Part shown: positions 1 to 64,000 of the stretch, in pieces
Layout: every line of letters begins with the position of its first letter
Numbering within the stretch: position 1 is the first letter of the stretch
From: an uncultured Gemmiger sp.
Lineage (GTDB): Bacteria > Bacillota > Clostridia > Oscillospirales > Ruminococcaceae
NCBI GenBank assembly: GCA_944388245.1
Contig: CALXIA010000003.1
Location: forward strand, 24,805-88,804
Direction: 5' to 3'
Length of the DNA stretch: 64,000 nt
Notes under the pieces: generated by a model
What the model saw: the letters and a program-made list of their open reading frames with translations, nothing else
Databases searched by the model: none
What the model was told of the DNA's origin: nothing
Position numbers and translations under genes: made by a program

Positions 1-911
1 AGTTCGTGGACATCGCGGGGCTGGTGAAGGGCGCCTCCAAGGGGGAGGGTCTGGGCAACAAGTTCCTGGGCAATATCCGGGAATGTGACGCCATCGTGCA
101 TGTGGTGCGCTGCTTTGAGGGCACCGACATCGTGCATGTGGAGGGCAGGGTGGACCCGCTGCGGGACATCGAGACCATCGACACCGAACTGATCTTGAGC
201 GATCTGGAGGTGGTGGAGAACCGGGCCGCCCGGCTGGCCAAGGCGGGCAAGACCGGCGACAAGAAGGCCGCCGCGGCCGCCCAGTGGCTGGAGGGGCTGG
301 CCGCCCATCTGGGCGAGGGCAAGAACGCCCGCACCTTCTCGCTGGAGGAGGCGGACGAGGAGGTGCTCAAGCTGGTCAAGGAGATGGGCCTGCTGACCGC
401 AAAGCCGGTGATCTACGCCGCCAACATGAGCGAGGACGACCTGATGGAGGGGATGGACGAGAACTCCCATTATCAGGCGGTGCGCAAGCTGGCCGAGGCG
501 GAGGGGGCCCAGTGCATCCCCATCTGCGCCAAGACCGAGGAGGATATCGCGGACCTGTCGGCGGAGGAGAAGAAGGCGTTTCTGGCCGAGATGGGCATCA
601 GCGCCACGGGTCTGGACAACCTGATCCAGGCCAGCTACACCCTGCTGGGGCTGATCAGCTTCCTCACCGACGGCAAGAAGGAGTGCCGCGCCTGGACCAT
701 CAAGCGGGGCACCCGGGCGCCCCAGGCGGCGGGCAAGATCCACTCGGATTTTGAGCGGGGCTTCATCCGGGCCAGCGTGGTGGCCTACGAGGATTTCGCC
801 GCCTGCGGCTACAGCATGGCCAACGTGAAGGCCAAGGGCCTGCAGCGCACCGAGGGCAAGGAGTATGTGGTGCAGGACGGGGATATCATCGAGTTCCTGT
901 TCAATGTGTAA
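1..911 (+). CDS. ychF: Redox-regulated ATPase YchF, C-terminal part (5' end outside window)
   Basis: Partial gene: reading frame is open from base 3 and the N-terminus lies upstream of the window. YchF is an Obg-family P-loop protein that prefers ATP and binds the ribosome. The visible part opens with the switch II/G3 motif [20 protein letters not shown], continues through the helical coiled-coil insertion (about residues 60-110 of the fragment) and ends in a TGS domain with the typical [20 protein letters not shown] and a C-terminal [11 protein letters not shown]. About 300 residues are present of the usual ~365. The stop is 13 bases before the ATG of the nucleosidase gene, so the two are probably cotranscribed. 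Identification is secure. Confidence 0.95.
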
Positions 912-924
912 GGAGGGCGCGGCA

Positions 925-1527
925 ATGGCGGTATACGGTATCCTGGGGGCCATGCCCGACGAGGTGGCCCAGCTGTGCGACCGGCTGACCGGCCTAACGG
1001 CGGAGACCTACGCCGGGGTGGAGTATCACAAGGGCGCGCTGGGGGACAAGCAGGTGGTGGTCTGCTGCGCGGGCATGGGCAAGGCCAACGCGGCGGCCAC
1101 CGTGCAGGTGCTGATCACCCGGTACGGGGCGGATCACATCCTGTTTTCCGGTATCGCGGGGAATATGAGCAGCCAGATCGGCATTGGCGACGTGGTGGTG
1201 GGCCGCACGGTGGTGTACCACGACGCGGAGGATTCCATGATCGCCCAGAGCGCCCCGTTTTTGACCGAATATCCGGGCGACCCCGCCCTGGTGGACGCGG
1301 CGCTGTCCGCCTGCGCCCAGCTGGGGGTGAAGGCCATCGCGGGCAGGATCGCCACCGGCGACCGGTTCATCGGGGACAGCGCCTCCAAGGCGGACATCGC
1401 GGCCCGGGTGCATCCGGACTGTGTGGAGATGGAGGGCGCGGCGGTGATGCAGATCGCCGGGCGCAACGGGGTGCCCTGCGTGGTGCTGCGGGCCATGAGC
1501 GACAACGCCGACGAGGCCGGCCGGTAA
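925..1527 (+). CDS. mtnN: MTA/SAH nucleosidase, C-terminally truncated by an in-frame TAA
   Basis: Hydrolyses 5'-methylthioadenosine and S-adenosylhomocysteine to adenine plus thioribose or ribosylhomocysteine. The ATG at 925 is preceded by TAAGGAGGG overlapping the ychF stop; a more upstream in-frame start inside ychF is unlikely. Family motifs are present: GAMPDEV at the N-terminus (Glu13 equals E. coli Glu12), VEMEGAA near residue 172 and the MSD motif with catalytic Asp193. The frame stops with TAA at 1525-1527 after 200 codons, but the same frame continues with KLVAQQFSSESYVATATAIV and on to a TAA at 1609-1611. Read through, the protein would be 228 residues, the normal family length. 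The missing piece is the C-terminal helix. Either a real nonsense mutation or a sequence error. Confidence 0.85.
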   Translation: MAVYGILGAMPDEVAQLCDRLTGLTAETYAGVEYHKGALGDKQVVVCCAGMGKANAAATVQVLITRYGADHILFSGIAGNMSSQIGIGDVVVGRTVVYHDAEDSMIAQSAPFLTEYPGDPALVDAALSACAQLGVKAIAGRIATGDRFIGDSASKADIAARVHPDCVEMEGAAVMQIAGRNGVPCVVLRAMSDNADEAGR

Positions 1528-1672
1528 AAGCTGGTGGCGCAGCAGTTCAGCAGTGAGAGCTATGTGGCCACCGCCACCGCCATCGTGGCCCGGATGCTGA
1601 CCCTTTTATAACACACATCCCGCCGGGCGCGGCCCGGACAAATACCAAAAAAGGAAACGGAGAAGAAGAGAT

Positions 1673-2143
1673 ATGGTACGCATTACCATGGAAAACGGCA
1701 AGGTCATCGAACTGGAACTGGATGCCAAGGCGGCCCCGCTCACGGTGGAGAATTTCGAGAAGCTGGTGAAGGAAGGCTTTTATGACGGGCTGACCTTTCA
1801 TCGGGTGATCCCGGGCTTCATGATCCAGGGCGGCTGCCCGGAGGGCACCGGCATGGGCGGCCCGGGCTGGCACATCAAGGGGGAGTTCGCCGCCAACGGC
1901 GTGAACAATCCCATCAAGCATACCCGCGGCGTGATCAGCATGGCCCGCGCCCAGCATCCCGACAGCGCCGGCAGCCAGTTCTTCATCATGCATGAGGACG
2001 CCCCCCACCTGGACGGCAACTACGCCGCCTTCGGCCATGTGGTCTCCGGTATGGACGTGGTGGACGAGATCGCCGGCAGCCCCACCGATTTCCGGGATAA
2101 GCCCACCACCCCCGTGGTCATGAAGAAGGTCGAGATCGTGTGA
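1673..2143 (+). CDS. ppiB: Cyclophilin-type peptidyl-prolyl cis-trans isomerase
   Basis: Small single-domain cytoplasmic cyclophilin of 156 residues that isomerises X-Pro bonds during folding. The sequence has the complete core: [13 protein letters not shown] with catalytic Arg44, [16 protein letters not shown], and [18 protein letters not shown]. No signal peptide. The gene starts with ATG after a GGAGAAGAAGAG purine-rich ribosome binding region and stands alone; its stop is followed after one base by structured repeat element A, whose central hairpin should terminate transcription. The length matches short bacterial PpiB proteins. Confidence 0.96.
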
Positions 2144-2144
2144 T

Positions 2145-2344
2145 GCCGATATGGGGGACCAGTCCCCCATACCCCCATCTGTCGGGCCGGAATACTCCGG
2201 CCCTCGGGAACCAATAAAATCAGGCCCGCGCTGAACCAAACGGTTTGGCGTGGGCCTTCTATTGTATTTACCCTATGGCCGGAGTATTCCGGCCATGTAT
2301 TCCGGGGGGTATGGGGGGATAGGTTCTATCCCCCCATATTGGCC
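2145..2344. repeat. Family 1 structured intergenic element A (two arms plus central terminator)
   Basis: Lies between the convergent ppiB and MATE genes. The left arm starts GCCGATATGGGGG and forms GGGGGACCAGTCCCCC followed by the hairpin GGGCCGGAATACTCCGGCCC. The centre (2222-2263) is a terminator: stem AGGCCCGCGC / GCGTGGGCCT, then TCTATT. The right arm is a related copy in opposite orientation, with GGCCGGAGTATTCCGGCC and a GGGGGGATAG hairpin, ending in ATTGGCC at the TAG stop of the MATE gene. Probably terminates both genes; origin as a spreading repeat is inferred from the eight other loci. Confidence 0.85.
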
Positions 2345-3741
2345 TACTTCGCCTGCCCTGCCCGCTGGCGCATCTCGGCGCGGATATGGCGGAAGGCCAC
2401 GGCGAAGGTGGAGGAAGTGACGGTGACGGCGGTCAGATCGGCCACCGGCTCGGCCAGGATGACCGCCAGCACCTTGTCCACCGGCAGCACGGCCGGCAGG
2501 ATATAGATCAGGGGGATCAGCAGGATCACCTTGCGCAGCAGGGCCAGAAACACGCTGATCCGGGCGCGGCTCAAAGCCACGAAGGTCTGCTGGCAGGCCA
2601 GCTGGGCGCCGAAGAACAGCGACCCGCTCATGAACACCCGCAGGCACCGCTGGGCGTAGGCGGAGAGTTCCGGCTGATCCAGGAAGATGGCCACCATCAC
2701 CCCCGGCCTGATAACGCACAACGCCCACAGGCTGATGGAATAGGTCAATGCGCTGATCAAAAGCAGCCGGAACGCCCTGGCCACCCGGGCCTCGTTGCCG
2801 GCGCCGTAGTTGTAGCTCACGATGGGCTGGCATCCCTGGCTCAGGCCGGTGAGCGGCAGCATCGAGAACTGCATCACGCTGATCAGCACCGTCATGGCGG
2901 CCACCGCGTCGTCGCCGCCCCAGGTGCGCATGCTGGTGTTGAAACAGACCGAGATGGCGCTCTCGGTCATCTGCATGATGAACGGGGACGCCCCCAGCCC
3001 GATGCAGGGCAGCAGCACCGAGGGCGAGATGCGCAGATTCGCCGCCCGGATGCGCAGATAGGTGGTTTTTCCGCAGAGGAAGGCCACCACCCACACGCAG
3101 GAGATTCCCTGGGAAATGATGGTGGCCCAGGCCGCGCCCGCCACCCCCATGTCGAACACAAAGATAAACACCGGGTCCAGCACGATGTTGCACACCGCCC
3201 CGATCAGCACCGTGAGCATCCCCATCCGGGCAAAGCCCTGGGCGTTGATAAAGGCGTTGAGCCCCAGCGCCAGCAGCACGAACACCGTGCCCATGGAATA
3301 GATCCGCATGTAACTCCAGGCGTAGCCGATGGTGGCCTCGCTGGCGCCGAACAGCCACAGCACCGGCTTGCCCCACAGCTGGAACGCCACCGTGAGCACC
3401 ACGCTGAGCCCCAGCATGGCGGCGGTGCAGTTGCCCAGGATCCGCTCGGCCATGGCCTTGTCGCCCTTGCCCATATAGATCGAGGCCCGGGGCGCGCCGC
3501 CCATGCTCACCAGCGCCGCGAAGGCCGAAAACATCATGATCACCGGCATCGCCACCCCCATGCCGGTCAGGGCGGCGGGCCCGATGTCCGGGATATGGCC
3601 GATGTACATCCGGTCCACCATATTGTACAGCAGATTGATCACCTGGGCCGTGATGGCCGGCAGCGCCAGCTGAAACAGCAGCCGGCCCACCGGCTCGGTG
3701 CCCAGATTCGGCTGCGCCGCCCCCGCGGGATGATGCGTCAT
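2344..3741 (-). CDS. MATE family multidrug efflux transporter
   Basis: Polytopic inner-membrane protein of 465 residues, about 12 predicted hydrophobic segments, in two homologous halves as in MATE/DinF-type Na+ or H+ antiporters. Typical stretches are GRLLFQLALPAITAQVINLL with NMVDRMYIG in the first half, and GLSQGCQPIVSYNYGAG in the second. The start at 3741 (MTHHPAG) follows GGAAAGGAAGGGG; a longer open frame to 3864 lacks a good ribosome binding site. A -10 (TATCAT, 3791-3796) and weak -35 (TTTACA, 3815-3820) lie upstream but overlap the terminator of the preceding gene. The stop codon is the first base triplet outside repeat element A. The substrate cannot be told from sequence. Confidence 0.93.
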   Translation of the reverse strand: MTHHPAGAAQPNLGTEPVGRLLFQLALPAITAQVINLLYNMVDRMYIGHIPDIGPAALTGMGVAMPVIMMFSAFAALVSMGGAPRASIYMGKGDKAMAERILGNCTAAMLGLSVVLTVAFQLWGKPVLWLFGASEATIGYAWSYMRIYSMGTVFVLLALGLNAFINAQGFARMGMLTVLIGAVCNIVLDPVFIFVFDMGVAGAAWATIISQGISCVWVVAFLCGKTTYLRIRAANLRISPSVLLPCIGLGASPFIMQMTESAISVCFNTSMRTWGGDDAVAAMTVLISVMQFSMLPLTGLSQGCQPIVSYNYGAGNEARVARAFRLLLISALTYSISLWALCVIRPGVMVAIFLDQPELSAYAQRCLRVFMSGSLFFGAQLACQQTFVALSRARISVFLALLRKVILLIPLIYILPAVLPVDKVLAVILAEPVADLTAVTVTSSTFAVAFRHIRAEMRQRAGQAK

Positions 3742-3800
3742 GGGTCGTTCCCCTTCCTTTCCCGCGGGATGGCCGCGGCGTTCTGTCTGTATGATACCGC

Positions 3801-3827
3801 AAAAAGAGCCGCCCTGTAAAGGGCGGC
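3801..3827 (-). terminator. Rho-independent terminator of the 3869-4312 gene
   Basis: On the minus strand a GCCGCCC / GGGCGGC stem with loop TTTACA is followed by TCTTTTT. It sits 40 bases after the stop codon of the hypothetical gene and upstream of the MATE start. Confidence 0.85.
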
Positions 3828-3841
3828 CCCGCCAAATCCGG

Positions 3842-3853
3842 ACAAACGTTTCC
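3842..3853. promoter_or_regulatory. LacI/CcpA-type operator-like site
   Basis: The palindrome AAACGTTT lies within ACAAACGTTTCC, in the short gap between the hypothetical gene and its terminator. It resembles the sites at 37558-37569 and 38929-38940. Because it lies in a 3' untranslated stretch this copy may be fortuitous. Confidence 0.35.
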
Positions 3854-3868
3854 GTTTGCCCCACATCC

Positions 3869-4312
3869 TTATAAATAGGCCTTGTACATCTCGGTGCTGG
3901 CCTCCTGGAACCGCAGCAGTTCGTCGGCCATCTCCTTGGCGCCCACGCTGGCCTGCGGGTAGGCGTTCTGGGCCTTGACCACGTCCATGACCCCCTGGTT
4001 GCTGCCCTCGGTGAGCATCTGCGCCAGCGCCCCGGTGGAGTGGTCCATCAGGGTGCGGCCCTTGATGCCCGCTTTGGCCATCGCCTTGGCCATGGTGCTC
4101 TGGCCCCGGCTCTCGGCCCCGCAGGCCGCCAGCGCGGTGTGGGCCTTCTGGTTCAGCCGCCGGTACTCCTTCTGCTGCTTGAGCATCCGGGCCCGGAACT
4201 CCCGGTCCTGGGCGTAGGGCATCAGCTGCGCCAGGGCGTTCTTGCCCATCTCGGTGTTGCGCACGATCTCCTGCAGCAGCGCCTCGTTGTCGCTTACATG
4301 TTCCTGTTTCAC
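3869..4312 (-). CDS. Conserved hypothetical helical protein
   Basis: Predicted cytoplasmic protein of 147 residues, almost entirely amphipathic alpha-helix, without signal peptide or membrane segment. The first part (ALLQEIVRNTEMGKNALAQL) and the middle (MAKAMAKAGIKGRTLMDHST) resemble a small protein common in Clostridia for which I know no function; the arrangement recalls a helical bundle of the ferritin-like type but no metal-binding EXXH pairs are visible. Monocistronic: its own terminator follows at 3801-3827. Start ATG at 4312 follows GAAAGGGGGAAAC. Confidence 0.75.
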   Translation of the reverse strand: MKQEHVSDNEALLQEIVRNTEMGKNALAQLMPYAQDREFRARMLKQQKEYRRLNQKAHTALAACGAESRGQSTMAKAMAKAGIKGRTLMDHSTGALAQMLTEGSNQGVMDVVKAQNAYPQASVGAKEMADELLRFQEASTEMYKAYL

Positions 4313-4397
4313 GGTTTGTTTCCCCCTTTCGCCCGATTTCGGGCTTTGGGGACAGTATGCCCGTTTCGCCGCGCCGCTATTCGCGAAAAACGCCCCG

Positions 4398-6029
4398 TCA
4401 GGTCACCTTCCGGCGGGCGGCGCCTTTGCCCCGGGCCGCCGGGGCCGCCTTGGCGGCCTGCCGGGCCGGCCGGGCGGGCTTTGCCTTGGGCGCGGGCTTC
4501 TCCTCCTGCTGTGCCGCCGGCGCTTTGCCCGGCTCGCACCGGCCGAACAGGGCGCACCTTTCCCGGATATGGGCCGCCAGCGCCCCGGTCAGCGCCCCGG
4601 CCGGGCAGCGCCAGCTCCAGTTTTCCGCCTGCAGGCGGCCGGGGCAGTTGATCCGCGCCTCGGCCCCCAGGCCCAGCCAGTCCGCCAGGGGGATCACCGC
4701 CAGCCGGGCCGGGCTGGCCAGCGCCCCCCGCAAAAAGCCCTCGGTCAGCCCTTCCCGGGTGTTCAGCCCGAAATACGCCTTCGCCATTGCCACCTCCGCC
4801 TTGCCGGCGGTGGCCAGCCAGTCGGCGGCGGTGGTGTTGTCGTGGGTGCCCGGATACACCACGCAGTTCTCGGTGTAGTTGTGGGGCAGATACTCGTTGT
4901 CCGCCCCGCCGCTGAAGGCAAACTGCAGCACCTTCATCCCCGGCAGCCCGGTCTCCCGCAGCAGCCGGCGCACACTGTCGAACAGCTCGCCCAAATCCTC
5001 CGCCACGATGGGCAGCCGCGGCCCGAAAGCCCGCTCCATCTCCCGGAAAAAGTCCAGCCCCGGGCCCTGCTCCCATTTCCCGGTGCGGGCGGTGGCCGCG
5101 TCGGCCGGGATGGCGTAGTAGGTGTCGAAGGCGCGGAAATGGTCGATCCGCACAATGTCGTACAGTTCCAGCGCGTGGCCCAGCCGCCGTTTCCACCAGG
5201 CATAGCCGGTCCGTTTCTGATAGGCCCAGTCGTAGAGCGGGTTGCCCCACAGCTGGCCGTCGGCGCTGAAATAATCCGGCGGGCAGCCCGCCACCCGGGT
5301 GGGTTCGCCCTCCGCGTTGGTCTCGAACAATTCGCTGCCCGCCCAGGCGTCGGCGGAATCCGCCGCCGCGTAGATGGGGATATCCCCCAGGATCTTCACG
5401 CCCCGGTCGTTGGCGTACTGCCGCAGCGCCCGCCATTGGCCGTCAAACAGATACTGCACAAACTTCCAGAACTCGATCCGGTCGGCGTGGGCGGCGCGGA
5501 ATTCCTCCAGCGCCGCGGCCTCCCGCCGGCGCAGAGCCAGCGGCCAGGCCCGCCAGGGCGCCATGTCGTTGGCCTCCTTGACGGTCATGTAGAGGGCGTA
5601 GTCCTCCAGCCAGGCCTCGTTGCCGAAACAGAACCGGTACCAGTCGTCCGGGTAGGGGGTCTCGTAGCCGGGCACCGGCCGCTGGGTGCGCCAGCGCTGC
5701 CAGGCCCGCTCCAGCACCGCCAGCCGGGTGGTGTAGAGCAGCCCGTAGTTCACCCGCCCGGCGGGCAGCGGCGCGCACTCCGCCTCGGTGAGCAGCCCCT
5801 GCGCTTTCAGCGTTTCCAGGTCAATGAAATAGGGATTCCCCGCGAAGGCCGAACAGCTCTGGTAGGGGCTGTCCCCGTAGCCGGTGGGGCTCAAGGGCAG
5901 GATCTGCCACACCTGCTGGCCCGCCGCCGCCAGAAAATCCACGAACTGCCGGGCCTGCGCGCCCAGGCTGCCGATGCCCTGGGGCCCCGGCAGGGCCGAC
6001 ACCGGCATCAGAATACCGCATTGCCGCAT
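4398..6029 (-). CDS. malQ: 4-alpha-glucanotransferase (amylomaltase, GH77) with basic C-terminal tail
   Basis: Transfers alpha-1,4-glucan segments between maltodextrins in glycogen and maltodextrin metabolism. GH77 signatures are complete: ILPLSPTGYGDSPYQSCSAF near residue 45, nucleophile Asp296 in DIVRIDHFRAF, acid/base Glu344 in IVAEDLG and Asp397 in YPGTHDNTT. The catalytic region ends near residue 500; the last ~40 residues are a lysine/alanine/proline-rich tail (KPAPKAKPARPARQAAKAAP) not part of GH77. Start ATG at 6029 follows AAAGGAGCG. A -10 TATAAT (6064-6069, minus) with a weak TGGAAA at 6087-6092 is the probable promoter, divergent from the GNAT gene. Confidence 0.95.
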   Translation of the reverse strand: MRQCGILMPVSALPGPQGIGSLGAQARQFVDFLAAAGQQVWQILPLSPTGYGDSPYQSCSAFAGNPYFIDLETLKAQGLLTEAECAPLPAGRVNYGLLYTTRLAVLERAWQRWRTQRPVPGYETPYPDDWYRFCFGNEAWLEDYALYMTVKEANDMAPWRAWPLALRRREAAALEEFRAAHADRIEFWKFVQYLFDGQWRALRQYANDRGVKILGDIPIYAAADSADAWAGSELFETNAEGEPTRVAGCPPDYFSADGQLWGNPLYDWAYQKRTGYAWWKRRLGHALELYDIVRIDHFRAFDTYYAIPADAATARTGKWEQGPGLDFFREMERAFGPRLPIVAEDLGELFDSVRRLLRETGLPGMKVLQFAFSGGADNEYLPHNYTENCVVYPGTHDNTTAADWLATAGKAEVAMAKAYFGLNTREGLTEGFLRGALASPARLAVIPLADWLGLGAEARINCPGRLQAENWSWRCPAGALTGALAAHIRERCALFGRCEPGKAPAAQQEEKPAPKAKPARPARQAAKAAPAARGKGAARRKVT

Positions 6030-6063
6030 CTCTCACACGCTCCTTTGTGGGATGTTTGCCTCT

Positions 6064-6092
6064 ATTATACCGCGGCGGGGCGCGGTTTTCCA
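6064..6092 (-). promoter_or_regulatory. Probable malQ promoter
   Basis: TATAAT at 6064-6069 on the minus strand, 17 bases from a poor -35 (TGGAAA). The -10 is perfect, 35 bases before the malQ start. Confidence 0.55.
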
Positions 6093-6110
6093 CTGTTTTG
6101 CGCGCCGGCG

Positions 6111-6139
6111 TGGACAAGCCGCGCGCCGGGGCGTATAAT
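6111..6139 (+). promoter_or_regulatory. Promoter of the GNAT-alaX pair
   Basis: TGGACA, 17 bases, TATAAT, ending 55 bases before the ATG at 6195. Confidence 0.75.
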
Positions 6140-6194
6140 AGTATTCATACGGGCCGCGCGCCCGTATCATTTTGGGATGAGGGAGAGATTGGGA

Positions 6195-6680
6195 ATGAAC
6201 GAACCGAAACTGACGGTGCGCCGGGCCGCACCCCGCGACCTGCCCCGCCTGCACGAACTGTTGGGCCAGGTGGCCGAGGTGCATCACAAGGGCCGGCCGG
6301 ACCTGTTCAAGGCCGGGCAGCGCAAGTATACCGACGAGCAGCTGCTGGAGATTCTGGCGGACGATACCCGCCCGGTGCTGGCGGCGGTGAACGACCAGGA
6401 CGTGCTGCAGGGCTACGCCTTCTGCGTTTTCAAGCAGTCTGTAAACGACAACATCATGACCGATATCCGCACCCTGTACATCGACGATCTGTGTGTGGAC
6501 GAGGCCTGCCGGGGCCAGCATGTGGGCACCCTGCTGTACAACGCGGTGCTGGACTACGCCCGGGCCCACGGCTGCTACAACGTGACCCTAAACGTGTGGA
6601 GCTGCAATACCAGCGCCCAGAAGTTCTACGAGGCCCGGGGCCTTGTGCCCCAGAAGATCGGCATGGAGGTCATTCTGTGA
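6195..6680 (+). CDS. GNAT family N-acetyltransferase
   Basis: 161-residue single-domain GNAT protein that should transfer an acetyl group from acetyl-CoA to an unknown amine. The N-terminus LTVRRAAPRDLPRLHELL is typical; motif A, which binds the CoA pyrophosphate, reads DLCVDEACRGQHVGTLLYNA (Q/RxxGxG/A type, slightly degenerate). The C-terminus NVWSCNTSAQKFYEARGL is the usual motif B. A much longer open frame upstream runs antisense through malQ and is not real; the ATG at 6195 lies downstream of a good promoter. The TGA overlaps the GTG of the next gene (GTGA), so translation of the two is probably coupled. Confidence 0.9.
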   Translation: MNEPKLTVRRAAPRDLPRLHELLGQVAEVHHKGRPDLFKAGQRKYTDEQLLEILADDTRPVLAAVNDQDVLQGYAFCVFKQSVNDNIMTDIRTLYIDDLCVDEACRGQHVGTLLYNAVLDYARAHGCYNVTLNVWSCNTSAQKFYEARGLVPQKIGMEVIL

Positions 6681-7849
6681 AGGAGGACCGGCTGTATTAT
6701 GCGGACCCGTTCCGCACCGAATTTTCCGCCCGGGTGACCGGCTGCGAGCCGGACGGGGACGCCTGGGCTGTGACCCTGGACGCCACCGCCTTTTACCCGG
6801 AGGGGGGCGGCCAGCCCGCCGACGCCGGGGTGCTGGGCGGCGCGCGGGTGCTGGACGTGCAGGAGCGGCAGGGCCGGGTGGTGCACACCACCGACCGGCC
6901 GCTGCCGGTGGGCAGCACGGTGGAGGGGGTCATTGACTGGCCCCGCCGGCTGGACCACATGGAGCAGCACACCGGCGAACACATCCTGAGCGGCACGCTG
7001 CACCGGCTGTACGGCGCGGAGAATGTGGGCTTCCACATCGGGCCGGACACGGTGCGGATGGACATGAGCCTGCCTTTGACCGACGAACAGCTGGCCCAGG
7101 CGGAGCGGCAGGCCAACGAGGCGGTGCGCCGGGATCTGCCGGTGATCGCCTCCTGGCCCAGCCCGGACAAGCTGGCCGCCACCGAATACCGCAGCAAGAA
7201 GGCGCTGGAAGGGCCGGTGCGGCTGATCACGGTGCCCGAGACCGACTGCTGCGCCTGCTGCGGCACCCATCTGACCCGGTCGGGGCAGGTGGGGCTGATC
7301 GCCATTGTGAGCGCCCAGCCCTACAAGGGCGGGGTGCGGCTGGCGGTGGTCTGCGGCGGCCGGGCGGCGGCCTGGGCGCAGCGGCTGGCACAGCAGGCCC
7401 ACGCGGTGAGCGGGCTGCTGAGCGCCCCGGCCGACGCGCTCACCGAGGCGGTGCAGCGGCAGGCGGCCCAGGCGGCCCGGCTGCGGGAACAGCTGGCCGA
7501 GGCCCGCAACGCCTGGTTCGGCCTGCTGGCGCGGCAGGTGGGCGAACAGGACGCGCCCTGCCTGTGCCTGCCGGACCTGGCGGGGGACGAGCTGCGCCGC
7601 TGCGCGCTGGCGCTGGCGGCGCGGACCGAACGGCCCTGCGGGGTGTTCAGCCCGGGGGAGGGGGATACCCTTCACTACGCGCTGGTGTGGACCGGCGGGG
7701 ATTCCGCCGGGCTGTGCCGGGAGATGAACGGGGCCTTTGCCGGGCGGGGCGGCGGGCGGCCGCCGCTGGCCCAGGGCAGCCTGCACGGGGAGTTTGCCGC
7801 GGTGCAGGGCTGGTTCGCGGCCCGGTGCGACGAGAGTTTCAACCACTGA
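6677..7849 (+). CDS. AlaX-type alanyl-tRNA editing protein
   Basis: Free-standing homologue of the editing and C-Ala parts of alanyl-tRNA synthetase; such proteins hydrolyse Ser-tRNA(Ala) mischarges. It has 390 residues, the long AlaX form. Zinc ligands are visible: His98 and His102 in HTGEHILSG, and Cys194/His198 in ACCGTHL. The N-terminal FYPEGGGQPADAG is the conserved glycine-rich motif of the family. Residues after ~215 are a helical stretch and a DHHA1-like end with GRGGGRPPLAQGS. The GTG start at 6677 overlaps the GNAT stop; the ribosome binding site must lie inside the GNAT gene. Coupling to an acetyltransferase is odd and may hint at a tRNA- or amino acid-related substrate for it. Confidence 0.9.
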   Translation: MKEDRLYYADPFRTEFSARVTGCEPDGDAWAVTLDATAFYPEGGGQPADAGVLGGARVLDVQERQGRVVHTTDRPLPVGSTVEGVIDWPRRLDHMEQHTGEHILSGTLHRLYGAENVGFHIGPDTVRMDMSLPLTDEQLAQAERQANEAVRRDLPVIASWPSPDKLAATEYRSKKALEGPVRLITVPETDCCACCGTHLTRSGQVGLIAIVSAQPYKGGVRLAVVCGGRAAAWAQRLAQQAHAVSGLLSAPADALTEAVQRQAAQAARLREQLAEARNAWFGLLARQVGEQDAPCLCLPDLAGDELRRCALALAARTERPCGVFSPGEGDTLHYALVWTGGDSAGLCREMNGAFAGRGGGRPPLAQGSLHGEFAAVQGWFAARCDESFNH

Positions 7850-7874
7850 TCGATACACGGAGGAACACCCATCT

Positions 7875-8624
7875 ATGCGGATGCGATTCAAACCCTATGC
7901 CCGGCCGGAACTGCTGGCCAGCCCCCTGCACGCCCACGACCCGATGGCCAACCGGGGCCGCTGGCACCGGGCCTACGCCCGGCCGGACCAGCCGCTGCAT
8001 CTGGAACTGGGATGCGGCAAGGGGGGATTTCTGGCGCAGCTGGCGCCCCGGCATCCCCAGGTCAACTATCTGGGCATCGACATCACCGACAAGGTGCTGA
8101 TCCTGGCCAAGCGCAAGCTGGAGGCGGCCTATGCCGCGGCGGGGCTGCCGGCGGACAACGTGCAGATCGCCAGCCTGGACATTGAGCGGATCCTGAACGC
8201 CTTTGCGCCCGAGGACACGGTGGAACGCATCTACATCAATTTCTGCAATCCCTGGGACAAGAAGGCCGGGCACCGCAAGCACCGGCTGACCCATACCCGG
8301 CAGCTGGCGCTTTACCGGCAGTTTCTCGCGCCGGGGGCCGAGATCTGGTTCAAGACCGACGACGACGGTCTGTTTGAGGACAGCCTGACCTATTTCGCGG
8401 AGGCGGGGTTCGCCGTGCGGTGGATGACCCGGGACCTGCACGCCGACGAGCCGGACTGGAACATCCGCACCGAGCACGAAGCGATGTTCACCGCCATGGG
8501 CATCCCCACCAAGGCCCTGATCGCCGTGATGCAGCCCGCCGACGAGGCGGAGGTCGCCCGCGCCGCCCAGGCCCGGGTGGCCGCCGAGAAACACCTGGGC
8601 CGGGTGCTGAACGGCGAAGGGTGA
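7875..8624 (+). CDS. trmB: tRNA (guanine-N7-)-methyltransferase TrmB
   Basis: SAM-dependent enzyme that makes m7G46 in tRNA variable loops. 249 residues. The SAM-binding motif is LELGCGKGGFLAQLA near residue 42; NFCNPWDKKAGHRKHRL near 130 corresponds to the family signature NFxDPWpKxxHxKRRL, and FKTDDDGLFEDSL follows. Start ATG at 7875 has CACGGAGGAACACC upstream; the longer open frame overlapping the alaX end is not needed. It is 25 bases downstream of alaX, probably the last gene of that transcript, because repeat element B with a strong terminator follows immediately. Confidence 0.95.
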   Translation: MRMRFKPYARPELLASPLHAHDPMANRGRWHRAYARPDQPLHLELGCGKGGFLAQLAPRHPQVNYLGIDITDKVLILAKRKLEAAYAAAGLPADNVQIASLDIERILNAFAPEDTVERIYINFCNPWDKKAGHRKHRLTHTRQLALYRQFLAPGAEIWFKTDDDGLFEDSLTYFAEAGFAVRWMTRDLHADEPDWNIRTEHEAMFTAMGIPTKALIAVMQPADEAEVARAAQARVAAEKHLGRVLNGEG

Positions 8625-8630
8625 GGGAAG

Positions 8631-8826
8631 GCCGATCTGGGGGGATAGAACCTATCCCCCCAGCCCCCCCGGAAATCATGGCCAAATCCATTTGGCCATG
8701 TGGATATTGAAAAAAGCAAGGCTGATGCGTGTCCTGTATACGCACCGGCCTTGCTTTTATTGTATCCAGAGGGCCAAGGATTGGCCCGACAAATGGGGGG
8801 CTGGGGGACTGGTCCCCCAGATCGGC
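8631..8826. repeat. Family 1 structured intergenic element B
   Basis: Lies between the tandem genes trmB and padR. Left arm: GCCGATCTGGGGGG, hairpin GATAG-AAC-CTATC inside G/C runs, then a TGGCCAAA / TTTGGCCA hairpin. Centre: terminator at 8712-8760 (AAAAGCAAGGC / GCCTTGCTTTT). Right arm in opposite orientation: GGGCCAAGGATTGGCCC and GGGGGACTGGTCCCCC, ending ATCGGC directly before the padR promoter. Confidence 0.85.
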
Positions 8827-8837
8827 CCAATAGTATA

Positions 8838-8866
8838 TTGACAAACAATATTATACGATGTATAGT
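8838..8866 (+). promoter_or_regulatory. padR promoter
   Basis: TTGACA at 8838-8843, a 17-base spacer and TATAGT at 8861-8866: a near-consensus promoter 44 bases before the padR ATG. Confidence 0.9.
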
Positions 8867-8870
8867 ATTG
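8846..8870. promoter_or_regulatory. Probable PadR operator overlapping the padR promoter
   Basis: A 25-base interrupted palindrome: arm CAATATTATAC (8846-8856), centre GAT, arm GTATAGTATTG (8860-8870), with a single mismatch. It covers the spacer and -10 of the padR promoter, the usual arrangement for PadR autorepression. Confidence 0.8.
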
Positions 8871-8910
8871 GCAGAGATACAATATCGACCGGGAAAGGAC
8901 GGTGGGGCGG

Positions 8911-9231
8911 ATGGCCTTTAACACCAGGGCCGCGCTGCTGGACGCGCTGGTGTTGAGCATTGTGGCGCGGGAACCCACCTACGGGTACAAGATCACCCAG
9001 GAGGTGCGGGCGGTGATGCTGGTGAGCGAGAGCACCCTGTATCCGGTGCTGCGCCGGCTGCAGAAGGACGGGTGTCTGGACACCTACGACCAGGAATTTG
9101 CCGGGCGCAACCGACGGTACTACCGGCTGACCGAAGCCGGCCGGCAGCGTCTGGCCGACTATCGCCGGGAATGGCGGGACTACCGCCGCAGCATTGACCG
9201 GCTGTTGCTGGGGGAGGAGGAGAACGCATGA
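8911..9231 (+). CDS. PadR family transcriptional regulator
   Basis: 106-residue winged-helix repressor of the short PadR type (PF03551). The core reads TYGYKITQEVRAVMLVSEST then LYPVLRRLQKDG, and the wing contains GRNRRYYRLTEAGRQRL. It lacks the long C-terminal dimerisation domain of PadR subfamily 1. The start at ATG 8911 is chosen by family N-termini (MAFNT); GTG at 8902 is also in frame but too close to the AAAGGA ribosome binding site. It overlaps the next gene by four bases (ATGA). Regulation of itself and the two following genes is expected, because a near-perfect palindrome overlaps the promoter. PadR-DUF1700-DUF4097 sets are common in Firmicutes and tied to envelope stress responses. 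Confidence 0.93.
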   Translation: MAFNTRAALLDALVLSIVAREPTYGYKITQEVRAVMLVSESTLYPVLRRLQKDGCLDTYDQEFAGRNRRYYRLTEAGRQRLADYRREWRDYRRSIDRLLLGEEENA

Positions 9232-9959
9232 CGGGCGAAGAATTTCTGCGTCAGCTGGAGACCATGCTGGCCGACGTGACCGAGGAGGAGCGCCGGGAGG
9301 CGCTGCGGTACTACGAGGAATACCTGCGGGACGCGGGCCCGGACCAGGAACAACAGGTGCTGGCGGAACTGGGCAGCCCGGCCCGGGTGGCGGCGATCAT
9401 CCGGGCCAACGTGCCGGGCAGCCGGGCGGAATCGGCCCAGAGCGCGCCCCCGTCGGGCGGGCAGCCGCTGCGCATCCGGGGCCTGACATCGGGCGGGGCG
9501 GCGTATACCGGCGCGGCCGCGGCGGCGCAGACCGCCCCGGCAGGCGGCGGGCGCACGGCGCTGTGGTGGCTGCTGGTGCTGGTGACCAGCCCGTTGTGGC
9601 TGAGCGTGCTGGCGGCGGTGGCAAGCGCGCTGATCGGGGTGATCGGGCTGTTTATCGGGCTGGCCTGCGCGCTGCTGGCGGTGATCGTGGCGGGGATCAT
9701 CTGTGTATTCGCGGGCGGGGCGCTCGCGGTCATGAGCCTGTCCGGCCTGGCCGCCAGCCTGCCCGACAGCCTGATGGGGCTGGCCAGCTGTCTGGCGGCG
9801 ATGGGCGTCGGGTTTCTGCTGCTGGCCGCCGGCTGGGCGGTCTGCGGCCGGGGATTGCCGGCGTTGTTCCGGGCGCTGGGCCGGTTGCTGGGCGCGGCCG
9901 GCAAGGGTCTGGGCAATGCCTGGGCCTGGCTGCGCCGGGCGGTGAAAGGAGGGGACTGA
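9228..9959 (+). CDS. DUF1700 membrane protein
   Basis: 243 residues. The N-terminal ~60 residues form the helical DUF1700 domain (TGEEFLRQLETMLADVTEEE, then YYEEYLRDAGPDQEQQVLAE), followed by an Ala/Gly-rich linker and about four hydrophobic segments from residue ~105 to 215. The DUF1700 family contains HAAS-type signalling domains paired with PadR regulators. The gene overlaps padR by four bases and is separated from the DUF4097 gene by one base, so all three are translationally linked. A role in sensing and passing an envelope signal is inferred from partners; no enzyme motif is visible. Confidence 0.88.
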   Translation: MTGEEFLRQLETMLADVTEEERREALRYYEEYLRDAGPDQEQQVLAELGSPARVAAIIRANVPGSRAESAQSAPPSGGQPLRIRGLTSGGAAYTGAAAAAQTAPAGGGRTALWWLLVLVTSPLWLSVLAAVASALIGVIGLFIGLACALLAVIVAGIICVFAGGALAVMSLSGLAASLPDSLMGLASCLAAMGVGFLLLAAGWAVCGRGLPALFRALGRLLGAAGKGLGNAWAWLRRAVKGGD

Positions 9960-9960
9960 G

Positions 9961-10956
9961 ATGCGTGGTTTGACGCGTGTGCTGCTGGGGCTGGGCGCGG
10001 GCTGCCTGATCCTGGCGCTGCTGCTGGGGCTCATCGGGCTGTGCCTGGGCGGGCGGTTCGGGTCCTTTCAGCCCACGCCGGACGGGATGCGGTATCTGCC
10101 CGAGGGCCAGGGCGACAGCTTCTGGGTAGTGCTGGACGGCGAGGACCGGGAGATGCAGACGGTGGCGCTGCCGGCGGACAGCTTCGCGGGGGTCACGGTG
10201 GACAGCGGGCTGGCGGCGGTGACGGTGCGCGCCGGGACAGCCTGGCAGCTGACCACCACCCATCCGGAGTTGTTTGAGGTGACCCAAGAGGACGGCCGGC
10301 TGGTGATCGACAGCCGGGAGCCGGGCATCCTCGGGCAGACGGTGCAGGATGTGCGGCTGACGCTGGAGGTGCCGGCGGACGCGGTGCTGGACCGGCTGGA
10401 GCTGGACTGCGGGCTGGGCAGCCTGACGGCGGAAGATCTGGAGACCGGATCGCTGAACGTGGACGCGGGGATGAGCAGCGTGACCCTGACCGGCCTGACG
10501 GTGCGGGGCGACGCGCAGCTGGACTGCGGCGCGGGCAGCCTGACGGTGAACGGGCTGACGGCCGAAACGGTGCGTGGGGAGTGCGGCCTGGGCAATGTGG
10601 AGTTGACCGGCCTGACGGCGGGCAGCCTGGAACTGTCCTGCGGGCTGGGAATGTTGACCGGCACGGACCTGACGGTGGCCGGCGACACGGTGCTGGACTG
10701 CGGCGCCGGCACGATGGAGGTGACCGGCGATCTGGCCGGCAGCCTGACCGCCGACTGCGGCATGGGCAGCCTGACCGTGACCACCCCGCAGCCGGAACAA
10801 TACAGCCTGGACGGCAGCTGCGGGTTGGGCAGCCTGACGGTGGACGGCCGCTCGGTGAGCGGCGCCGACGGCAGCCTGACCATCGAAAACGACGCTTCCA
10901 TCCAGTATCGCCTGTCGGTGGACATGGGCGCGCTGACCGTGCGGTTCGCGGACTGA
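9961..10956 (+). CDS. DUF4097 family beta-strand repeat protein, membrane anchored
   Basis: 331 residues. One N-terminal hydrophobic segment (residues ~4-30) anchors the protein; the remainder should be outside the cell. From residue ~130 onwards there are repeated units of about 20 residues around the pattern LDCGxGxLTxxxL (for example LELDCGLGSLTAEDL, AQLDCGAGSLTVNGL, LELSCGLGMLTGTDL), as expected for a right-handed beta-solenoid. The cysteines recur at equal intervals on one face of the predicted solenoid. It is the third gene of the padR unit. The family is considered adhesin-like or a stress-response partner; no catalytic residue can be named. Confidence 0.88.
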   Translation: MRGLTRVLLGLGAGCLILALLLGLIGLCLGGRFGSFQPTPDGMRYLPEGQGDSFWVVLDGEDREMQTVALPADSFAGVTVDSGLAAVTVRAGTAWQLTTTHPELFEVTQEDGRLVIDSREPGILGQTVQDVRLTLEVPADAVLDRLELDCGLGSLTAEDLETGSLNVDAGMSSVTLTGLTVRGDAQLDCGAGSLTVNGLTAETVRGECGLGNVELTGLTAGSLELSCGLGMLTGTDLTVAGDTVLDCGAGTMEVTGDLAGSLTADCGMGSLTVTTPQPEQYSLDGSCGLGSLTVDGRSVSGADGSLTIENDASIQYRLSVDMGALTVRFAD

Positions 10957-10961
10957 AATAG

Positions 10962-11153
10962 AGCCAATCTGGGGGACCAGTCCCCCAGACCCCCATCTAT
11001 CGGGCCAATTCATTGGCCCTCGGGATAAAACAAAATCAAGGCCGGTGCGCACACAGAATACGCACCGGCCTTGTCTTTTATGCTTTTCCTATGGCCGGAG
11101 TATTCCGGCCATGGATTCAGGGGTCTGGGGGGACGTTGTCCCCCCAGATTGGC
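10962..11153. repeat. Family 1 structured intergenic element C
   Basis: Between the convergent DUF4097 and WYL genes. Left arm: GCCAATCTGGGGG, GGGGGACCAGTCCCCC and GGGCCAATTCATTGGCCC. Centre: terminator at 11037-11080 (CAAGGCCGGTGCG / CGCACCGGCCTTG then TCTTTT). Right arm: GGCCGGAGTATTCCGGCC and a GGGGGGAC-AAC-GTCCCCCC hairpin (minus strand). The last 37 bases of the right arm are also coding: they encode the final 12 residues and stop of the WYL protein. Confidence 0.87.
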
Positions 11154-12145
11154 CCATACTGCGCCGTCAGGGTAGCGGCCAGGCGGGCCAGATCGGCGCG
11201 GGCTTCGGGCGGGTCCAGCACCTGGACGTCGCCGCCGAACCCGCAGACCCAGCCCCAGAACGGCGGGCTGAGCACCGCGTCCACCCACACGTCGAACTGC
11301 TCCCCGTCCGGCTGAGGCAGCAAGGTCACCTCCATGCCGAACCGGTCCAGCACCGGCCCGGCCAGGCGGGCGGCGCAGCGCAGCCGCACCCTGGCCTGCG
11401 GCCCGCCGAACATCCCGAAGGTGCGCCGGGCATAGGCCGCCGGGTCGAAATCCTCGAACAGCTTTCGGCCCTGCCGGTCCGCCCGGGTCACGGTCAGGCG
11501 GGTCATCTTGTCCACCCGGTAATGGCGCACCACGCAGTCGTCCCCGGTGCCGGTGCAGCCGATCAGGTAATAGTTCTCGTTCTCCCAGGCCAGCACCCAG
11601 GGGCTCACCCGATACAGCCGCCCGCCGTGCCGCAGCACCCGGTTCTTCTCCATATCCCAGTCATAATACTGAAAGGTGACCATCTTGTTTTGGGCGATGG
11701 CGGTGTGCAGTTCATCCACCAGGTAATAGATGCTCTCGTTCATCGTCTTGACCCGTCCGCTCACCGCCACCTGCCGCTGCAGCTGCCGGGCCTGGTACTC
11801 GCTGGCCAGCCCCTCCAGCTTGCGGATCAGCTGTTCCGACTTGCGCCGGGTCAGAAACCGGCTGGCCTGCACCGCGTCCACCAGCAGCTTCAGCTCCGGC
11901 AGCTGGAACTGCCGTTCCGCCAGGTAATACCCGCCGCCCCGGCCCCGCTGCTGCTCGATGTCGTAGCCCGCGTCCCGCAGGGTCTCGATATCGCTGTACA
12001 GGCTCTTGCGCTCGGTGGGGATCTGCCGCTTTTCCAGTTCCCGGATCAATTGCGGCACCGACAGCCGGTGCTCCGGATCGGTATACCGCTCAAACAGCCG
12101 CAGCAGCGCCAGCAGCTTGCCTTTCTGGCCTTCCTTGCGGGGCAT
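11117..12145 (-). CDS. WYL-domain transcriptional regulator (DeoR-like HTH + WYL)
   Basis: 342 residues. N-terminal winged HTH: RLFERYTDPEHRLSVPQLIR followed by LYSDIETLRDAGYDIE and the wing RGRGGGYYLAERQF. The WYL domain spans about 135-215 with YRVSPWVLAWENENYYLIG, the signature that binds small ligands or nucleic acid. A C-terminal WCX extension follows. The start at 12145 is one base after the tyrA stop and is served by GGAGGTGTGAG, so this is the last gene of the aro-glycosyltransferase operon. The final residues GPIWGDNVPPDP and the stop come from repeat element C, so the native C-terminus was probably replaced. Its target is unknown; the operon itself is the obvious candidate. Confidence 0.88.
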   Translation of the reverse strand: MPRKEGQKGKLLALLRLFERYTDPEHRLSVPQLIRELEKRQIPTERKSLYSDIETLRDAGYDIEQQRGRGGGYYLAERQFQLPELKLLVDAVQASRFLTRRKSEQLIRKLEGLASEYQARQLQRQVAVSGRVKTMNESIYYLVDELHTAIAQNKMVTFQYYDWDMEKNRVLRHGGRLYRVSPWVLAWENENYYLIGCTGTGDDCVVRHYRVDKMTRLTVTRADRQGRKLFEDFDPAAYARRTFGMFGGPQARVRLRCAARLAGPVLDRFGMEVTLLPQPDGEQFDVWVDAVLSPPFWGWVCGFGGDVQVLDPPEARADLARLAATLTAQYGPIWGDNVPPDP

Positions 12146-12146
12146 C

Positions 12147-13001
12147 TCACACCTCCGGCTTCTTGTCAAAGGCGGCGCGGCGCTGGCTGCTCAGCCGGAA
12201 CATCGCCTCCAGCCCCGCCGCGTCCCCCGCCGCCAGATACCCCCGCAGCTGCTCCAGCGCGGCGGTGAACTGGTCGATCTCGGCGGTCAGGTTATCCCGG
12301 TTTCGCAAAAACAACTCGCTCCACATGGTGGGATTGATCCGGGCGATCCGGGTCAGGTCCCGGAAAGAATCCCCCGTATACTCGTTCAGATGGCTGTTGT
12401 CCGACGCGCACATCAAACTCACCGCGATGGCATGGGTCAGCTGGCTCACATAGCCGATCATCCGGTCGTGCTCCTCGGGGGTGAGCACGCTCACATGGGC
12501 AAACCCCAGCGCCGCCGCCAGCCGCCGGGCAAAGGCGATCCCCTCCGGGGTATTCCGGTCGGTGGGGGTGATGATGAAGTTGGCGGGGGTGAACTCCACC
12601 AGATGGCTGCTGCGGATGCCGCTGACCTCCTTGCCCGCCATGGGATGGCAGGCGATGAACTCCACCTTGTCCCCCAGGGCCTGCTGCACCGGCTCGATCA
12701 CCCCCCGCTTGACCCCGGCCACGTCGGTGATCAGGCAGCCGGGTTTCAGCACCGGGCCGTAGGTTTTGGCCCACTCCAGCTGCGCCGCCGGGTAGAGCGC
12801 CAATACCACCACGTCCGCCTGGCCGGCCAGGTCGGCGTGTTCGCCGCAGCGGCCCTGCCGGATATAGCCCTTTTCCAGCGCAAAGGCCACGGCGGTCGGG
12901 TCGATGTCCGCCCCTTCCACGTAAAATCCCGCCCGGGCCAGCCCCATGGCGTACCGCCCGCCCAGCAGGCCCAGACCCACGATCAGAAACCGCTTTTCCA
13001 T
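12147..13001 (-). CDS. tyrA: Prephenate dehydrogenase
   Basis: Oxidatively decarboxylates prephenate to 4-hydroxyphenylpyruvate for tyrosine synthesis, in the cytoplasm. 284 residues. The N-terminal Rossmann motif is VGLGLLGGRYAMGLARAGF, with Asp residues in GADIDPTA suggesting NAD+ preference; the substrate motif IACHPMAGKEVSGIRSS lies near residue 115. There is no ACT domain, so feedback control by tyrosine through that domain is not expected. It lies 23 bases after aroA and one base before the WYL gene. Start ATG 13001 follows AAGAGGGGTGTAG. Confidence 0.94.
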   Translation of the reverse strand: MEKRFLIVGLGLLGGRYAMGLARAGFYVEGADIDPTAVAFALEKGYIRQGRCGEHADLAGQADVVVLALYPAAQLEWAKTYGPVLKPGCLITDVAGVKRGVIEPVQQALGDKVEFIACHPMAGKEVSGIRSSHLVEFTPANFIITPTDRNTPEGIAFARRLAAALGFAHVSVLTPEEHDRMIGYVSQLTHAIAVSLMCASDNSHLNEYTGDSFRDLTRIARINPTMWSELFLRNRDNLTAEIDQFTAALEQLRGYLAAGDAAGLEAMFRLSSQRRAAFDKKPEV

Positions 13002-13024
13002 CTCTACACCCCTCTTTGCTTTGC

Positions 13025-14314
13025 TTATTCCGCTTCTTCGGTCACCCGGCCGCCCAGCCCGCGCACCACATCAAAGAACGCCGGCCAGCTTTTGGCCACC
13101 GCCTCGGCCCCCCGGATGCGGGCGGGCAGGCCCGCCGCCAGGGCGGCCACCGTCAGCGCCATGACCACCCGATGGTCGTTGTGGCCCCGCAGTTCCCCCG
13201 GCGTCACCAGCGGGCCGCCGGTGATGGTCACCGTGTCGGCGGTGCTCTGGATATGCGCCCCGAACCGGCGCAGCTCCTCCTCCATGGCGGCGATCCGGTC
13301 GCTCTCCTTCAGCCGCAGCCGGCCCGCGTTGCGGATCACCGTCTGCCCCTGGCAGAAAGCCCCCAGCACCATCAGGACCGGCCCCAGGTCCGGGCAGTCG
13401 GCCAGGTCGATCTCGGTGGCGGTCAGCGGGTTTTGGGCGAAATGCACCGCGCCGTCCGCCCGCACAAACTTCGCGCCGCACCGGCGCAGGATCTCCAGAA
13501 TGGCCGCGTCGCCCTGGCGGCTGGCGGGGTTCAGCCCCTCCACGGCGATGCCGCCCAGCAGCGAGCCCAGCACCGCGAAGAACGCCCCCTGGCTGTAATC
13601 GCCCTCCACCGTGTACTCCCGGTTGTGGTACCGCTGGTTGCCGGGCACCTCCAGCCGGGCGGCCGCCCCCTCGGGCAGCTCTTCCTGGGGCACGAACCGG
13701 GCCGTGACCCCGAAATCCGCCAGCGCCGCCAGGGTCAGATCCACATAGCTGCGGCTCTCAAAGGGCGGGGTGATGGTGATGGCGCTGTCCCCCAGCATGA
13801 GCGGCAGCGCGAACAGCAGCCCGCTGATGAACTGGCTGGACACGTCCCCCGCCAGCCGGTACTCCCCCGGGCGCAGGCTGCCCTTGATCAGGATGCCGCC
13901 CTCGTTCTGGCAGAACATCCGCCCCTGCCCGGCAAAGATCTCGGCGTAGGGGCCCTGGGGCCGCTGCATCAGCCGCCCCCGGCCGCAGAACCGCACCTGC
14001 TGCCCGGTCAGGCTGCACACCGGGATCAGAAACCGCAGGGTGCTGCCGCTCTCGCCGCAGTCGATGGGGCCGCGCAGGGTGGCAAAGCCGCCCCGGCCCT
14101 CGATGTCGGCCCAGTGTTCCCGCACCTGGACCTTCGCCCCCAGCTGGCGCACCGCGTTCAGGGTGGCCTGCACGTCCTGGCTGTATTCCAGGTTGCGGAT
14201 CCGGCTCATCCCCCGGGCCAGCCCGGCGGCCAGCACCGCCCGGTGGGCCATGCTCTTGGAGGGGGGCGCGGTGACCCGGCCGGTCAGCGGCCCGGGCTGC
14301 AAAACAGCGATCAT
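13025..14314 (-). CDS. aroA: 3-phosphoshikimate 1-carboxyvinyltransferase (EPSP synthase)
   Basis: Joins shikimate-3-phosphate and phosphoenolpyruvate, sixth step to chorismate. 429 residues, usual size. Motifs: TAPPSKSMAHRAVLAAGLA (S3P-binding Lys/Ser), DCGESGSTLRFLIPVCSLTG, the catalytic-site GDYSQGAFFAVLG, and KESDRIAAMEEELRRFGA with NDHRVVMALTVAALA at the end. The phosphoenolpyruvate loop has GESGSTLRF rather than the NAGTAMR form, as in class II-like Firmicute enzymes. It is 18 bases downstream of the eighth glycosyltransferase and 23 bases before tyrA, so it is separated from the other aro genes by the 9-kb glycosyltransferase array. Confidence 0.95.
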   Translation of the reverse strand: MIAVLQPGPLTGRVTAPPSKSMAHRAVLAAGLARGMSRIRNLEYSQDVQATLNAVRQLGAKVQVREHWADIEGRGGFATLRGPIDCGESGSTLRFLIPVCSLTGQQVRFCGRGRLMQRPQGPYAEIFAGQGRMFCQNEGGILIKGSLRPGEYRLAGDVSSQFISGLLFALPLMLGDSAITITPPFESRSYVDLTLAALADFGVTARFVPQEELPEGAAARLEVPGNQRYHNREYTVEGDYSQGAFFAVLGSLLGGIAVEGLNPASRQGDAAILEILRRCGAKFVRADGAVHFAQNPLTATEIDLADCPDLGPVLMVLGAFCQGQTVIRNAGRLRLKESDRIAAMEEELRRFGAHIQSTADTVTITGGPLVTPGELRGHNDHRVVMALTVAALAAGLPARIRGAEAVAKSWPAFFDVVRGLGGRVTEEAE

Positions 14315-14332
14315 GGCGTTTTCACTTCCTTT

Positions 14333-15430
14333 TTATCGGTTCCAGTTTCCGCCCAGCAGATAGTAGCCGGCCCAGTAGAGTTTCCAGTACAGGCGCTTGG
14401 CGCCGCTCTCGTCCGAGTGGTAGACCGCCCGCACCAGGGCCGCGTTGCCCAACCGGAAGGGCCAGTAGTAGGCGTGGTAATATTTTACCCGCTTCATCCA
14501 GGCCAGGATGCGGCGGGTCTCGGGCCCCCGCAGCAGCGCCCGGGGCACCGGCTCGCCCAGCTGGTGGGCCGCCCACACCCCGAAGGCGAACCGCCGCAGA
14601 TACTGCCGGCAGATGCTGTTGGCGTCCTCCAGCGGGATGGCGGTGAAGTCCTCCACCGCCGCCAGCACCCCCGCGCACTCGGCCTGCACCCGGGCCGCGT
14701 AGCCCCGGTACGCCTCCGGGTCCCAGTCCATCTGATGGCCGGTGCCCTTCTGCTTGGAAAGGCTGCCCACGGTGGTGGTGTCCCAGAAATACAGGGGCAT
14801 GTCGGTCTGGCGGATGCAGGCCTGGGGAAACGCCTCAAAATGGGCCTTGTGGTAGGCCTCGCAGAAGGGGATGTCGTTGCTGTTGCGCAGGGTCACGTCG
14901 AACCGCACCTTGTACCGGCGGATAACCTGGGCGTGAAACAACCGGTTGTACAGGTTCCCTGATTTATACGTAACGTAATATGCCGGCCATTTGGACCGGG
15001 GGTAGACCCACTCCTGGAACGGCCGGTCCAGCTGGTCGGGGCCGGCCAGGGCGGCCAGATCGGTGACAAAATCCCACACGATCACGTCCTGGGGGTACTG
15101 GGCCTGGCGGCGCAGCGCCCACTGGATCATCAGCGGGCTGGCCGCGTCGTCCGAGTCCAGGATGAGGAAATACTCCCCCCGGGCGGCCTCGATGCCGGCG
15201 TTGCGGGCGGCGCAGGCGCCGCCGTTTTTCTGGTGGATCACCCGGATGCGGCTGTCGTGGGCGGCGTACTCGTCGCAGATGCGGCCGCTGTCGTCGGGGC
15301 TGCCGTCGTCCACCAGGATGAACTCAAAATCCGGGTCGGTCTGGGCCAGCACGCTCTCGATGAACCGGGGCAGCACCGCGGCCACCTTGTACACCGGGCT
15401 GATGACCGAAACGCGGGGTGTGGTTTCCAT
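14333..15430 (-). CDS. Family 2 glycosyltransferase, array member 8 (ED motif reads ND)
   Basis: 365 residues, no membrane segment. GT-A fold with VSVISPVYK, ILVDDGSPDDSGRICDEYA near 40-57, NGGACAARNAGIEAARGEY and the metal-binding DSDD at 92-95. The second catalytic motif, ED in seven of the eight paralogues, reads SND at 183-185, keeping Asp185 but losing the Glu. From about 270 it has the C-terminal region shared by the array: RRFAFGVWAAHQLGEPVPR, YYWPFRLGNAALVRAVY, YLLGGNWNR. It is closest to array member 7, with stretches of identity. Own ribosome binding site (GGAGGAAGCTGTA). Donor and acceptor sugars are unknown. Next downstream gene is aroA, 18 bases on. Confidence 0.88.
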   Translation of the reverse strand: METTPRVSVISPVYKVAAVLPRFIESVLAQTDPDFEFILVDDGSPDDSGRICDEYAAHDSRIRVIHQKNGGACAARNAGIEAARGEYFLILDSDDAASPLMIQWALRRQAQYPQDVIVWDFVTDLAALAGPDQLDRPFQEWVYPRSKWPAYYVTYKSGNLYNRLFHAQVIRRYKVRFDVTLRNSNDIPFCEAYHKAHFEAFPQACIRQTDMPLYFWDTTTVGSLSKQKGTGHQMDWDPEAYRGYAARVQAECAGVLAAVEDFTAIPLEDANSICRQYLRRFAFGVWAAHQLGEPVPRALLRGPETRRILAWMKRVKYYHAYYWPFRLGNAALVRAVYHSDESGAKRLYWKLYWAGYYLLGGNWNR

Positions 15431-15444
15431 TACAGCTTCCTCCT

Positions 15445-16539
15445 TTAGCGGCGGCGCCAGCTGCCGCCCAGGGCGTACCAGCCCAGCCAGTACACCTTCC
15501 AGAACAGCTTCTTGCTCTCGCTCTCATCCGACTGGTACATCGCCCGCACCAGCGGGGTGCATTGCAGCCGCAGCGGCCAGTAATAGCCGCTGTACAGCTT
15601 CTGTTTGCGCATGACGGCCAGCAGTTCCCGGATCTCGGGCCAGCGGTAGAAATCCCGGGGCACCGGCTCGCCCAGCTGGTGGGCGGCCCAGACCCCGAAC
15701 GCGAACCGCCGGCAATACTGCACGCACAGGTTCATGGCGTCCTCCGCCGGCACGGCGGCCAGCCCGCCCATGGAATCGCTCATCTGGCGGTATTCCGCCC
15801 GCAGGGTGTGCAGGTAGCCCCGGCTTTCCTCCGGGTCCCACTCGATGGGATGGGCGGCCACCGCCTTTTTGCTGGCCCGGGCGGCCCCGTTGTCGTTGTG
15901 GACGATGTAGAGGGGCAGGTCGTACTGGCGCACGATGGCCTGCGGCCGGGCGGCGAAGAAGGCGTGGAAGTAGGCGATGCAGAACTGCATGTCCTCCCCC
16001 CGGGCCTGGCCCACCGGGTAGCGCACCTCGCCCTGGCGGATGAGGGCCGCGTCAAACAGCTTGTTGGTCACGTTGGCGCTGGGGATGGTGAAGATATAGG
16101 CCTGCAGCTGGGCTTTTGTGTACCGCTTGCAGGGGGGGTGAACAAGATCCGGGGCGGTGGCGGTCTGGTCGTGCAGCACCCAGCCGATCAGGTCGCCCGG
16201 GTGGCGGGCCTGCCGCTCCAGCGCCCAGGCCGCGGTCTCGGGCAGGATGGTGTCGTCCCCGTCCACGAACAGGAAATAGGGCGCGCGGGCGGCGGCCATA
16301 CCAGCGTTGCGGGCGGCGGAGACCCCGCCGTTTTCCTGGTGCAGCACCCGGAACCGGGGGTCCTGTTCGGCCCATTGGCGGCAGACCGCCAGGCTGCCGT
16401 CGGCCGAGCCGTCGTCCACCAGCACGCACTCCCAGTCCGGGGTGGTCTGGGCGGCGATGGAGGCCAGGCACCGGGGCAGCAGCGCTTCCAGGTTGTACAC
16501 CGGCACAATGATGCTGACGGCGGGGGTTTCACGGGACAT
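15445..16539 (-). CDS. Family 2 glycosyltransferase, array member 7
   Basis: 364 residues. GT-A motifs: VSIIVPVYNLEALLPRCLAS, CVLVDDGSADGSLAVC, NGGVSAARNAGMAAARAPYF, DGDD at 93-96, and GED with Glu182-Asp183. The region before ED is shorter and different from members 1-6 (no WNKLF; VTNKLF instead). The C-terminal shared region reads CRRFAFGVWAAHQLGEPVPR, YYWPLRLQCTPLVRAMY and ALGGSWRRR. Clearly the sister of member 8. The start at ATG 16539 follows AAAGGAGAGG; an upstream open extension to 16710 overlaps member 6 and is not used. No signal peptide, so it acts on a cytoplasmic, probably lipid-linked or nascent glycan acceptor (inference). Confidence 0.88.
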   Translation of the reverse strand: MSRETPAVSIIVPVYNLEALLPRCLASIAAQTTPDWECVLVDDGSADGSLAVCRQWAEQDPRFRVLHQENGGVSAARNAGMAAARAPYFLFVDGDDTILPETAAWALERQARHPGDLIGWVLHDQTATAPDLVHPPCKRYTKAQLQAYIFTIPSANVTNKLFDAALIRQGEVRYPVGQARGEDMQFCIAYFHAFFAARPQAIVRQYDLPLYIVHNDNGAARASKKAVAAHPIEWDPEESRGYLHTLRAEYRQMSDSMGGLAAVPAEDAMNLCVQYCRRFAFGVWAAHQLGEPVPRDFYRWPEIRELLAVMRKQKLYSGYYWPLRLQCTPLVRAMYQSDESESKKLFWKVYWLGWYALGGSWRRR

Positions 16540-16552
16540 CGCAACCTCTCCT

Positions 16553-17683
16553 TTACAGGGTATCGGGGCGCTTCCAGCGGTTCGCCCCCTCGATGTAGTA
16601 GAACAGCCAGTCGAAATGGCCGAAGTTCGGATGCTGCAGCTGGCTCCACACATACATCCGCCGGGCCATCCACCGCCAGCGCAGCCGCAGCGGCAGGTAG
16701 TAGGCCACATGCACCCGGTTGCGCCGGCACCAGGCCAGCAGATTCCGCAGCCGCTCGTCCCGCCAGAAGCCCCGGGGCAGCGGCTCGCCCAGCCGGGCGG
16801 CGCACCACAGCCCGTAGCACACGCCCCGCAGATAGTGGTGCATGAAGGGGAACACCTGTTCCGGCGTCATCTCCCACAGCCCCGGCACCCGGGCGGCCTT
16901 CTCCGCCAGCTCGGCCAGCAGCCCGGCCAGATAGCCCGGCTGCGGCTCATCCAGCTGCGCGCCGTGCGCCGCGTTGCGCTGCACCATGGTGCGGATGATG
17001 GAATCGGTGGTGTTGAGGGTGTGGCAGTACAGCGGCACCGGCAGGTAGGCGATCAGCGGGTCGGCGGGCAGGCAGGCCATATACCGGCGCACAAAATCCA
17101 CGTCCTCGCCGCCGCTGGTGCGGGCCCAGCCCAGTTCCGGGTCGAACCGCAGGCCGTGGCGGCGGATCCGGTCGGCCTCGAACAGCTTGTTCCAGGCGTG
17201 CACAAACAGCATGCTGATGTTGCCGCTGTAATGGGTGATCTCCATCTGGCTGCGGGGCAGCGCCTGCACCTGGTAATCATCCTGCTGGTGGCGGGCCCAC
17301 TCCTCCGGGGAGCGGCTGCTGTTCCAGATCACCAGCGCCGCGGGGTGTTCCCGCTGCGCCCGCAGCGCGTACTCCAGTTCCCGGGGGGCGATCCGGTCGT
17401 CCGCGTCCAGAAAGACGATATACCCTCCGCGGGCCTGGTCCATCCCCGCGTTGCGGGCGCGGGAAAGGCCGCCGTTGGCCTGGTGGATCACCCGGAACCG
17501 GCCGTCGGCCTGTGCGATCTCGTCGCAGAGCGCGCCGGTGCCGTCGGCAGAGCCGTCGTCCACCAGCACGCACTCCCAGTCCGGGAAGGTCTGGGCGCGC
17601 ACACTGTCCGCGCAGTCCCGCAGCCAGCGTTCGGCGTTATAGGCCGGCACGATGACCGTGACGGCGGGGGTCGGCTGGTTCAT
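16553..17683 (-). CDS. Family 2 glycosyltransferase, array member 6
   Basis: 376 residues. VTVIVPAYNAERWLRDCADS, CVLVDDGSADGTGALCDEIA, NGGLSRARNAGMDQARGGYI, DADD at 93-96, AWNKLFEADRIRRHGLRFDP and GGED with Glu193-Asp194. The shared C-terminal region is present as RGVCYGLWCAARLGEPLPR and YYLPLRLRWRWMARRMY but the extreme end differs from its neighbours (FGHFDWLFYYIEGANRWKR), resembling member 1 more than members 7-8. The start at 17683 (MNQPTP) follows CAAGGAGGATGCCGC. Array position between members 5 and 7 with 24- and 13-base gaps. Confidence 0.87.
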   Translation of the reverse strand: MNQPTPAVTVIVPAYNAERWLRDCADSVRAQTFPDWECVLVDDGSADGTGALCDEIAQADGRFRVIHQANGGLSRARNAGMDQARGGYIVFLDADDRIAPRELEYALRAQREHPAALVIWNSSRSPEEWARHQQDDYQVQALPRSQMEITHYSGNISMLFVHAWNKLFEADRIRRHGLRFDPELGWARTSGGEDVDFVRRYMACLPADPLIAYLPVPLYCHTLNTTDSIIRTMVQRNAAHGAQLDEPQPGYLAGLLAELAEKAARVPGLWEMTPEQVFPFMHHYLRGVCYGLWCAARLGEPLPRGFWRDERLRNLLAWCRRNRVHVAYYLPLRLRWRWMARRMYVWSQLQHPNFGHFDWLFYYIEGANRWKRPDTL

Positions 17684-17707
17684 GCGGCATCCTCCTTGCG
17701 GCAAGAT

Positions 17708-18814
17708 TCAGGACCACCGGCCGCCGATCAGCAGCTTCTGCAGCAGGGCCAGCCGGTAGTACCAGGCGTTTTGGGCGTTGTCCCAGCCGTACATCGCGGC
17801 CACCAGCGCCGCGCTGCCCAGCCGGAAGGGCAGGTAGTAGGGGGTGTAGCGCCGGCGGGCCAGCAGCCCGTCCAGCAGGGTCCTGACCTCGGGGCCGCGG
17901 ATGTAGCCGGCGGGCAGGGTCTCGCCCAGTTCCCGGGCGCACCAGGCCCCGTAGGCCAGGCAGCGCAGGTAATGGCGGATGGTCACATAGCCCATCTGGG
18001 GCTGCGCGAACAGGTCGGCGTACTCCACCAGGTTCTGCCGCAGCTCGGCCAGGATCCGCGCCGCGTAGCCCGGCTCGGGCCGGTCGGCCTCCCGCTTGAA
18101 CTGGCCGTAGCGGGCCTCGTAGCGGGTGACCAGCGACTGGGGATTGTCCATCTCGTGGTAGTAGCGGGGCACCGGCAGATAGGTGTAGAGCCGGGGCTTG
18201 TCCGAGAAGAAGTTCTCCTGGTACTGCTGAAAGAACACCTCGTCCTCGCTCAGGTTGTGTTCGTAGCCCAGTTCCTTGTCGAACCGCATCCCGAACTTCT
18301 TCACGCAGCCGGCCTGGAACAGCTTGTTCCACACCTGCACCCCCTGGCCCTTGGAGGCGAACATCATCTGCACCTCCAGCCCCCGCATGAGGGTCTCGGC
18401 AAAGGGCTCGGCGGCCCGGCGGGCCAGCTCGGCCTGGTCCAGGGTCAGGTCCCACATGACCAGCCGGTCCGGGTGGGCCAGCTGGCTGCGCATGGCGTAC
18501 TCGATGAGATGGGCCTCGATGGCGTCGTCCGCGTCCACGAAGAACAGGTACAGCCCCACCGCCGCGTCCAGCCCGGCGTTGCGGGCGGTGGACACCCCGC
18601 CGTTTTCCTTGTGGATCACCCGCACCCGGGGGTCCTTTCCGGCGTAGGAATCGCAGATGGCGCCGCAGCCGTCCGGGCTGCCGTCCTCCACCAAAATGAG
18701 TTCAAAGTCCGGCCAGGTCTGGGCCAGGATGCTGTCCACGCACCGGGGCAGGAACTTCTCGCAGTTCCACACCGGCACGATCACCGAGACCAGCGGGGTC
18801 TGTTCCGATTGCAT
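17708..18814 (-). CDS. Family 2 glycosyltransferase, array member 5
   Basis: 368 residues. VSVIVPVWNCEKFLPRCVDS, LILVEDGSPDGCGAICDSYA, NGGVSTARNAGLDAAVGLYL, DADD at 94-97, VWNKLFQAGCVKKFGMRFDK and SED with Glu190-Asp191. The shared C-terminal region: RCLAYGAWCARELGETLP, YYLPFRLGSAALVAAMY and LLIGGRWS. Start ATG 18814 with GCAAGGAGGGAGCCCC. Likely cytoplasmic; processive synthase features (QXXRW) are absent, so it should add a single sugar. Confidence 0.88.
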   Translation of the reverse strand: MQSEQTPLVSVIVPVWNCEKFLPRCVDSILAQTWPDFELILVEDGSPDGCGAICDSYAGKDPRVRVIHKENGGVSTARNAGLDAAVGLYLFFVDADDAIEAHLIEYAMRSQLAHPDRLVMWDLTLDQAELARRAAEPFAETLMRGLEVQMMFASKGQGVQVWNKLFQAGCVKKFGMRFDKELGYEHNLSEDEVFFQQYQENFFSDKPRLYTYLPVPRYYHEMDNPQSLVTRYEARYGQFKREADRPEPGYAARILAELRQNLVEYADLFAQPQMGYVTIRHYLRCLAYGAWCARELGETLPAGYIRGPEVRTLLDGLLARRRYTPYYLPFRLGSAALVAAMYGWDNAQNAWYYRLALLQKLLIGGRWS

Positions 18815-18838
18815 GGGGCTCCCTCCTTGCGGGCAGAA

Positions 18839-19942
18839 TCAGGCCTTCCAGCCGGGGCCGGGCAGCAGACGCAGCGCCGCCTGGACCCGGTAGAACCAGG
18901 GGCTGCGGGTGCGCTCGGCGTAGAACAGCCGGGCGATCAGGCCGGGCCGTTTCCAGCAAAACGGCCAGTAAAACACGTAGTAGCGATGGGTGGCGGCGCA
19001 GGTCTCCAGGCACCAGCGCACCGCCGGCCAGCAAAAGAAGTCGGCCGGCAGCCGCTCGCCCAATTCCCGGGCGCTCCACACCCCGTAGGCGAAGCAGTGC
19101 AGATAGTGCAGGGCGGTGGGAAACGCCTGTTCGCCGGAAAAAAAGTCCGGAAAGGCGGCCATCCGCCGCTCGAACTCCCGGTTGAGGGTGTGAACGTAGC
19201 CCGCCTCGGGCACCTCGTCCATCTCGGCGCGGGGGGCGGGGGCGGCCTTTTTCAGGTTGGTCATGATGGAGTGGGGATTGTCCCGCCGGTAGAAGTAGAG
19301 GGGCTCGTCCAGGTAGCGGAAACCCTGGTCCGGCCCGGCCAGGAACAGCTGCATATACCGGGTGGAGAAGAGCGCGTCCTCCCCGGGGGCGTTTTTGCGC
19401 CCGTCCGGGTCCACGAAGGAGAAGCCGTGCTCGGTGAGGATGTCCCGGCGGAACAGCTTGGTGTTGACCCCGGTGTGCAGGGCGATCTGCAGAAAGATCA
19501 GCTGCATCTCGTCCTGGGTGCAGCGCCGGTGGGTCCGGGGCATGCCGGGCAGGGCCTGGAACTCCTGCCAGTCGCTGGTGGAGCGCCAGATGGTCAGGTC
19601 CCGGGGGAACTGTTTCTGGGTGGTGAGGGCGGCTTCCAGCAGGCAGGGGGCCATGGCGTCGTCCGCGTCGAAGAAGTAGACCCACGGGGTATCGGCGGCG
19701 GCCAGGCCGGCGTTGCGGGCGCTGGAGGCCCCGCCGTTTTCCTTGTGGATCACCGAAAAGCGGCTGTCCCGGGCGGCCCACTCGTCGCAGACCGGGCCGC
19801 TGCCGTCGGTGGAGCCGTCGTCCACCAGCACGCACCGCCAGCCCGGGAAGGTCTGGGCTTCGATGGACGCCAGGCAGACCGGCAGAAATTCGCCGGCGTT
19901 CCACACCGGCACCACGATGGTCAGTTCAGGGGCGTTTGGCAT
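18839..19942 (-). CDS. Family 2 glycosyltransferase, array member 4
   Basis: 367 residues. LTIVVPVWNAGEFLPVCLAS, CVLVDDGSTDGSGPVCDEWA, NGGASSARNAGLAAADTPWV, DADD at 92-95, and PGED with Glu188-Asp189 preceded by an atypical VNTKLFRRDIL where most paralogues have WNKLF. C-terminal shared region: HCFAYGVWSARELGERLP, FYWPFCWKRPGLIARLFY (the R of the YYLPxR motif is changed to CW-K), LLPGPGWKA. Start ATG 19942 follows ATAAGGAGGACACCC; a longer frame up to 20284 runs inside member 3 and is rejected. Confidence 0.88.
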   Translation of the reverse strand: MPNAPELTIVVPVWNAGEFLPVCLASIEAQTFPGWRCVLVDDGSTDGSGPVCDEWAARDSRFSVIHKENGGASSARNAGLAAADTPWVYFFDADDAMAPCLLEAALTTQKQFPRDLTIWRSTSDWQEFQALPGMPRTHRRCTQDEMQLIFLQIALHTGVNTKLFRRDILTEHGFSFVDPDGRKNAPGEDALFSTRYMQLFLAGPDQGFRYLDEPLYFYRRDNPHSIMTNLKKAAPAPRAEMDEVPEAGYVHTLNREFERRMAAFPDFFSGEQAFPTALHYLHCFAYGVWSARELGERLPADFFCWPAVRWCLETCAATHRYYVFYWPFCWKRPGLIARLFYAERTRSPWFYRVQAALRLLPGPGWKA

Positions 19943-19953
19943 GGGTGTCCTCC

Positions 19954-21057
19954 TTATTTCCAGCCGGGCAGGGCCAGATGGGCCAGCCGGTCCAGCCGGT
20001 AATACAGGGCTTTGCGCCAGCTTTTGGCCTCGTAGACCCGGGCCAGCAGGGCGGGCTGGTCCCAGCGAAGCAGCAGCCAGGCGAGGGGCTCGGCCCGGTA
20101 CTGCCGGCCCAGCGCCAGCAGACGGGCCACCGCCGGCTCGGCCCGCAGGGGATGGGGCAAAGCCTCGCCCAGCGCCCGGGCGCTGTACACCCCGTAGGTG
20201 ACGCCGTTCATATAGTGGCGGATGGTCTCCCGGGCGGCCTGCTCCCCGGCCAGGGGCGCGGGGCGGGCGCAGATCTCCAGGCACTCCCGGCAGATGCGGG
20301 GCCAGTACCCGGGCTGGGGCGCGTCCGGTCCCTCGGCCGGCGCGGCGGCGCGCTGGCGGTTGAAGCGGGCGGCCTGGGAGTTGTCGTTGGCCCGCTCGTT
20401 GTAGTACAGGGCCTGCTCAAAAAAGACGTAGTTCTGCGGCCCGTCGCCAAAAAACGCCCGGTAGTACCGGTCCAGGAAGTCCTTGTCCTCCCCCATCTTC
20501 TCCACCCGGCCCAGGGCTTCGTCGAACCGCAGCCCGGCCCGGCGCACCACATCCCCGTCGAACAGCTTGTTCCAGGGCTGCATCTCGATGCCCCGGCTGG
20601 TGAAGAGCAGCATCATCTCCACCCCGTCGCACAGGCGGGGCGAGGGCGGCAGGGCGGCGGCCCAGGTGAAGGCGTCCCAGTCGGTGGCGTACTGCCACAC
20701 CGGCACCCGGTCCGGATGCAGCCGGGCCTGTTCCACCGCGTATTCCAGCTCGTGGGGGCCCAGCGCGTCGTCGTTGTCGCAGAAGGCGATGTACCGGCCC
20801 CGGGCCGCGTCCAGGCCGGTGTTGCGGGCCCGGCTGATGCCGCCGTTGGGCTGGTGGATCGCCCGGAACCGGCCGTCCCGGGCGGCCCACTCGTCGCAGA
20901 TGGCGCCGCTGTTGTCCGGGCTGCCGTCCTCCACCAGGAGGCACTCCCAGTCGGTCAGGGTCTGGGCGGCGATCGACGCGAGGCACCGGGGCAGCAGCGC
21001 TTGCGCCCCCCAGACCGGGACGATCACGCTGACCAAAGGCGCTTGGGTATTGCTCAC
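19954..21057 (-). CDS. Family 2 glycosyltransferase, array member 3
   Basis: 367 residues from GTG 21057, chosen because GAAAGGAAG lies about seven bases upstream; TTG 21063 would abut it. VSVIVPVWGAQALLPRCLAS, CLLVEDGSPDNSGAICDEWA, NGGISRARNTGLDAARGRYI, DNDD at 94-97, PWNKLFDGDVVRRAGLRFDE and MGED with Glu190-Asp191. Shared C-terminal region: NGVTYGVYSARALGEALP and LLLRWDQPALLARVYEAK ending LALPGWK; here the YYLPxR motif has become WLLLRW. A proline/alanine-rich segment around residues 245-265 is specific to this copy. Confidence 0.87.
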   Translation of the reverse strand: MSNTQAPLVSVIVPVWGAQALLPRCLASIAAQTLTDWECLLVEDGSPDNSGAICDEWAARDGRFRAIHQPNGGISRARNTGLDAARGRYIAFCDNDDALGPHELEYAVEQARLHPDRVPVWQYATDWDAFTWAAALPPSPRLCDGVEMMLLFTSRGIEMQPWNKLFDGDVVRRAGLRFDEALGRVEKMGEDKDFLDRYYRAFFGDGPQNYVFFEQALYYNERANDNSQAARFNRQRAAAPAEGPDAPQPGYWPRICRECLEICARPAPLAGEQAARETIRHYMNGVTYGVYSARALGEALPHPLRAEPAVARLLALGRQYRAEPLAWLLLRWDQPALLARVYEAKSWRKALYYRLDRLAHLALPGWK

Positions 21058-21072
21058 GGCCAACTTCCTTTC

Positions 21073-22182
21073 TTATTCCCCGGCGTTTTTCTTCCAGCCG
21101 GGCAGCAGCAGGCGGAACAGCCGGCAGGCCCAGAAGAAGGGGGCCTGCTTGAGTTCGTCCCACTGGTAGAGCCGGGCCGCGAACCGCCAGGCCCGCAGCC
21201 GGTAGGGCAGGTAGTAGGGGTTGAAGATCCGGTTGTGTTTCCACCAATCCAGCAGTTCGGCCAGTTCGGGGCCGTCGGTCAGCGGCCGGGGCAGCCCCTC
21301 GCCCAGCTGTTCCGCGCACCAGAGCCCGAAGGCGAAGCACCGGGTATAGTGCCGCGCGAAGGCGATGGATTCCAGCGGGGGGATGTCGGTCAGGCGGGGC
21401 GGCATCTCGGTGCGCACCGACCGGTACTCCTTCAGGATGAAGTCCGCGTAGGCGGGCTCCGGGTCGGGCAGGGTCAGTTCCAGGCGCTGGGTGGCGGTGC
21501 GGGTGATGCTGGTGCGGTTGTCCGGATAGTGGAAGTAGCGGGGGGTGGCGGCGTAGACCATGGGGGGCGAACCCTCCGGCCAGCGGGCGGCCAGGTACTG
21601 TTCCATGAACAGCTTGTCCTCCCCCAGGTTGTCCCGCTTGCCCAATGTCTCGTCAAACCGCAGCCCCGCCGCGCGCACCGCGGCGGTCTGGAACAGCTTG
21701 TTCCAGATGGTCACGAAGATGGACCCGCAGGGATGCCGGCGCAGCATGGAGGCCCCGTCGGTCAGCTCGTACTCCAGCGGCTTTTCGGCCGCGGCGGCGA
21801 AATCGGCCGCGTCCCGGGTGTAGCCCCACATGACCAGCCGGTCGGGATAGGCGGTCTGCATGGCCACGGCGTACTCCAGGCTGTGGGGGTCCATGGCGTC
21901 GTCCTGGTCGCAGAAGGTGAACCACTCGCCCCGCAGCACCGCCAGCGCCGCGTTGCGGGCGCTGGACACCCCGCCGTTCTCCTTGTCCACCAGCCGGAAC
22001 CGGGGATCCTGTTCCGCCAGCGCCGCGCAGATCGCCCGGCTGCCGTCGGTGGAGCCGTCGTTGACCATGACGCACTCAAAGTTCGGATAGGTCTGCGCCC
22101 GCAGGCTGCCCAGGCTGCGTTCCAGCCAGGCTTCGCCGTTGTACACCGGCAGGATCACGCTGACCAGCGGCTGCTCGTTCAT
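21073..22182 (-). CDS. Family 2 glycosyltransferase, array member 2
   Basis: 369 residues. VSVILPVYNGEAWLERSLGS, CVMVNDGSTDGSRAIC, NGGVSSARNAALAVLRGEWF, DQDD at 92-95, IWNKLFQTAAVRAAGLRFDE and LGED with Glu188-Asp189, then NRTSITRTATQR. Shared C-terminal region: RCFAFGLWCAEQLGEGLPR, YYLPYRLRAWRFAARLY, LLLPGWKKNAGE. Start ATG 22182 with AAATGAGGTGAACACCC. The 22-base gap to member 1 and 15-base gap to member 3 show a tight operon. Donor sugar cannot be deduced. Confidence 0.88.
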   Translation of the reverse strand: MNEQPLVSVILPVYNGEAWLERSLGSLRAQTYPNFECVMVNDGSTDGSRAICAALAEQDPRFRLVDKENGGVSSARNAALAVLRGEWFTFCDQDDAMDPHSLEYAVAMQTAYPDRLVMWGYTRDAADFAAAAEKPLEYELTDGASMLRRHPCGSIFVTIWNKLFQTAAVRAAGLRFDETLGKRDNLGEDKLFMEQYLAARWPEGSPPMVYAATPRYFHYPDNRTSITRTATQRLELTLPDPEPAYADFILKEYRSVRTEMPPRLTDIPPLESIAFARHYTRCFAFGLWCAEQLGEGLPRPLTDGPELAELLDWWKHNRIFNPYYLPYRLRAWRFAARLYQWDELKQAPFFWACRLFRLLLPGWKKNAGE

Positions 22183-22204
22183 GGGTGTTCACCTCATTTT
22201 TGGC

Positions 22205-23395
22205 TTATCGTTTCCAGTTTCCGCCCAGCAGGTAGTACAGGCCCCAGTCCCACCGGCCGAAGGCCCGGCTGTGGGTGGCGTCCCGGTAGTAGAGCCTGGC
22301 GGCCAGGGCCGGGCAGTGCCAGCGCAGCGGCAGGTAGTAGGGGGAGTAGCGCCGGCGCTGTTTGCACCAGGCCAGCGCCCCGGCCAGGCCCGGGTGGGCC
22401 CACAGCCCGGCGGGCAGGGCCACGCCGGCGGCGCGGCAGGCCCAGATGCCGTAGGCCAGGCTGCGCAGCACGCTCAGGTGCAGCCCGGCGGTCTTGTGCT
22501 CGTCGCCGCCGTAGATCCAGTCCAGCTTCGCGTCCCGGGCGTAGTCGTCCAGCAAGGTCCGGCAGTAGGCGGCCGGGTCGGGGGGCGGGATCAGCTGCTC
22601 GTTGGCCTCGTCGGCCATGGCGGCGTTCTCCCCGGCCACCCGCACCTCGATGTGCCGGGTGATGGCGTCGGTGTTGGTGCAGTCGTAGTAGTACAGATCG
22701 TTGCCGGTGTAGGCGATGGCCTGGGCGGGGGAGGGGTCCAGCGCCAGGCGCATGTACCGGTCCACATAGTCCCGGTCCTCCCCGTACCACTGGCCGTCCG
22801 GGTCGATGCGGTACTGGTCCTTGTCGGGGCGGATGGTCTCGTCGAACCACAGATCCCGCTGCGCCAGCAGCCGCCGGTCGAACAGCTTGTTCCAGGCGGT
22901 GAAGTACAGGTTGCGCCGGATCATGAGCCGGTCGATCTGGCCCCGGGGCAGGCAGACCGCCGCCAGCGGCTTGTCGAAGCCCGCCTCAAAGGCGGCGTGG
23001 TCGCCGGTGTACTCCCAGATCACAAAGGCCCCGGGGTACTGGCCGGCCATCTCCAGGCCGTATTCCAGGGTGTGGGGGGCCAATTCGTCGTCGCAGTCCG
23101 GGATGACCACCCAGCGGCCCCGGGCGGCGGCCAGCCCCGCGTTGCGGGCGCTGGAGGCCCCGCCGTTTTTCTTGTGGATGGCCTTGAAGCGGGGGTCCTT
23201 GGCGGCCCATTCGTCGCACACCTTGCCGGAATCGTCCGGGGATTCGTCGTCCACCAGGATGCACTCCCAGTCCGGCATGGTCTGGGCGGCCACCGACCGG
23301 CACAGGCGGTTCAGCCACTCGCCCTTGTACACCGCCACCACCACGCTCACGGCGGGGGCGTCTTCGGCAAAGGGCTGCCAGCTGCGGTTTGGCAT
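22205..23395 (-). CDS. Family 2 glycosyltransferase, array member 1
   Basis: 396 residues, the longest of the array. VSVVVAVYKGEWLNRLCRSV, CILVDDESPDDSGKVCDEWA (Glu instead of Gly after DD), NGGASSARNAGLAAARGRWV, DCDD at 100-103, AWNKLFDRRLLAQRDLWFDE, an extra ~15-residue insertion, then YGED with Glu206-Asp207. Shared C-terminal region: RSLAYGIWACRAAGVALP, YYLPLRWHCPALAARLYY, LLGGNWKR. Start ATG 23395 (MPNRSW) is served by AAGGAG that overlaps the aroF stop; GTG 23404 is too close. It is the junction gene between the chorismate genes and the array. Confidence 0.88.
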   Translation of the reverse strand: MPNRSWQPFAEDAPAVSVVVAVYKGEWLNRLCRSVAAQTMPDWECILVDDESPDDSGKVCDEWAAKDPRFKAIHKKNGGASSARNAGLAAARGRWVVIPDCDDELAPHTLEYGLEMAGQYPGAFVIWEYTGDHAAFEAGFDKPLAAVCLPRGQIDRLMIRRNLYFTAWNKLFDRRLLAQRDLWFDETIRPDKDQYRIDPDGQWYGEDRDYVDRYMRLALDPSPAQAIAYTGNDLYYYDCTNTDAITRHIEVRVAGENAAMADEANEQLIPPPDPAAYCRTLLDDYARDAKLDWIYGGDEHKTAGLHLSVLRSLAYGIWACRAAGVALPAGLWAHPGLAGALAWCKQRRRYSPYYLPLRWHCPALAARLYYRDATHSRAFGRWDWGLYYLLGGNWKR

Positions 23396-23407
23396 GGTAT
23401 CCACTCC

Positions 23408-24424
23408 TTACAGGTCCCGGCCCACCACATGGGCGATGGCCCGGCATTTTTCGATCACCTGGCGGAACTTGTCCGGTTTCAGGCTCTGGGCGCCGTCGCT
23501 CCAGGCGTTCTGGGGATCGTTGTGCACCTCGATGATCAGGCCGTCCGCCCCGGCGGCCACCGCCGCCAGGCTCATGGCCTCCACATACCGCCAGTTGCCG
23601 GTGGCGTGGCTGGGGTCGATGATGATGGGCAGATGGGTCTTTTCCTTGATGATGGGGATGACCGACAGATCCAGGGTGTTGCGGGTGTAGGGTTCGAAGG
23701 TGCGGATGCCCCGCTCGCAGAAGATCACGTTCTCGTTGCCGCCGGCCATGATGTACTCGGCGCTCATGATCCACTCCTCGATGGTGTTGGCCAGGCCCCG
23801 CTTGAGCAGCACCGGCTTGTGCATTTTGCCCACCGCCTTGAGCAGCGGGAAGTTCTGCATGTTGCGCGCGCCGATCTGCACCAGGTCCACGTACTGCTCA
23901 AACTCCTCGATCCTGTCCTCGCTCATCAGCTCGCTGACGATGGGCAGGCCGGTGATCTCCCGGGCCTTGACCAGATCCAGGATGCCCTCGGTCCCCAGGC
24001 CCTGGAAGGCGTAGGGGGAGGTGCGGGGCTTGTAGGCGCCGCCCCGCAGCATGGCGCCGCCGGCGGCCTTGACGGCCTGGGCGATCTCCACCACCTGGCT
24101 CTCGCACTCCACGCTGCAGGGGCCGCCGATGACGCAGATCTTCTCCTGGCCGCCGATCTTGACCCCGTTCACGTCCACGATGGTGTCGGCCTCGTGGAAC
24201 AGCCGGTTGGCCTTTTTGTAGGGGGCGGAAACGCGGGTGACGCTCTCCACCCAGGGGTTGGCGGCCACCTGTTTCTCGTTGACCTTGGTGGTGTCGCCCA
24301 CGATGCCGAAGACGTTGTAGTCGGTGCCGCGGATGAGGGTGACCGACAGGCCCTGGGCCTCAAACCCGGCGATAATCTTCTGAATTTCCGATTGGGGGGT
24401 GCCCCGTTTGGTTGAAATGATCAT
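23408..24424 (-). CDS. aroF: 3-deoxy-7-phosphoheptulonate (DAHP) synthase, AroF/type I-beta
   Basis: First step of the shikimate pathway: phosphoenolpyruvate plus erythrose-4-phosphate. 338 residues, with an N-terminal ferredoxin-like regulatory domain (residues ~1-70, MIISTKRGTPQSEIQ to ESVTRVSAPYK) as in Thermotoga-type enzymes that respond to Tyr/Phe, then a TIM barrel: CVIGGPCSVECESQ, GGAYKPRTSPYAFQGLG, PVLLKRGLANTIEEW, IIDPSHATGNW (metal-binding His). It overlaps aroQ by four bases (ATGA) and precedes the first glycosyltransferase by 12 bases. Confidence 0.95.
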   Translation of the reverse strand: MIISTKRGTPQSEIQKIIAGFEAQGLSVTLIRGTDYNVFGIVGDTTKVNEKQVAANPWVESVTRVSAPYKKANRLFHEADTIVDVNGVKIGGQEKICVIGGPCSVECESQVVEIAQAVKAAGGAMLRGGAYKPRTSPYAFQGLGTEGILDLVKAREITGLPIVSELMSEDRIEEFEQYVDLVQIGARNMQNFPLLKAVGKMHKPVLLKRGLANTIEEWIMSAEYIMAGGNENVIFCERGIRTFEPYTRNTLDLSVIPIIKEKTHLPIIIDPSHATGNWRYVEAMSLAAVAAGADGLIIEVHNDPQNAWSDGAQSLKPDKFRQVIEKCRAIAHVVGRDL

Positions 24425-24873
24425 TGTGGCATGGTTCCTTTCCCGGTGATGATTTGCTGCAAAAAGCGGGCCGCGTTCACATAGCCCTCGATGCCCTGGC
24501 CCACGAAATGGCCCTGACAGGCCATGCCGGCGTAGCTGATCTGGCGGAAGGGTTCCCGCTGGGTCACGTCGCTGATGTGCACCTCGGCGGCGGGCAGCGC
24601 CACCGCCTTGAGGGCGTCCAGAATGGCGATGCTGGTGTGGGTGTAGGCCCCCGGATTGATCACGATGCCGTCGGCGTATTGCAGCGCGTCCTGGATCGCG
24701 TCCACCAGATCCCCCTCGTGGTTGGACTGATAAAATTCGGTCTCGATGCCCAGCGCCTCGCAGCAGCGGGCCACATACTCCACCATGGTGTTGTAGTCCA
24801 CCGTGCCGTAGATGCCCGGTTCCCGGATGCCCAGCATATTCAGGTTGGGTCCGTTCAAAATCAGCAGTTTCAT
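24421..24873 (-). CDS. aroQ: Type II 3-dehydroquinate dehydratase
   Basis: Third step of the pathway. 150 residues, dodecameric type II family. Motifs: LILNGPNLNMLGIREPGIYG (catalytic Tyr in IYG), EFYQSNHEGDLVDAIQDA, IVINPGAYTHTSIAILDAL and EVHISDVTQREPFR (catalytic His). The segment SYAGMACQGHFVGQGIEGY replaces the more usual SVIADVCVGQIIGFG form but keeps the glycines. Overlaps aroC upstream and aroF downstream by four bases each, so translation is coupled. Confidence 0.95.
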   Translation of the reverse strand: MKLLILNGPNLNMLGIREPGIYGTVDYNTMVEYVARCCEALGIETEFYQSNHEGDLVDAIQDALQYADGIVINPGAYTHTSIAILDALKAVALPAAEVHISDVTQREPFRQISYAGMACQGHFVGQGIEGYVNAARFLQQIITGKGTMPQ

Positions 24874-25994
24874 ACTTCGCTTCCTTTCTGCTGCCAGGCC
24901 AGCCCGGCGCTCTGGGTCAGCAGGTCCAGAAGGCCCAGCGCCACCATGCTGTCCTGCACCACCCGGGCCCGGGGCAGGATGCAGGGATCGTGCCGGCCCT
25001 TGAGCTGCAGGGTGGCCGCCTGGCCGGTGGCCAGGTCCACCGTGGCCTGTTCCTTGAAGATGCTGGCGGTGGGTTTGATGACGGTGCTCAGCACCAGCGG
25101 CATCCCGTTGGAGATGCCCCCGTTGACCCCGCCGTTGTGGTTGGAGCTGGTGATGATCCGCCCGTTCCAGGGCAGGAAGGGGTCGTTGGCCTGGCTGCCC
25201 CGCATGTCCGCCATGGCGAACCCGCTGCCGAACTCCACCCCCTTGACCGCCGGGATGCTGAACAACAGATGGCTCAACACGCTCTCCACGCTGTCAAAGA
25301 AGGGTTCGCCCACCCCGGCGGGCAGGCCCAGCACCGCGGTCTCCAGCACGCCGCCCACGCTGTCCCGGTCGGCGGCGGCGGCCTTGATGGCCTGGCGCAT
25401 GGGCTCCTCAAAGGCGGCGTCCAGCACCGGCAGGCCGTCGGTGCGCGCGTCCAGGATATCCAGCTGGCGGGCCAGCCGGTCCGGCTCGGCGGCGAAGCGG
25501 CTGCCCTCGATGCCGGCACAGCGGATGATGTGGGTGCCCACCCGGATCCCGTGGGCGGCCAGCACCCCCAGGCAGAGCGCCCCGGCGGCCACCACCGCCG
25601 CGGTGACCCGGCCGGAGAAATGCCCGCCGCCGCGCCCGTCCTGCCAGCCGCCGTACTTGACCTGGGCGGTGTAGTCCGCGTGGCCGGGGCGGGGCAGGGT
25701 GGCCAGCGCCGCGTAGTCCTGGCTGCGGGTGTTGGTATTCCCGAGCACAAACGCGATGGCGGTGCCGGTGGTGTGCCCCTTGTACACCCCGCTCAAAAAC
25801 CGCACCCGGTCCGGTTCCACCCGGGCGGTGGTGAGCCCGTCCCCCCGGGCGCGGCGCTTGTCCATCTGGCGGGCGATGAACGCCTCGTCCACCGGCAGGC
25901 CGGCGGCCAGGCCGTGCAGCACACCGCCCACCGCCGGGCCGTGGCTCTCCCCGAACACCGTCAGATTCACGGCGTTGCCGAAACTGTCCCTCAT
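24870..25994 (-). CDS. aroC: Chorismate synthase
   Basis: Last step of the shikimate pathway, FMN-dependent 1,4-elimination of phosphate from EPSP. 374 residues. Signatures: GESHGPAVGGVLHGLAAGLP, RGDGLTTARVEPDRV, GHTTGTAIAFVLGN, YGGWQDGRGGGHFSGRVTAA and SNHNGGVNGGISNGMPLV. Overlaps aroQ by four bases; 28 bases downstream of aroB. Confidence 0.96.
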   Translation of the reverse strand: MRDSFGNAVNLTVFGESHGPAVGGVLHGLAAGLPVDEAFIARQMDKRRARGDGLTTARVEPDRVRFLSGVYKGHTTGTAIAFVLGNTNTRSQDYAALATLPRPGHADYTAQVKYGGWQDGRGGGHFSGRVTAAVVAAGALCLGVLAAHGIRVGTHIIRCAGIEGSRFAAEPDRLARQLDILDARTDGLPVLDAAFEEPMRQAIKAAAADRDSVGGVLETAVLGLPAGVGEPFFDSVESVLSHLLFSIPAVKGVEFGSGFAMADMRGSQANDPFLPWNGRIITSSNHNGGVNGGISNGMPLVLSTVIKPTASIFKEQATVDLATGQAATLQLKGRHDPCILPRARVVQDSMVALGLLDLLTQSAGLAWQQKGSEV

Positions 25995-26022
25995 ATACGA
26001 TTCCCCCTTGTTGTTACTCCCC

Positions 26023-27051
26023 TCAGGCCTTGTCCAGGCCCACCAGCTTGTCCAGCTGTTCCAGCGGCACCTTGTCCAGCCGCCAGCAGCCCAGCCCCGG
26101 CACCTTGACCAGGGTCACCTGGCCGTTGCGGGCCTTTTTGTCGTGCCGCATATAGCCCAGCACCTGCTGCTTGTTGTAGCTGGCCCGGGCGGGCAGGCCC
26201 AGCTTCCGGTAGACCGCCCGCACCCGCTTTTGCAGCTGCCTGTCCTCGATCATGGGCAGCATCCCCAGCGCCACGCACTCCCCGTGGAAGTACCCCTTGG
26301 TGCGCCGGCCCTTGATGCCCCGCACCGCCTCGATGCCGTGGCCCAGGGTGTGGCCGAAGTTCAGCGCCGCCCGGGCGCCCTGCTCGGTCTCGTCCTGCTC
26401 CACGATCTTCTTTTTCACCAGCAGGCTGCGGTAGATGATGGTCTCGATGTCCTTGTCCACGTCCCCGTTCTCAAACAGCAAAAACAGCTCCGGGTCGCAG
26501 ATCAGCCCCGCCTTGACCGCCTCGGCCAGGCCGTTGATGTAGTGGCGGCGGGGCAGGGTGGCCAGGGTGTCCGGGTCGATGACCACAAGTTTGGGCTGCC
26601 AGAAGGCCCCCACGATGTTCTTGGCGTCCCCCAGGTCCACGGCCACCTTGCCGCCGATGGAGGAGTCGATCTGGGACAGGGTGGTGGTGGGGCAGTTGAT
26701 GAAGTCCACCCCGCGCATGAAGGTGGCGGCCACAAAGCCGGCCAGATCCCCCACCACGCCGCCGCCCACGGCGATGACCACGCCGCTGCGGTCCAGCCCG
26801 GCGTCCAGAGCGGCCTGCATCAGCTGGCCGTAGACCTTCAGGCTCTTGCTGCCCTCCCCCTGGGGCACGGTGGCGATGGCGCCCTTGGGGCACTGGGCGG
26901 CCACCCGCCGGGCGTATTCGGCGGGCACGCCGCTGTCGGTGACGATGAGGGCCGGCCGGTCCAGCCAGGCCAGCTGACTCAGGTTGTCCAGCGCGCCGCG
27001 CTTGAGGATGATGTCGTAGCTGCGCGGGCCCAGACGCATGGAAAGTTTCAT
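26023..27051 (-). CDS. aroB: 3-dehydroquinate synthase
   Basis: Second step of the pathway, NAD+- and metal-dependent cyclisation of DAHP. 342 residues, a little short for the family but complete. GEGSKSLKVYGQLMQAALD, AVGGGVVGDLAGFVAATFMRG, PTTTLSQIDSSIGGKVAVDL, and metal ligands in GLAEAVKAGLICD, NFGHTLGHGIEAV and YFHGECVALGM. Overlaps pheA by four bases. Confidence 0.96.
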   Translation of the reverse strand: MKLSMRLGPRSYDIILKRGALDNLSQLAWLDRPALIVTDSGVPAEYARRVAAQCPKGAIATVPQGEGSKSLKVYGQLMQAALDAGLDRSGVVIAVGGGVVGDLAGFVAATFMRGVDFINCPTTTLSQIDSSIGGKVAVDLGDAKNIVGAFWQPKLVVIDPDTLATLPRRHYINGLAEAVKAGLICDPELFLLFENGDVDKDIETIIYRSLLVKKKIVEQDETEQGARAALNFGHTLGHGIEAVRGIKGRRTKGYFHGECVALGMLPMIEDRQLQKRVRAVYRKLGLPARASYNKQQVLGYMRHDKKARNGQVTLVKVPGLGCWRLDKVPLEQLDKLVGLDKA

Positions 27052-28130
27052 ACGGTTTCTCCTTTTCGGGTATAGATGCCCAGCACCCGCACGGTGCGGC
27101 AGACGCTCTCCAGCCCGGCCAGCAGGCGCTTGGCGTCCGGGGCGTCGGCGGCGCCCACCAGTTCCACATAAAAATAGTATTCAAAGGGCACATGGGGCAT
27201 GGGGCGGCTCTTGATGCACTCCATATTGAAGCCCGCGGCCGCGATGGCCTGGATCACCCGGGCCAGCGCCCCGGTCTTGTGGTCCACCGTGAACAGCAGG
27301 CTGAACCGGTTGCCCCGTTTGGGCAGCTCTTTGCCCACCACGATGAACCGGGTGGTGTTGTCCCCGTCGGTGTTGACGTCCCGCATCAGCACCTGCAGGC
27401 CGTAGAGTTCGGCGGTGTCGGCGCTGGCGATGGCGGCCAGGGCCTTGTCGCCGGCCTCGGCCACCCGGCGGGCGGCCAGGGCGGTGTTGGCGCAGCTCTC
27501 GGCCGCCAGGCCCATGCTGCGGATGAACCGCTCGCACTGGCTCAGCGCCTGGGGATGGCTGATCACCCGGCGCAGGTCCCCCAGGGTGGCCCCCGGCACC
27601 GCCAGCAGGTTCTGGGTCACCGGCAGATCGTACATCTCCACGATGTGCAGCCGCCGGGCATAGCACAGATCCAGCACCGCGGCCACGTCCCCGGCGTGGC
27701 TGTTTTCAAAGGGCAGCACCCCATACGCGGCGCTGCCCTGTTCCACCCGGTCGAACACGTCGCCCCAGGTGGGGCAGGCCATCGCCTTCGCCTGGGGGAA
27801 CAGCCGGGTCAGGGCGATGTGGGCAAACGCCCCTTCCACCCCCTGGTAGGCCACCGTGTCCCGCCCCAGCGCGTGGGCCTGGTACTGGCGGGACACCGCC
27901 ATCGCGGCCTGCTGAAACTCCTGGTAATAGGGCCGCAGCGCCGCGTCCCGGATGCGGGCGGTGTTCTGTTCAATGACCTGCTGTTCCCGGCTGGCGTCCA
28001 GCACCGGGATGTCGTGTTCCTGTTTGTAGGCGGCCACCCGGGCCACCTGCGCCATCCGCGCCTCGAACAGCGCCGCCATCTGGCCGTCGATCTCGTCGAT
28101 GGCGCGGCGGGCGCTCTCCAGTTCCTCCAT
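27048..28130 (-). CDS. pheA: Bifunctional chorismate mutase / prephenate dehydratase
   Basis: Converts chorismate to prephenate and then phenylpyruvate. 360 residues: AroQ-type chorismate mutase at 1-90 (RRAIDEIDGQMAALFEARMA), prephenate dehydratase at ~95-270 (YQGVEGAFAHIALTRLFP, PFENSHAGDV, NTTRFIVVG), and a C-terminal ACT domain at ~280-355 with the phenylalanine-binding CIKSRP motif, so feedback inhibition by Phe is expected. The ATG at 28130 follows GGGGAGGG; first gene of the operon, about 70 bases after a good promoter. No T-box or peptide leader fits in that leader. Confidence 0.95.
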   Translation of the reverse strand: MEELESARRAIDEIDGQMAALFEARMAQVARVAAYKQEHDIPVLDASREQQVIEQNTARIRDAALRPYYQEFQQAAMAVSRQYQAHALGRDTVAYQGVEGAFAHIALTRLFPQAKAMACPTWGDVFDRVEQGSAAYGVLPFENSHAGDVAAVLDLCYARRLHIVEMYDLPVTQNLLAVPGATLGDLRRVISHPQALSQCERFIRSMGLAAESCANTALAARRVAEAGDKALAAIASADTAELYGLQVLMRDVNTDGDNTTRFIVVGKELPKRGNRFSLLFTVDHKTGALARVIQAIAAAGFNMECIKSRPMPHVPFEYYFYVELVGAADAPDAKRLLAGLESVCRTVRVLGIYTRKGETV

Positions 28131-28203
28131 GGCAAACCCTCCCCTTGCCGCCCGAAACCGGGCGGGCCGGCTCTCGCCGTTTTTGATTCGCTTTAACTGA
28201 TTA

Positions 28204-28232
28204 AGTATACCATAGTCCGTACCCCGGGGCAA
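28204..28232 (-). promoter_or_regulatory. Promoter of the aro-glycosyltransferase operon
   Basis: On the minus strand TTGCCC (28227-28232), 17 bases, TATACT (28204-28209). The leader to the pheA ATG is short and contains a GCCCGCCCG / CGGGCGGC hairpin just before the ribosome binding site, which might limit translation. Confidence 0.8.
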
Positions 28233-28480
28233 CCGGTTTCGGCCCCTCGGGCGGGAATTTTACCGCCCGGCCGCGTGCGGACGAGCGTGAACGAGCGCGG
28301 CTGCGCGCGGAGGAGATTCCGCACCGCCGCCGGAACGCCGGGGCCCGCCGCCGCCCGCCAGGGGCCGGGGCCGGGTTTGCGGAGCGGGGCGGGTTTCTGG
28401 TATGATAGTCCCATAGCAGCTGCACCGCCGCGGGCACAACGGCCCCGGCGGGACACTCACAAACAGAAAAGGAGAAAACG
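28233..28480. other. Divergent intergenic region pheA/hflK
   Basis: About 250 very GC-rich bases. Apart from the pheA promoter at one end and a probable hflK promoter at the other (TTGCGG, 18 bases, TATGAT at 28401-28406) I see no coding signal, structured RNA or repeat of the two families. Confidence 0.6.
28377..28406 (+). promoter_or_regulatory. Probable hflKC promoter
   Basis: TTGCGG (28377-28382), 18 bases, TATGAT (28401-28406), about 75 bases upstream of the hflK ATG. The -35 is weak. Confidence 0.5.
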
Positions 28481-29476
28481 ATGCAAAATCCCTTTGACCA
28501 GACCGGCGCGAAGACCATGCATCCCGCGCCCGACCCGAACCTGCGCCGCAAGGCGCGCGCGGCCGCCGTGGCGGTGGCGGTGGCGGTGCTGGCGCTGATC
28601 CTGCTGAGCCAGGCCTTTTACATCATCAACGAGCAGGAGAACGCGGTGGTGGTGACCTTCGGCACCCCCGCGGCGGTGACCGAGCCGGGCCTGCATCTGA
28701 AGATCCCCTTCGTGCAGCAGGTGCGCAAGGTGGACATGACCATCAAGAGTTTCGCGATCGGCTATGACATCACCACCAACGAGTCCATCCCGGACGAGTC
28801 GCTGATGATCACGGCGGACTACAACTTTGTGAACGTGGACTTTTTCGTGGAGTACCGGGTGACCGACCCGGTGAAGGCGATCTACGCCAGCCGGGAGCCG
28901 GTGGATATCCTCAAGGCGCTGAGCCAGAGCTACATCCGGGACACCATCGGCATGTACCCGGTGGACGACGTGATCACCACCGGCAAGAGCCAGATCCAGG
29001 CCGAGATCAAGGACAAGATCAGCGCCCGGCTGGACCAGGAGGATCTGGGGCTGCAGCTGGTGAACATCACCATTCAGGACGCGGAGCCCCCCACGGCGGA
29101 GGTGCTGGACGCCTTCAAGGCGGTGGAGACCGCCAAGCAGGGCAAGGAGACCGCGGTGAACAACGCCAACAAGTACCGCTCGGAGCAGATGCCCGCCGCC
29201 GAGGCCCAGGCCGACCGCATCCTGCAGCAGGCCGCGGCCGACAAGGAGGCCCGCATCAACGAGGCCACCGGTCAGGTGGCCCGGTTCAACGCCATGTACG
29301 CGGAGTATCTGAACAACCCTCTGGTGACCCGGCAGCGGATGTTCTACGAGGCGATGGAGGAGATCCTGCCCGATCTGCGGGTGATCATCCAGGACGGCAG
29401 CGGCAGCACCCTGAATCTGATGGACCTGACCGGCGCCGCCGGCACGACCGCGAGCAGCGGGGAAGGAGAGCAGTAA
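28481..29476 (+). CDS. hflK: HflK-like SPFH/band 7 membrane protein
   Basis: 331 residues. One transmembrane segment at ~25-48 (AAAVAVAVAVLALILLSQAF) followed by an SPFH domain: YIINEQENAVVVTFGTPAAV, GLHLKIPFVQQVRKVDMT, EYRVTDPVKAIYAS; a long charged coiled coil with AEAQADRILQQAAADKEARI occupies ~225-275. In E. coli HflK and HflC form a large ring enclosing the FtsH protease. The partner hflC follows after one base. ATG 28481 is preceded by AAAAGGAGAAAAC. Bicistronic hflKC in a Firmicute is less common than in Proteobacteria but seen in Clostridia. Confidence 0.9.
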   Translation: MQNPFDQTGAKTMHPAPDPNLRRKARAAAVAVAVAVLALILLSQAFYIINEQENAVVVTFGTPAAVTEPGLHLKIPFVQQVRKVDMTIKSFAIGYDITTNESIPDESLMITADYNFVNVDFFVEYRVTDPVKAIYASREPVDILKALSQSYIRDTIGMYPVDDVITTGKSQIQAEIKDKISARLDQEDLGLQLVNITIQDAEPPTAEVLDAFKAVETAKQGKETAVNNANKYRSEQMPAAEAQADRILQQAAADKEARINEATGQVARFNAMYAEYLNNPLVTRQRMFYEAMEEILPDLRVIIQDGSGSTLNLMDLTGAAGTTASSGEGEQ

Positions 29477-29477
29477 G

Positions 29478-30356
29478 ATGAAAACGACCAAACGAGGGAT
29501 CATTGGGGCGCTGGTGGTGGTCCTGCTGGCGCTGGTGCTGGCCACCGGCACGCTGGTGGTGACCCAGCAGAACGAGTACAGCGTGGTGCGCCAGTTCGGC
29601 CGGGTGGTGAGCATCCGCACCGAGCCGGGGGTCAGCTTCAAGCTGCCGCTGGTGCAGACGGTGAGCACCCTGCCCAAGACCACCCTGCTGTACGACCTGC
29701 CCATCTCGGACGTGATCACCGAGGACAAAAAGACCATGGTGACCGACAGCTTTGTGCTGTGGCGGATCAGCGATCCCCAGCAGTTCATCCAGAGCCTGAA
29801 CGGCCAGATGTCGGTGGCGGAGAGCCGCATCAGTTCCAACGTGTACAACGCGGTGAAGAACGTGATCAGCAGCCTGTCCCAGACCGAGGTCATCAGCGGC
29901 CGGGACGGGGAGCTGGCCAGCGCCATCAAGGCCAACATCGGCAACACGATGGACCAGTACGGCATTGAGCTGATCGCGGTGGAGACCAAGCACCTGGACC
30001 TGCCCAGCGACAACAAGGAGGCGGTGTACCAGCGGATGATCAGCGAGCGGAACAACATCGCCGCCAGCTACACCGCCGAGGGCGAGAGCGAGGCCACCAA
30101 AATCCGCAGCGAGACCGACCGGGAGACCGAGATCCTGATCAGCCGGGCCGAAGCCCAGGCCGAGGCGCTGCGGGGCGAGGGCGAGGCCGAGTACATGCGG
30201 ATCCTGGCCGAGGCCTACGCCGACCCCTCCCGCGCCGAGTTCTACAGCTTCGTGCGCGCCCTGGACGCCGCCAAGGCCAGCCTGACCGGCGAGAACAAGA
30301 CCCTCATCCTCTCGCCCGACTCCCCCCTGGTGCAGGTGTTCTACAACCAGCAGTAA
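29478..30356 (+). CDS. hflC: HflC-like SPFH/band 7 membrane protein
   Basis: 292 residues. N-terminal signal anchor at ~8-30, SPFH domain opening TQQNEYSVVRQFGRVVSI and SFKLPLVQTVSTLPKTTLLY, the HflC-typical DLPISDVITEDKKTMVTDSF, and a coiled coil with ERNNIAASYTAEGESEATKI and AEAQAEALRGEGEAEYMRI, ending with a short VRALDAAKASLTGENKT. Forms the hetero-oligomer with HflK; its translation is coupled to hflK by the one-base gap. Followed by repeat element D, which terminates the operon. Confidence 0.91.
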   Translation: MKTTKRGIIGALVVVLLALVLATGTLVVTQQNEYSVVRQFGRVVSIRTEPGVSFKLPLVQTVSTLPKTTLLYDLPISDVITEDKKTMVTDSFVLWRISDPQQFIQSLNGQMSVAESRISSNVYNAVKNVISSLSQTEVISGRDGELASAIKANIGNTMDQYGIELIAVETKHLDLPSDNKEAVYQRMISERNNIAASYTAEGESEATKIRSETDRETEILISRAEAQAEALRGEGEAEYMRILAEAYADPSRAEFYSFVRALDAAKASLTGENKTLILSPDSPLVQVFYNQQ

Positions 30357-30367
30357 GGGCCGATAAG

Positions 30368-30498
30368 GCCGATCTGGGGGACCAGTCCCCCAGACCCCCA
30401 TCCGGCGGGCCAATATCCATTGGCCCTTGGGATATTGTTTAAGGCAAGGCCCGCGCAAAACCATGCCGGTTCGCGCGGGCCTTGCCGTTTTGTTTTTC
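30368..30498. repeat. Family 1 structured intergenic element D (single arm)
   Basis: Downstream of hflC and upstream of a codirectional gene. One arm only: GCCGATCTGGGGG, GGGGGACCAGTCCCCC, GGCCAATATCCATTGGCC. Then terminator GGCAAGGCCCGCGC (30443-30456) / GCGCGGGCCTTGCC (30473-30486) with T-rich tail. The missing right arm fits the tandem gene order. Confidence 0.83.
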
Positions 30499-30520
30499 TT
30501 CTCCTTGGCTATGGGCTATA

Positions 30521-30549
30521 TTGGCATTTTCCCCGCCGCGTGGTATGAT
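30521..30549 (+). promoter_or_regulatory. Promoter of the radical SAM gene
   Basis: TTGGCA, 17 bases, TATGAT at 30544-30549; 37 bases before the ATG at 30587. Confidence 0.8.
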
Positions 30550-30586
30550 GGGAAACGACGACGAAATTTGCCGGGAGGAAACTGCC

Positions 30587-31711
30587 ATGCCGCCGATCCA
30601 TGTGATGATCAAACCCGCGGGGGGGCTGTGCAACATGCGCTGCCGCTACTGCTTTTACGCCGACGAGATGGACAACCGGCAGCTGCAGAGCTGCGGGTCC
30701 ATCATGGAGCCGGCGGTGCTGGAGGCGGTGATCCGCCGCACCCTGGCCCGGGCCGAGGGGCAGGCCACCATCGCCTTTCAGGGCGGGGAGCCCACCCTGG
30801 CGGGGCTGGACTTTTTCCGGCGGGTGGTGGAGCTGGAAAAGCGCCACAACACCCGCCACATCCAGGTGGACAACGCCCTGCAGACCAACGGCTATGTACT
30901 GAACGAGGACTGGGCGAAGTTTCTGGCCGAGAACCACTTTCTCGTGGGGCTGTCGCTGGACGGACCCAAGGACCTGCACGACGCCAACCGGCTGGACGCG
31001 GCCGGCAAGGGCACCTATTCCAAGGTGATGCACGCGGTGCAGCTGCTGAAAAACCACGGGGTGGAGTTCAACATCCTGACGGTGGTCACCCGGGCCACCA
31101 GCCGCAGCTTCCGCAAGACCTACGGCTTTTTTGAGCGCAACGACCTGCCCTGGCAGCAGTACATCCCCTGCCTGGACCCGCTGGGCGAGGAGCGGGGCGG
31201 CCAGGCCTACAGCCTGCGCCCCGAGGACTTCACCCGCTACCTCAAGGACGCCTTCGACTGCTGGTACCAGGACGTATCCGCCGGGAAATTCCGCTACCAC
31301 CGGTACTTCAACAACCTGGTGGCGATGCTGCGGGGCCAGCCCCCCGAGGCCTGCGGCATGATGGGGGTGTGCGGCATGCAGTACGTGGTGGAGGCGGACG
31401 GCTCGGTCTACCCCTGCGACTTCTACTGCCTGGACGAGTGGAAGCTGGGCAACTTCCTCACCGACGACTTCGACGCCCTGGACGCCAAGCGGGAGGAACT
31501 GGGCTTTATCCGGCTGTCCGCCCAGCCGCACCCGGACTGCCGGGACTGCCCCTGGCGCTATCTGTGCCGGGGCGGCTGCCGCCGGGACCGGGAGACCATC
31601 CCCGGCCAGGACGCGCCCGGCAAAAACTACTACTGCGAGAGCTACAAGGCCTTCTTTGCCTACGCCGCGCCCCGGCTGGAACAGCTGGCCCGGGGCCGAT
31701 ATCCGGTGTGA
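30587..31711 (+). CDS. Radical SAM/SPASM protein, anaerobic sulfatase-maturating enzyme family
   Basis: 374 residues. The radical SAM cluster is CNMRCRYC (Cys15, 19, 22; CX3CX2C), with GGEPTL as the SAM-binding motif. A SPASM domain holding auxiliary clusters is present: CGMMGVCGMQYVVEADGSVY then PCDFYCLDE and CRDCPWRYLCRGGC. This is the architecture of anSME enzymes that oxidise Cys or Ser of sulfatases to formylglycine. ATG 30587 follows GGGAGGAA; the longer open frame upstream covers the promoter. No sulfatase is encoded nearby, so the substrate is either elsewhere in the genome or different. Followed by its own terminator. Confidence 0.88.
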   Translation: MPPIHVMIKPAGGLCNMRCRYCFYADEMDNRQLQSCGSIMEPAVLEAVIRRTLARAEGQATIAFQGGEPTLAGLDFFRRVVELEKRHNTRHIQVDNALQTNGYVLNEDWAKFLAENHFLVGLSLDGPKDLHDANRLDAAGKGTYSKVMHAVQLLKNHGVEFNILTVVTRATSRSFRKTYGFFERNDLPWQQYIPCLDPLGEERGGQAYSLRPEDFTRYLKDAFDCWYQDVSAGKFRYHRYFNNLVAMLRGQPPEACGMMGVCGMQYVVEADGSVYPCDFYCLDEWKLGNFLTDDFDALDAKREELGFIRLSAQPHPDCRDCPWRYLCRGGCRRDRETIPGQDAPGKNYYCESYKAFFAYAAPRLEQLARGRYPV

Positions 31712-31723
31712 GCCTTCGGCCCT

Positions 31724-31757
31724 GCCGCCGCCCGCTTTGCGGGCGGCGGATTTTCTT
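31724..31757 (+). terminator. Terminator of the radical SAM gene
   Basis: GCCGCCGCCCGC / GGGCGGCGG stem with TTTGC loop followed by ATTTTCTT. The T-tract overlaps the -35 of the next promoter. Confidence 0.85.
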
Positions 31758-31785
31758 GACGGGGCGGCCCGGCGCCGGGTATAAT
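31756..31785 (+). promoter_or_regulatory. Promoter of the LacI-family gene
   Basis: TTGACG (31756-31761), 18 bases, TATAAT (31780-31785). Confidence 0.83.
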
Positions 31786-31832
31786 AAAGGCAGCATATAC
31801 ACACGAAACCATGCCCGAAGGAGGTGCCGCCC

Positions 31833-32852
31833 ATGTCCCCGACCGCGCCGCGCAAACCCGCCACACGCAAGGACGTGGCCCGTCTGGCCGGCGTGTCGGA
31901 AACGGTGGTCTCCTATGTGCTCAACAACAACCGGTACGTGGCCCAGGACAAGCGGGAGCGGGTGCTGCAGGCGGTCAAGCAGCTGCAATACCGGCCCAAC
32001 AACATCGCCCGGGCGCTGCGGGGCAAGCGCAGCGGGCACATCCTGTTCATCGCGGACAACATCGCGGACGAGCATTTCGGCCGGATCATCCGGGAGATGG
32101 AACAGCTGGCCTACGACCGGGGGTATCTGATCAGCCTGACCGCCAGCCGCAACGACCCGGATTTCGTGGCCCAGGTGAACAGCCGCCAGGTGGACGGCAT
32201 CGTGATCAGTTCGGTGAGCCTGGAAGAGCGGTATGTGCTGGAACTGGTGGACTCGGGGGTGCCGGTGGTGCTGCTGATGAACCGGGAATACTCCCCCCGG
32301 ATCGACGGGCGGGCCGGCCGGGTATACACCGGCATCCAGCACGGGATGGAGGAGGCGGTGCGGCTGCTGCTGCAGCGGGGCCGGCGCTCCATCGTGTATG
32401 TGGACCGGGTCAGCCGCCGGGGCCATTTCAGCAGCATGGACGACATGCGGTACAGCGGGTTCTGCAACGAGATGCAGCGCAGCGGGCTGCCCTTTTCCGC
32501 CGAGAATATCGTCACCGGCTACCCGGACGAGGAATCCCTCTTCGAGGGGCTGTGCAACCGGCTGCGGCTGGGCATGAAGATCGACGGGCTGGTGGGCCGC
32601 AACGACAACCTGGCCTGTCTGGCCCTGTCGGCGCTGCAGCAGTGCGGGTTCGCGGTGCCCCGGGACGTGTCGGTGATCGGGTTCAACAACGTCCGCATCG
32701 CCGCCTGCACCCAGCCGGGGCTTACCTCGGTGGAGATCGACCGGCCGGCGGTGGCCCGGGCCATTCTGGAGATGCTGGACCGGATGTTCGCCGGCCAGGC
32801 CCCCGGCAAGGTGCGGATCGACACCCGCATCGTCTACCGGGGCAGCGTATAA
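31833..32852 (+). CDS. LacI family transcriptional regulator
   Basis: 339 residues. N-terminal HTH and hinge: TRKDVARLAGVSETVVSYVL and YRPNNIARALRGKRS, the hinge Ala-Leu-Arg placing a leucine in the minor groove of a central CG. The ligand-binding periplasmic-binding-protein fold follows (IADNIADEHFGRIIREMEQL, DGIVISSVSLEERYV, DGLVGRNDNLACLAL). Start ATG 31833 follows GAAGGAGG at eight bases; GTG 31824 sits within the binding site. Palindromes GCAAACGTTTGC-like, typical of this family, occur at the pfk and nagA loci 5-6 kb away, making a local sugar regulon plausible; the effector is unknown. Confidence 0.92.
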   Translation: MSPTAPRKPATRKDVARLAGVSETVVSYVLNNNRYVAQDKRERVLQAVKQLQYRPNNIARALRGKRSGHILFIADNIADEHFGRIIREMEQLAYDRGYLISLTASRNDPDFVAQVNSRQVDGIVISSVSLEERYVLELVDSGVPVVLLMNREYSPRIDGRAGRVYTGIQHGMEEAVRLLLQRGRRSIVYVDRVSRRGHFSSMDDMRYSGFCNEMQRSGLPFSAENIVTGYPDEESLFEGLCNRLRLGMKIDGLVGRNDNLACLALSALQQCGFAVPRDVSVIGFNNVRIAACTQPGLTSVEIDRPAVARAILEMLDRMFAGQAPGKVRIDTRIVYRGSV

Positions 32853-32860
32853 AAAAGCAA

Positions 32861-32905
32861 CAAGCCGCCCGCCCAGGCTTTGCCCGGGCGGGCGGCTTGT
32901 TTTGC
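32861..32905. terminator. Bidirectional terminator between lacI-type and tauE-type genes
   Basis: CAAGCCGCCCGCCC (32861-32874) and GGGCGGGCGGCTTG (32886-32899) form a 14-base stem; A-tract on the left and TTTTG on the right suit both convergent genes. Confidence 0.92.
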
Positions 32906-32909
32906 GCGT

Positions 32910-33695
32910 TTACAAAAACTGCCAGGTGTTGTAGATGCTGATGCCGATGATCACGGCCATCAGGCCCATGAAGAGTTTGTCCACGGCCTTGTTGTCCATG
33001 CGGCGGTTGCAGGCGCGGCCCAGGATGCCGCCCAAAATGCCGCCCACCACCATGAGCACCAGCTTGTACCAGGCGAACTCCGGCACGGTGCGGGTGACCA
33101 GGGTGGCCCCCACGCTGGTGATCTGGCTGAACAGGATGATGTACAGGCTGTTCTGGGCGGCGGTCTTGGTGTCCATGCTGAAGAAGAAGAAGAGCACCAC
33201 CAGGTTGATGGGGCCGCCGCCGATGCCCAGGAAGCTGGACATGATGCCCAGCGCCAGGCCGATCACCACGCAGGCGGCCAGGCTGTTGACCTTATGGGTG
33301 GGGATGCGGGCCTTGAAGATGGTGTAGAGCAAGGTGCCCAGGGTGATGACCGCCAACGCCGCCGCCTGCACCGCGCCCACGGTGTTGGGGTCGTCGAACA
33401 GGGCCTTGACGGCGGTGAACATCTGCTTGCCCACGATGCCGCCCACCGCGGCGCCCAGGGCCAGCGGGGTGCCGGTGCGCAGGTTGACCTTGCTGTCCCG
33501 GGCGAGCATGCTCTTGCCCACCGAGTAGCAGCTCATGGCCAGCACGGTGCAGCCGGACAAAAAGCTGATGGTGGAAACGCTGTCCAGATGGAACAGGTCC
33601 AGGGTGGGCTTGATGATGACCCCGCCGCCAATGCCGCAGATGGCCCCGGCCACGCTGGCCAGCAGGCTGATGATAAAATAGGCGATCACTTCCAA
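32910..33695 (-). CDS. TauE/SafE (TSUP) family permease
   Basis: 261 residues, about eight membrane segments in two repeats, each opening with a glycine-rich motif: ICGIGGGVIIKPTLDLFHLD near the start and SFLGIGGGPINLVVLFFFFS in the middle. Members export sulfite, sulfoacetate or other small anions. Start: TTG 33695, with AAAGGAG ten bases upstream, is preferred over GTG 33725, which lies before that ribosome binding site. An extended -10 (TGGTATGCT, 33734-33742) is close upstream. No sulfur genes are adjacent, so the substrate is unknown. Confidence 0.87.
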   Translation of the reverse strand: MEVIAYFIISLLASVAGAICGIGGGVIIKPTLDLFHLDSVSTISFLSGCTVLAMSCYSVGKSMLARDSKVNLRTGTPLALGAAVGGIVGKQMFTAVKALFDDPNTVGAVQAAALAVITLGTLLYTIFKARIPTHKVNSLAACVVIGLALGIMSSFLGIGGGPINLVVLFFFFSMDTKTAAQNSLYIILFSQITSVGATLVTRTVPEFAWYKLVLMVVGGILGGILGRACNRRMDNKAVDKLFMGLMAVIIGISIYNTWQFL

Positions 33696-33733
33696 GGGTA
33701 TCGGGCTCCTTTCCTCGTAACTCACTGTCTTTC

Positions 33734-33742
33734 AGCATACCA
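33734..33742 (-). promoter_or_regulatory. Extended -10 of the tauE-type gene
   Basis: TGGTATGCT on the minus strand; the -35 region (TTTCCC) is poor. Confidence 0.5.
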
Positions 33743-33811
33743 CATCCCGCCCCAAAGGGAAAGGGAAAACGGCCGCCCAGGCAAAAAACGTCCGGTTTTG
33801 CACAAAAAGGG

Positions 33812-33879
33812 GAGGGCCGGAGGATTCCGGCCCTCATGTTCAGGGGGACCGGGGGGAACGTTGTTCCCCCCGGATCGGC
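33812..33879. repeat. Family 1 structured intergenic element E (single arm)
   Basis: Downstream of the minus-strand LarA gene. Read on the minus strand: GCCGATCCGGGGGG, hairpin GAAC-AAC-GTTC within G/C runs, then GAGGGCCGG / CCGGCCCTC and CCTTTTTGTG, which serves as the terminator. One arm, no separate centre. Confidence 0.82.
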
Positions 33880-33892
33880 TTATGCCTTATGC

Positions 33893-35386
33893 TCAGCCGC
33901 AGCACGGATGGCCCGGATGATGCCCGTACTCGTCCATGCAGTCCTGGCTGGGATCCTTCATGCACAGGTGGACGGCGGCCAGCTTGAAGGTCTGGGGCAG
34001 GGCCAGGATATTGGGATTCTCGCCCACGAACTTCTTCTTGGCGTCGGCCAGGGCCTCCTCGAAGGTGGCGCGGGTCTTGAGGCCCATGCTGCGGGCGATG
34101 CCCGGCTCCTGGGCGCCCACGATGTAGATGGCGCTGGTGTTCATCTCCGCGATATGGCCGCAGCTCATCATCGAGAAACCATGGAAGGGATGGAACGCGT
34201 TGGTGAACCGGTACTTGCGGATATACTCCTCGTTGGTGGCGTAGTACTCGCCCAGACGGTTCATATCCGGCAGAGTATTCATATAATCGTGCTGGAAATC
34301 GGTCCACTGGGCCCGCAGATAGGGCCACAGCTCGTCGTGGAAGAAGCCGTTGCAGATGGAGGAGCAGATAATGACGCAATGGTCGCTCATGACCCGCTTG
34401 AACCGCAGCACCTGGGCGGACAGCGCCTGCATCAGCATGATCGGGTTGGTGCCCATGCCGTCGCCGTAGTGGAACTTCTGGGGCATGCCGAATACCAGCA
34501 CGTCGTACTTCTTCTCGGCCCAGTGCACATAGGTGCGCTTGTCGGCCACCTTCCAGCTTTCGGGCATCATCTCGGCGGCGTAGCCGGAGTAGATGGCGAT
34601 CTGGCGGCTCTTGGTATCCAGCACCGCGTCGCAGCAGAAGAAGGGATGGCCCATCTTCTCCTCCATGTGCATGCCGATCTCGTTGAACTTGGTGCGCATC
34701 AGGCTGCCGCCGTTGACCGGGGTGAAGTCGTTCCGGTGCATGACCTCCGGCACATGGTGGCTGGCGATGCTGCGCCAGTTGGTGATGCCGGTGGCGCAGT
34801 GCTTGTAGCCGCCGGAGTACCCGCCGTAGGGATTGCCCTGCACGTGGCCGATCAGGATGGGCAGATCCGCCTCAAACACCGTCTTGTTCATGAACACCGG
34901 ATCGCCCCGGCGGGTGGTGCCCAGGTCGATCATGTTGTCCGGATCCTCGGAGTCGTGGCTGGTCATCTGGTGGGTGTACCAGAACTCGTTGAACAATTCC
35001 TCCCCGAAGATGGCCTTGTAATCCTCGGGCTTGGCGCGGGGATGCAGGCCGTTGGAGATGATGAACCGGATGTCCTCCTTCTTCACGCCGGCCGCGTACA
35101 GCTCCTTCAGGATCAGCTTGATGCTGACCTTGCGGTGGCTGGTGGGCTGCTCGCCGCCCTTGACCCGGTCGGGCACGATGAACACGACCTTGGCGCCGGG
35201 GAAGGCCAGCTCGCTCAGGGGCTTCATCCCGATGGGATGGTGCAGGCTCTCAAGATACGCCGCCTCCAGCTTGTCCTCGGGGATGCAGGGGGGGTCCGGC
35301 ACGGTGGTGCCGGGGATGAACACGTCGGTGGTGTCGGGCAGTTCGGCGCTCATCAGGCCGTGGCCGTACTCAAAATCCAGTTTCAT
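33893..35386 (-). CDS. LarA-like (lactate racemase superfamily) protein
   Basis: 497 residues. Lactate racemases and other LarA homologues use a nickel-pincer nucleotide bound to a Lys to racemise or epimerise 2-hydroxyacids. Recognisable: FIVPDRVKGGE, ISNGLHPRAKPEDYKAIFG (His115), GGYSGGYKHCATGITNWRSI (Lys195, pincer-lysine position) and His210/211. The motif that holds the catalytic His174 in LarA (PHF before the AGxSGG turn) reads QGNPYGG here, so that His appears to be lost. The C-terminus ends with a His/Cys cluster, CMDEYGHHPGHPCCG. No larB/C/E cofactor genes are in view. Last gene of an operon with pfk and a TIM homologue, so a sugar-acid substrate is plausible. Confidence 0.82.
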   Translation of the reverse strand: MKLDFEYGHGLMSAELPDTTDVFIPGTTVPDPPCIPEDKLEAAYLESLHHPIGMKPLSELAFPGAKVVFIVPDRVKGGEQPTSHRKVSIKLILKELYAAGVKKEDIRFIISNGLHPRAKPEDYKAIFGEELFNEFWYTHQMTSHDSEDPDNMIDLGTTRRGDPVFMNKTVFEADLPILIGHVQGNPYGGYSGGYKHCATGITNWRSIASHHVPEVMHRNDFTPVNGGSLMRTKFNEIGMHMEEKMGHPFFCCDAVLDTKSRQIAIYSGYAAEMMPESWKVADKRTYVHWAEKKYDVLVFGMPQKFHYGDGMGTNPIMLMQALSAQVLRFKRVMSDHCVIICSSICNGFFHDELWPYLRAQWTDFQHDYMNTLPDMNRLGEYYATNEEYIRKYRFTNAFHPFHGFSMMSCGHIAEMNTSAIYIVGAQEPGIARSMGLKTRATFEEALADAKKKFVGENPNILALPQTFKLAAVHLCMKDPSQDCMDEYGHHPGHPCCG

Positions 35387-35401
35387 GGGTCGCTCCTTTC
35401 A

Positions 35402-36238
35402 TTACTTGCCCAGATACAGGCGGATGATGTCCAGATACTCGTCGGGATAGAAGCCGATCTCGCCGGCAAAACGGGTCAGGGCGATGAGCCCGCCGTCGAT
35501 CTCGGGGATGGAGGCCAGCATCTCGGCGTTGTCGGTCTTGAGGCCGCCGCCGTAGACCACGTCCAGCCCGCCGGTGCGCTCCTTGACGAAACGGGCGATC
35601 TTCTCGATGTAGGGTTTGTCCGCGGGGGTCTTGCCCGGCCCGATCGACCAGATCGGCTCGTAGGCGATGACCACCCGGCTCTTGTCCACGCCGGCCAGGC
35701 CGATCTCCAGCTGCTGGCCCAGCACCTGCTGCCAGGCGTCCTGCTCCTCGCTCTTTTCCCCGATGCAGTACAGCACCTTCAGGCCCTGTTTCTGGGCGCA
35801 GAGGATCTCCTGGTTCAGCAGCCGGTTGACCGCAGCGGTGTCGGTGACGCCGGCCTCGGCCAGCACGCCGGCCTTGTCGTTGCGCTCCTCACAGTGGCCG
35901 ATCAGGGCGGCGGTGCAGCCCAGGGCCCGGGCGGCGGCGGCGGGGCGATTGGAGGTAAAGGCGCCGAAGTTGCCGCCGGGGGCCACGTCCTGGCGATAGA
36001 CGCCCTGGCAGCCCACCTGCACCCGGCTGCCCGGGCACAGGGCCGCGGCGGCGCTGAGCAGATGTGCCTCCGGGAAGAACTGCACGAACTCCACCTGGGC
36101 GGGGTCGTACTTGGCCAGGCCCGCCTGGGTGCCCTCCACCACGGCGCGGCCCCAGTCGGCCAGGGGGGCCAGACGGTTCACCCCGCCCAGCTCCACCGGC
36201 ACGTCGAAGCGTTTCAGGTTCAGAAAGATGTGTTTCAT
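35402..36238 (-). CDS. Triosephosphate isomerase family protein (divergent)
   Basis: 278 residues, somewhat longer than glycolytic TIM (~250). Catalytic residues are in place: Asn7/Lys9 in FLNLKRF (NxK spacing of GNWKMN), His115 in IGHCEER (usual GHSERR), and Glu194 in AYEPIWSIGPGKT with the phosphate loop. The C-terminal VYGGGLKTDNAEMLASIPEI and GGLIALTRFAG diverge from the canonical YGGSV and GGASL. It may act on a triose or tetrose phosphate other than dihydroxyacetone phosphate. It lies 14 bases after pfk and 15 before the LarA gene; a second, ordinary tpiA is likely elsewhere (inference). Confidence 0.85.
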   Translation of the reverse strand: MKHIFLNLKRFDVPVELGGVNRLAPLADWGRAVVEGTQAGLAKYDPAQVEFVQFFPEAHLLSAAAALCPGSRVQVGCQGVYRQDVAPGGNFGAFTSNRPAAAARALGCTAALIGHCEERNDKAGVLAEAGVTDTAAVNRLLNQEILCAQKQGLKVLYCIGEKSEEQDAWQQVLGQQLEIGLAGVDKSRVVIAYEPIWSIGPGKTPADKPYIEKIARFVKERTGGLDVVYGGGLKTDNAEMLASIPEIDGGLIALTRFAGEIGFYPDEYLDIIRLYLGK

Positions 36239-36252
36239 GGGTCAGGCCCTCC

Positions 36253-37428
36253 TTACAGATCGTTCTTGAAGGTGACGAAGGGGCGCAGCGGCCCGCCGAT
36301 CAGCGGACGGCACCACGCCACAAAGGCGTCGGTCACGTCGTTGCCCCGCGCGTTGATGAACTCGTCGGGCATGGTGCGCTCGGTGAGCATGACCTGCTCG
36401 ATGGGGATGCGGATGGGTCTCACCGCGTACTCCGCCCCGGGCAGCCGCTCGAAGCCGATCATCACGCCGGTCTGGCCCTCCAGGGCGGCCTTGACCGCCT
36501 CCGCCCCCGCCAGCACCGCCTCGTCCCGGTCCACCGGGGACTGGAAGGCGATGGAGGCCCGGCCGCAGATGCCGGGTTTCTCGCTGCGGGCCTTGTAGCC
36601 CAGCTTGCGGATGACCAGGTTGGCCAGATGGGCGCTCACGTCCCCGTAGTAGGTGGCCCGGCCCACCTGGAAGATGGGCTCCACGATGGGCTGGCCGTCC
36701 GGGCCGGTCAGGCCCTCGCTGGCCACCACCACCACGCCGCCCTTCTTGTCCACCAGGGCCTTCACGTCGGCCAGGAACTCCTCCTCGATGAAGGGGCGCT
36801 CGGGCAGGTAGATCAGGTCGGGGCCGTCCCCGTCGCCGGAGCGGGCCAGGGCGCTGGCCGCGGCGATCCAGCCGGCGTTGCGGCCCATGGCCTCGATGAT
36901 GCTCACGTGGATGGGCAGCGCCCGCACGTCCTGGCTGACCTCGCTGACGGTGGCCGCGATGTACCGGGCCGCCGACCCGAAGCCGGGGGCGTGGTCGGTG
37001 ACGGCGATGTCGTTGTCGATGGTCTTGGGGATGCCCACCACCCGCACGTCGGCCAGGCCCAGGGCCTGGCAGGCTTTATACACCTTGCCGCAGGCGTCCA
37101 TGCTGCCGTTGCCGCCGTTGAAGAAGACGTACTGGATGTTGTGCTTTTGAATGACCCGGGCGATGGCCTCGTAGTCCTCCGGTTCCAGATGGTCCCGGCT
37201 GGTGCCGATGGCCGAGGCCGGGGTGGAGAGCAGCAGCTCCAGCCGCTCGTCGCTGACCGTCTTCATGTCCAGGAACTGCTCCCGGATGACCGCGCCGCTG
37301 CCGCCGATGGCGGCATAGATGTGGTCCACTTCGGCGTACTTCTTGGCCTCGGTGACCGCGCCGTAGAGCGAGGCGTTGATCACCGCGGTGGGCGCGCCGC
37401 CGTGGACCAGCAGAACGTTCCCCTTCAT
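36253..37428 (-). CDS. 6-phosphofructokinase family protein, PPi-type signature
   Basis: 391 residues. Opens VLLVHGGAPTAVINASLYGA; phosphoryl-donor region NGGNGSMD and PKTIDNDIAVTDHAPGFGSA; substrate motif EAMGRNAGWIAAASALA. The Lys in PKTIDND (E. coli position 124) marks pyrophosphate-using enzymes, but the donor loop has Gly at position 104, where PPi enzymes usually carry Asp, and Asn at 103. Donor preference is therefore open (PPi, ATP or both). First gene of the pfk-tim-larA operon, with promoter and an upstream LacI-type operator. Start ATG 37428 follows AAGGAGGTACACGCCC. Confidence 0.88.
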   Translation of the reverse strand: MKGNVLLVHGGAPTAVINASLYGAVTEAKKYAEVDHIYAAIGGSGAVIREQFLDMKTVSDERLELLLSTPASAIGTSRDHLEPEDYEAIARVIQKHNIQYVFFNGGNGSMDACGKVYKACQALGLADVRVVGIPKTIDNDIAVTDHAPGFGSAARYIAATVSEVSQDVRALPIHVSIIEAMGRNAGWIAAASALARSGDGDGPDLIYLPERPFIEEEFLADVKALVDKKGGVVVVASEGLTGPDGQPIVEPIFQVGRATYYGDVSAHLANLVIRKLGYKARSEKPGICGRASIAFQSPVDRDEAVLAGAEAVKAALEGQTGVMIGFERLPGAEYAVRPIRIPIEQVMLTERTMPDEFINARGNDVTDAFVAWCRPLIGGPLRPFVTFKNDL

Positions 37429-37495
37429 GGGCGTGTACCTCCTTGTTTGTTCAGGTGGCAGGGCGGCCTTCGGGCGCGCCCCTTTCTTAACTTTT

Positions 37496-37525
37496 ATTAT
37501 ACGGAAGCGCCGGCGGGCAAGTCAA
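37496..37525 (-). promoter_or_regulatory. Promoter of pfk-tim-larA operon
   Basis: Minus strand TTGACT (37520-37525), 18 bases, TATAAT (37496-37501). Confidence 0.85.
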
Positions 37526-37557
37526 TCAAGCGGATCGGGCGGGAGAGCCCGGTTCAC

Positions 37558-37569
37558 GCAAACGTTTGC
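37558..37569. promoter_or_regulatory. Perfect LacI/CcpA-type operator upstream of pfk
   Basis: GCAAACGTTTGC, a perfect 12-base palindrome with central CG, 32 bases upstream of the -35. Position upstream of -35 would suit an activator such as CcpA; the sequence would equally suit the LacI-type protein encoded at 31833-32852. Confidence 0.65.
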
Positions 37570-37633
37570 CCTGACACAGACAACCCGACCGGGCCCCCCG
37601 GGAACCGGGAGGCCGCGGACGGAAAAACCGGAT

Positions 37634-38794
37634 TCAGCCGGCGGTGTAGACCCGGCGGCCCTCCACGAAGGTGGCGGCCACGGCGCCCTCGTCGCTGATG
37701 AGGGTGATGTCGGCGTCGTAGCCGGGCAGCAGGCGGCCCTTGCGGTCGCCCAGGCCCAGCAGGTCGGCGGGGTTGGCGCTGAGCAGCTTGGCCAGCCGGT
37801 AGGGGGGCAGGCCGGTGAACCGGCGCAGGTTGGCGAAGGCGCGGCTCATGGTCAGGGTGCTGCCGGCGCGGCTGCCGCCGTCGGCCAGCACAGCGTCGCC
37901 GTTTTTCACGATCACGTCGTTGACCCCCAGCTTGAACCGGCCGTCGCCCAGGCCGGCGGCCATGATGCTGTCGGTGATGGCGATGACCCGCTCCTCCCCC
38001 TTGGCCTTGAGCAGGATGCGCACGGTGCCGGGGTGCAGGTGGATGCCGTCGCAGATGGCCTCGGCGTAGATGTCGCTCTCCAGCACCGCGCCGCTGATGG
38101 CGGGGAAGTGCTGGTGCAGCAGCTTCATGGCGTTGAAGGTGTGGGTGGCGCTGGCCGCGCCGCACCGGATGCAGCGCCAGGCGGTGTCGTAGTCGGCGCC
38201 GGAGTGGCCGATGGAGATGGACACCCCCGACGCCACGGCTTTGGGGATGAAGTGCTCCACCCCCTCCACCTCGGGGCTGACGGTCATGCGGCGGATCCGC
38301 CCGCCGCTGGCCTTCTGGTACTGCATGAACTTGGAGAAGTCCGGGGTCTGGAGCAGGTGCTCGGGCATGGCGCCCTTGTACTCGGCGCAGAGATAGGGGC
38401 CCTCCAGATGGATGCCCAGCACCGCCGCGCCCTCGGTGATCTCGGGGGCGGCCATGCCGATGGTATGTACGTACTGAAGCAGGGCCTCGTGGCTGTCGGT
38501 GAGCAGGGTGGGCAAAAAGCCGGTCACACCCTGGCTGGCAAAGAAGGCGCTGACCTTGGCCAGGCCCTCCTTGTCGGCGCCGTTCATGTCCACCCCCACC
38601 GCGCCGTGGGTGTGGATGTCCAAAAAGCCGGGCATTACCAGCAGCCCGGCGGCGTCCACCGCCTGGGCGCCGGCGGCGGTCAGCCCCTCGCCCACCGCGG
38701 TGATGCGGCCGTCCTCCACCAGCACGTCCGCGGTCTGCATACCGTCGGGCGTGCAGACCGTGCCGCCCCGAATCAACCAGGTCGTATTGTTCAT
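37634..38794 (-). CDS. nagA: N-acetylglucosamine-6-phosphate deacetylase
   Basis: Metal-dependent amidohydrolase that deacetylates GlcNAc-6-P on the way to fructose-6-P. 386 residues. Metal and substrate motifs: MPGFLDIHTHGAVGVDMNGA, GIHLEGPYL, SIGHSGADYDTA, THTFNAMKLLHQH, CDGIHLHPGTV and AITDSIMAAGLGDG (catalytic Asp). Promoter and two candidate operators lie upstream; nagB is not in view. The product would feed the adjacent pfk. Confidence 0.95.
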   Translation of the reverse strand: MNNTTWLIRGGTVCTPDGMQTADVLVEDGRITAVGEGLTAAGAQAVDAAGLLVMPGFLDIHTHGAVGVDMNGADKEGLAKVSAFFASQGVTGFLPTLLTDSHEALLQYVHTIGMAAPEITEGAAVLGIHLEGPYLCAEYKGAMPEHLLQTPDFSKFMQYQKASGGRIRRMTVSPEVEGVEHFIPKAVASGVSISIGHSGADYDTAWRCIRCGAASATHTFNAMKLLHQHFPAISGAVLESDIYAEAICDGIHLHPGTVRILLKAKGEERVIAITDSIMAAGLGDGRFKLGVNDVIVKNGDAVLADGGSRAGSTLTMSRAFANLRRFTGLPPYRLAKLLSANPADLLGLGDRKGRLLPGYDADITLISDEGAVAATFVEGRRVYTAG

Positions 38795-38869
38795 TGTATC
38801 CTCGCCGCCTTTCTGAAACGCTGTGCGCGGGCAGCGGCCATGCGCCGACCGCCCAAAATTTTTCTGTTG

Positions 38870-38898
38870 TGTATACTAGTATGATGCATTTTGGCCAA
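38870..38898 (-). promoter_or_regulatory. nagA promoter with embedded palindrome
   Basis: Minus strand TTGGCC (38893-38898), 17 bases, TATACA (38870-38875). The palindrome ATACTAGTAT (38873-38882) overlaps the -10 and resembles GntR/HutC-type (NagR-like) operators. Confidence 0.65.
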
Positions 38899-38928
38899 AA
38901 CCGCAATGCAAAATCCGCCGAAAATCCC

Positions 38929-38940
38929 GCAAACGTTTCC
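38929..38940. promoter_or_regulatory. LacI/CcpA-type operator between nagA and the HAD gene
   Basis: GCAAACGTTTCC, 30 bases upstream of the nagA -35; one end differs from the perfect site at pfk. The rest of the 278-base divergent gap holds the two promoters only. Confidence 0.6.
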
Positions 38941-38998
38941 CCCATTTGCACAAAGGCGGGCGGCGGGAAATTTTCCTGTACAAACCGCCGCCGGGCTG

Positions 38999-39007
38999 TG
39001 GTATAAT
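38999..39007 (+). promoter_or_regulatory. Extended -10 of the HAD gene
   Basis: TGGTATAAT; a weak TGTACA lies 19 bases upstream at 38977-38982. Confidence 0.65.
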
Positions 39008-39072
39008 GGATTTCGTATCGAACCAGCACGAATCGGGCCGCGGGCCCGGCAAGCGCGGAGAGGAGCGGCAAG

Positions 39073-39852
39073 ATGGACGAGATCCGGTTGATCGCCTGCG
39101 ACGTGGACGGCACCCTGCTGCAGCAGGGGGAGACCGAACTGCGGCCGCAGCTGTTTGAGCTGATCGGGCGGCTGGCGGCGCAGGGGGTGGAGTTCTGCGT
39201 GGCCAGCGGGCGGTCCTACGCGTCGGTGCGGCAGCTGTTCGGCCCGGTGGCGGGCCGGATCAGCTTCGTGTGCGAGAACGGCGGGGTGGTGTTCCGGGAC
39301 GGGATGCTGGTGGCCCGCCAGCCCCTGCCCGCCGCCGAGGCCCGGGCCGTGGCGGCGGAGATCCTGCAGCGGGAGGACTGTGAGCTGCTGGTGGCGGACG
39401 GCGAGATGTGTTTTATGAGCGACAAGGACCCCCGGCACCGGCCCTTTATGCTGCCCTATCTGGGCGGGAAGGTGCAGGTGATCCAGTCGGTGGACCAGCT
39501 GCCCGACCAGGTGGTGAAGGTGACCGCCTTCCGGGAGGAGGGCGCCGCCGCCATCGTGGAGGAGTTCACCGCCCGCTGGGGCGCGCGGCTGCACGTGGCG
39601 CTGGCGGGCCGCCGCTGGATGGACATCAACACCTCCACCAAGGCCACCGGCCTGGCCGCGCTGTGCGGCCTGGTGGGGATCCAGCCCCGGGAGGTGATGG
39701 CCTTCGGGGACAACTTCAACGACCAGGCCATGCTGGACTGGGTGGGCCGCCCCTACATCATGCGGGGGGCCGACCCGGCTTTGCGGGCGCTCTACCCGGC
39801 GGCCGACCGGCCCGAGCCGGTCATCGAGGCGCTGCTGGCCGCGCTGGAGTGA
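39073..39852 (+). CDS. Cof-type HAD family phosphatase
   Basis: 259 residues, HAD subfamily IIB. Motif I IACDVDGTLL (nucleophile Asp10, acid Asp12), motif II VASGRS, Lys in the KATGLAALCGLVGI cap-core junction and motif IV VMAFGDNFNDQAML. Such proteins dephosphorylate sugar phosphates, FMN or pyridoxal phosphate; the exact substrate is not predictable. Monocistronic, divergent from nagA; ATG 39073 follows GGAGAGGAGCGGCAAG. Confidence 0.92.
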   Translation: MDEIRLIACDVDGTLLQQGETELRPQLFELIGRLAAQGVEFCVASGRSYASVRQLFGPVAGRISFVCENGGVVFRDGMLVARQPLPAAEARAVAAEILQREDCELLVADGEMCFMSDKDPRHRPFMLPYLGGKVQVIQSVDQLPDQVVKVTAFREEGAAAIVEEFTARWGARLHVALAGRRWMDINTSTKATGLAALCGLVGIQPREVMAFGDNFNDQAMLDWVGRPYIMRGADPALRALYPAADRPEPVIEALLAALE

Positions 39853-39866
39853 CGAAAAACAGGCAA

Positions 39867-39906
39867 AAAGCCCGCGCGGAACCTTTTGCGGTTCCGCGCG
39901 GGCTTT
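39867..39906. terminator. Bidirectional terminator between HAD and DUF624 genes
   Basis: AAAGCCCGCGCGGAACC / GGTTCCGCGCGGGCTTT, 17-base perfect stem with loop TTTTGC. The GCCCGCGC core is the same as in the centres of family 1 elements A, D, F, G and H. Confidence 0.93.
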
Positions 39907-39928
39907 GCTATACCGTGTGATCCGCGGG

Positions 39929-40717
39929 TCACTCCCCGCTGTTCTGCTGTTCCCGGTGGGCGGCCAGGCGGGCCTCCAGGTCCAGGGCGTTTTCCATGGG
40001 TTTGTAGACAATCAGGGTAGCCCCCAGCACGATGGGCCAGAACCCGATGAAGGGCACCAGAATGGCGGTGGCGGGCATGAAGAGCAAAAACAGCACCCAC
40101 CAGGCCACCTGCAGGATGGCGGCGGCGAAGACCCGGGGCGCGAAGCCCACCGCGAAGAACAGGGCGTTCTTGAACAGGGTGCCGAGACCCGCGTCCAGCA
40201 CCACCAGCTGGGGCAGCAGGCAGGTGGCCACCATGGAGGTGATCATCACGTTCAGCCCCAGCCCCACCAGGAAGGCCAGGCTGCCCTGCATGACCCCCAG
40301 CATCAGCGCCAGCGCGGTGAAGATCTGGGTGGCCACCAGCAGGTTCAGGATGACCCCCACCACCATGGCCTGTTTCCAGTTGGCCTTCATGGCCCGCTTG
40401 TAGGTGTGCCACCAGTATCCGGGTTCGTCCCGCAGCGCCCGCATGGTGGTGTCGTACAGCCCGGCCAGCAGCGGCCCGGTGAGCAGCCCGCCCACCCCCG
40501 CGCAGAGCAGGGTCACCGGCATGCTCAGGCTGAACAGGCCGAACCCGGCCGCCAGCCCCACCGGAATGTAGGCCAGCCCCACCAGCAGGCCCGCCTTGAA
40601 CAGGCTGCCCGCGTCCCGGCCCAGGATCTCCCCATACCGGAGCAGGCCCGTTTTGCGGGGCGCGTCCTTGGCCACGCCCGGGCCCGGCCGGTCAAAGTTC
40701 TGTCGAAAAATGCCCAT
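39929..40717 (-). CDS. DUF624/YesL-like membrane protein
   Basis: 262 residues with about six membrane segments. N-terminal MGIFRQNFDRPGPGVAKDAP, then LLRYGEILGRDAGSLFKAGL, typical of the DUF624 family (YesL in B. subtilis), and TTMRALRDEPGYWWHTYKRA in a cytoplasmic loop followed by FKANW-like MKANWKQAMVVG. The family often neighbours carbohydrate ABC importers, but none is here. The start at 40717 follows GGAAGGG; longer frame upstream covers the promoter. Confidence 0.85.
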   Translation of the reverse strand: MGIFRQNFDRPGPGVAKDAPRKTGLLRYGEILGRDAGSLFKAGLLVGLAYIPVGLAAGFGLFSLSMPVTLLCAGVGGLLTGPLLAGLYDTTMRALRDEPGYWWHTYKRAMKANWKQAMVVGVILNLLVATQIFTALALMLGVMQGSLAFLVGLGLNVMITSMVATCLLPQLVVLDAGLGTLFKNALFFAVGFAPRVFAAAILQVAWWVLFLLFMPATAILVPFIGFWPIVLGATLIVYKPMENALDLEARLAAHREQQNSGE

Positions 40718-40766
40718 AGTATTCGTATCCCTTCCGCGGGCGCGGCCCGCCGTCGATGTTTCTTCT

Positions 40767-40795
40767 ATCATACCCGGAACCGGCCGGTTTGGCAA
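40767..40795 (-). promoter_or_regulatory. Promoter of the DUF624 gene
   Basis: Minus strand TTGCCA (40790-40795), 17 bases, TATGAT (40767-40772). Confidence 0.83.
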
Positions 40796-40835
40796 GAACG
40801 GCGCGATTGTTTTTCCTTTTTTCATATTTATCGTG

Positions 40836-40841
40836 TATAAT
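40836..40841 (+). promoter_or_regulatory. Probable -10 of plsC
   Basis: TATAAT 34 bases before the plsC ATG; no good -35 at the normal distance. Confidence 0.5.
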
Positions 40842-40874
40842 AAGGATATTCTGCAACAACAAGGAGAGAAGTGT

Positions 40875-41606
40875 ATGCGGACCATCGTCTGGTTCCTGTA
40901 TTTTTGGGCCTATCTGCTCTGGGCCCGGGGCAAGATGCGAAAAGGGCTGCGGGCGCTGGCCGCCGGCGACGACGCGGCGGTGGACGCCCTCACCGCCCGC
41001 TGGGTGCCCCACTGGGCGGGCAGTTTGCTGCGGCTGGCCGGGGTGACGGTGACCGTGACCGGCAAGGAGAATATCCCCGTCGGGCGGCCCTGCGTGTTTG
41101 TGGCCAACCACCGCAGCTACTACGACATCCCCCTGATGCTGACCCAGCTGGACGGGCCCCACGGCCTGGTGAGCAAGGCCGAGGTGGACCGCATCCCCCT
41201 GGTGCGGGGCTGGATGCGGCTGCTGCGCTGCGTCTTTGTGGACCGGGCGGACACCCACAGCTCCCTGGACGCGCTGCGCCAGGCCAGCGAGAATGTGAAG
41301 CGGGGGTATTCCATGATCCTGTTTCCGGAGGGCACCCGCAACAAGGGGGCGGAGGGTTCCACCCTGGAGTTCAAGGGCGGGGCGTTCCGGATCGCCACCA
41401 AGAACGGCGCGCCGGTGGTGCCGGTGGCCATCCGGAACAGCCGGGATATCATGGAGAACAACGGCGGCTGGATGCGGCCGGCCCACGTGACCATCACCAT
41501 TCTGCCCCCGGTGGAGACCGCCGGCATGGACCGGCTGGCGGTGCGGGCGCTGCCCGAGCAGGTGCGCGGCCAGATCGAGGCCGCGCTGAACAGCAAGGAG
41601 GATTGA
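40875..41606 (+). CDS. plsC: 1-acyl-sn-glycerol-3-phosphate acyltransferase
   Basis: Makes phosphatidic acid from lysophosphatidic acid at the inner membrane. 243 residues. Acyltransferase motif I is NHRSYYD (HX4D), motif III LFPEGTRNKG, and motif IV VPVAIRNS. An N-terminal hydrophobic helix (IVWFLYFWAYLLWA) associates it with the membrane. ATG 40875 has AAGGAGAGAAGTGT; the next gene starts three bases after the stop. Confidence 0.93.
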   Translation: MRTIVWFLYFWAYLLWARGKMRKGLRALAAGDDAAVDALTARWVPHWAGSLLRLAGVTVTVTGKENIPVGRPCVFVANHRSYYDIPLMLTQLDGPHGLVSKAEVDRIPLVRGWMRLLRCVFVDRADTHSSLDALRQASENVKRGYSMILFPEGTRNKGAEGSTLEFKGGAFRIATKNGAPVVPVAIRNSRDIMENNGGWMRPAHVTITILPPVETAGMDRLAVRALPEQVRGQIEAALNSKED

Positions 41607-41609
41607 CCC

Positions 41610-42410
41610 ATGCCCAGTGCCCGTTATACCCTGAACATCAAGCCCGAGGACCTGATCCCGGACAAGCCCCTGCCCCAGACCCGCAAGCAGAAGATCCAGA
41701 ACTGGCTGCACTACCACAAGTGGTGGCTGATCGGCGGGGCGGCGGCGCTTTTCTTTCTGGGGATGATCGTGCGGGACGTGGTATCCGCCCCGCAGTACGA
41801 CTACACCGTGGGCATCGTGACCCGGCAGATGCTGCCGGACGCGCTGCTGGACGAGCTGAGCGAGGCCTTCGCCGCCCTGGCCGACGACCGGGACGGCAAC
41901 GGGGAGGTATCGGTGCAGGTATTGCAGTACAACCTGCAGTTCACCGACGAGGCCGGCGCGGACAGCGCAGCGGTCTCCGAGCCGGGGGCGGACGGCGCCC
42001 AGGGGATGACCAACGCCTATGAACTGATGGCCGCCACCACCCGGCTGACCGGGGATATCGCCAGCGCCACCAGTTTTATCTACCTGACCGACGATCCGGC
42101 GGGGCTGCAGCGCACCACCCAGCTGTTCTGCTACACCGACGGGTCGCTGCCGGCGGAGGACGCGGCGGATGTGGAGAATATGACGGTGGCCTGGGCGGAC
42201 ACCCCGGCCGCCGGGCTGGACCTGGCGCCGCTGACGCTGGCGGACGGCAGCCAGCTGGACGTGCAGGCGTGGATGAGCGGGTACTGGTTCGGCTTTGTGG
42301 CCGACGCGGACAACCGCACCTACCAGAGCGAGGAGATCCAGAGTTACCGGGCCGACAGCGGCCGGCTGTGGACCGCGCTGACCGGGCTGGCCAGCCCGGC
42401 CGGGGCGTGA
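41610..42410 (+). CDS. Conserved hypothetical single-pass membrane protein
   Basis: 266 residues. A basic N-terminal tail (KPLPQTRKQKIQNWLHYHKW) precedes one membrane helix at ~38-55; the remaining ~210 residues should lie outside the cell. The basic KxxNxxxYHKWW motif before the helix is one I recall from small Clostridial membrane proteins of unknown role. No catalytic motif is visible. In operon with plsC (three-base gap) and with the small gene behind it. Confidence 0.75.
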   Translation: MPSARYTLNIKPEDLIPDKPLPQTRKQKIQNWLHYHKWWLIGGAAALFFLGMIVRDVVSAPQYDYTVGIVTRQMLPDALLDELSEAFAALADDRDGNGEVSVQVLQYNLQFTDEAGADSAAVSEPGADGAQGMTNAYELMAATTRLTGDIASATSFIYLTDDPAGLQRTTQLFCYTDGSLPAEDAADVENMTVAWADTPAAGLDLAPLTLADGSQLDVQAWMSGYWFGFVADADNRTYQSEEIQSYRADSGRLWTALTGLASPAGA

Positions 42411-42571
42411 GGGCGGCGCTGCGGCGGATGCTGGCCCGGCTGGCGCGGCGGCGGCCCGGCCGGCACACCCCCGCGCGGGACAATCCCTACGGCCGGTATT
42501 TCACCGCCGATCCCACCCCCGACGAGATCGCCCGGCGGCTGCGCCGGGACGGGCCGGACAAACCCCGCTGA
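42407..42571 (+). CDS. Small basic protein overlapping the preceding gene
   Basis: Candidate gene of 54 residues starting with GTG that overlaps the preceding TGA (GTGA), the same coupling seen at 6677 and 61175. The product is very arginine-rich (LRRMLARLARRRPGRHTPAR) with a more ordinary end, NPYGRYFTADPTPDEIARRL, that looks like real protein. No relative is recognised. The DegV promoter begins 15 bases after its stop. Confidence 0.45.
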   Translation: MRAALRRMLARLARRRPGRHTPARDNPYGRYFTADPTPDEIARRLRRDGPDKPR

Positions 42572-42586
42572 AGGGCCGGCCCGCCC

Positions 42587-42615
42587 TTTCCAAACGGGGC
42601 GAATTGTTGTATAAT
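42587..42615 (+). promoter_or_regulatory. Promoter of the degV-type gene
   Basis: TTTCCA, 17 bases, TATAAT (42610-42615). Confidence 0.75.
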
Positions 42616-42652
42616 AGGCCCAACAAATCCATCGAAAAGAGAGGTGGCCCTT

Positions 42653-43522
42653 ATGGCCGAATATGTGATGTTTACCGATTCCACCACCGATCTGACCCCG
42701 GAACTGGTGGCGGAGATGGATGTGCAGGTGCTGCCCATGCGGTTCACCCTGGACGGCAAGGAATACAGCAACTATCCCGATAACCGGGAGTTGTCCCCCA
42801 AGGCGTTTTACGACAAGCTGCGCGCCGGCAGCATGAGCACCACCAGCCAGATCAACAGCGCCGCTTTTACCGAGGCGTTCACCCCGGTGCTGGCGGCGGG
42901 CAAGGATATTCTGTATGTGGCCTTTTCCAGCGGGCTGAGCGGCACCTATCAGTCGGCCTGTCTGGCGGCGGAGGATCTGCGGGAGCAGTTCCCGGAGCGC
43001 ACCATCGAGTGTGTGGACACCCTGCAGGCCAGCATGGGCGAGGGGCTGGCGGCCTACACGGCGGCCATGCTGCGCAAAAGCGGCATGGGCCTGACCGAAC
43101 TGGCCGCCTGGATGCGGGAGAACGCCCAGCGGTTCTGCGCCTGGTTCACGGTGGATGACCTGATGTTCCTGAAACGGGGCGGGCGGCTGTCCGGCGTGGC
43201 CGCCATGGCCGGCACCCTGCTGGGCATCAAGCCGGTGCTGCATGTGGATCCGGACGGGCATCTGGTGGCGATGGAGAAGGTGCGCGGCCGCAAGGCCAGC
43301 CTGGACGCCCTGGTGCGCCATTTTGAGACCAGTGCCGAGGACCACGCCCAGCAGACGGTCTTTATCAGCCACGGCGACTGCGCCGAGGATTGCCAGTATG
43401 TGGCCGACAAGATCAAGGCCTTCGGCGTAAAGCGCATCTGCATCGGCACCATCGGCCCGGTCATCGGCGCCCACAGCGGCCCCGGCACCGTGGCGCTGTT
43501 CTTTACCGGAAGCCCGCGGTAA
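42653..43522 (+). CDS. DegV family fatty acid-binding protein
   Basis: 289 residues. DegV/FakB proteins bind a fatty acid for phosphorylation by FakA. Motifs: TDSTTDLTPEL, PMRFTLDGKEY, STTSQINSAAF, YVAFSSGLSGTYQSACLAA, FTVDDLMFLKRGGRLSG and ACAGAMLG-like GTLLGIKPVLHVDPDG. Start ATG 42653 follows GAGAGGTGG; the in-frame ATG nine bases upstream is within that site. fakA is not in view. Together with plsC next door this suggests lipid metabolism. Confidence 0.93.
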   Translation: MAEYVMFTDSTTDLTPELVAEMDVQVLPMRFTLDGKEYSNYPDNRELSPKAFYDKLRAGSMSTTSQINSAAFTEAFTPVLAAGKDILYVAFSSGLSGTYQSACLAAEDLREQFPERTIECVDTLQASMGEGLAAYTAAMLRKSGMGLTELAAWMRENAQRFCAWFTVDDLMFLKRGGRLSGVAAMAGTLLGIKPVLHVDPDGHLVAMEKVRGRKASLDALVRHFETSAEDHAQQTVFISHGDCAEDCQYVADKIKAFGVKRICIGTIGPVIGAHSGPGTVALFFTGSPR

Positions 43523-43526
43523 TTTT

Positions 43527-43818
43527 GCCGATATGGGGGGAATCAACGATTCCCCCCGGCGCTGCGGGCGCAACAAGGATGCGCCCGCCCGGCTGCGCCG
43601 ACCGCGCTGCCGGTCCAAGGCCGCACCGCGGCCTTGGCTGCTTCGCAGACCCGGGCCCCCCGAACATAGGGCCGGAATCCTCCGGCCCTGGGGAATTTTA
43701 TACAGAAAAGGCCCGCGCAGACCGTTTTGGTCCGCGCGGGCCTTATAGTTTTATCCCTGAGGGCCGAGGATTCGGCCCGACAAAAGGGGGCATGGGGGTC
43801 ATTGACCCCCATATTGGC
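43527..43818. repeat. Family 1 structured intergenic element F (long variant)
   Basis: Between convergent degV-type and M15 genes. Left arm: GCCGATATGGGGGG, hairpin GAATC-AAC-GATTC, then an extra ~105-base block (43558-43664) with three more hairpins that also occurs in element G, then GGGCCGGAATCCTCCGGCCC. Centre: terminator 43708-43750 (AAGGCCCGCGC / GCGCGGGCCTT). Right arm: GGGCCGAGGATTCGGCCC and GGGGGTCA / TGACCCCC. The last 20 bases encode the end of the M15 protein. Confidence 0.84.
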
Positions 43819-44623
43819 CCAAATCCTCCCGGTACTCCTCCAGGCAGACGCCCTGTTCGGTGATGGCGGCCGCGGCGGTAGCGCCCACGTAGCGGTAATG
43901 CCAGCTCATGGGGGCCATACCGGTATGCGCCTGGCAGCTTTCGGTATACCGCTGGATAAACCCGTATTCGGCGGCGTGGGCCTCCAGCCAGGCCAGGGCG
44001 TCGGCGTCCATGCCGTCGGCGGGCAGCAGGTCCGCCCCAAGGCCCAGGTTATGCTCGCTGCACCCGCCGGGCGGGGTCCAGCGGGCGGCCTCCGCCGCCG
44101 CCCGGGCCGGGGCCATGCCCTCCGCTTCCAGCTGCCGTTTTTTCTGCTCATACAGGTTCTGCTGGCGCTGGTTGTCCCGATACCCGCACACCAGCCGCAG
44201 CTCGCAGCCCGCCGCCTTCGCGTCCGCCAGCATCCGCTCCAGTTCCCCGGCGGCCCGGGCGTCAAAGATACCGCCCGCCACCGGCGCCAGTTCCACCGTG
44301 AAATCCGCCGGCAGCGGGCAGTCCGGCTTGGCCAGCCGCAGCATCCAGCCCTCCGGCAGCGCCGCCACCGGGTCCGGCGTGGCGGTGGGGGAGGGCAAAG
44401 GGGTGGGGGAGGGCGCGGCGGTGGCCGCCGCTACCGCCGGTTGCGGCTGCGCCTGCACCGGCGCGGGCAGGGCGGTGGCCGTGGGGGCCGCGGTGGCGGC
44501 GGGCTCCTTTGCCACCGGGGGCGGCGCGCTCCACCGGTCCAGCCCGGTGCGCAGCGCCCAGACCGCCGCCACCGCCAGCACCGCCATCGCCACGCTGTTC
44601 GCCGCCCGGGAATTCCGTTTCAT
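43799..44623 (-). CDS. M15 (VanY/DacB-like) carboxypeptidase homologue lacking the usual catalytic Glu
   Basis: 274 residues. Signal anchor at ~10-26, then a Pro/Ala/Thr linker to ~88 and a peptidase M15 domain: LRLVCGYRDNQRQQNLY, SEHNLGLGADLL (zinc ligands His191 and Asp198) and MSWHYRYVG (His242). In D,D- or L,D-carboxypeptidases the last motif is EPWHxRYVG; here the Glu position (239) is Met, so hydrolytic activity is doubtful. The final residues GQYGGQ and the stop are encoded by repeat element F. Extracellular, probably peptidoglycan-binding or trimming. ATG 44623 follows AAGGGGGCAGGGGT. Confidence 0.86.
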   Translation of the reverse strand: MKRNSRAANSVAMAVLAVAAVWALRTGLDRWSAPPPVAKEPAATAAPTATALPAPVQAQPQPAVAAATAAPSPTPLPSPTATPDPVAALPEGWMLRLAKPDCPLPADFTVELAPVAGGIFDARAAGELERMLADAKAAGCELRLVCGYRDNQRQQNLYEQKKRQLEAEGMAPARAAAEAARWTPPGGCSEHNLGLGADLLPADGMDADALAWLEAHAAEYGFIQRYTESCQAHTGMAPMSWHYRYVGATAAAAITEQGVCLEEYREDLGQYGGQ

Positions 44624-44894
44624 ACCCCTGCCCCCTTGTCTGGTTCTCTGTAGAGGACAGTATGGCCGGAACCGGCCGCCATTATACGAAACCGCCCGGC
44701 CAGACTGTCGAAAAGACTTTTTCGACAGTCTGAGACACCGTTTTTCCTGCTCTGCGCGCAGAAAAAACGGGAATATCGCAAGTGGGAGAGGGCCCTGATG
44801 GTCCTCTCCCACACCCTCTCCCCTTTCGGTAAGAAAAGAGAGCTGCTTTTTCTACAAGCTGACCGCCCGACCAATGGCCGGGCGGCGATTCTTT
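44624..44894. other. Intergenic block with two strong hairpins
   Basis: Between two minus-strand genes. Contains a perfect 14-base inverted repeat, CAGACTGTCGAAAA (44701-44714) and TTTTCGACAGTCTG (44719-44732), and a second hairpin, GTGGGAGAGGGCC (44782-44794) with GGTCCTCTCCCAC (44800-44812, one G.T pair), then CCGCCCG / CGGGCGG followed on the plus strand by TTCTTTTTATT (44861-44899). No coding signal. It shares no sequence with families 1 or 2 and is probably another repeat. Confidence 0.7.
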
Positions 44895-45626
44895 TTATTC
44901 CAGCTGGCCCCACAGGCACATGCAGGCGGCCAGCGCCGCCAGCGGGGCGGTCTCGCAGCGCAGGATGCGGGGCCCCAGCCCCACCGGCACCGCGCCCGCG
45001 TCGATGAGCGCCTGGGCCTCCTCGGGGGAAAAGCCCCCCTCCGCGCCGGTGATCAGCGCCACCCGGCCCCCGGCGGGCGGGACGGGCAGGGCGGCCTGCC
45101 GCAGGGGCTGGCCCCCCTTTTCGTAGAAGAACAGCGCCTTGTCGAATCCGGGCACGGCCTGGCAGAGCTGCGCCATCGTGAGGGGCATCGACACGTCCGG
45201 CAGGATGCCCCGGCCGCACTGCTTGGCGGCCTCGGCGGCGATGCGGGCGTAGCGCACATTCTTCTTGTCCTCGTTTTTCGGGGCGGCCACGCAGAACCGG
45301 CTGAAAAACGGGGTGACGGCCGCCGCGCCCAGTTCCACCGACTTCTGAATGATGGTCTCCAGCTTGTCCTGCTTCGGGTAGCCGGCAAAGACGGTCACCG
45401 CAAAGGGCGGCTCGGCGGTGCAGGGGCGGCGGGCGGTGATGCGCAGCCGCACCGTGTCCGGGTCGGCGGATTCCACCACCGCGTCGCAGTCGGTGCCCGC
45501 CCCGTCGCAGAGCAGCACCGCGTCCCCGGGCCGGGCCCGCAGCACCCGGGCCAGATGGTTCGCGTCCGCCCCTTCCAGAAAGGCGGCGTCGCCCTCGATG
45601 CGGGCGGCAAAATACCGGTGCGCCAT
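44895..45626 (-). CDS. rsmE: 16S rRNA (uracil1498-N3)-methyltransferase
   Basis: SPOUT-class methyltransferase, 243 residues. PUA-like N-terminal part HRYFAARIEGDAAFLEGADA; central YPKQDKLETIIQKSVELGAA with FFSRFCVAAPKNEDKKNVRY; SAM-binding trefoil knot LITGAEGGFSPEEAQALIDA and VGLGPRILRCETAPLAAL. Three bases downstream of prmA, the usual Firmicute pairing. Confidence 0.95.
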   Translation of the reverse strand: MAHRYFAARIEGDAAFLEGADANHLARVLRARPGDAVLLCDGAGTDCDAVVESADPDTVRLRITARRPCTAEPPFAVTVFAGYPKQDKLETIIQKSVELGAAAVTPFFSRFCVAAPKNEDKKNVRYARIAAEAAKQCGRGILPDVSMPLTMAQLCQAVPGFDKALFFYEKGGQPLRQAALPVPPAGGRVALITGAEGGFSPEEAQALIDAGAVPVGLGPRILRCETAPLAALAACMCLWGQLE

Positions 45627-45629
45627 CCC

Positions 45630-46550
45630 TCAGGCCTCGGGCAGGGTGCAGAGGAAGCACTCCCAGCCGTTCTTTTCCCGCACCTCGTCCACCCGCAGGC
45701 CGGCCGCGGCCAGCCCGGCGGCCACCTCGTCCTTGCGGGTGTCGATCACGCCGCTGGCCATGAAATGCCCGCCCGGCGCCAGCAGCCCCGGGATGGCCGG
45801 GGCCAGGCTCAAAATGGCGTTGGCCACGATGTTGGCGCAGATGATGTCGTATCGGCCGCTGGCCTTGTCGCTCAAATCCCCCACCAGCACGGTGAATTTG
45901 TCCTGCACCCCGTTAAGGGCCGCGTTCTCCCCGGCGGTGCGCACGCACATCGGGTCGATGTCCACCCCCTCGGCGGAGTTTGCACCCAGCTTCAGCGCGG
46001 CGATGGCCAGGATGCCGCTGCCGGTGCCGATGTCCAGCACCCGCTCGCCGCCGGCCACCAGCTGGTCCAGCGCCTCCAGACACAGGTAGGTGGTCTCGTG
46101 GGTGCCGGTGCCGAAGGCCAGGCCCGGGTCCAGGCGCAGCACCGCCCGGTCGGTGGTAAAGCTCTCCCAGCTGGGCACCACCGCCAGCCGGCGGCCGATG
46201 GTCATGGCGTGGTAGAAGGCCTTCCAGCCGTTCTCCCAGTCCTCCTGCTCCACGCCGGCGGTGTCCAGGGTGTAGTCCGCCCCGGCGGCGGACAGCCGGT
46301 CGTGCAGCAGCTGCAATACCTGGGCGGGGTTTTCGTCGGGGGACAGGTACAGGTGCACGATCACCTTGTCCCGGTCCCGGGCCAGCAGTTCCGGCTCGAT
46401 CAGGTCCACGTGGGCGATCGCCATGACCTGCTCTTCCAGATCGGCGTAGTCCTCAATGTAGATGCCGCCGCCCGAGATGCCGGTGGCGATGGCTTCGGCG
46501 GTGTCCGCCCAGCGGCGGGGCACGGTGACGCGGATGTCGGTCCATTCCAT
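45630..46550 (-). CDS. prmA: Ribosomal protein L11 methyltransferase
   Basis: 306 residues. N-terminal substrate-recognition part with ISGGGIYIEDYADLEEQVMA, then the SAM motif DIGTGSGILAIAALKLGA preceded by DPGLAFGTGTHETTYLCLEA, and the catalytic-loop motif ICANIVANAILSL (NIxAxxL). First gene of the prmA-rsmE transcript. ATG 46550 has AAGGAGCCCGAAACTCT. Confidence 0.95.
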   Translation of the reverse strand: MEWTDIRVTVPRRWADTAEAIATGISGGGIYIEDYADLEEQVMAIAHVDLIEPELLARDRDKVIVHLYLSPDENPAQVLQLLHDRLSAAGADYTLDTAGVEQEDWENGWKAFYHAMTIGRRLAVVPSWESFTTDRAVLRLDPGLAFGTGTHETTYLCLEALDQLVAGGERVLDIGTGSGILAIAALKLGANSAEGVDIDPMCVRTAGENAALNGVQDKFTVLVGDLSDKASGRYDIICANIVANAILSLAPAIPGLLAPGGHFMASGVIDTRKDEVAAGLAAAGLRVDEVREKNGWECFLCTLPEA

Positions 46551-46606
46551 AGAGTTTCGGGCTCCTTATCACAAAAGTTCGGCGGCGGTGCCGCCGGGTC
46601 CCTTCC

Positions 46607-46635
46607 AGTATACACCGCCCCGCCCGGAAAGGCAA
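46607..46635 (-). promoter_or_regulatory. prmA-rsmE promoter
   Basis: Minus strand TTGCCT (46630-46635), 17 bases, TATACT (46607-46612). Confidence 0.83.
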
Positions 46636-46660
46636 TCCGCCCCGGCCTTGCCGCACAGCA

Positions 46661-46870
46661 AAGGCCCGCGCACAACCGCGCGGGCCTTGTCCATTGATTC
46701 TATCCCCATGACCGAATGGTTTCGGTCATGATCTCCGGGGTCCCGGGTCCGCGAAGCGGCCGAAGCCCTGGCAGGGCTTCGGACCGGTAGCGCGGTCTGC
46801 TGTGCAGAGAGGGCGCATCCTTGTTGCGCCCTCAGCGCCGGGGGGAGATGTTATCTCCCCCCATATCGGC
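46661..46870. repeat. Family 1 structured intergenic element G (long variant)
   Basis: Upstream of prmA and downstream of the minus-strand membrane-protein gene. Terminator AAGGCCCGCGC (46661-46671) / GCGCGGGCCTT (46678-46688), then one arm: ATGACCGAA / TTCGGTCAT hairpin, the extra ~100-base block also found in element F (46743-46843), a GGGGGGAGAT-AAC-ATCTCCCCCC hairpin on the minus strand, ending ATCGGC. The last 39 bases are the end of the coding region at 46832-47200. Confidence 0.84.
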
Positions 46871-47200
46871 CCTGTTGGTCCGGGTCTCCCGGGCCTGCCG
46901 GCGGGCGCGGCGGGTCCATTTGCGGTACCAGCGGTCCAGCGCCCAGGTATAGACCAGAGATGGCAGGGAGACCCCCACGATCACGGCGCAGACCACCGGC
47001 CAGGCGGGGGGCGCCGTGCGCAGCAGCGCCCAGACCGCCAGCCAGGGCAGCCCCAGCATCAGCCAGGACACCCCCAGCCGGCGGGTATACCGGCCGGTCC
47101 AGCGGTGGCCCCGGTACGGGGCGGGCAGCCGCTGCCATCCCGCCAGACCCAGCAGGCCGTAGGCGGTGTACACCCCGCCCAGCGCCAACAGTACGTTCAT
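46832..47200 (-). CDS. Small membrane protein of unknown function
   Basis: 122 residues with three predicted membrane segments (residues ~2-20, 42-61, 66-88) and a strongly basic end (RWYRKWTRRARRQARETR). The middle GHRWTGRYTRRLGVSWLML is distinctive but I recognise no family. The final 12 residues (ADMGGDNISPRR) and the stop codon are encoded by repeat element G. Last gene of the PIG-L operon, 10 bases after the preceding stop. Confidence 0.6.
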   Translation of the reverse strand: MNVLLALGGVYTAYGLLGLAGWQRLPAPYRGHRWTGRYTRRLGVSWLMLGLPWLAVWALLRTAPPAWPVVCAVIVGVSLPSLVYTWALDRWYRKWTRRARRQARETRTNRADMGGDNISPRR

Positions 47201-47210
47201 GGTTCCCCCT

Positions 47211-48275
47211 TTATTCCGCTTCTTCCTGGGCGCCCACGTCCAGGCTCACGACCTTCCAGCCGTCCGCCTGCCGGATCGCGGCGATGTGGTACTGGCTGGG
47301 ATAGGTCCGGTCCTCCAGGCCGGGCTTGGTCACCACAAAGGTGAAGGACACGTCCCCGGTCCAGGCGTCGGGGCTGACCGCGGCTACGTTCTCCACCTTG
47401 AGATCGTCAAACCGCACCCCGGTATGGGTCACGTACCAGCCCACATAATACCCCCGCAGCCCCTTGTACAGGGCGGTGTCCGGGTAGAGGAGTTTGGCCA
47501 GCTGGCTGAAACTCACGTCCTCCGAGATGAACTGGGCGTACTGCTTGGCCGCCGTCTCCAAAAACTGACTGGCCTCGGCCTTGCCCGCCTCGTCCTCCGG
47601 CATCCCCGCCACGGCGGTGTGCCGGGCGTCGTCCCGGGTCACCGGGCAGGCCGCGCCGTCCTGTTCGGCGGTCACCGCGGGGGCGGCGTACAGGCCGCTC
47701 ACCGTCCAGCTGACCACCCGGGGCGCGGCGTCCCCCATATCCGCGAAGCCCTCGGCGGGGCTGTCGGTCCCGTCGGCCGGATCCAGCGCGAACCCGTTCA
47801 CCGACACCGTCACCCCCGTCGGGGCGCTGACGGTGTAATCCGGCAGCGCCGTGAGCGCCGGCGCGGCCTTCCAGCCGCCCTGCGCCGCCGTCAGGGTGAA
47901 CCGGGCGCTCACCGTGCCGTCCACCGCCAGGGCATACTGCACCGTGTCGCCCTGCTTCTCTCCCTTCACAAAGGCCAGCCGGTCCCGGTCGTCGGGGATG
48001 TCGGCCAGGGCCGCCCGGGCCGCGCCGGCCCAGCTTTCCACCGTGACCGGCCCCTGGGCCTCAAAGCCCGCCGCCGCGGCCAGGGCCTCATCGTCGCCGC
48101 CCCGGGCCAGTTCCACCAGCGAGAGGATCGCGTGTTCCGGGGTGGAGAGCTCGTACTCCTCCAGCGCGCCCCAGAGCAGCGCCAGCAGCACGCCGCCCAC
48201 CACCGCCAGAAGGGCGGCCCAGCCCGCCAGCATCCGGCCGAAGGGCAGGGGATATCGTTTTTTCGTCTTTGCCAT
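47211..48275 (-). CDS. Hypothetical membrane-anchored extracytoplasmic protein
   Basis: 354 residues. One membrane helix at ~18-40 (MLAGWAALLAVVGGVLLALL), the remainder outside. The C-terminal third, DTALYKGLRGYYVGWYVTHT through YHIAAIRQADGWKVVSLDVG, looks like an NTF2-like/DUF4878-type fold; the middle is beta-rich and may be a second Ig-like domain. No enzyme motif. Start ATG 48275 follows GACGGAGGACGCAGCC. Operon position between the glycosidase and the small membrane protein suggests an envelope role. Confidence 0.7.
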   Translation of the reverse strand: MAKTKKRYPLPFGRMLAGWAALLAVVGGVLLALLWGALEEYELSTPEHAILSLVELARGGDDEALAAAAGFEAQGPVTVESWAGAARAALADIPDDRDRLAFVKGEKQGDTVQYALAVDGTVSARFTLTAAQGGWKAAPALTALPDYTVSAPTGVTVSVNGFALDPADGTDSPAEGFADMGDAAPRVVSWTVSGLYAAPAVTAEQDGAACPVTRDDARHTAVAGMPEDEAGKAEASQFLETAAKQYAQFISEDVSFSQLAKLLYPDTALYKGLRGYYVGWYVTHTGVRFDDLKVENVAAVSPDAWTGDVSFTFVVTKPGLEDRTYPSQYHIAAIRQADGWKVVSLDVGAQEEAE

Positions 48276-48289
48276 GGCTGCGTCCTCCG

Positions 48290-49381
48290 TCACATCACAA
48301 TAAAGGCGGTGGGCAGCCGCCGGGGCCCGTACAGGGAAGAGCACACGTTGATGGTCTCGCCCTGGTACACCATCTGGGTGCTGGAACCGCCGTCCAGATT
48401 GGCGGCGTTGATGGCCCCGTAGTCCAGCATGACCTGGATGCAGTCCTCATAGCTGGCGCCCAGGCTCTGGGGCTGGCGGCCGTCGATGGTCAGCAGCAGC
48501 ACCGCGCCGTCCGCCCGCTGGCCGATCACGGTGCGGGGATTCAGCCCGCCGCCGCTGCCGGTGACCTCCGCCGGCTCGCCGTTGACGATGAACACCGGCC
48601 CGAAACTCAGCGCGTCCCGGATGCCCCGGTCCAGCGCCTCCTGCCCGGTCATGGTGCCCACCACCAGGTGGTCCTCGGTGTCAAAGCCGATCAGGGAATA
48701 GGCGCTGTTGCGCCCCCCGGCCAGCAGCTGGCCGTCCCGGATCACCAGGCCCAGCGGCATGCCGCCGTTGCCCACCCCGTTCAGGTCCACAAAGCCGCCG
48801 CCGTTGATGGCGGCCACCGCGCCGGTCTCCTCCACATACTCCAGCAGCCGCTTGCCGGACACATCCGGCGAGAAGCTGTCCAGGCTGGCCACCTTCACCC
48901 GGGAGGGGTCGTGCACGATCATCATCTTGCCCTTGAAGGAGGCCCCGCTCACATCCTCGATCTCGATGGTGTCCAGGGGCAGCGCGTCCTCCGACTGGGT
49001 GAACTCCACCGACGTGTCGGTGACCTCGCCCGAATCCAGCACCCCGTTCTTGGCCCGGATGGCCTCGATCCGGCTCTCGTCAAAGAACAGCCGGGGGATG
49101 AACTTGAGGGCGCTGGTCTCCATGCAGGTGTTCACGAACAGGTCCCGGGCGCAGGGGCTGGGCCCGAGACACACCACCGCGCTGGCCCCCAGGCAGAACA
49201 GCGCCAGCATCCCCAGGGTGACCCCCAGCCCGGCCAGCGCCCGCAGCGCCGGGTTGGCCCGGCGGCGGGGCCGGCGCGCGCGGCGGGGCCGGGCGGCCGG
49301 GGTCTCCGGCTGCGGGGCGGAAGATTCCGGCTGCGCCGCCGGGGCCCGGTATACATGACGATTTGCTTTTTTATGGCTCAT
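48290..49381 (-). CDS. Phosphodiester glycosidase (NAGPA/DUF2233) family protein
   Basis: 363 residues. Basic proline-rich cytoplasmic N-terminus (to ~44), one membrane helix at ~48-70, and an extracytoplasmic NAGPA domain: VAAINGGGFVDLNGVGNGG, PLGLVIRDGQLLAGG, DALSFGPVFIVNGEPAEV, NPRTVIGQRADGAVLLLTID and AANLDGGSSTQMVYQGE. The family includes the enzyme that uncovers mannose-6-phosphate by removing phosphate-linked GlcNAc; bacterial members hydrolyse sugar-phosphodiester links in cell-wall glycans or related substrates. Second gene of the envelope operon. Confidence 0.9.
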   Translation of the reverse strand: MSHKKANRHVYRAPAAQPESSAPQPETPAARPRRARRPRRRANPALRALAGLGVTLGMLALFCLGASAVVCLGPSPCARDLFVNTCMETSALKFIPRLFFDESRIEAIRAKNGVLDSGEVTDTSVEFTQSEDALPLDTIEIEDVSGASFKGKMMIVHDPSRVKVASLDSFSPDVSGKRLLEYVEETGAVAAINGGGFVDLNGVGNGGMPLGLVIRDGQLLAGGRNSAYSLIGFDTEDHLVVGTMTGQEALDRGIRDALSFGPVFIVNGEPAEVTGSGGGLNPRTVIGQRADGAVLLLTIDGRQPQSLGASYEDCIQVMLDYGAINAANLDGGSSTQMVYQGETINVCSSLYGPRRLPTAFIVM

Positions 49382-49411
49382 GGGTTCTCTCCTTTTTGCA
49401 GTCAGCGGGGT

Positions 49412-50761
49412 TCAGCGCCGGCGCCGGCGGACCCGGCGGCGTGGCCGCCGGGCGGCCAGCAGCACCAGCGCCAGCACGACCAGCGCGCCCAGCGCCCCCG
49501 CCAGCACCCAGCCGTTCCCGTCCGGCCCGGACGCGGGCGCGGGGGTGGGCGCCGGGGTGGGGGCGGCGGTGGGTTCGGGGGTCGGCTCCGGGGTGGGCTC
49601 GGGCGGCCGGACCACGTTTTCAAAAAAGTCGTTTTTTTTCACATCCTGGCCCACGGTGGTGTAGGCCAGGCCGAACTGCCGGCAGTCGTTGGAGCCGGAT
49701 TCCTTCACCGAGAAGTAGGCCGTCTGGCTGGCGTGGCAGGCAAAGCCCGCCTGGGCCATCTCCAGCGCGGTGCGCCCGCCGAAGGCGGCCAGCGGCATCT
49801 GGCTCCACTCCATGGTGATCGTGTTCTCCGGCCACAGATGCAGATAGGCCTTCTGCACCTGCCAGGGCTCATAGGGGATGTCCGGGTACTGGGCCGGGTC
49901 GGCGGCCAGGTCCAGCGCCGCCAGCAGGGTGCGGGCGTTGAGCTGGTGGGCCCCGTGGCCGTACTCGCCGTTAATGTCGTGGGCCAGCACCACCTCCGGG
50001 GTGAACCGGCGCAGCAGCTCCACCTGCCAGGCGGTGACGGCCTCCTCCCCGTAGACCTGGATGGCCGCTTCCAGGCTGGCCTTGGAGGCGTACAGGTCCG
50101 GGAAATCCGAGATCACCGGGTAGTGTTTCACCCCCACCGTCCACAAGCCGTCCAGCAGTTCGTGGGGGCGGTAGGGCTCGCCCCAGTGGTTGGTCATGTA
50201 GGCCACCTGCACCGCCATGCCCCGTTCCCCGGCGTAGTAGGGCATCGCGCCGCCGAACCAGAGATGCTCGTCGTCGGCGTGGGTGGGCAGTACCAGCAGG
50301 TCCGCGTCCTCGCAGGGGGGCTGCCAGACCTGCACCCAATCGGGCACATCCTCCCCGGCCAGGGCGTAGACCTCGCAGAGGATCGCCCCGGCGGGCGCCT
50401 GGATGGTGGCGGAGGAGGCGGACCGGGGCAGGGTCACGTATTCATGCAGAAAGCCCTGCTGGCCCCAGGTGGCGGCGGGCTGGCCGCCGTCCGGGGTGAG
50501 GACCCAGTCCCCGGGGGGCTGGTCCCAGATCAGGTAGAGGGCGTCAAAGGGGGTCTGGGCGGTGACGGTCACCGTGCCGCCGGACAGGGTGATCTTGGTG
50601 GAGCGGCTGCCGTCGGCCAGGGAGGCGGCGGGCTGGCCGTCCTGCGTGACGGTGAGGGGCACGGCCTCGGCGGGCTGGGCGGCCCGGGCGGGCAGCGCCG
50701 TCACCAGCGCCAGCGCCGCGGCGCAGACCACCGCCCGGCGCACAAGGGAAAAACAGGTCAT
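49412..50761 (-). CDS. PIG-L family deacetylase, secreted and C-terminally membrane anchored
   Basis: 449 residues. Signal peptide (VVCAAALALVTALPARAAQP), an N-terminal beta-domain to ~145, a LmbE/PIG-L domain from ~150 with LVLPTHADDEHLWFGG (zinc-binding HADDE) and NGEYGHGAHQLNARTLL (HGAH), a PTPEPTPEP linker at ~385-410, a membrane helix and a tail of arginines that keeps the anchor in. Such enzymes deacetylate GlcNAc-containing glycans. With the phosphodiester glycosidase next to it this suggests processing of a surface glycan. Promoter at 50818-50847. Confidence 0.9.
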   Translation of the reverse strand: MTCFSLVRRAVVCAAALALVTALPARAAQPAEAVPLTVTQDGQPAASLADGSRSTKITLSGGTVTVTAQTPFDALYLIWDQPPGDWVLTPDGGQPAATWGQQGFLHEYVTLPRSASSATIQAPAGAILCEVYALAGEDVPDWVQVWQPPCEDADLLVLPTHADDEHLWFGGAMPYYAGERGMAVQVAYMTNHWGEPYRPHELLDGLWTVGVKHYPVISDFPDLYASKASLEAAIQVYGEEAVTAWQVELLRRFTPEVVLAHDINGEYGHGAHQLNARTLLAALDLAADPAQYPDIPYEPWQVQKAYLHLWPENTITMEWSQMPLAAFGGRTALEMAQAGFACHASQTAYFSVKESGSNDCRQFGLAYTTVGQDVKKNDFFENVVRPPEPTPEPTPEPTAAPTPAPTPAPASGPDGNGWVLAGALGALVVLALVLLAARRPRRRVRRRRR

Positions 50762-50817
50762 GACAGGCCCTTTCTCCGGGCAAAAACCGCCCGGCGCAGC
50801 GTGTAAAATTCAAGCTA

Positions 50818-50847
50818 ATACTATCACATATACGCAGGATGGGGCAA
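50818..50847 (-). promoter_or_regulatory. Promoter of the PIG-L operon
   Basis: Minus strand TTGCCC (50842-50847), 18 bases, TAGTAT (50818-50823). Confidence 0.7.
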
Positions 50848-50909
50848 GAACCTTTCATTTCGGCAGAAATTTCCTTGCGGCGCGGGGCGGCGAAATCCCG
50901 CGGTTTGTG

Positions 50910-50938
50910 TTGCATCCCGCGGCGGGACGCGCTATACT
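50910..50938 (+). promoter_or_regulatory. Promoter of the HAD-IA gene
   Basis: TTGCAT, 17 bases, TATACT (50933-50938). Confidence 0.82.
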
Positions 50939-50979
50939 GAAGCGGGTAAATCCACAGGCAAAGCAAGGGAGGCGCGGGT

Positions 50980-51636
50980 ATGGCGCAGAACTATCAGGCG
51001 GTGCTGTTTGATCTGGACGGCACCCTTTTGAATACGTTGCAGGATCTGGCGGACGCCACCAACGCGGCGCTGGCCGCCTTCGGGCTGCCGGTGCGCACGG
51101 TGGACGAGGTGCGGCGGTTCGTGGGAAACGGGGTGCGGCTGCTGATGGAGCGGGCGGTGCCCGGCGGGGCGCAGCATCCCCAGTTTGAGGAGATCCTGGC
51201 CTACTTCAAGGAATACTATGCGGCCCACTGCCGGGTGAACACCGCGCCCTATCCGGGGGTGCTGCCCATGCTGGAAACGCTGCAGGCGGCCGGCGTGCCG
51301 GTGGCGGTGATCAGCAACAAGTTCGACGGGGCGGTGAAGCAGCTGGCCGCGGCCTATTTCGGGCCGCGGGTGGCCCTGGCGGTGGGGGAGAAGCCCGGCG
51401 TGCGCAAAAAGCCCGCGCCGGACGCGGTGCTCCACGCGCTGGACCAGCTGGGCGTGGCGCCGCAGCGGGCGGTGTACATCGGGGATTCCGACGTGGACGT
51501 GGCCACCGCCCGCAACGCGGGCACCGACGGCATCGCGGTGTGCTGGGGATTCCGCAGCCGGCAGGAACTGGAGGCGGCGGGCGCGGCGCGGATCGCCCAA
51601 AGCCCGGAGGAACTGCTGGGGATGCTGGGGCTGTAA
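50980..51636 (+). CDS. HAD-IA family hydrolase, phosphoglycolate phosphatase-like
   Basis: 218 residues. Motif I VLFDLDGTLLNT, alpha-helical cap from ~18 to 80 with RRFVGNGVRLLMERA, motif II VISNKF, motif III KKPAPDAVLHAL and motif IV YIGDSDVDVATARNAG. The cap and length match Gph-type phosphatases, which remove 2-phosphoglycolate, but pyrophosphatase or sugar-phosphate activity is possible. Monocistronic with own promoter and terminator. Confidence 0.92.
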   Translation: MAQNYQAVLFDLDGTLLNTLQDLADATNAALAAFGLPVRTVDEVRRFVGNGVRLLMERAVPGGAQHPQFEEILAYFKEYYAAHCRVNTAPYPGVLPMLETLQAAGVPVAVISNKFDGAVKQLAAAYFGPRVALAVGEKPGVRKKPAPDAVLHALDQLGVAPQRAVYIGDSDVDVATARNAGTDGIAVCWGFRSRQELEAAGAARIAQSPEELLGMLGL

Positions 51637-51645
51637 AACGCGAGA

Positions 51646-51673
51646 AAAACCGGCCGGCGGCGGCCGGTTTTTT
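51646..51673 (+). terminator. Terminator of the HAD-IA gene
   Basis: AAAACCGGCC / GGCCGGTTTT stem, six-base loop, T-run. Confidence 0.88.
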
Positions 51674-51699
51674 GAAAAAGAAACGGGGAGGAAACGATC

Positions 51700-53079
51700 A
51701 TGCAACGCGAACAATTCAAATCCCGGCTGGGTTTTCTTTTGCTCAGCGCCGGGTGCGCCATCGGGCTGGGGAACGTGTGGCGGTTTCCCTATATGGTGGG
51801 GCAGAACGGCGGGGCGTTCTTTGTGCTGTTTTATCTGATGTTCCTGGTGATCATGGGGCTGCCCATCCTGAGCATGGAGCTGGCGGTGGGCCGGGCCAGC
51901 CGCCAGAGCATCATCCGGGAGTTTGAGACGCTGGAACAGCCCGGCAGCAAATGGCACTGGTACAGCCCGTTCGGGATGCTGGGCAACTACATCCTGATGT
52001 TCTTTTACACGGTGGTGGGCGGCTGGCTGGTGAACTATTTCGTCCAGTACCTGACCGGCAGCCTGGGCGGGCTGGACACCGCCGGGGTGGACGCGGCCTA
52101 CGCGGCCATGCTGGGGGACCCGGCCGGGATGCTGTTCTGGATGGTGGTGGTGGTGCTGGTGGGGTTTGCCGTCTGCGCCGGCGGCCTGCAGAAGGGCGTG
52201 GAACGGGTGAGCAAGGGGATGATGGTGGCGCTGCTGGCGCTGATCCTGGTGCTGGCGGTGCGCAGCCTGACCCTGCCCGGCGGCGGCGAGGGGCTGGCCT
52301 TCTACCTGATGCCGAACCTGGAGAACCTGAACAAGGTGGGGCTGGTGAACTGCCTGGCGGGGGCGATGGAGCAGAGTTTCTTCACCCTGAGCCTGGGCAT
52401 CGGCGCGATCGCCATCTTCGGCAGCTACATGAAGCGGGACCGCAGCCTGCTGGGGGAGAGCGTGGGCATCGCGGTGCTGGACACCTTTGTGGCCATCACC
52501 GCCGGGCTGATCATCTTTCCGGCCTGTTTCGCCTACGGCGTGGCGCCGGACAGCGGCCCGAACCTGCTGTTCGTGACCCTGCCCAACGTGTTCAACAACA
52601 TGACCGGCGGGCGGCTGTGGGGCGCTTTGTTCTTTCTGTTCATGAGTTTCGCGGCGCTGACCACCGTGGTGGCGGTGTTTGAGAACATCCTGTCCTGCTG
52701 CATGGACAAGTGGAGCTGGAGCCGCAAAAAGGCGGTGGCGGTGAACCTGGTGATCCTGATTTTGGGCAGCGTGCCCTGCGCGCTGGGGTTCAATCTGTGG
52801 AGTTCCTTCGCCCCGCTGGGCGCCGGCACCGTGGTGATGGACCTGGAGGATTTCCTCGTGAGCACCATCCTGCTGCCCTTCGGCTCGCTGCTCTATCTGC
52901 TGTTCTGCACCCGCCGTGCCGGCTGGGGATTTGACAACTACCTGGCCGAGGCCAATACCGGCAAGGGTTTGAAGATGCCCCGCGCTTTGCGCTTCTACCT
53001 GACCTGGGTGCTGCCCGTCCTGGTGGCCGTGCTGCTGGCCATGGGCCTGTGGAGCAAACTCAAGTTCCTGTTCGTTTGA
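51700..53079 (+). CDS. Neurotransmitter:sodium symporter (SNF) family transporter
   Basis: 459 residues, 11-12 membrane helices. TM1 carries the substrate/Na+ motif GCAIGLGNVWRFPYMVGQNG; TM6 has FFTLSLGIGAIAIFGSYM, TM8 region SFAALTTVVAVFENILSC. Bacterial relatives (LeuT, MhsT, TnaT) take up amino acids such as Leu or Trp with Na+. ATG 51700 follows GGGGAGGAAACGATC. There is no nearby tryptophanase gene. Ends at repeat element H. Confidence 0.94.
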   Translation: MQREQFKSRLGFLLLSAGCAIGLGNVWRFPYMVGQNGGAFFVLFYLMFLVIMGLPILSMELAVGRASRQSIIREFETLEQPGSKWHWYSPFGMLGNYILMFFYTVVGGWLVNYFVQYLTGSLGGLDTAGVDAAYAAMLGDPAGMLFWMVVVVLVGFAVCAGGLQKGVERVSKGMMVALLALILVLAVRSLTLPGGGEGLAFYLMPNLENLNKVGLVNCLAGAMEQSFFTLSLGIGAIAIFGSYMKRDRSLLGESVGIAVLDTFVAITAGLIIFPACFAYGVAPDSGPNLLFVTLPNVFNNMTGGRLWGALFFLFMSFAALTTVVAVFENILSCCMDKWSWSRKKAVAVNLVILILGSVPCALGFNLWSSFAPLGAGTVVMDLEDFLVSTILLPFGSLLYLLFCTRRAGWGFDNYLAEANTGKGLKMPRALRFYLTWVLPVLVAVLLAMGLWSKLKFLFV

Positions 53080-53082
53080 ATA

Positions 53083-53277
53083 GCCGATCTGGGGGGACAA
53101 CGTCCCCCCAGACCCCGGAAATCATGGCCGAATATCTTCGGCCATAGGGATAATAACAGAACAAGGCCCGCGCAGACCGGAAACTGGTCCGCGCGGGCCT
53201 TGGTTTTTGTTTTTTCCCGAGGGCCGAGGATTCGGCCCGACAGATGGGGGTCTGGGGGACTGGTCCCCCAGATCGGC
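53083..53277. repeat. Family 1 structured intergenic element H
   Basis: Between the convergent NSS and ABC genes. Left arm: GCCGATCTGGGGGG, hairpin GAC-AAC-GTC, TGGCCGAA / TTCGGCCA. Centre: terminator 53162-53216, CAAGGCCCGCGC / GCGCGGGCCTTG and a long T-tract. Right arm: GGGCCGAGGATTCGGCCC, GGGGGACTGGTCCCCC, ending ATCGGC four bases before the ABC stop codon. Confidence 0.87.
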
Positions 53278-53280
53278 TCA

Positions 53281-55134
53281 TCAGCCCGCGGTGTCCGCGA
53301 ACTGGCTCTGGTAGAGGTCGGCGTAGAAGCCGCCCTTGGCCAGCAGCTCGTTGTGGCTGCCGGTCTCGACGATATCGCCGTCCTTCATGACCAGGATGAT
53401 ATCGGCGTTGCGGATGGTGGACAGGCGATGGGCGATAATAAAGCTGGTACGCCCGGCGGTGAGGGCGTCCATGGCCCGCTGGATGCTCAACTCGGTGCGG
53501 GTATCCACGCTGGAGGTGGCCTCGTCCAGAATCAGAATCTTCGGGTCCGAGATGATGGTGCGGGCGATGGTCAGCAGCTGTTTCTGGCCCTGGCTGATGT
53601 TGCTGGCCTCCTCGTTCAGCACGGTGTCGTATCCCTCGGGCAGGGTGCGCACGAAATGATCCACCTGGGCGGCGCGGGCCGCCGCGTAGACCTCCTCGTC
53701 GGTGGCGGTGAGCCGGCCGAACCGGATATTCTCCCGGATGGTGCCGCTGTACAGCCAGGTATCCTGCAGCACCATGCCGAAGGTATCCCGCAGCTCGCCC
53801 CGGGCGTACTGGCGCAGATCGTAGCCGTCCACCAGGATGGCGCCGCCGGTCACGTCATAGAACCGCATCAGCAGCTTGACCATGGTGGTCTTGCCCGCGC
53901 CGGTGGGCCCCACGATGGCCACCTTGGTGCCCGGCTTCACCATCGCGGAGAAATCGTGGATGATGGTCTTGCCCGGCAGATACCCGAACTGCACATGGGC
54001 GAACCACACCGCCCCCTCCACATGCTCGGTGGAGACCGGCGCCGGCGGGTCGGCGGGTTCCTCCTCCTCGGCCAGAAACTCAAACACCCGCTCGGCGGCC
54101 GCGGCGGTCTGCTGCAGCACGTTGGAGATGTTGGCGATCTGGGTGATGGGCTGGGTGAACTGCCGCACATACTGGGTGAACGCCTGGATATCCCCCACCG
54201 TGATGGAGCCGTTCAGGGTCAAAAACCCGCCCAGCACACAGATGGCCACATACCCCAGGTTGCCCACAAAATTCATCAGCGGCATCATCATCCCGCTCAA
54301 AAACTGGCTCTTCCAGCCGGCCTTGTACAGGTCCTCGTTGAGCCGGTTGAAGGTGTGGATGCTCTCCTGCTGGCCGTTGAAGGCGGTCAGGATCACATGG
54401 CCGCCGTACATCTCCTCCACATGGCCGTTCACATGGCCCAGCATCTCCTGCTGGCGGCGGAAAAACGGCTGGCTGCGGCGCACCACCTGGCTCACGATCA
54501 GCACGCTCACCGGCAGGATGCACAGCGCCACCAGGGTCATCACCGGGCTGATGGTCAGCATCATCACCAGCACCCCGATCAGGGTGGCCACATTGCTCAC
54601 GATCTGGGACAGGCTCTGGTTCAGCGTCTGGGTCACGGTGTCCACGTCGTTGGTGATGCGGCTGAGCACCTCGCCGCTCTGCACCCGGTCAAAATAGGCC
54701 AGGGGCAGCTTGTCGATCTTGTTGCTGATATCCCGGCGCATGGAGTAGCTCAGCTTGGTGGCCACCCCGCTCATGAGCCAGCCCTGCAGGTAACTGAGCA
54801 GGGCGCTGGCCAGGTACAGCGCCGCCAGGGTGAGCAGGATGGTGCCGATCACCCCGAAATCAATGCCGCCGGTGCCGGTGAGCATGGCGATCAGGCCGTT
54901 GAACAGCTCGGTGGTGGCCTGGCCCAGGATCTTGGGCCCGAAGATGGCGAACACCGTGCTGGCCGCGGCGCAGACCAGCGCCACCCCGATCCCCGGCAGA
55001 TAGGGCGCCAGGTATCCCAGCAGTTTTTTCATCGATCCCTTGAAATCCCGGGCTTTCTCCCCGGGCATCATGCCCCCGGGCCCATGGCCGCCCGGCCGCG
55101 GGCCCATCGGACGATGGTTGGTATTGGCTGCCAT
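53281..55134 (-). CDS. ABC exporter subunit, ATP-binding/permease (canonical catalytic site)
   Basis: 617 residues. N-terminal glycine/proline-rich tail, six membrane helices (~40-330) and a nucleotide-binding domain: Walker A GPTGAGKTTM, Q-loop VLQDTWLYSG, signature NISQGQKQLL (slightly non-canonical), Walker B ILILDEATSSVDTRTE with the catalytic Glu, and H-loop AHRLSTI. Second half of a heterodimeric type IV exporter with the gene upstream, whose stop overlaps its ATG (TAATG). Under control of the adjacent MarR regulator; drug or lipid substrate likely. Confidence 0.93.
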   Translation of the reverse strand: MAANTNHRPMGPRPGGHGPGGMMPGEKARDFKGSMKKLLGYLAPYLPGIGVALVCAAASTVFAIFGPKILGQATTELFNGLIAMLTGTGGIDFGVIGTILLTLAALYLASALLSYLQGWLMSGVATKLSYSMRRDISNKIDKLPLAYFDRVQSGEVLSRITNDVDTVTQTLNQSLSQIVSNVATLIGVLVMMLTISPVMTLVALCILPVSVLIVSQVVRRSQPFFRRQQEMLGHVNGHVEEMYGGHVILTAFNGQQESIHTFNRLNEDLYKAGWKSQFLSGMMMPLMNFVGNLGYVAICVLGGFLTLNGSITVGDIQAFTQYVRQFTQPITQIANISNVLQQTAAAAERVFEFLAEEEEPADPPAPVSTEHVEGAVWFAHVQFGYLPGKTIIHDFSAMVKPGTKVAIVGPTGAGKTTMVKLLMRFYDVTGGAILVDGYDLRQYARGELRDTFGMVLQDTWLYSGTIRENIRFGRLTATDEEVYAAARAAQVDHFVRTLPEGYDTVLNEEASNISQGQKQLLTIARTIISDPKILILDEATSSVDTRTELSIQRAMDALTAGRTSFIIAHRLSTIRNADIILVMKDGDIVETGSHNELLAKGGFYADLYQSQFADTAG

Positions 55135-57283
55135 TATCCCAATTCCTCCTTTGAAAGCTGGCTCTGGGCGATCTCCCGGTACTCGGGGCAGCTCTCGAGC
55201 AGCTGCTCATGGGTGCCCTTGCCCACCACGCGGCCCTCGTCCAGCACGATGATCTGCTGCGCGTGCATGATGGTGCTGACCCGCTGGGCCACGATCAGCA
55301 CGGTGGCGTTTTTGGTCCAGGGCCGCAGCGCGGCGCGCAGCGCCGCGTCGGTCTTGAAGTCCAGCGCGGAGAAGGTGTCGTCAAAGATATAGATCGGGGC
55401 CTTCTTCACCAGCGCCCGGGCGATGGACAGCCGCTGCCGCTGCCCGCCGGACACGTTGGTGCCCCCTGGCTGACCGGCGCGTCCATGCCGCCGGGCAGCT
55501 TCTCCACAAACTCGGTGGCCTGGGCCACCGCGGCCGCCGCCCGCAGGGTCTCGTCGTCGGCGTTCTCGTCGCCGGTGCGCAGGTTGGAGGCGATGGTGCC
55601 GCTGAACAACAGCCCCTTCTGGGGCACATAGCCGATGGCCTGGCGCAGATCCTGCTGGCGCAGCTGCCGCACGTCCACCCCATCCACCAGCACCTGGCCG
55701 GAGGTGGCGTCGTAAAACCGGGGGATCAGGTTCACCAGGGTGGACTTGCCCGAACCGGTGGACCCGATAAAGGCGGTGACCTCGCCCGGCCGGGCGGTGA
55801 AGCTCACATGCTCCAGCACGTCCGCGTCCGCCCCCTCGTAGCGGAAACTCACGTCCTTGAACTCCACCACGCCCCGCACCGGGTCGGGCAGGGAGGCGGG
55901 GTCCTGCGGATCGGCCACCGCGTTCTTTGTCTCCAGCACCTGGCGGATCCGGTCCGCCGAAACGCTGGCCCGGGGCACCATGATGAACATCAGGCTGATG
56001 AACAAGAAGCTCATGATCACCTGCATGGCGTACTGGATAAAGGCCATCATATCGCCCACCTGCAGGCTGCTGGCGGCGATCTGCTTGCCGCCGAACCAGA
56101 CGATCAGCAGGCTGATGCCGTTCATCACCAGGGTCATCACCGGCAGCATGGTGGCCATGGCCCGGTTGACGAACAGGGTGTTGCCGGTCAGGTCCTTGTT
56201 GGCGCTCTCAAACCGCTGCTGCATAAAGGGCTGGTTGGAGAAGGCCCGCACCACCATCAGGCCGGACAGCTCCTCCCGGCTGACCAGGTTGAGCCGGTCC
56301 ACAAAATCCTGCATCTTCTTGAACCGGGGCAGCGCCACCTTGAACAGGGTCAAGATCAGCGCCAGCATCAGCGCCAGCGCCAGCGCCAGTACCCAGGCCA
56401 GCTGGGGGCACTTGCGCAGCCCCATCACCAGCCCGCCCAGGCCCATGATCGGCGCGAAACACAGCATCCGCAGCCCCATGCTCAGAAAGTTCTGCACCTG
56501 GGTGATGTCGTTGGTGGAGCGGGTGATCAGGCTGGCGGTGGAGAACTGGTCCATCTCCGCGTTGTTGAAGTAGGTCACCCGGGTGAACACGTCCCGCCGC
56601 AGGTCCCGGCCCACGCCGGCCCCCAGCCGGGACAGGCAGAACCCGGCGCTCACGGCGCAGACGGTCAGCAGCAGGGTCAGCCCCAGCATCCGGGCCCCCA
56701 CCGTCAGGATATACCGGGTCTGGATGGCGTCGGTGTCGGCGCCCAGCGCCTGGTAGAACCGCTTGACCAGCACCGCGCCGGTCTGGCCCAGCAGGCTGTC
56801 CGGGGTCACCGCCGCGGCCTGCACCGCCGCGTCGATGGCGCTCTCATCCAGGCCCGCCAGCGCCGCCGGGTCCATCCCCGCGGCCCCCGCCGCCTGCACC
56901 AGCGCGTAGGCCGCCCGGGAGAAGGCCCCCTCGGCCCCGCTGGCCGCCCCGTCGGCGGTGAGCACCCAGCCGTCGGCGGTCAGGTTCGGGTAGGTTTCCT
57001 GCCAGTGGGCCAGCCCCTCGGCGCTCTCGCCCGCCGGGGTGTAGGCCGCGTCCACCGCCGCCGCGTCCGCCTCGCTCATGAACCGCCGCATCAGCGCCAT
57101 GCTCTGGGCGTCGATCGCCTGGGGCGCCGCCGAGGTGATGCCGCCCTGCTGCAGGCCCACGTTCACAATGTCGCTCATGGAATTGGGCAGGGTCAATTCC
57201 AGCATGGCCTGGCCGAACAGCAGCAGGATCGCCGCCGCCAGCAGCCCCAGATAGGGCTTCAGATACCGCTTCAGTTTCCACAT
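55134..57283 (-). pseudogene. ABC exporter subunit, ATP-binding/permease, frameshifted at a G tract
   Basis: Homologue of the heterodimer partner, about 716 residues if the frame is restored. Reads normally from ATG 57283 through six membrane helices (with an unusually large extracytoplasmic insertion at ~45-190 between the first two), Walker A GSTGSGKSTL and Q-loop VPQKGLLFSG, until KLPGGMDAPVSQG. There the next family residues should be GTNVSGGQRQRLS; the frame is off by one because the G run (minus strand, 55462-55466) has five instead of six Gs. The correct frame resumes with VSGGQRQRLSIARALVKK and Walker B IYIFDDTFSALD (Asp in place of the catalytic Glu, a degenerate site). Real mutation, phase-variable tract or sequencing error. 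Confidence 0.85.
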
Positions 57284-57807
57284 GGGGAATCCTCTCCTTC
57301 CCGGGCGGCCCCGCCGCCCGCGTTGCTCTGTTCCATTACATCCGCCAGCTGTTCCAGCAGCGCCAGCAGCCGGTCCATCGAGTCCTCGCCCATCCGGGCC
57401 AGGATGCCCTCCATCCGCCGGGTGATGTTGCGGCGGGCCTGCTCCAGCAGCGCCCGGCCCTCACCGGTCACCCGCAGCAGCGAGGCGCGCCGGTCGGTGG
57501 GGTGGGGCAGCCGCTCCACATAGCCCAGCGCCTCCATCCGGCTGACCCGCTGGCTCAACGCCGGCACCGTCTGCCCCATCACCGCCGCCACCTCCGACAG
57601 GCTCACCCCGGCGCTCTGCTCCGGCGGCGGCAGACTGGCGCTGAGCAGCCCCGCCCCGTGGGGCGGCCGCCCCCCGTACAGGATCACCAGCAGGGTGGCG
57701 AACTGGGATTTGCTCACCCCCGCGCAAGGGGTGACCTCGCTCCAGGCGCGGCGCATCCGGTCCATCGCCAGAAACATCCGCAGCGCCTGGCTCGTATTGT
57801 TTTCCAT
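57271..57807 (-). CDS. MarR family transcriptional regulator
   Basis: 178 residues. Winged HTH: SLSEVAAVMGQTVPALSQRV, RMEALGYVERLPHPTDRRAS and LLRVTGEGRALLEQ, as in MarR/SlyA. It overlaps the ABC gene by 13 bases and so is first in a marR-abc-abc operon, the standard arrangement for drug-inducible exporters. Start ATG 57807 follows ATGGGAGGAAACC. A perfect 5+5 inverted repeat, probably its own operator, lies between its promoter and this site. Confidence 0.92.
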   Translation of the reverse strand: MENNTSQALRMFLAMDRMRRAWSEVTPCAGVSKSQFATLLVILYGGRPPHGAGLLSASLPPPEQSAGVSLSEVAAVMGQTVPALSQRVSRMEALGYVERLPHPTDRRASLLRVTGEGRALLEQARRNITRRMEGILARMGEDSMDRLLALLEQLADVMEQSNAGGGAAREGEDSPCGN

Positions 57808-57823
57808 GGTTTCCTCCCATAAA

Positions 57824-57838
57824 GTTAAGCAGATTAAC
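57824..57838. promoter_or_regulatory. Probable MarR operator
   Basis: GTTAAGCAGATTAAC: arms GTTAA and TTAAC with five-base spacer, 16 bases downstream of the -10 and just before the marR ribosome binding site. Suits autorepression. Confidence 0.72.
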
Positions 57839-57853
57839 CATTCAGCGTAGACC

Positions 57854-57881
57854 ATTGTAGCACCGCCGCGCGGCAAGTCAA
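57854..57881 (-). promoter_or_regulatory. Promoter of the marR-abc operon
   Basis: Minus strand TTGACT (57876-57881), 16 bases, TACAAT (57854-57859). Confidence 0.83.
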
Positions 57882-57924
57882 GACGGCGGGGCAAAAGTTT
57901 ACGGCGCGTTCATATTTTTCCGCC

Positions 57925-57953
57925 TTGCCAAGGGCGGGAATTTCCTGTATGCT
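57925..57953 (+). promoter_or_regulatory. Promoter of the ZIP transporter gene
   Basis: TTGCCA, 17 bases, TATGCT (57948-57953). Confidence 0.8.
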
Positions 57954-57992
57954 ATAAATAAAAACAATTCCTGATAAGGAAAGGAGCCAGAT

Positions 57993-58784
57993 ATGAGCGA
58001 CGCGATCCTTTGGGCGGCGGCGGGCACGGGGTTCACCTTCTTGATGACCAGCCTGGGCGCGGCCACGGTGTTTTTGTTTCGAGGCACCATCACCCGCACG
58101 ATGCAGCAGATGTTTCTGGGTTTCGCGGCGGGGGTGATGGTGGCGGCGTCGGTGTGGAGCCTGCTGATCCCGGCGATCGAGCAGGCCGAGGCGGCGGGCG
58201 GCCCGGGCTGGCTGCCGGCGGCGGGGGGCTTTGTGCTGGGTGCGGCGTTTTTGCTGGCGCTGGACCACCTGACCCCCCATCTGCACCCGGGCGCTGCGTC
58301 CAGCGAGGGGCCGAACAGCGGCTGGCGGCGCACCACCCTGCTGGTGAGCGCGGTGACCCTGCACAACATCCCGGAGGGGATGGCGGTGGGGCTGAGCTTC
58401 GCGCTGGCGGCCCAGAGCGGGGAGCCGACGGCGCTGGCCACCGCGCTGGCGCTGGCGGCGGGGATGGGCATCCAGAACTTCCCGGAGGGGGCGGCCATCG
58501 CGCTGCCGCTGCGCCAGGAGGGGCTGAGCCGTGCCCGCAGCTTTGTCTACGGCAGCCTGTCGGGGTTTGTGGAGCCGGTGTTCGGCATGGCGGTGGTGCT
58601 GGCGGCGGGGGGAATCCAGCCGGTCATGCCCTGGCTGCTAGCCTTCGCCGCCGGGGCGATGCTCTACGTGGTGGCCGAGGAGCTGATCCCGGAAGCCCAC
58701 CTGGGCGAGCACTCCCATCCCGGCACCCTGGGCGTCATGGGGGGCTTCCTCGCCATGATGATCCTGGATGTGGCACTGGGGTAA
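57993..58784 (+). CDS. ZIP family metal transporter
   Basis: 263 residues, eight membrane helices. The metal path motifs are HNIPEGMAVGLSF in TM4 and QNFPEGAAIALPL in TM5, with EELIPEAHLGEHSH near the end. Family members import zinc, and some iron or manganese; the HNIPEG/QNFPEG form is that of ZupT-like and GufA-like proteins. Single gene with own promoter; ATG 57993 follows AAAGGAGCCAGAT. The stop is directly followed by repeat family 2 copy 1. Confidence 0.94.
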   Translation: MSDAILWAAAGTGFTFLMTSLGAATVFLFRGTITRTMQQMFLGFAAGVMVAASVWSLLIPAIEQAEAAGGPGWLPAAGGFVLGAAFLLALDHLTPHLHPGAASSEGPNSGWRRTTLLVSAVTLHNIPEGMAVGLSFALAAQSGEPTALATALALAAGMGIQNFPEGAAIALPLRQEGLSRARSFVYGSLSGFVEPVFGMAVVLAAGGIQPVMPWLLAFAAGAMLYVVAEELIPEAHLGEHSHPGTLGVMGGFLAMMILDVALG

Positions 58785-59004
58785 CAGCTGCGAGATGAAT
58801 CGGCCCTCAAAGAGGGCCGATGAATCCGCAGATGTCCCGTTACGCAGCGGACGGGAGGGGAGGACGGCGGGGGCCCGGCAGGGCCGGGGGTGCCCGAAGG
58901 GCATTTATCCCGCCGCCGTACCGCCCGGGAGCGGCCCGGGGCGGGGACTTTACCCCGCCCGCAGCCAAAAAGGGGCGCACCGCCCCGCCATACTGCCAGG
59001 GGTA
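58785..59004. repeat. Family 2 structured repeat, copy 1
   Basis: Begins immediately after the ZIP stop. Order of hairpins: outer stem CTGCG / CGCAG enclosing GGCCCTC-AAA-GAGGGCC between two GATGAATC-like flanks; GGCCCGGC-type hairpin; GCCCGAAGGGC followed by ATTTATCCCGC; GGGCGGGG-ACTTTA-CCCCGCCC; then AAAAAGGGGCGCACCGCC. Open frames seen in it are artefacts of the GC-rich sequence. Confidence 0.82.
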
Positions 59005-59230
59005 TAGCTGCGAGGTGAATCGGCCCTCAAAGAGGGCCGATGAATCCGCAGATGTCCCGTTACGCAGCGGACGGCTGTGAAGGGACGCGGGGGCCGGGCC
59101 GCGAGCGGCCCGGGTGGCCGGAACGGCCATTTATCCCGCGCCCGCAACAGCCAGGAGCGGCCCTGGGCGGGGACTTTACCCCGCCCGCGGCCCCAAAAGG
59201 GGCGCACCGCCTGACGGCACGACCCGGGTA
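59005..59230. repeat. Family 2 structured repeat, copy 2
   Basis: Direct repeat of copy 1. First 65 bases nearly identical, later part diverged but with paired changes: GGCCGGAACGGCC in place of GCCCGAAGGGC, before the same ATTTATCCCGC; then GGGCGGGG-ACTTTA-CCCCGCCC again. The 645-base gap 58785-59429 holds these two copies, family 1 element I and the next promoter, and no gene. Confidence 0.82.
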
Positions 59231-59258
59231 ACCGCTGCGCCGCAAATAGTTTTTTCCC

Positions 59259-59327
59259 CTGGCCGAAGAATTTCGGCCAGAGGTTCCGGGGGGCACGGGG
59301 GGAATGGTTCATTCCCCCCGTATTGGC
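59259..59327. repeat. Family 1 structured intergenic element I (single arm)
   Basis: CTGGCCGAA / TTCGGCCAG hairpin, then on the minus strand GGGGGGAATG-AAC-CATTCCCCCC, ending ATTGGC. It lies just upstream of the second ABC operon promoter, not after a gene end, the only such placement in the window. Confidence 0.8.
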
Positions 59328-59352
59328 CCATATTCCCCCGCTTTGTCCGCAA

Positions 59353-59381
59353 TTGCACACCGGCATCGGGAGTGCTATAAT
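59353..59381 (+). promoter_or_regulatory. Promoter of the second ABC operon
   Basis: TTGCAC, 17 bases, extended -10 TGCTATAAT (TATAAT 59376-59381). Confidence 0.88.
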
Positions 59382-59429
59382 AGGGCATATCCTGCCGCTT
59401 TTCGGGCGGCTGTTTTGGAGGATCTGGAT

Positions 59430-61178
59430 ATGGAAGGCTCTCTCTGGAGATACCTGAAAGCCTATCGTGTGGACTGCGTGATGGGTCCGCTGTGCAAACT
59501 CATCGAGGCCACCCTGGAACTGTTCGTTCCGGTGGTGATGGCCTCGATCATCGACCAGGGCGTGCGCAACAGCGACACCCCCTACATCTGGCGGATGTGC
59601 GGGGTGCTGGTGCTGCTGGGCGCGGCGGGCCTGGGCTTCTCGATCGCCGGGCAGTTCTTTTCCGCCCGGGCGGCGGTGGGCTTTTCCGGCAAGCTGCGCA
59701 GCGCGCTGTTCGCCCATGTGCAGTCCTTCCGGTACGCCGCCATGGACGCCCAGGGCGCGCCCACCCTTATCACCCGCATGACCAGCGACATCAACCAGGT
59801 GCAGAGCGGCCTGAACATGGCTCTGCGCCTGTTTTTGCGCAGCCCCTTCGTGGTGGCCGGGTCGGTGCTGGCGGCGTTTTTGATCGACGTGCGCAGCGCG
59901 ATCGTCTTTGCGGTGGTGGTGCCGCTGCTCTGCCTGGTGATCGCCGGGGTCCTGTGGTGGACCATGCCCCGGTACAAACAGGTACAGGCCGCGCTGGACA
60001 AGGTGCTGGGTCTGACCCGGGAAAACCTGACCGGCGTGCGGGTGATCCGGGCCTTTGGCCAGGAGGACGCCCAGGTGGCCCGCTTTGCCGAGCGCAACGA
60101 GGACCTGACCGCCCGCCAGCTGCGGGTGGGCGCGGTGAGCGCTTTCATGAACCCGGGCACCTACGTGCTGCTGAACCTGGCCGCGGTGGCCCTGATCCAG
60201 CAGGGCGCCTGGCGGGTGGAGGGCGGCGCCATCACCCAGGGCCAGCTGGTGGCGCTGCTGGGCTACATGACCCAGATCTCGGTGGAACTGATCAAGCTGG
60301 CCAACACCATCATCCTCTCCAGCAAGGCGCTGGCCTGCGCCGCCCGGGTGGAGAGCGTGCTGCGGGTGGACGGCGCCATGCCCGCGCCCGATTCCCCCGT
60401 GGCGGCCCCCGCCCGGGCGGGGGTGCCGGCGGTGGAGTTCCGGGATGTGTCCATCACCTATCCCGGCGGCGGCGCCTCCGCGCTGAGCGGGGTGAATCTT
60501 TCGGTGCCGGCCGGGCATACCATAGGGGTGATCGGCGGCACCGGCAGCGGCAAATCCACCCTGGTGAACCTGATCCCCCGGTTTTACGACGTGACCGAGG
60601 GCGCGGTGCTGGTGAACGGGGTGGACGTGCGCCAGCAGGACCTGGAAACCCTGCGGGCGGGCATCGGCGTGGTGCCCCAGAAAGCCGTGCTGTTTCAGGG
60701 CACCATCCGGGAGAACCTGCGCTGGGGCAACCCCGCGGCGGACGACGCGGCCCTGTGGGCGGCGCTGGAAGCGGCCCAGGCCGCCGAGGTGGTGCGCGGC
60801 AAGTCGGGCGGGCTGGATGAGCCGGTGGAACAGGGCGGCCGCAATCTGAGCGGCGGCCAGCGCCAGCGGCTGACCATCGCCCGGGCCCTGGTGCGCCGGC
60901 CCTCCATCCTGATCCTGGACGACAGCGCCAGCGCCCTGGACTACGCCACCGACGCGGCGCTGCGCACCGCGCTGCGCCGGCTGGACTGGAACCCGGCGGT
61001 GTTTATTGTAAGCCAGCGGGCGGCCAGCGTCATGCACGCCGACCGCATCCTGGTGCTGGACGACGGTCAGGTGGCGGATCTGGGCGCTCACGCCGAACTG
61101 CTGGAGCGGTGCAGCGTCTACCGGGAGATCTACGAATCCCAGTTTGAACCCAGCCGCAAAGGGGGTGAGGGCGCGTGA
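59430..61178 (+). CDS. ABC exporter subunit, ATP-binding/permease (degenerate site)
   Basis: 582 residues. Six membrane helices to ~310, then an NBD: Walker A GGTGSGKSTL, Q-loop VPQKAVLFQG, signature NLSGGQRQRL, Walker B ILILDDSASALDYATD where Asp replaces the catalytic Glu, and SQRAAS in place of the H-loop His (Gln-Arg). Hence this subunit carries the degenerate site of a heterodimer like TM287 in Thermotoga. ATG 59430 follows TTTGGAGGATCTGGAT; the longer upstream frame crosses the promoter. Ends in a GTGA overlap with its partner. Confidence 0.92.
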   Translation: MEGSLWRYLKAYRVDCVMGPLCKLIEATLELFVPVVMASIIDQGVRNSDTPYIWRMCGVLVLLGAAGLGFSIAGQFFSARAAVGFSGKLRSALFAHVQSFRYAAMDAQGAPTLITRMTSDINQVQSGLNMALRLFLRSPFVVAGSVLAAFLIDVRSAIVFAVVVPLLCLVIAGVLWWTMPRYKQVQAALDKVLGLTRENLTGVRVIRAFGQEDAQVARFAERNEDLTARQLRVGAVSAFMNPGTYVLLNLAAVALIQQGAWRVEGGAITQGQLVALLGYMTQISVELIKLANTIILSSKALACAARVESVLRVDGAMPAPDSPVAAPARAGVPAVEFRDVSITYPGGGASALSGVNLSVPAGHTIGVIGGTGSGKSTLVNLIPRFYDVTEGAVLVNGVDVRQQDLETLRAGIGVVPQKAVLFQGTIRENLRWGNPAADDAALWAALEAAQAAEVVRGKSGGLDEPVEQGGRNLSGGQRQRLTIARALVRRPSILILDDSASALDYATDAALRTALRRLDWNPAVFIVSQRAASVMHADRILVLDDGQVADLGAHAELLERCSVYREIYESQFEPSRKGGEGA

Positions 61179-62932
61179 AACAGACCAATCTCTCCCTGAC
61201 CCAGGGCCAGGTGCTGGCCCGGGTGCTGCGTCGGGTGGGCCGGTACTGGCCCTGGGTGCTGGCCAGCCTGGCGCTGGCCGCCGTGACGGTGGTGCTGACC
61301 CTCTGGTTCCCGATCCTGACCGGCCGCGCCGTGGACCAGATCCTGGGCCCCGGCCAGGTGAACTTCGCGGCGCTGCCGCCGATCCTGCTCACCGCCGCGC
61401 TGACGGTGGCGGGCACCGCGGCGAGCCAGTGGCTCATGAGCCTGTGCAACAACCACATCACCTACTGCGTGATCCGGGACATGCGCCGGGACGCCTTTTC
61501 CCATCTGCAGAATCTGAACCTGAAATACCTGGACGCCCATCCCACCGGCGGGCTGGTGAGCCGCATCATCGCGGACGTGGACCAGTTTGCCGACGGGCTG
61601 CTCATGGGCTTCACCCAGCTGTTCACCGGGCTGCTGACCATCCTGGGCACCCTGTACTGCATGCTCACCATCAGCCCGCTGATCACGGTGGTGGTGGCGG
61701 CGGTGACCCCCGTGAGCCTCTTCGTGGCCGCCTTCATCGCCCGCAGCACCTACTTCATGTTCCGCCGCCAGAGCGACGCCCGCGCCGAGCAGACCGCCCT
61801 CATTGACGAGATGGTCACCGGCCAGAAGGTGGTGCAGGCCTTCGGGCAGGCCAAGGCGGTGCAGGGCCGGTTCGACGAGATCAACGGCCGGCTCACCGAC
61901 GCCTCCTTCAAGGCGATCTTCTTCTCCTCCATGACCAACCCCGCCACCCGGTTCGTGAACAGCCTGGTCTACACCGGCGCGGGTCTGACCGGCGCGCTCT
62001 GCGCCATCGGCGGGGTGATCTCGGTGGGGCAGCTGTCCACGGTGCTCAGCTACGCCAACCAGTACACCAAGCCCTTCAACGAGATCTCCGGCGTGGTGAC
62101 CGAGCTGCAGAACGCCCTGGCCTGCGCCGGGCGCATCTTTGAATTGCTGGACGCCCATCCCCAGCGCCCCGACGATCCCCACGCGCTGGTGCTGGAACAC
62201 GCCCGGGGCCAGGTGGAACTGGAGAACATCTATTTCAGCTACGACAAATCCCGCCCGCTGATCGAGGACTTCAACCTGACGGTGCGGCCCGGCGAGCGGG
62301 TGGCCATCGTGGGCCCCACCGGCTGCGGCAAGACCACCCTGATCAACCTGCTGATGCGGTTCTACGAGCCGGACGCGGGCCAGATCCGGGTGGACGGCCA
62401 CCCGGTGCGCGGGATGACCCGGCGCAGCCTGCGGCGCAGCTACGGCATGGTGCTGCAGGACACCTGGCTGCGCACCGGCACCATCCGGGAGAACATCGCC
62501 ATGGGCCGCCCGGACGCCAGCCTGGAGGAGGTGGTGGCGGCCGCCAAGGCCAGCCACGCCCACAGCTTTATCCAGCGGCTGCCCCAGGGCTACGACACGG
62601 TGGTGAACGAGGACGGCGGCATGCTCAGCCAGGGGCAGAAACAGCTGCTGTGCATCGCCCGGGTGATGCTGAACCTGCCGCCCATGCTGATCCTGGACGA
62701 GGCCACCTCCAGCATCGACACCCGCACCGAGCAGAAGATCCAGAGCGCCTTCGCCCGGCTGATGCAGGGGCGGACCAGCTTTATCGTGGCCCACCGGCTG
62801 TCCACCATCCGGGAGGCGGACGTGATCCTGGTGATGCGGGAGGGCCATGTGGTGGAACAGGGTACCCACGACCAGCTGCTGGCGAAGGGCGGCTTCTACG
62901 CCACCCTCTGGAACAGCCAGTTTGCCCATTGA
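61175..62932 (+). CDS. ABC exporter subunit, ATP-binding/permease (canonical site)
   Basis: 585 residues. Six membrane helices, Walker A GPTGCGKTTL, Q-loop VLQDTWLRTG, signature MLSQGQKQLL (non-canonical), Walker B MLILDEATSSIDTRTE with the catalytic Glu and H-loop AHRLSTI. Partner of the preceding subunit; GTG start overlaps that stop. This pair mirrors the marR-linked pair (canonical subunit with SQGQ, degenerate subunit with SGGQ), so the two operons are paralogous. dapF follows 22 bases later. Confidence 0.92.
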   Translation: MKQTNLSLTQGQVLARVLRRVGRYWPWVLASLALAAVTVVLTLWFPILTGRAVDQILGPGQVNFAALPPILLTAALTVAGTAASQWLMSLCNNHITYCVIRDMRRDAFSHLQNLNLKYLDAHPTGGLVSRIIADVDQFADGLLMGFTQLFTGLLTILGTLYCMLTISPLITVVVAAVTPVSLFVAAFIARSTYFMFRRQSDARAEQTALIDEMVTGQKVVQAFGQAKAVQGRFDEINGRLTDASFKAIFFSSMTNPATRFVNSLVYTGAGLTGALCAIGGVISVGQLSTVLSYANQYTKPFNEISGVVTELQNALACAGRIFELLDAHPQRPDDPHALVLEHARGQVELENIYFSYDKSRPLIEDFNLTVRPGERVAIVGPTGCGKTTLINLLMRFYEPDAGQIRVDGHPVRGMTRRSLRRSYGMVLQDTWLRTGTIRENIAMGRPDASLEEVVAAAKASHAHSFIQRLPQGYDTVVNEDGGMLSQGQKQLLCIARVMLNLPPMLILDEATSSIDTRTEQKIQSAFARLMQGRTSFIVAHRLSTIREADVILVMREGHVVEQGTHDQLLAKGGFYATLWNSQFAH

Positions 62933-62954
62933 CGACCGGAAAGGGAGGTTTGCT

Positions 62955-63812
62955 GTGAAACTGGAATTCTGCAAGATGCAGGGCGCGGGCAACGATTTTG
63001 TGGTGATCGACAACCGGATCGCCCGCCTGACCCCGGACCAGATGCCGGCGCTGGCCCGGCGGGTCTGCGCCCGGCGCACCAGCGTGGGGGCGGACGGCCT
63101 GATGGTGGCCGACGAGCCCGAGCGGGGCGGCGACGCCAAGATGTGGTTCTTCAACAGCGACGGCAGCGTGGGGGAGATGTGCGGCAACGGGGCCCGGTGT
63201 TTCGGGCGGTTCGTGTATGAGCACTTCACCCCGAAGGACGAGATCGTCATCGAGGCCACCAGCGGCAACGTGCCCGCCTGGCGGCAGACCGACCGGCTGT
63301 ACAAGGTGCTGCTGAACCGGCCCACCGTGCTGCGCACCGGCTGGCCCACCCAGGACGCGGACGGCGGCCCGCTGCGGGCGGCCTATGTGGAGCTGGGGGA
63401 CCCGGGCCTGCCCCATCTGGTGGTGCCCACCCCGGGCCTGGCCGGAATGGAGGACTACGCCCAGCGGCTGTTTGAGACAGGCCGCGCGCTGCGGTTCCAT
63501 CCGCTGCTGCCCAAGGGCGCCAACGTGAACTTCTGCCAGGTGCTGGGCCCCCGCGAGGTGCTGATCCGCACCTACGAGCGCGGGGTGGAGGACTTCACCC
63601 TGGCCTGCGGCACCGGCAGCGGCAGCACCGTGGCGGCTTTGCAGGCCATGGGCCTTTTGGCCAAGGGCGAACCGGTCACGGTGCACAACCCCGGCGACGA
63701 CCTGGTGATCGACTGCCGCTGGGCGGGCGAGGCGGTGGAACAGCTGTTCCTCACCGGCCCCACCAACCTGGTGGCTGTAGGGGTCATTACAGACGAGGAT
63801 CTACAGCTGTGA
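62955..63812 (+). CDS. dapF: Diaminopimelate epimerase
   Basis: Converts LL- to meso-diaminopimelate for lysine and peptidoglycan. 285 residues. Catalytic pair Cys76 in GEMCGNGARCFGRF and Cys218 in LACGTGSGSTVAAL; N-terminal KMQGAGNDFVVID. Start GTG 62955 follows AAGGGAGG. It is behind the ABC pair and may be cotranscribed with it. The last residues (LQL) and the TGA lie in repeat family 2 copy 3, whose outer stem begins at the stop codon. Confidence 0.95.
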   Translation: MKLEFCKMQGAGNDFVVIDNRIARLTPDQMPALARRVCARRTSVGADGLMVADEPERGGDAKMWFFNSDGSVGEMCGNGARCFGRFVYEHFTPKDEIVIEATSGNVPAWRQTDRLYKVLLNRPTVLRTGWPTQDADGGPLRAAYVELGDPGLPHLVVPTPGLAGMEDYAQRLFETGRALRFHPLLPKGANVNFCQVLGPREVLIRTYERGVEDFTLACGTGSGSTVAALQAMGLLAKGEPVTVHNPGDDLVIDCRWAGEAVEQLFLTGPTNLVAVGVITDEDLQL

Positions 63813-64000
63813 GATGAATCGGCCCTCCCCAGAGGGCCGATGAATCCACAGATGTATCCCTCACCCAGCGAACGGGCGCGCAGGGCGCGCGGGGGCCCAA
63901 ACCCAGTGGGTTTGGGGTGCCCGAAGGGCATGTATCCCGCCGCCCGCAGCACCCGGCAGCGGCCCGGGGCGCGCGGCCTGTCCGCGCCTGCGGCCGGCAA
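63804..64000. repeat. Family 2 structured repeat, copy 3 (runs to window end)
   Basis: Outer stem CTGTG (63807-63811) / CACAG (63847-63851), where copies 1 and 2 have CTGCG / CGCAG: a paired change. GGCCCTC-CCCA-GAGGGCC hairpin, CCCAAACCCA / TGGGTTTGGG in place of the GC-rich middle hairpin, GCCCGAAGGGC then ATGTATCCCGC, and GGCGCGCGG / CCGCGCC at the end. The dapF stop lies in the first stem. Confidence 0.82.

Follow-up and report, generated by a model that had tools for sequence, protein, structure and literature searches.

The window (the whole stretch of DNA analysed, 64,000 nucleotides from an uncultured Gemmiger sp.) carries on its minus strand an operon in the order pheA-aroB-aroC-aroQ-aroF, eight GT2-type glycosyltransferase (GT) genes, aroA, tyrA and a gene for a WYL regulator. 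The reading frames are intact, both the 15 from pheA to tyrA and that of WYL, and the intergenic gaps range from -4 (three times) to 28 bases. This confirms a preliminary description of the locus as an operon on one strand with short gaps and eight GT2 genes amid the aro genes. The gene order given there was also right, but its start at 12147 was too short: the operon reaches to about 11037, where a terminator is predicted behind WYL. The coordinates below use the best start codons (those of GT1, GT4, GT7 and WYL were corrected by reading).

28204..28232, minus strand: predicted sigma-70-like promoter, TTGCCC-17-TATACT, with TG before the second hexamer (consensus match only)
27048..28130, minus strand: pheA, chorismate mutase / prephenate dehydratase, 360 aa (NCBIfam; mutase domain above cut-off, dehydratase models below)
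26023..27051, minus strand: aroB, 3-dehydroquinate synthase (NCBIfam, right best model with 302 bits against a cut-off of 305)
24870..25994, minus strand: aroC, chorismate synthase (NCBIfam, above cut-off)
24421..24873, minus strand: aroQ, type II 3-dehydroquinase, 150 aa (named by sequence reading, no family search)
23408..24424, minus strand: aroF, DAHP synthase, left anchor of the GT slot (NCBIfam, above cut-off)
22205..23395, minus strand: GT1, GT2-type glycosyltransferase (Pfam; ortholog at the locus in G001, none in G002 and G003)
21073..22182, minus strand: GT2 (Pfam; orthologs in four of four species)
19954..21063, minus strand: GT3 (Pfam; ortholog at the locus in G001, none in G002 and G003)
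18839..19942, minus strand: GT4 (Pfam; orthologs in four of four species)
17708..18814, minus strand: GT5 (Pfam, AlphaFold2 model; orthologs in four of four species)
16553..17683, minus strand: GT6, variable slot (the species share its C-terminal domain but differ by replacement of the N-terminal and central part)
15445..16539, minus strand: GT7 (orthologs in four of four species; sister to slot 2 of genus g58)
14333..15430, minus strand: GT8 (orthologs in four of four species)
13025..14314, minus strand: aroA, EPSP synthase, right anchor of the GT slot (NCBIfam, above cut-off)
12147..13001, minus strand: tyrA, prephenate dehydrogenase (NCBIfam, right best models, below cut-offs)
11117..12145, minus strand: WYL/WCX-domain transcriptional regulator, last gene of the operon
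11037..11073, minus strand: predicted intrinsic terminator behind WYL, 16-pair stem (terminator scan)

The missing aroE and aroK, already noted as absent from the window, form one fused gene elsewhere in the same genome. An assembly error is unlikely because three other assemblies, all of congeners, show the same arrangement at the junction; an assembly chimera is rejected on this ground. The predicted promoter is weak evidence on its own, because it is the one sigma-70-like site in 10800-28500 (both strands), where chance would give a mean of 1.6. The same scan found 16 terminator-like sites against a mean of 9.0 expected. Within the operon, four of them are on the minus strand and have stems of 5-6 pairs; the strong predicted terminator is the one behind WYL. 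The single promoter claimed earlier stands as a prediction.

As the preliminary description had suggested, we compared the number and order of GTs at this junction among relatives, in a family sample of 61 close aroF genomes minus G192, G248, G325 and G395 (one genome per species, so that variation is seen between species). The aroF-aroA junction was readable in 53 cases; the exceptions, among the 56 loci besides the window, were L033, L041, L063 and L083. Ten junctions carry GTs (1-9 each) and 43 have none. By genus, GTs are present in four of four junctions of g1, five of five of g58 and one of two of g12. The three congeners, including Gemmiger sp. An120, which we take to be a cultured isolate, encode 9, 7 and 6 GTs at the same place. 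Constant flanks around a content of 0 to 9 GTs across the 53 junctions are the pattern of a cps-like variable locus. Since the relatives are mostly GT-free and the species differ in the number and make-up of their GTs, the spot looks like a site for varying surface sugars. The aro gene tree covers 47 of the 57 genomes. GTs occupy the junction in g58 and are missing in its sister g20 (one genome) and in g25 (six genomes), so that losses or transfer are needed. A scan of named genomes returned the three known congeners and four distant GT2 matches in other phyla.

The differences between species have a distinctive shape. In GT6, 11 of 14 informative sites to the right of codon 300 agree with the species tree, and 160 of 182 to the left contradict it. 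None of 2000 permutations was as extreme, which places a breakpoint within the locus, as in cps-like loci. Among the 11 other genes in this test, a set without pheA, WYL, GT1, GT3 and the aroA-side GT, only GT4 breaks, and weakly (15 of 2000). Between G001 and G002, GT6 identity is 48% in the N-terminal segment, 38% in the middle, 91% in the C-terminal segment and 95% in the tail. The extra GT on the aroA side of these two genomes gives 82%, 25%, 29% and 66%, and its tail resembles that of GT8. The middles of these genes are not merely fast-evolving everywhere: in the seven conserved slots, G000 and G001 share 81-89% identity in the middle and 69-96% over the first three segments. In g58, segment identities (N-terminal, middle and C-terminal) between G318 and G221 are 64%, 32% and 83% in slot 1 and 77%, 43% and 69% in slot 4. 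The single GT of G060, from the same comparison, has the start of slot 1 on the body of slot 3 and therefore records a crossover inside an array.

The GT6 and aroA-side differences might instead reflect differential loss of old tandem paralogs and unequal crossover, with no foreign segments. The G060 hybrid shows that crossover within an array does take place, and in a 71-row tree the GT6 proteins of all four species fall into a single clade (100/99), as this explanation would have it. However, no genome among the four of the genus has two GT6 types side by side. We regard this alternative as a serious possibility, somewhat short of an even chance; an older tandem pair, of which different species lost different members, could have given rise to the GT6 pattern together with a crossover in the C-terminal part.

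Outside GT6 and the aroA-side slot, the GT slots are under purifying selection, like the aro genes. Their dN/dS is 0.08-0.34 in seven slots (GT1 and GT3 from two of the four species), against 0.03-0.32 in six aro genes (a test without pheA and WYL). These slots are orthologous and have long stems in the GT trees, and the species differ mainly in GT6, in the aroA-side slot and in whether GT1 and GT3 are present. Judged from these sequences, the cassette is old and not a recent expansion. A recent tandem burst is rejected by the long stems and by the 29-49% identity of GT8 to the other seven paralogs, and a recent foreign origin by the GC and GC3 of the GTs, which lie within or close to the range of the aro genes. 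Of the inserted and expanding glycan cassette proposed earlier, the insertion agrees with the data, as the array stands where most relatives (43 of 53) have none, but the recent expansion does not. The GT genes might also have fallen by neutral accident into a tolerant operon junction, their position being meaningless: the distribution is patchy and limited to certain genera, and the short gaps allow GTs to ride along with the operon. We find this doubtful, since GTs occupy exactly the same junction in all nine sampled species of g1 and g58, as well as in one of two of g12, and since the dN/dS values show that the enzymes matter, though not that the place does.

All eight GTs match PF00535 in Pfam (94-130 bits, cut-off 23.3) and keep a D-x-DD motif, with three aspartates that do not vary across 57 aligned sequences; an NCBIfam search of three of them found no equivalog above cut-off. 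The AlphaFold2 model of GT5 (pLDDT 93.5) has its best matches among GT-A enzymes, which assigns the GT-A fold to this one protein. Its nearest solved folds in Foldseek are the Fap1 transferase CgT, the best PDB match, and the teichoic-acid transferases TarP, TarS and RmlT. All eight enzymes are probably cytoplasmic GT-A enzymes whose C-terminal domain is helical, as predicted for GT5. Their nearest relatives in the window's genome sit on another contig, in a polysaccharide locus, immediately in front of its Wzm/Wzt exporter. There are two such family members in G000 and in six of the seven compared genomes, and six in the seventh, G022. The array itself differs from a capsule locus: between aroF and aroA there are GT2 genes only, with no exporter, polymerase or initiating transferase. 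Because of this, we infer its link with the Wzm/Wzt locus from family resemblance and co-occurrence. The tree of 71 rows shows no clean separation between the aro GTs and those of the polysaccharide loci, and its starred branches force at least two changes. The two groups do separate, with weak support (80/43), in a 44-row tree that drops 27 rows (three of the outgroup, the long row G014cps_8311 and, for thinning, rows of G003, G274 and G221 and most of those of G002).

The similarity of GT5 to CgT, TarP, TarS and RmlT raises the alternative that the GTs, like these enzymes, glycosylate proteins or another wall polymer (a serine-rich adhesin or teichoic acid). Yet neither the TagF/TagB-type teichoic-acid polymerase (PF04464) nor Asp1 of the accessory Sec system (PF16993) was matched in any of six genomes of g1, g58 and g20 (the window's genome is 75% complete, four of the others 98-99%), while the positive controls gave matches in 3 of 14 and 1 of 14, respectively. 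PF04464-dependent teichoic acid and serine-rich adhesins are thus rejected as targets. These absences bear on PF04464-made polymers and serine-rich adhesins and not on other glycoproteins or wall polymers, and we consider the alternative as a whole unlikely.

The functional tie of glycan synthesis to aromatic amino acid supply through shared operon regulation, proposed in the preliminary description, would fit the single predicted transcript from pheA to WYL and the arrangement kept in all four sampled species of the genus, but is very improbable: no Rfam family (T-box, riboswitch or leader) reached the gathering score in the window and four related loci (141,243 bases, among them the leader), shuffled versions of the leader fold just as well (z = -0.09), the GT family's other members are part of a polysaccharide export locus, the aro genes are constant while GT content differs between species, 43 junctions have no GTs, and WYL is not specific to the array because it also stands behind tyrA in several GT-free relatives. 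A known aromatic-acid riboswitch or T-box is rejected by the same Rfam result.

We think it probable that the array serves to vary a surface polysaccharide exported by an ABC transporter, and that the aro operon both expresses the array and anchors its recombination. In this reading, a chorismate operon that is ordinary in other respects would have come to house a family of surface-polysaccharide GTs at its aroF-aroA junction. A GT2 gene of the Wzm/Wzt-adjacent kind, or a small number of them, would have entered this junction before the split of g1 and g58, or passed between them, and duplicated into what the trees suggest are now separate conserved slots. Each enzyme probably adds one sugar to a polysaccharide assembled and exported by the distant locus. 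The aro operon would supply transcription, and the conserved aro flanks and similar paralog ends would anchor homologous recombination, which, between paralogs or with related species, would delete, add and rebuild members. In GT6, where the breakpoint was found, and apparently also in two g58 slots, the ends would have stayed similar while the central segment was replaced, which would alter the choice of sugar or acceptor. A regulatory link to aromatic supply would be unnecessary. More tentatively, the junction may be a site of GT domain swapping, with constant, slot-specific ends and a central specificity segment exchanged by homologous recombination among gut species. As the array would precede aroA and tyrA on the same transcript, polar mutations in it would cost aromatic amino acids, and its position would thereby keep it open. 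The constant ends would include the C-terminal helical domain, through which each enzyme may be held in a complex of several enzymes.

A literature search of titles and abstracts returned no description of a GT array in an aromatic operon. Searches for glycan-variation loci usually look for a self-contained cluster that includes exporter and polymerase genes, and would miss this array because it lies inside a core metabolic operon. Within Gemmiger, the number and the central parts of the paralogous GTs vary between close species and the rest of the operon is constant. This offers a natural series in which to ask what part of a GT2 enzyme determines the choice of sugar and acceptor, and how gut commensals alter their surface.

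The pneumococcal cps locus lies between dexB and aliA. Its content is varied by recombination, and its flanking genes are constant (PMC5850285). The array is likewise a glycan locus with constant flanks and variable content. However, its flanks are shikimate operon genes with which it apparently shares a transcript, its genes are all GT2 paralogs, with none for an exporter, polymerase or regulator, and its variation is seen between species, one genome of each being compared. We know of no placement of the Fap1 glycosylation cluster in a metabolic operon. In that cluster, according to published accounts, several transferases act sequentially, and CgT combines a GT-A domain with a helical domain needed for oligomerisation (PMC5207161; PMC5063993). 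Clustered transferases and the CgT match to GT5 are shared with the array, whereas the Fap1 cluster acts on a serine-rich adhesin and Asp1 was not found in the six genomes here. The teichoic-acid transferases TarP, TarS and RmlT share the GT-A fold and rank high in Foldseek, but at 16-20% identity and a whole-chain rmsd of 8-12 A, and the six genomes have no PF04464 polymerase. The GTs before Wzm/Wzt (L025, L095, L097-L102) belong to the same full-length family and also vary in number (2 to 6); they stand in a polysaccharide export locus, whereas the array stands alone among aro genes.

Glycosyltransferase (GT) genes at the aroF-aroA junction are restricted to the window genome (G000) and a few of its relatives. 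A search of an even family sample of 396 genomes gave a close AroF homolog in 61, among which we read the window and 56 further loci; 52 of the 56 hold readable aroF and aroA together, i.e., 53 junctions with the window, including every sampled genome of the window genus (4), g58 (5) and g12 (2). GTs are present in 10 junctions and absent in 43, so the GT-free junction is the common state. The preliminary description asked whether aroF and aroA are adjacent where the array is absent, and in array-less relatives they do adjoin. The number of GTs is highest in the window genus: eight in the window, nine in Gemmiger sp. An120 (G001), seven and six in the uncultured Gemmiger G002 and G003. Four genomes (G274, G153, G221 and G318) have four each, and G060 and G131 have one. 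Seven more distant loci, also read, showed different gene orders and no GT. At the junctions of genus g18 (loci L053, L054 and L030), the aroF-aroA gap contains terminator-like hairpins, by eye, and may therefore be a transcript boundary.

The source genome (1.97 Mb, 64 contigs, 75% complete) carries the window on contig C3. From pheA to the gene of the WYL regulator, sixteen minus-strand genes follow each other with intergenic gaps of -4 to 28 bases (start codons of GT1, GT4, GT7 and WYL set by reading the sequence). Eight encode GT2-type transferases (GT1 to GT8, numbered from aroF to aroA), each with PF00535 and a D-x-DD motif. The promoter-like site 5' of pheA is a consensus match of a kind no more frequent than in shuffles, and a terminator with a 16-pair stem is predicted 3' of WYL. 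Terminator-like sites number 16, against 9.0 in shuffles, and the minus-strand ones within the operon are short. The leader folds without unusual structure, and in neither the window nor any of four related loci did an Rfam family reach its gathering score. WYL also lies 3' of tyrA in several GT-free relatives. Three neighbouring or related loci were noted:
window 28481-30356, two genes adjoining pheA in the opposite direction, the first a Band_7/SPFH protein and the second, by reading, resembling one
window 8902-10956, plus strand, a gene group convergent with WYL, its first gene PadR-like in appearance and its last a DUF4097 protein
G000:C8:35573-36577, encoding another DAHP synthase that shares 57% identity with aroF

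Relatives commonly have ~0.8-1.5 kb separating aroC from the aro gene that follows it. In the loci read, this gap holds a gene that begins as aroE (L029, L032, L036, L028, L033 and L083) and that, in the first four, is fused to aroK (gene names assigned from the sequence by eye), the fusion sitting between aroC and aroQ. The window genus differs in that aroC and aroQ share a four-base overlap (window 24870-24873), and the aroE-aroK fusion has left the operon: it lies on another contig of the window genome (G000:C18:25623-26846) and likewise elsewhere in the three congeners. The absence of aroE and aroK from the window, correctly noted earlier, is thus no gap in the pathway.

The window genus is sampled by three further genomes. 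Of the 12 genes put to a site-pattern test across these species and that of the window, 11 support the pairs G000 with G003 and G001 with G002. The exception is GT6: left of codon 300, 160 of 182 informative sites group G000 with G002 and G001 with G003, and right of it 11 of 14 follow the species tree (0/2000 permutations equally extreme). GT4 has a weak break (15/2000), and the other ten genes have none. Between G001 and G002, GT6 identity is 48% in the N-terminal part, 38% in the middle, 91% in the C-terminal part and 95% in the tail. Both species carry an extra GT 5' of aroA. Identity between the two copies is 82% over the first 100 residues but only 25% across the middle and 29% beyond it; the tail is GT8-like, the 22-residue tails being 90% (G001) and 66% (G002) identical to GT8. 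GT1 and GT3 occur only in G000 and G001, a presence pattern that conflicts with the species tree.

Similar patterns occur in g58, the other genus with multi-GT junctions (ordered slots 1-4). Between G318 and G221, the N-terminal, middle and C-terminal identities are 64/32/83% in slot 1 and 77/43/69% in slot 4, and slot 1 is also variable among the remaining g58 species. These differences may reflect either a replaced middle segment or its rapid change. The lone GT of G060 is a slot-1 start joined to a slot-3 body, the start being 95% identical to G318 over the 60 bases 5' of the gene and 83% over the first 60. Glycan loci of variable content between constant flanking genes have been described, the pneumococcal cps locus among them (PMC5850285). 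In the paper library searched, no description came up of an array purely of GT2 paralogs in a chorismate operon with swapped central segments.

In a tree of 71 GTs, GT1 to GT8 each form their own clade with a long stem, slot 2 of g58 is sister to GT7 (100/96), and the aroA-side GT of G002 is sister to the lone GT of G131 (100/100). The aro gene tree (FastTree, 47 genomes) groups the window genus beside g20, g58 and g25, with g20 (one genome, GT-free) as sister of g58 and g12 elsewhere. Gain followed by later losses and transfer between genera are both compatible origins of the array. Between species, dN/dS is 0.08-0.34 for GT1-5, 7 and 8 and 0.03-0.32 for six aro genes.

The full-length GT family has matches at E 1e-60 in the window genus, g58, g12, g20, g25 and g52, and none in 10 genomes from eight other genera. 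In the window genome and seven compared genomes, members lie directly 5' of Wzm and Wzt in a locus for polysaccharide export that carries further GTs. Seven of these eight genomes have two such members each, and G022, whose aro operon lacks the array, has six. The high-confidence GT5 model predicts a GT-A enzyme whose C-terminal domain is helical, and the nearest solved structures are CgT, TarP, TarS and RmlT; for CgT, oligomerisation is reported as the role of the helical domain (PMC5063993). PF04464 and Asp1 had no match in the six genomes searched. The Wzm/Wzt-adjacent members, the structural matches and the lack of PF04464 and Asp1 lead us to favour the reading that the array GTs would act on an exported surface polysaccharide. 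The 71-GT tree gives no clean split between aro GTs and polysaccharide-locus GTs; a thinned tree (44 of 71 rows) separates them with weak support (80/43, 85% of bootstrap trees). Given this weak separation, we consider the full explanation of the array somewhat more likely than not. The six GTs of G022 stand in a row before Wzm (L102 12159-19801), where the window genus has two, and a contig of the window genome ends inside another GT matching the array profile (G000:C28:29242-29424, locus L026).
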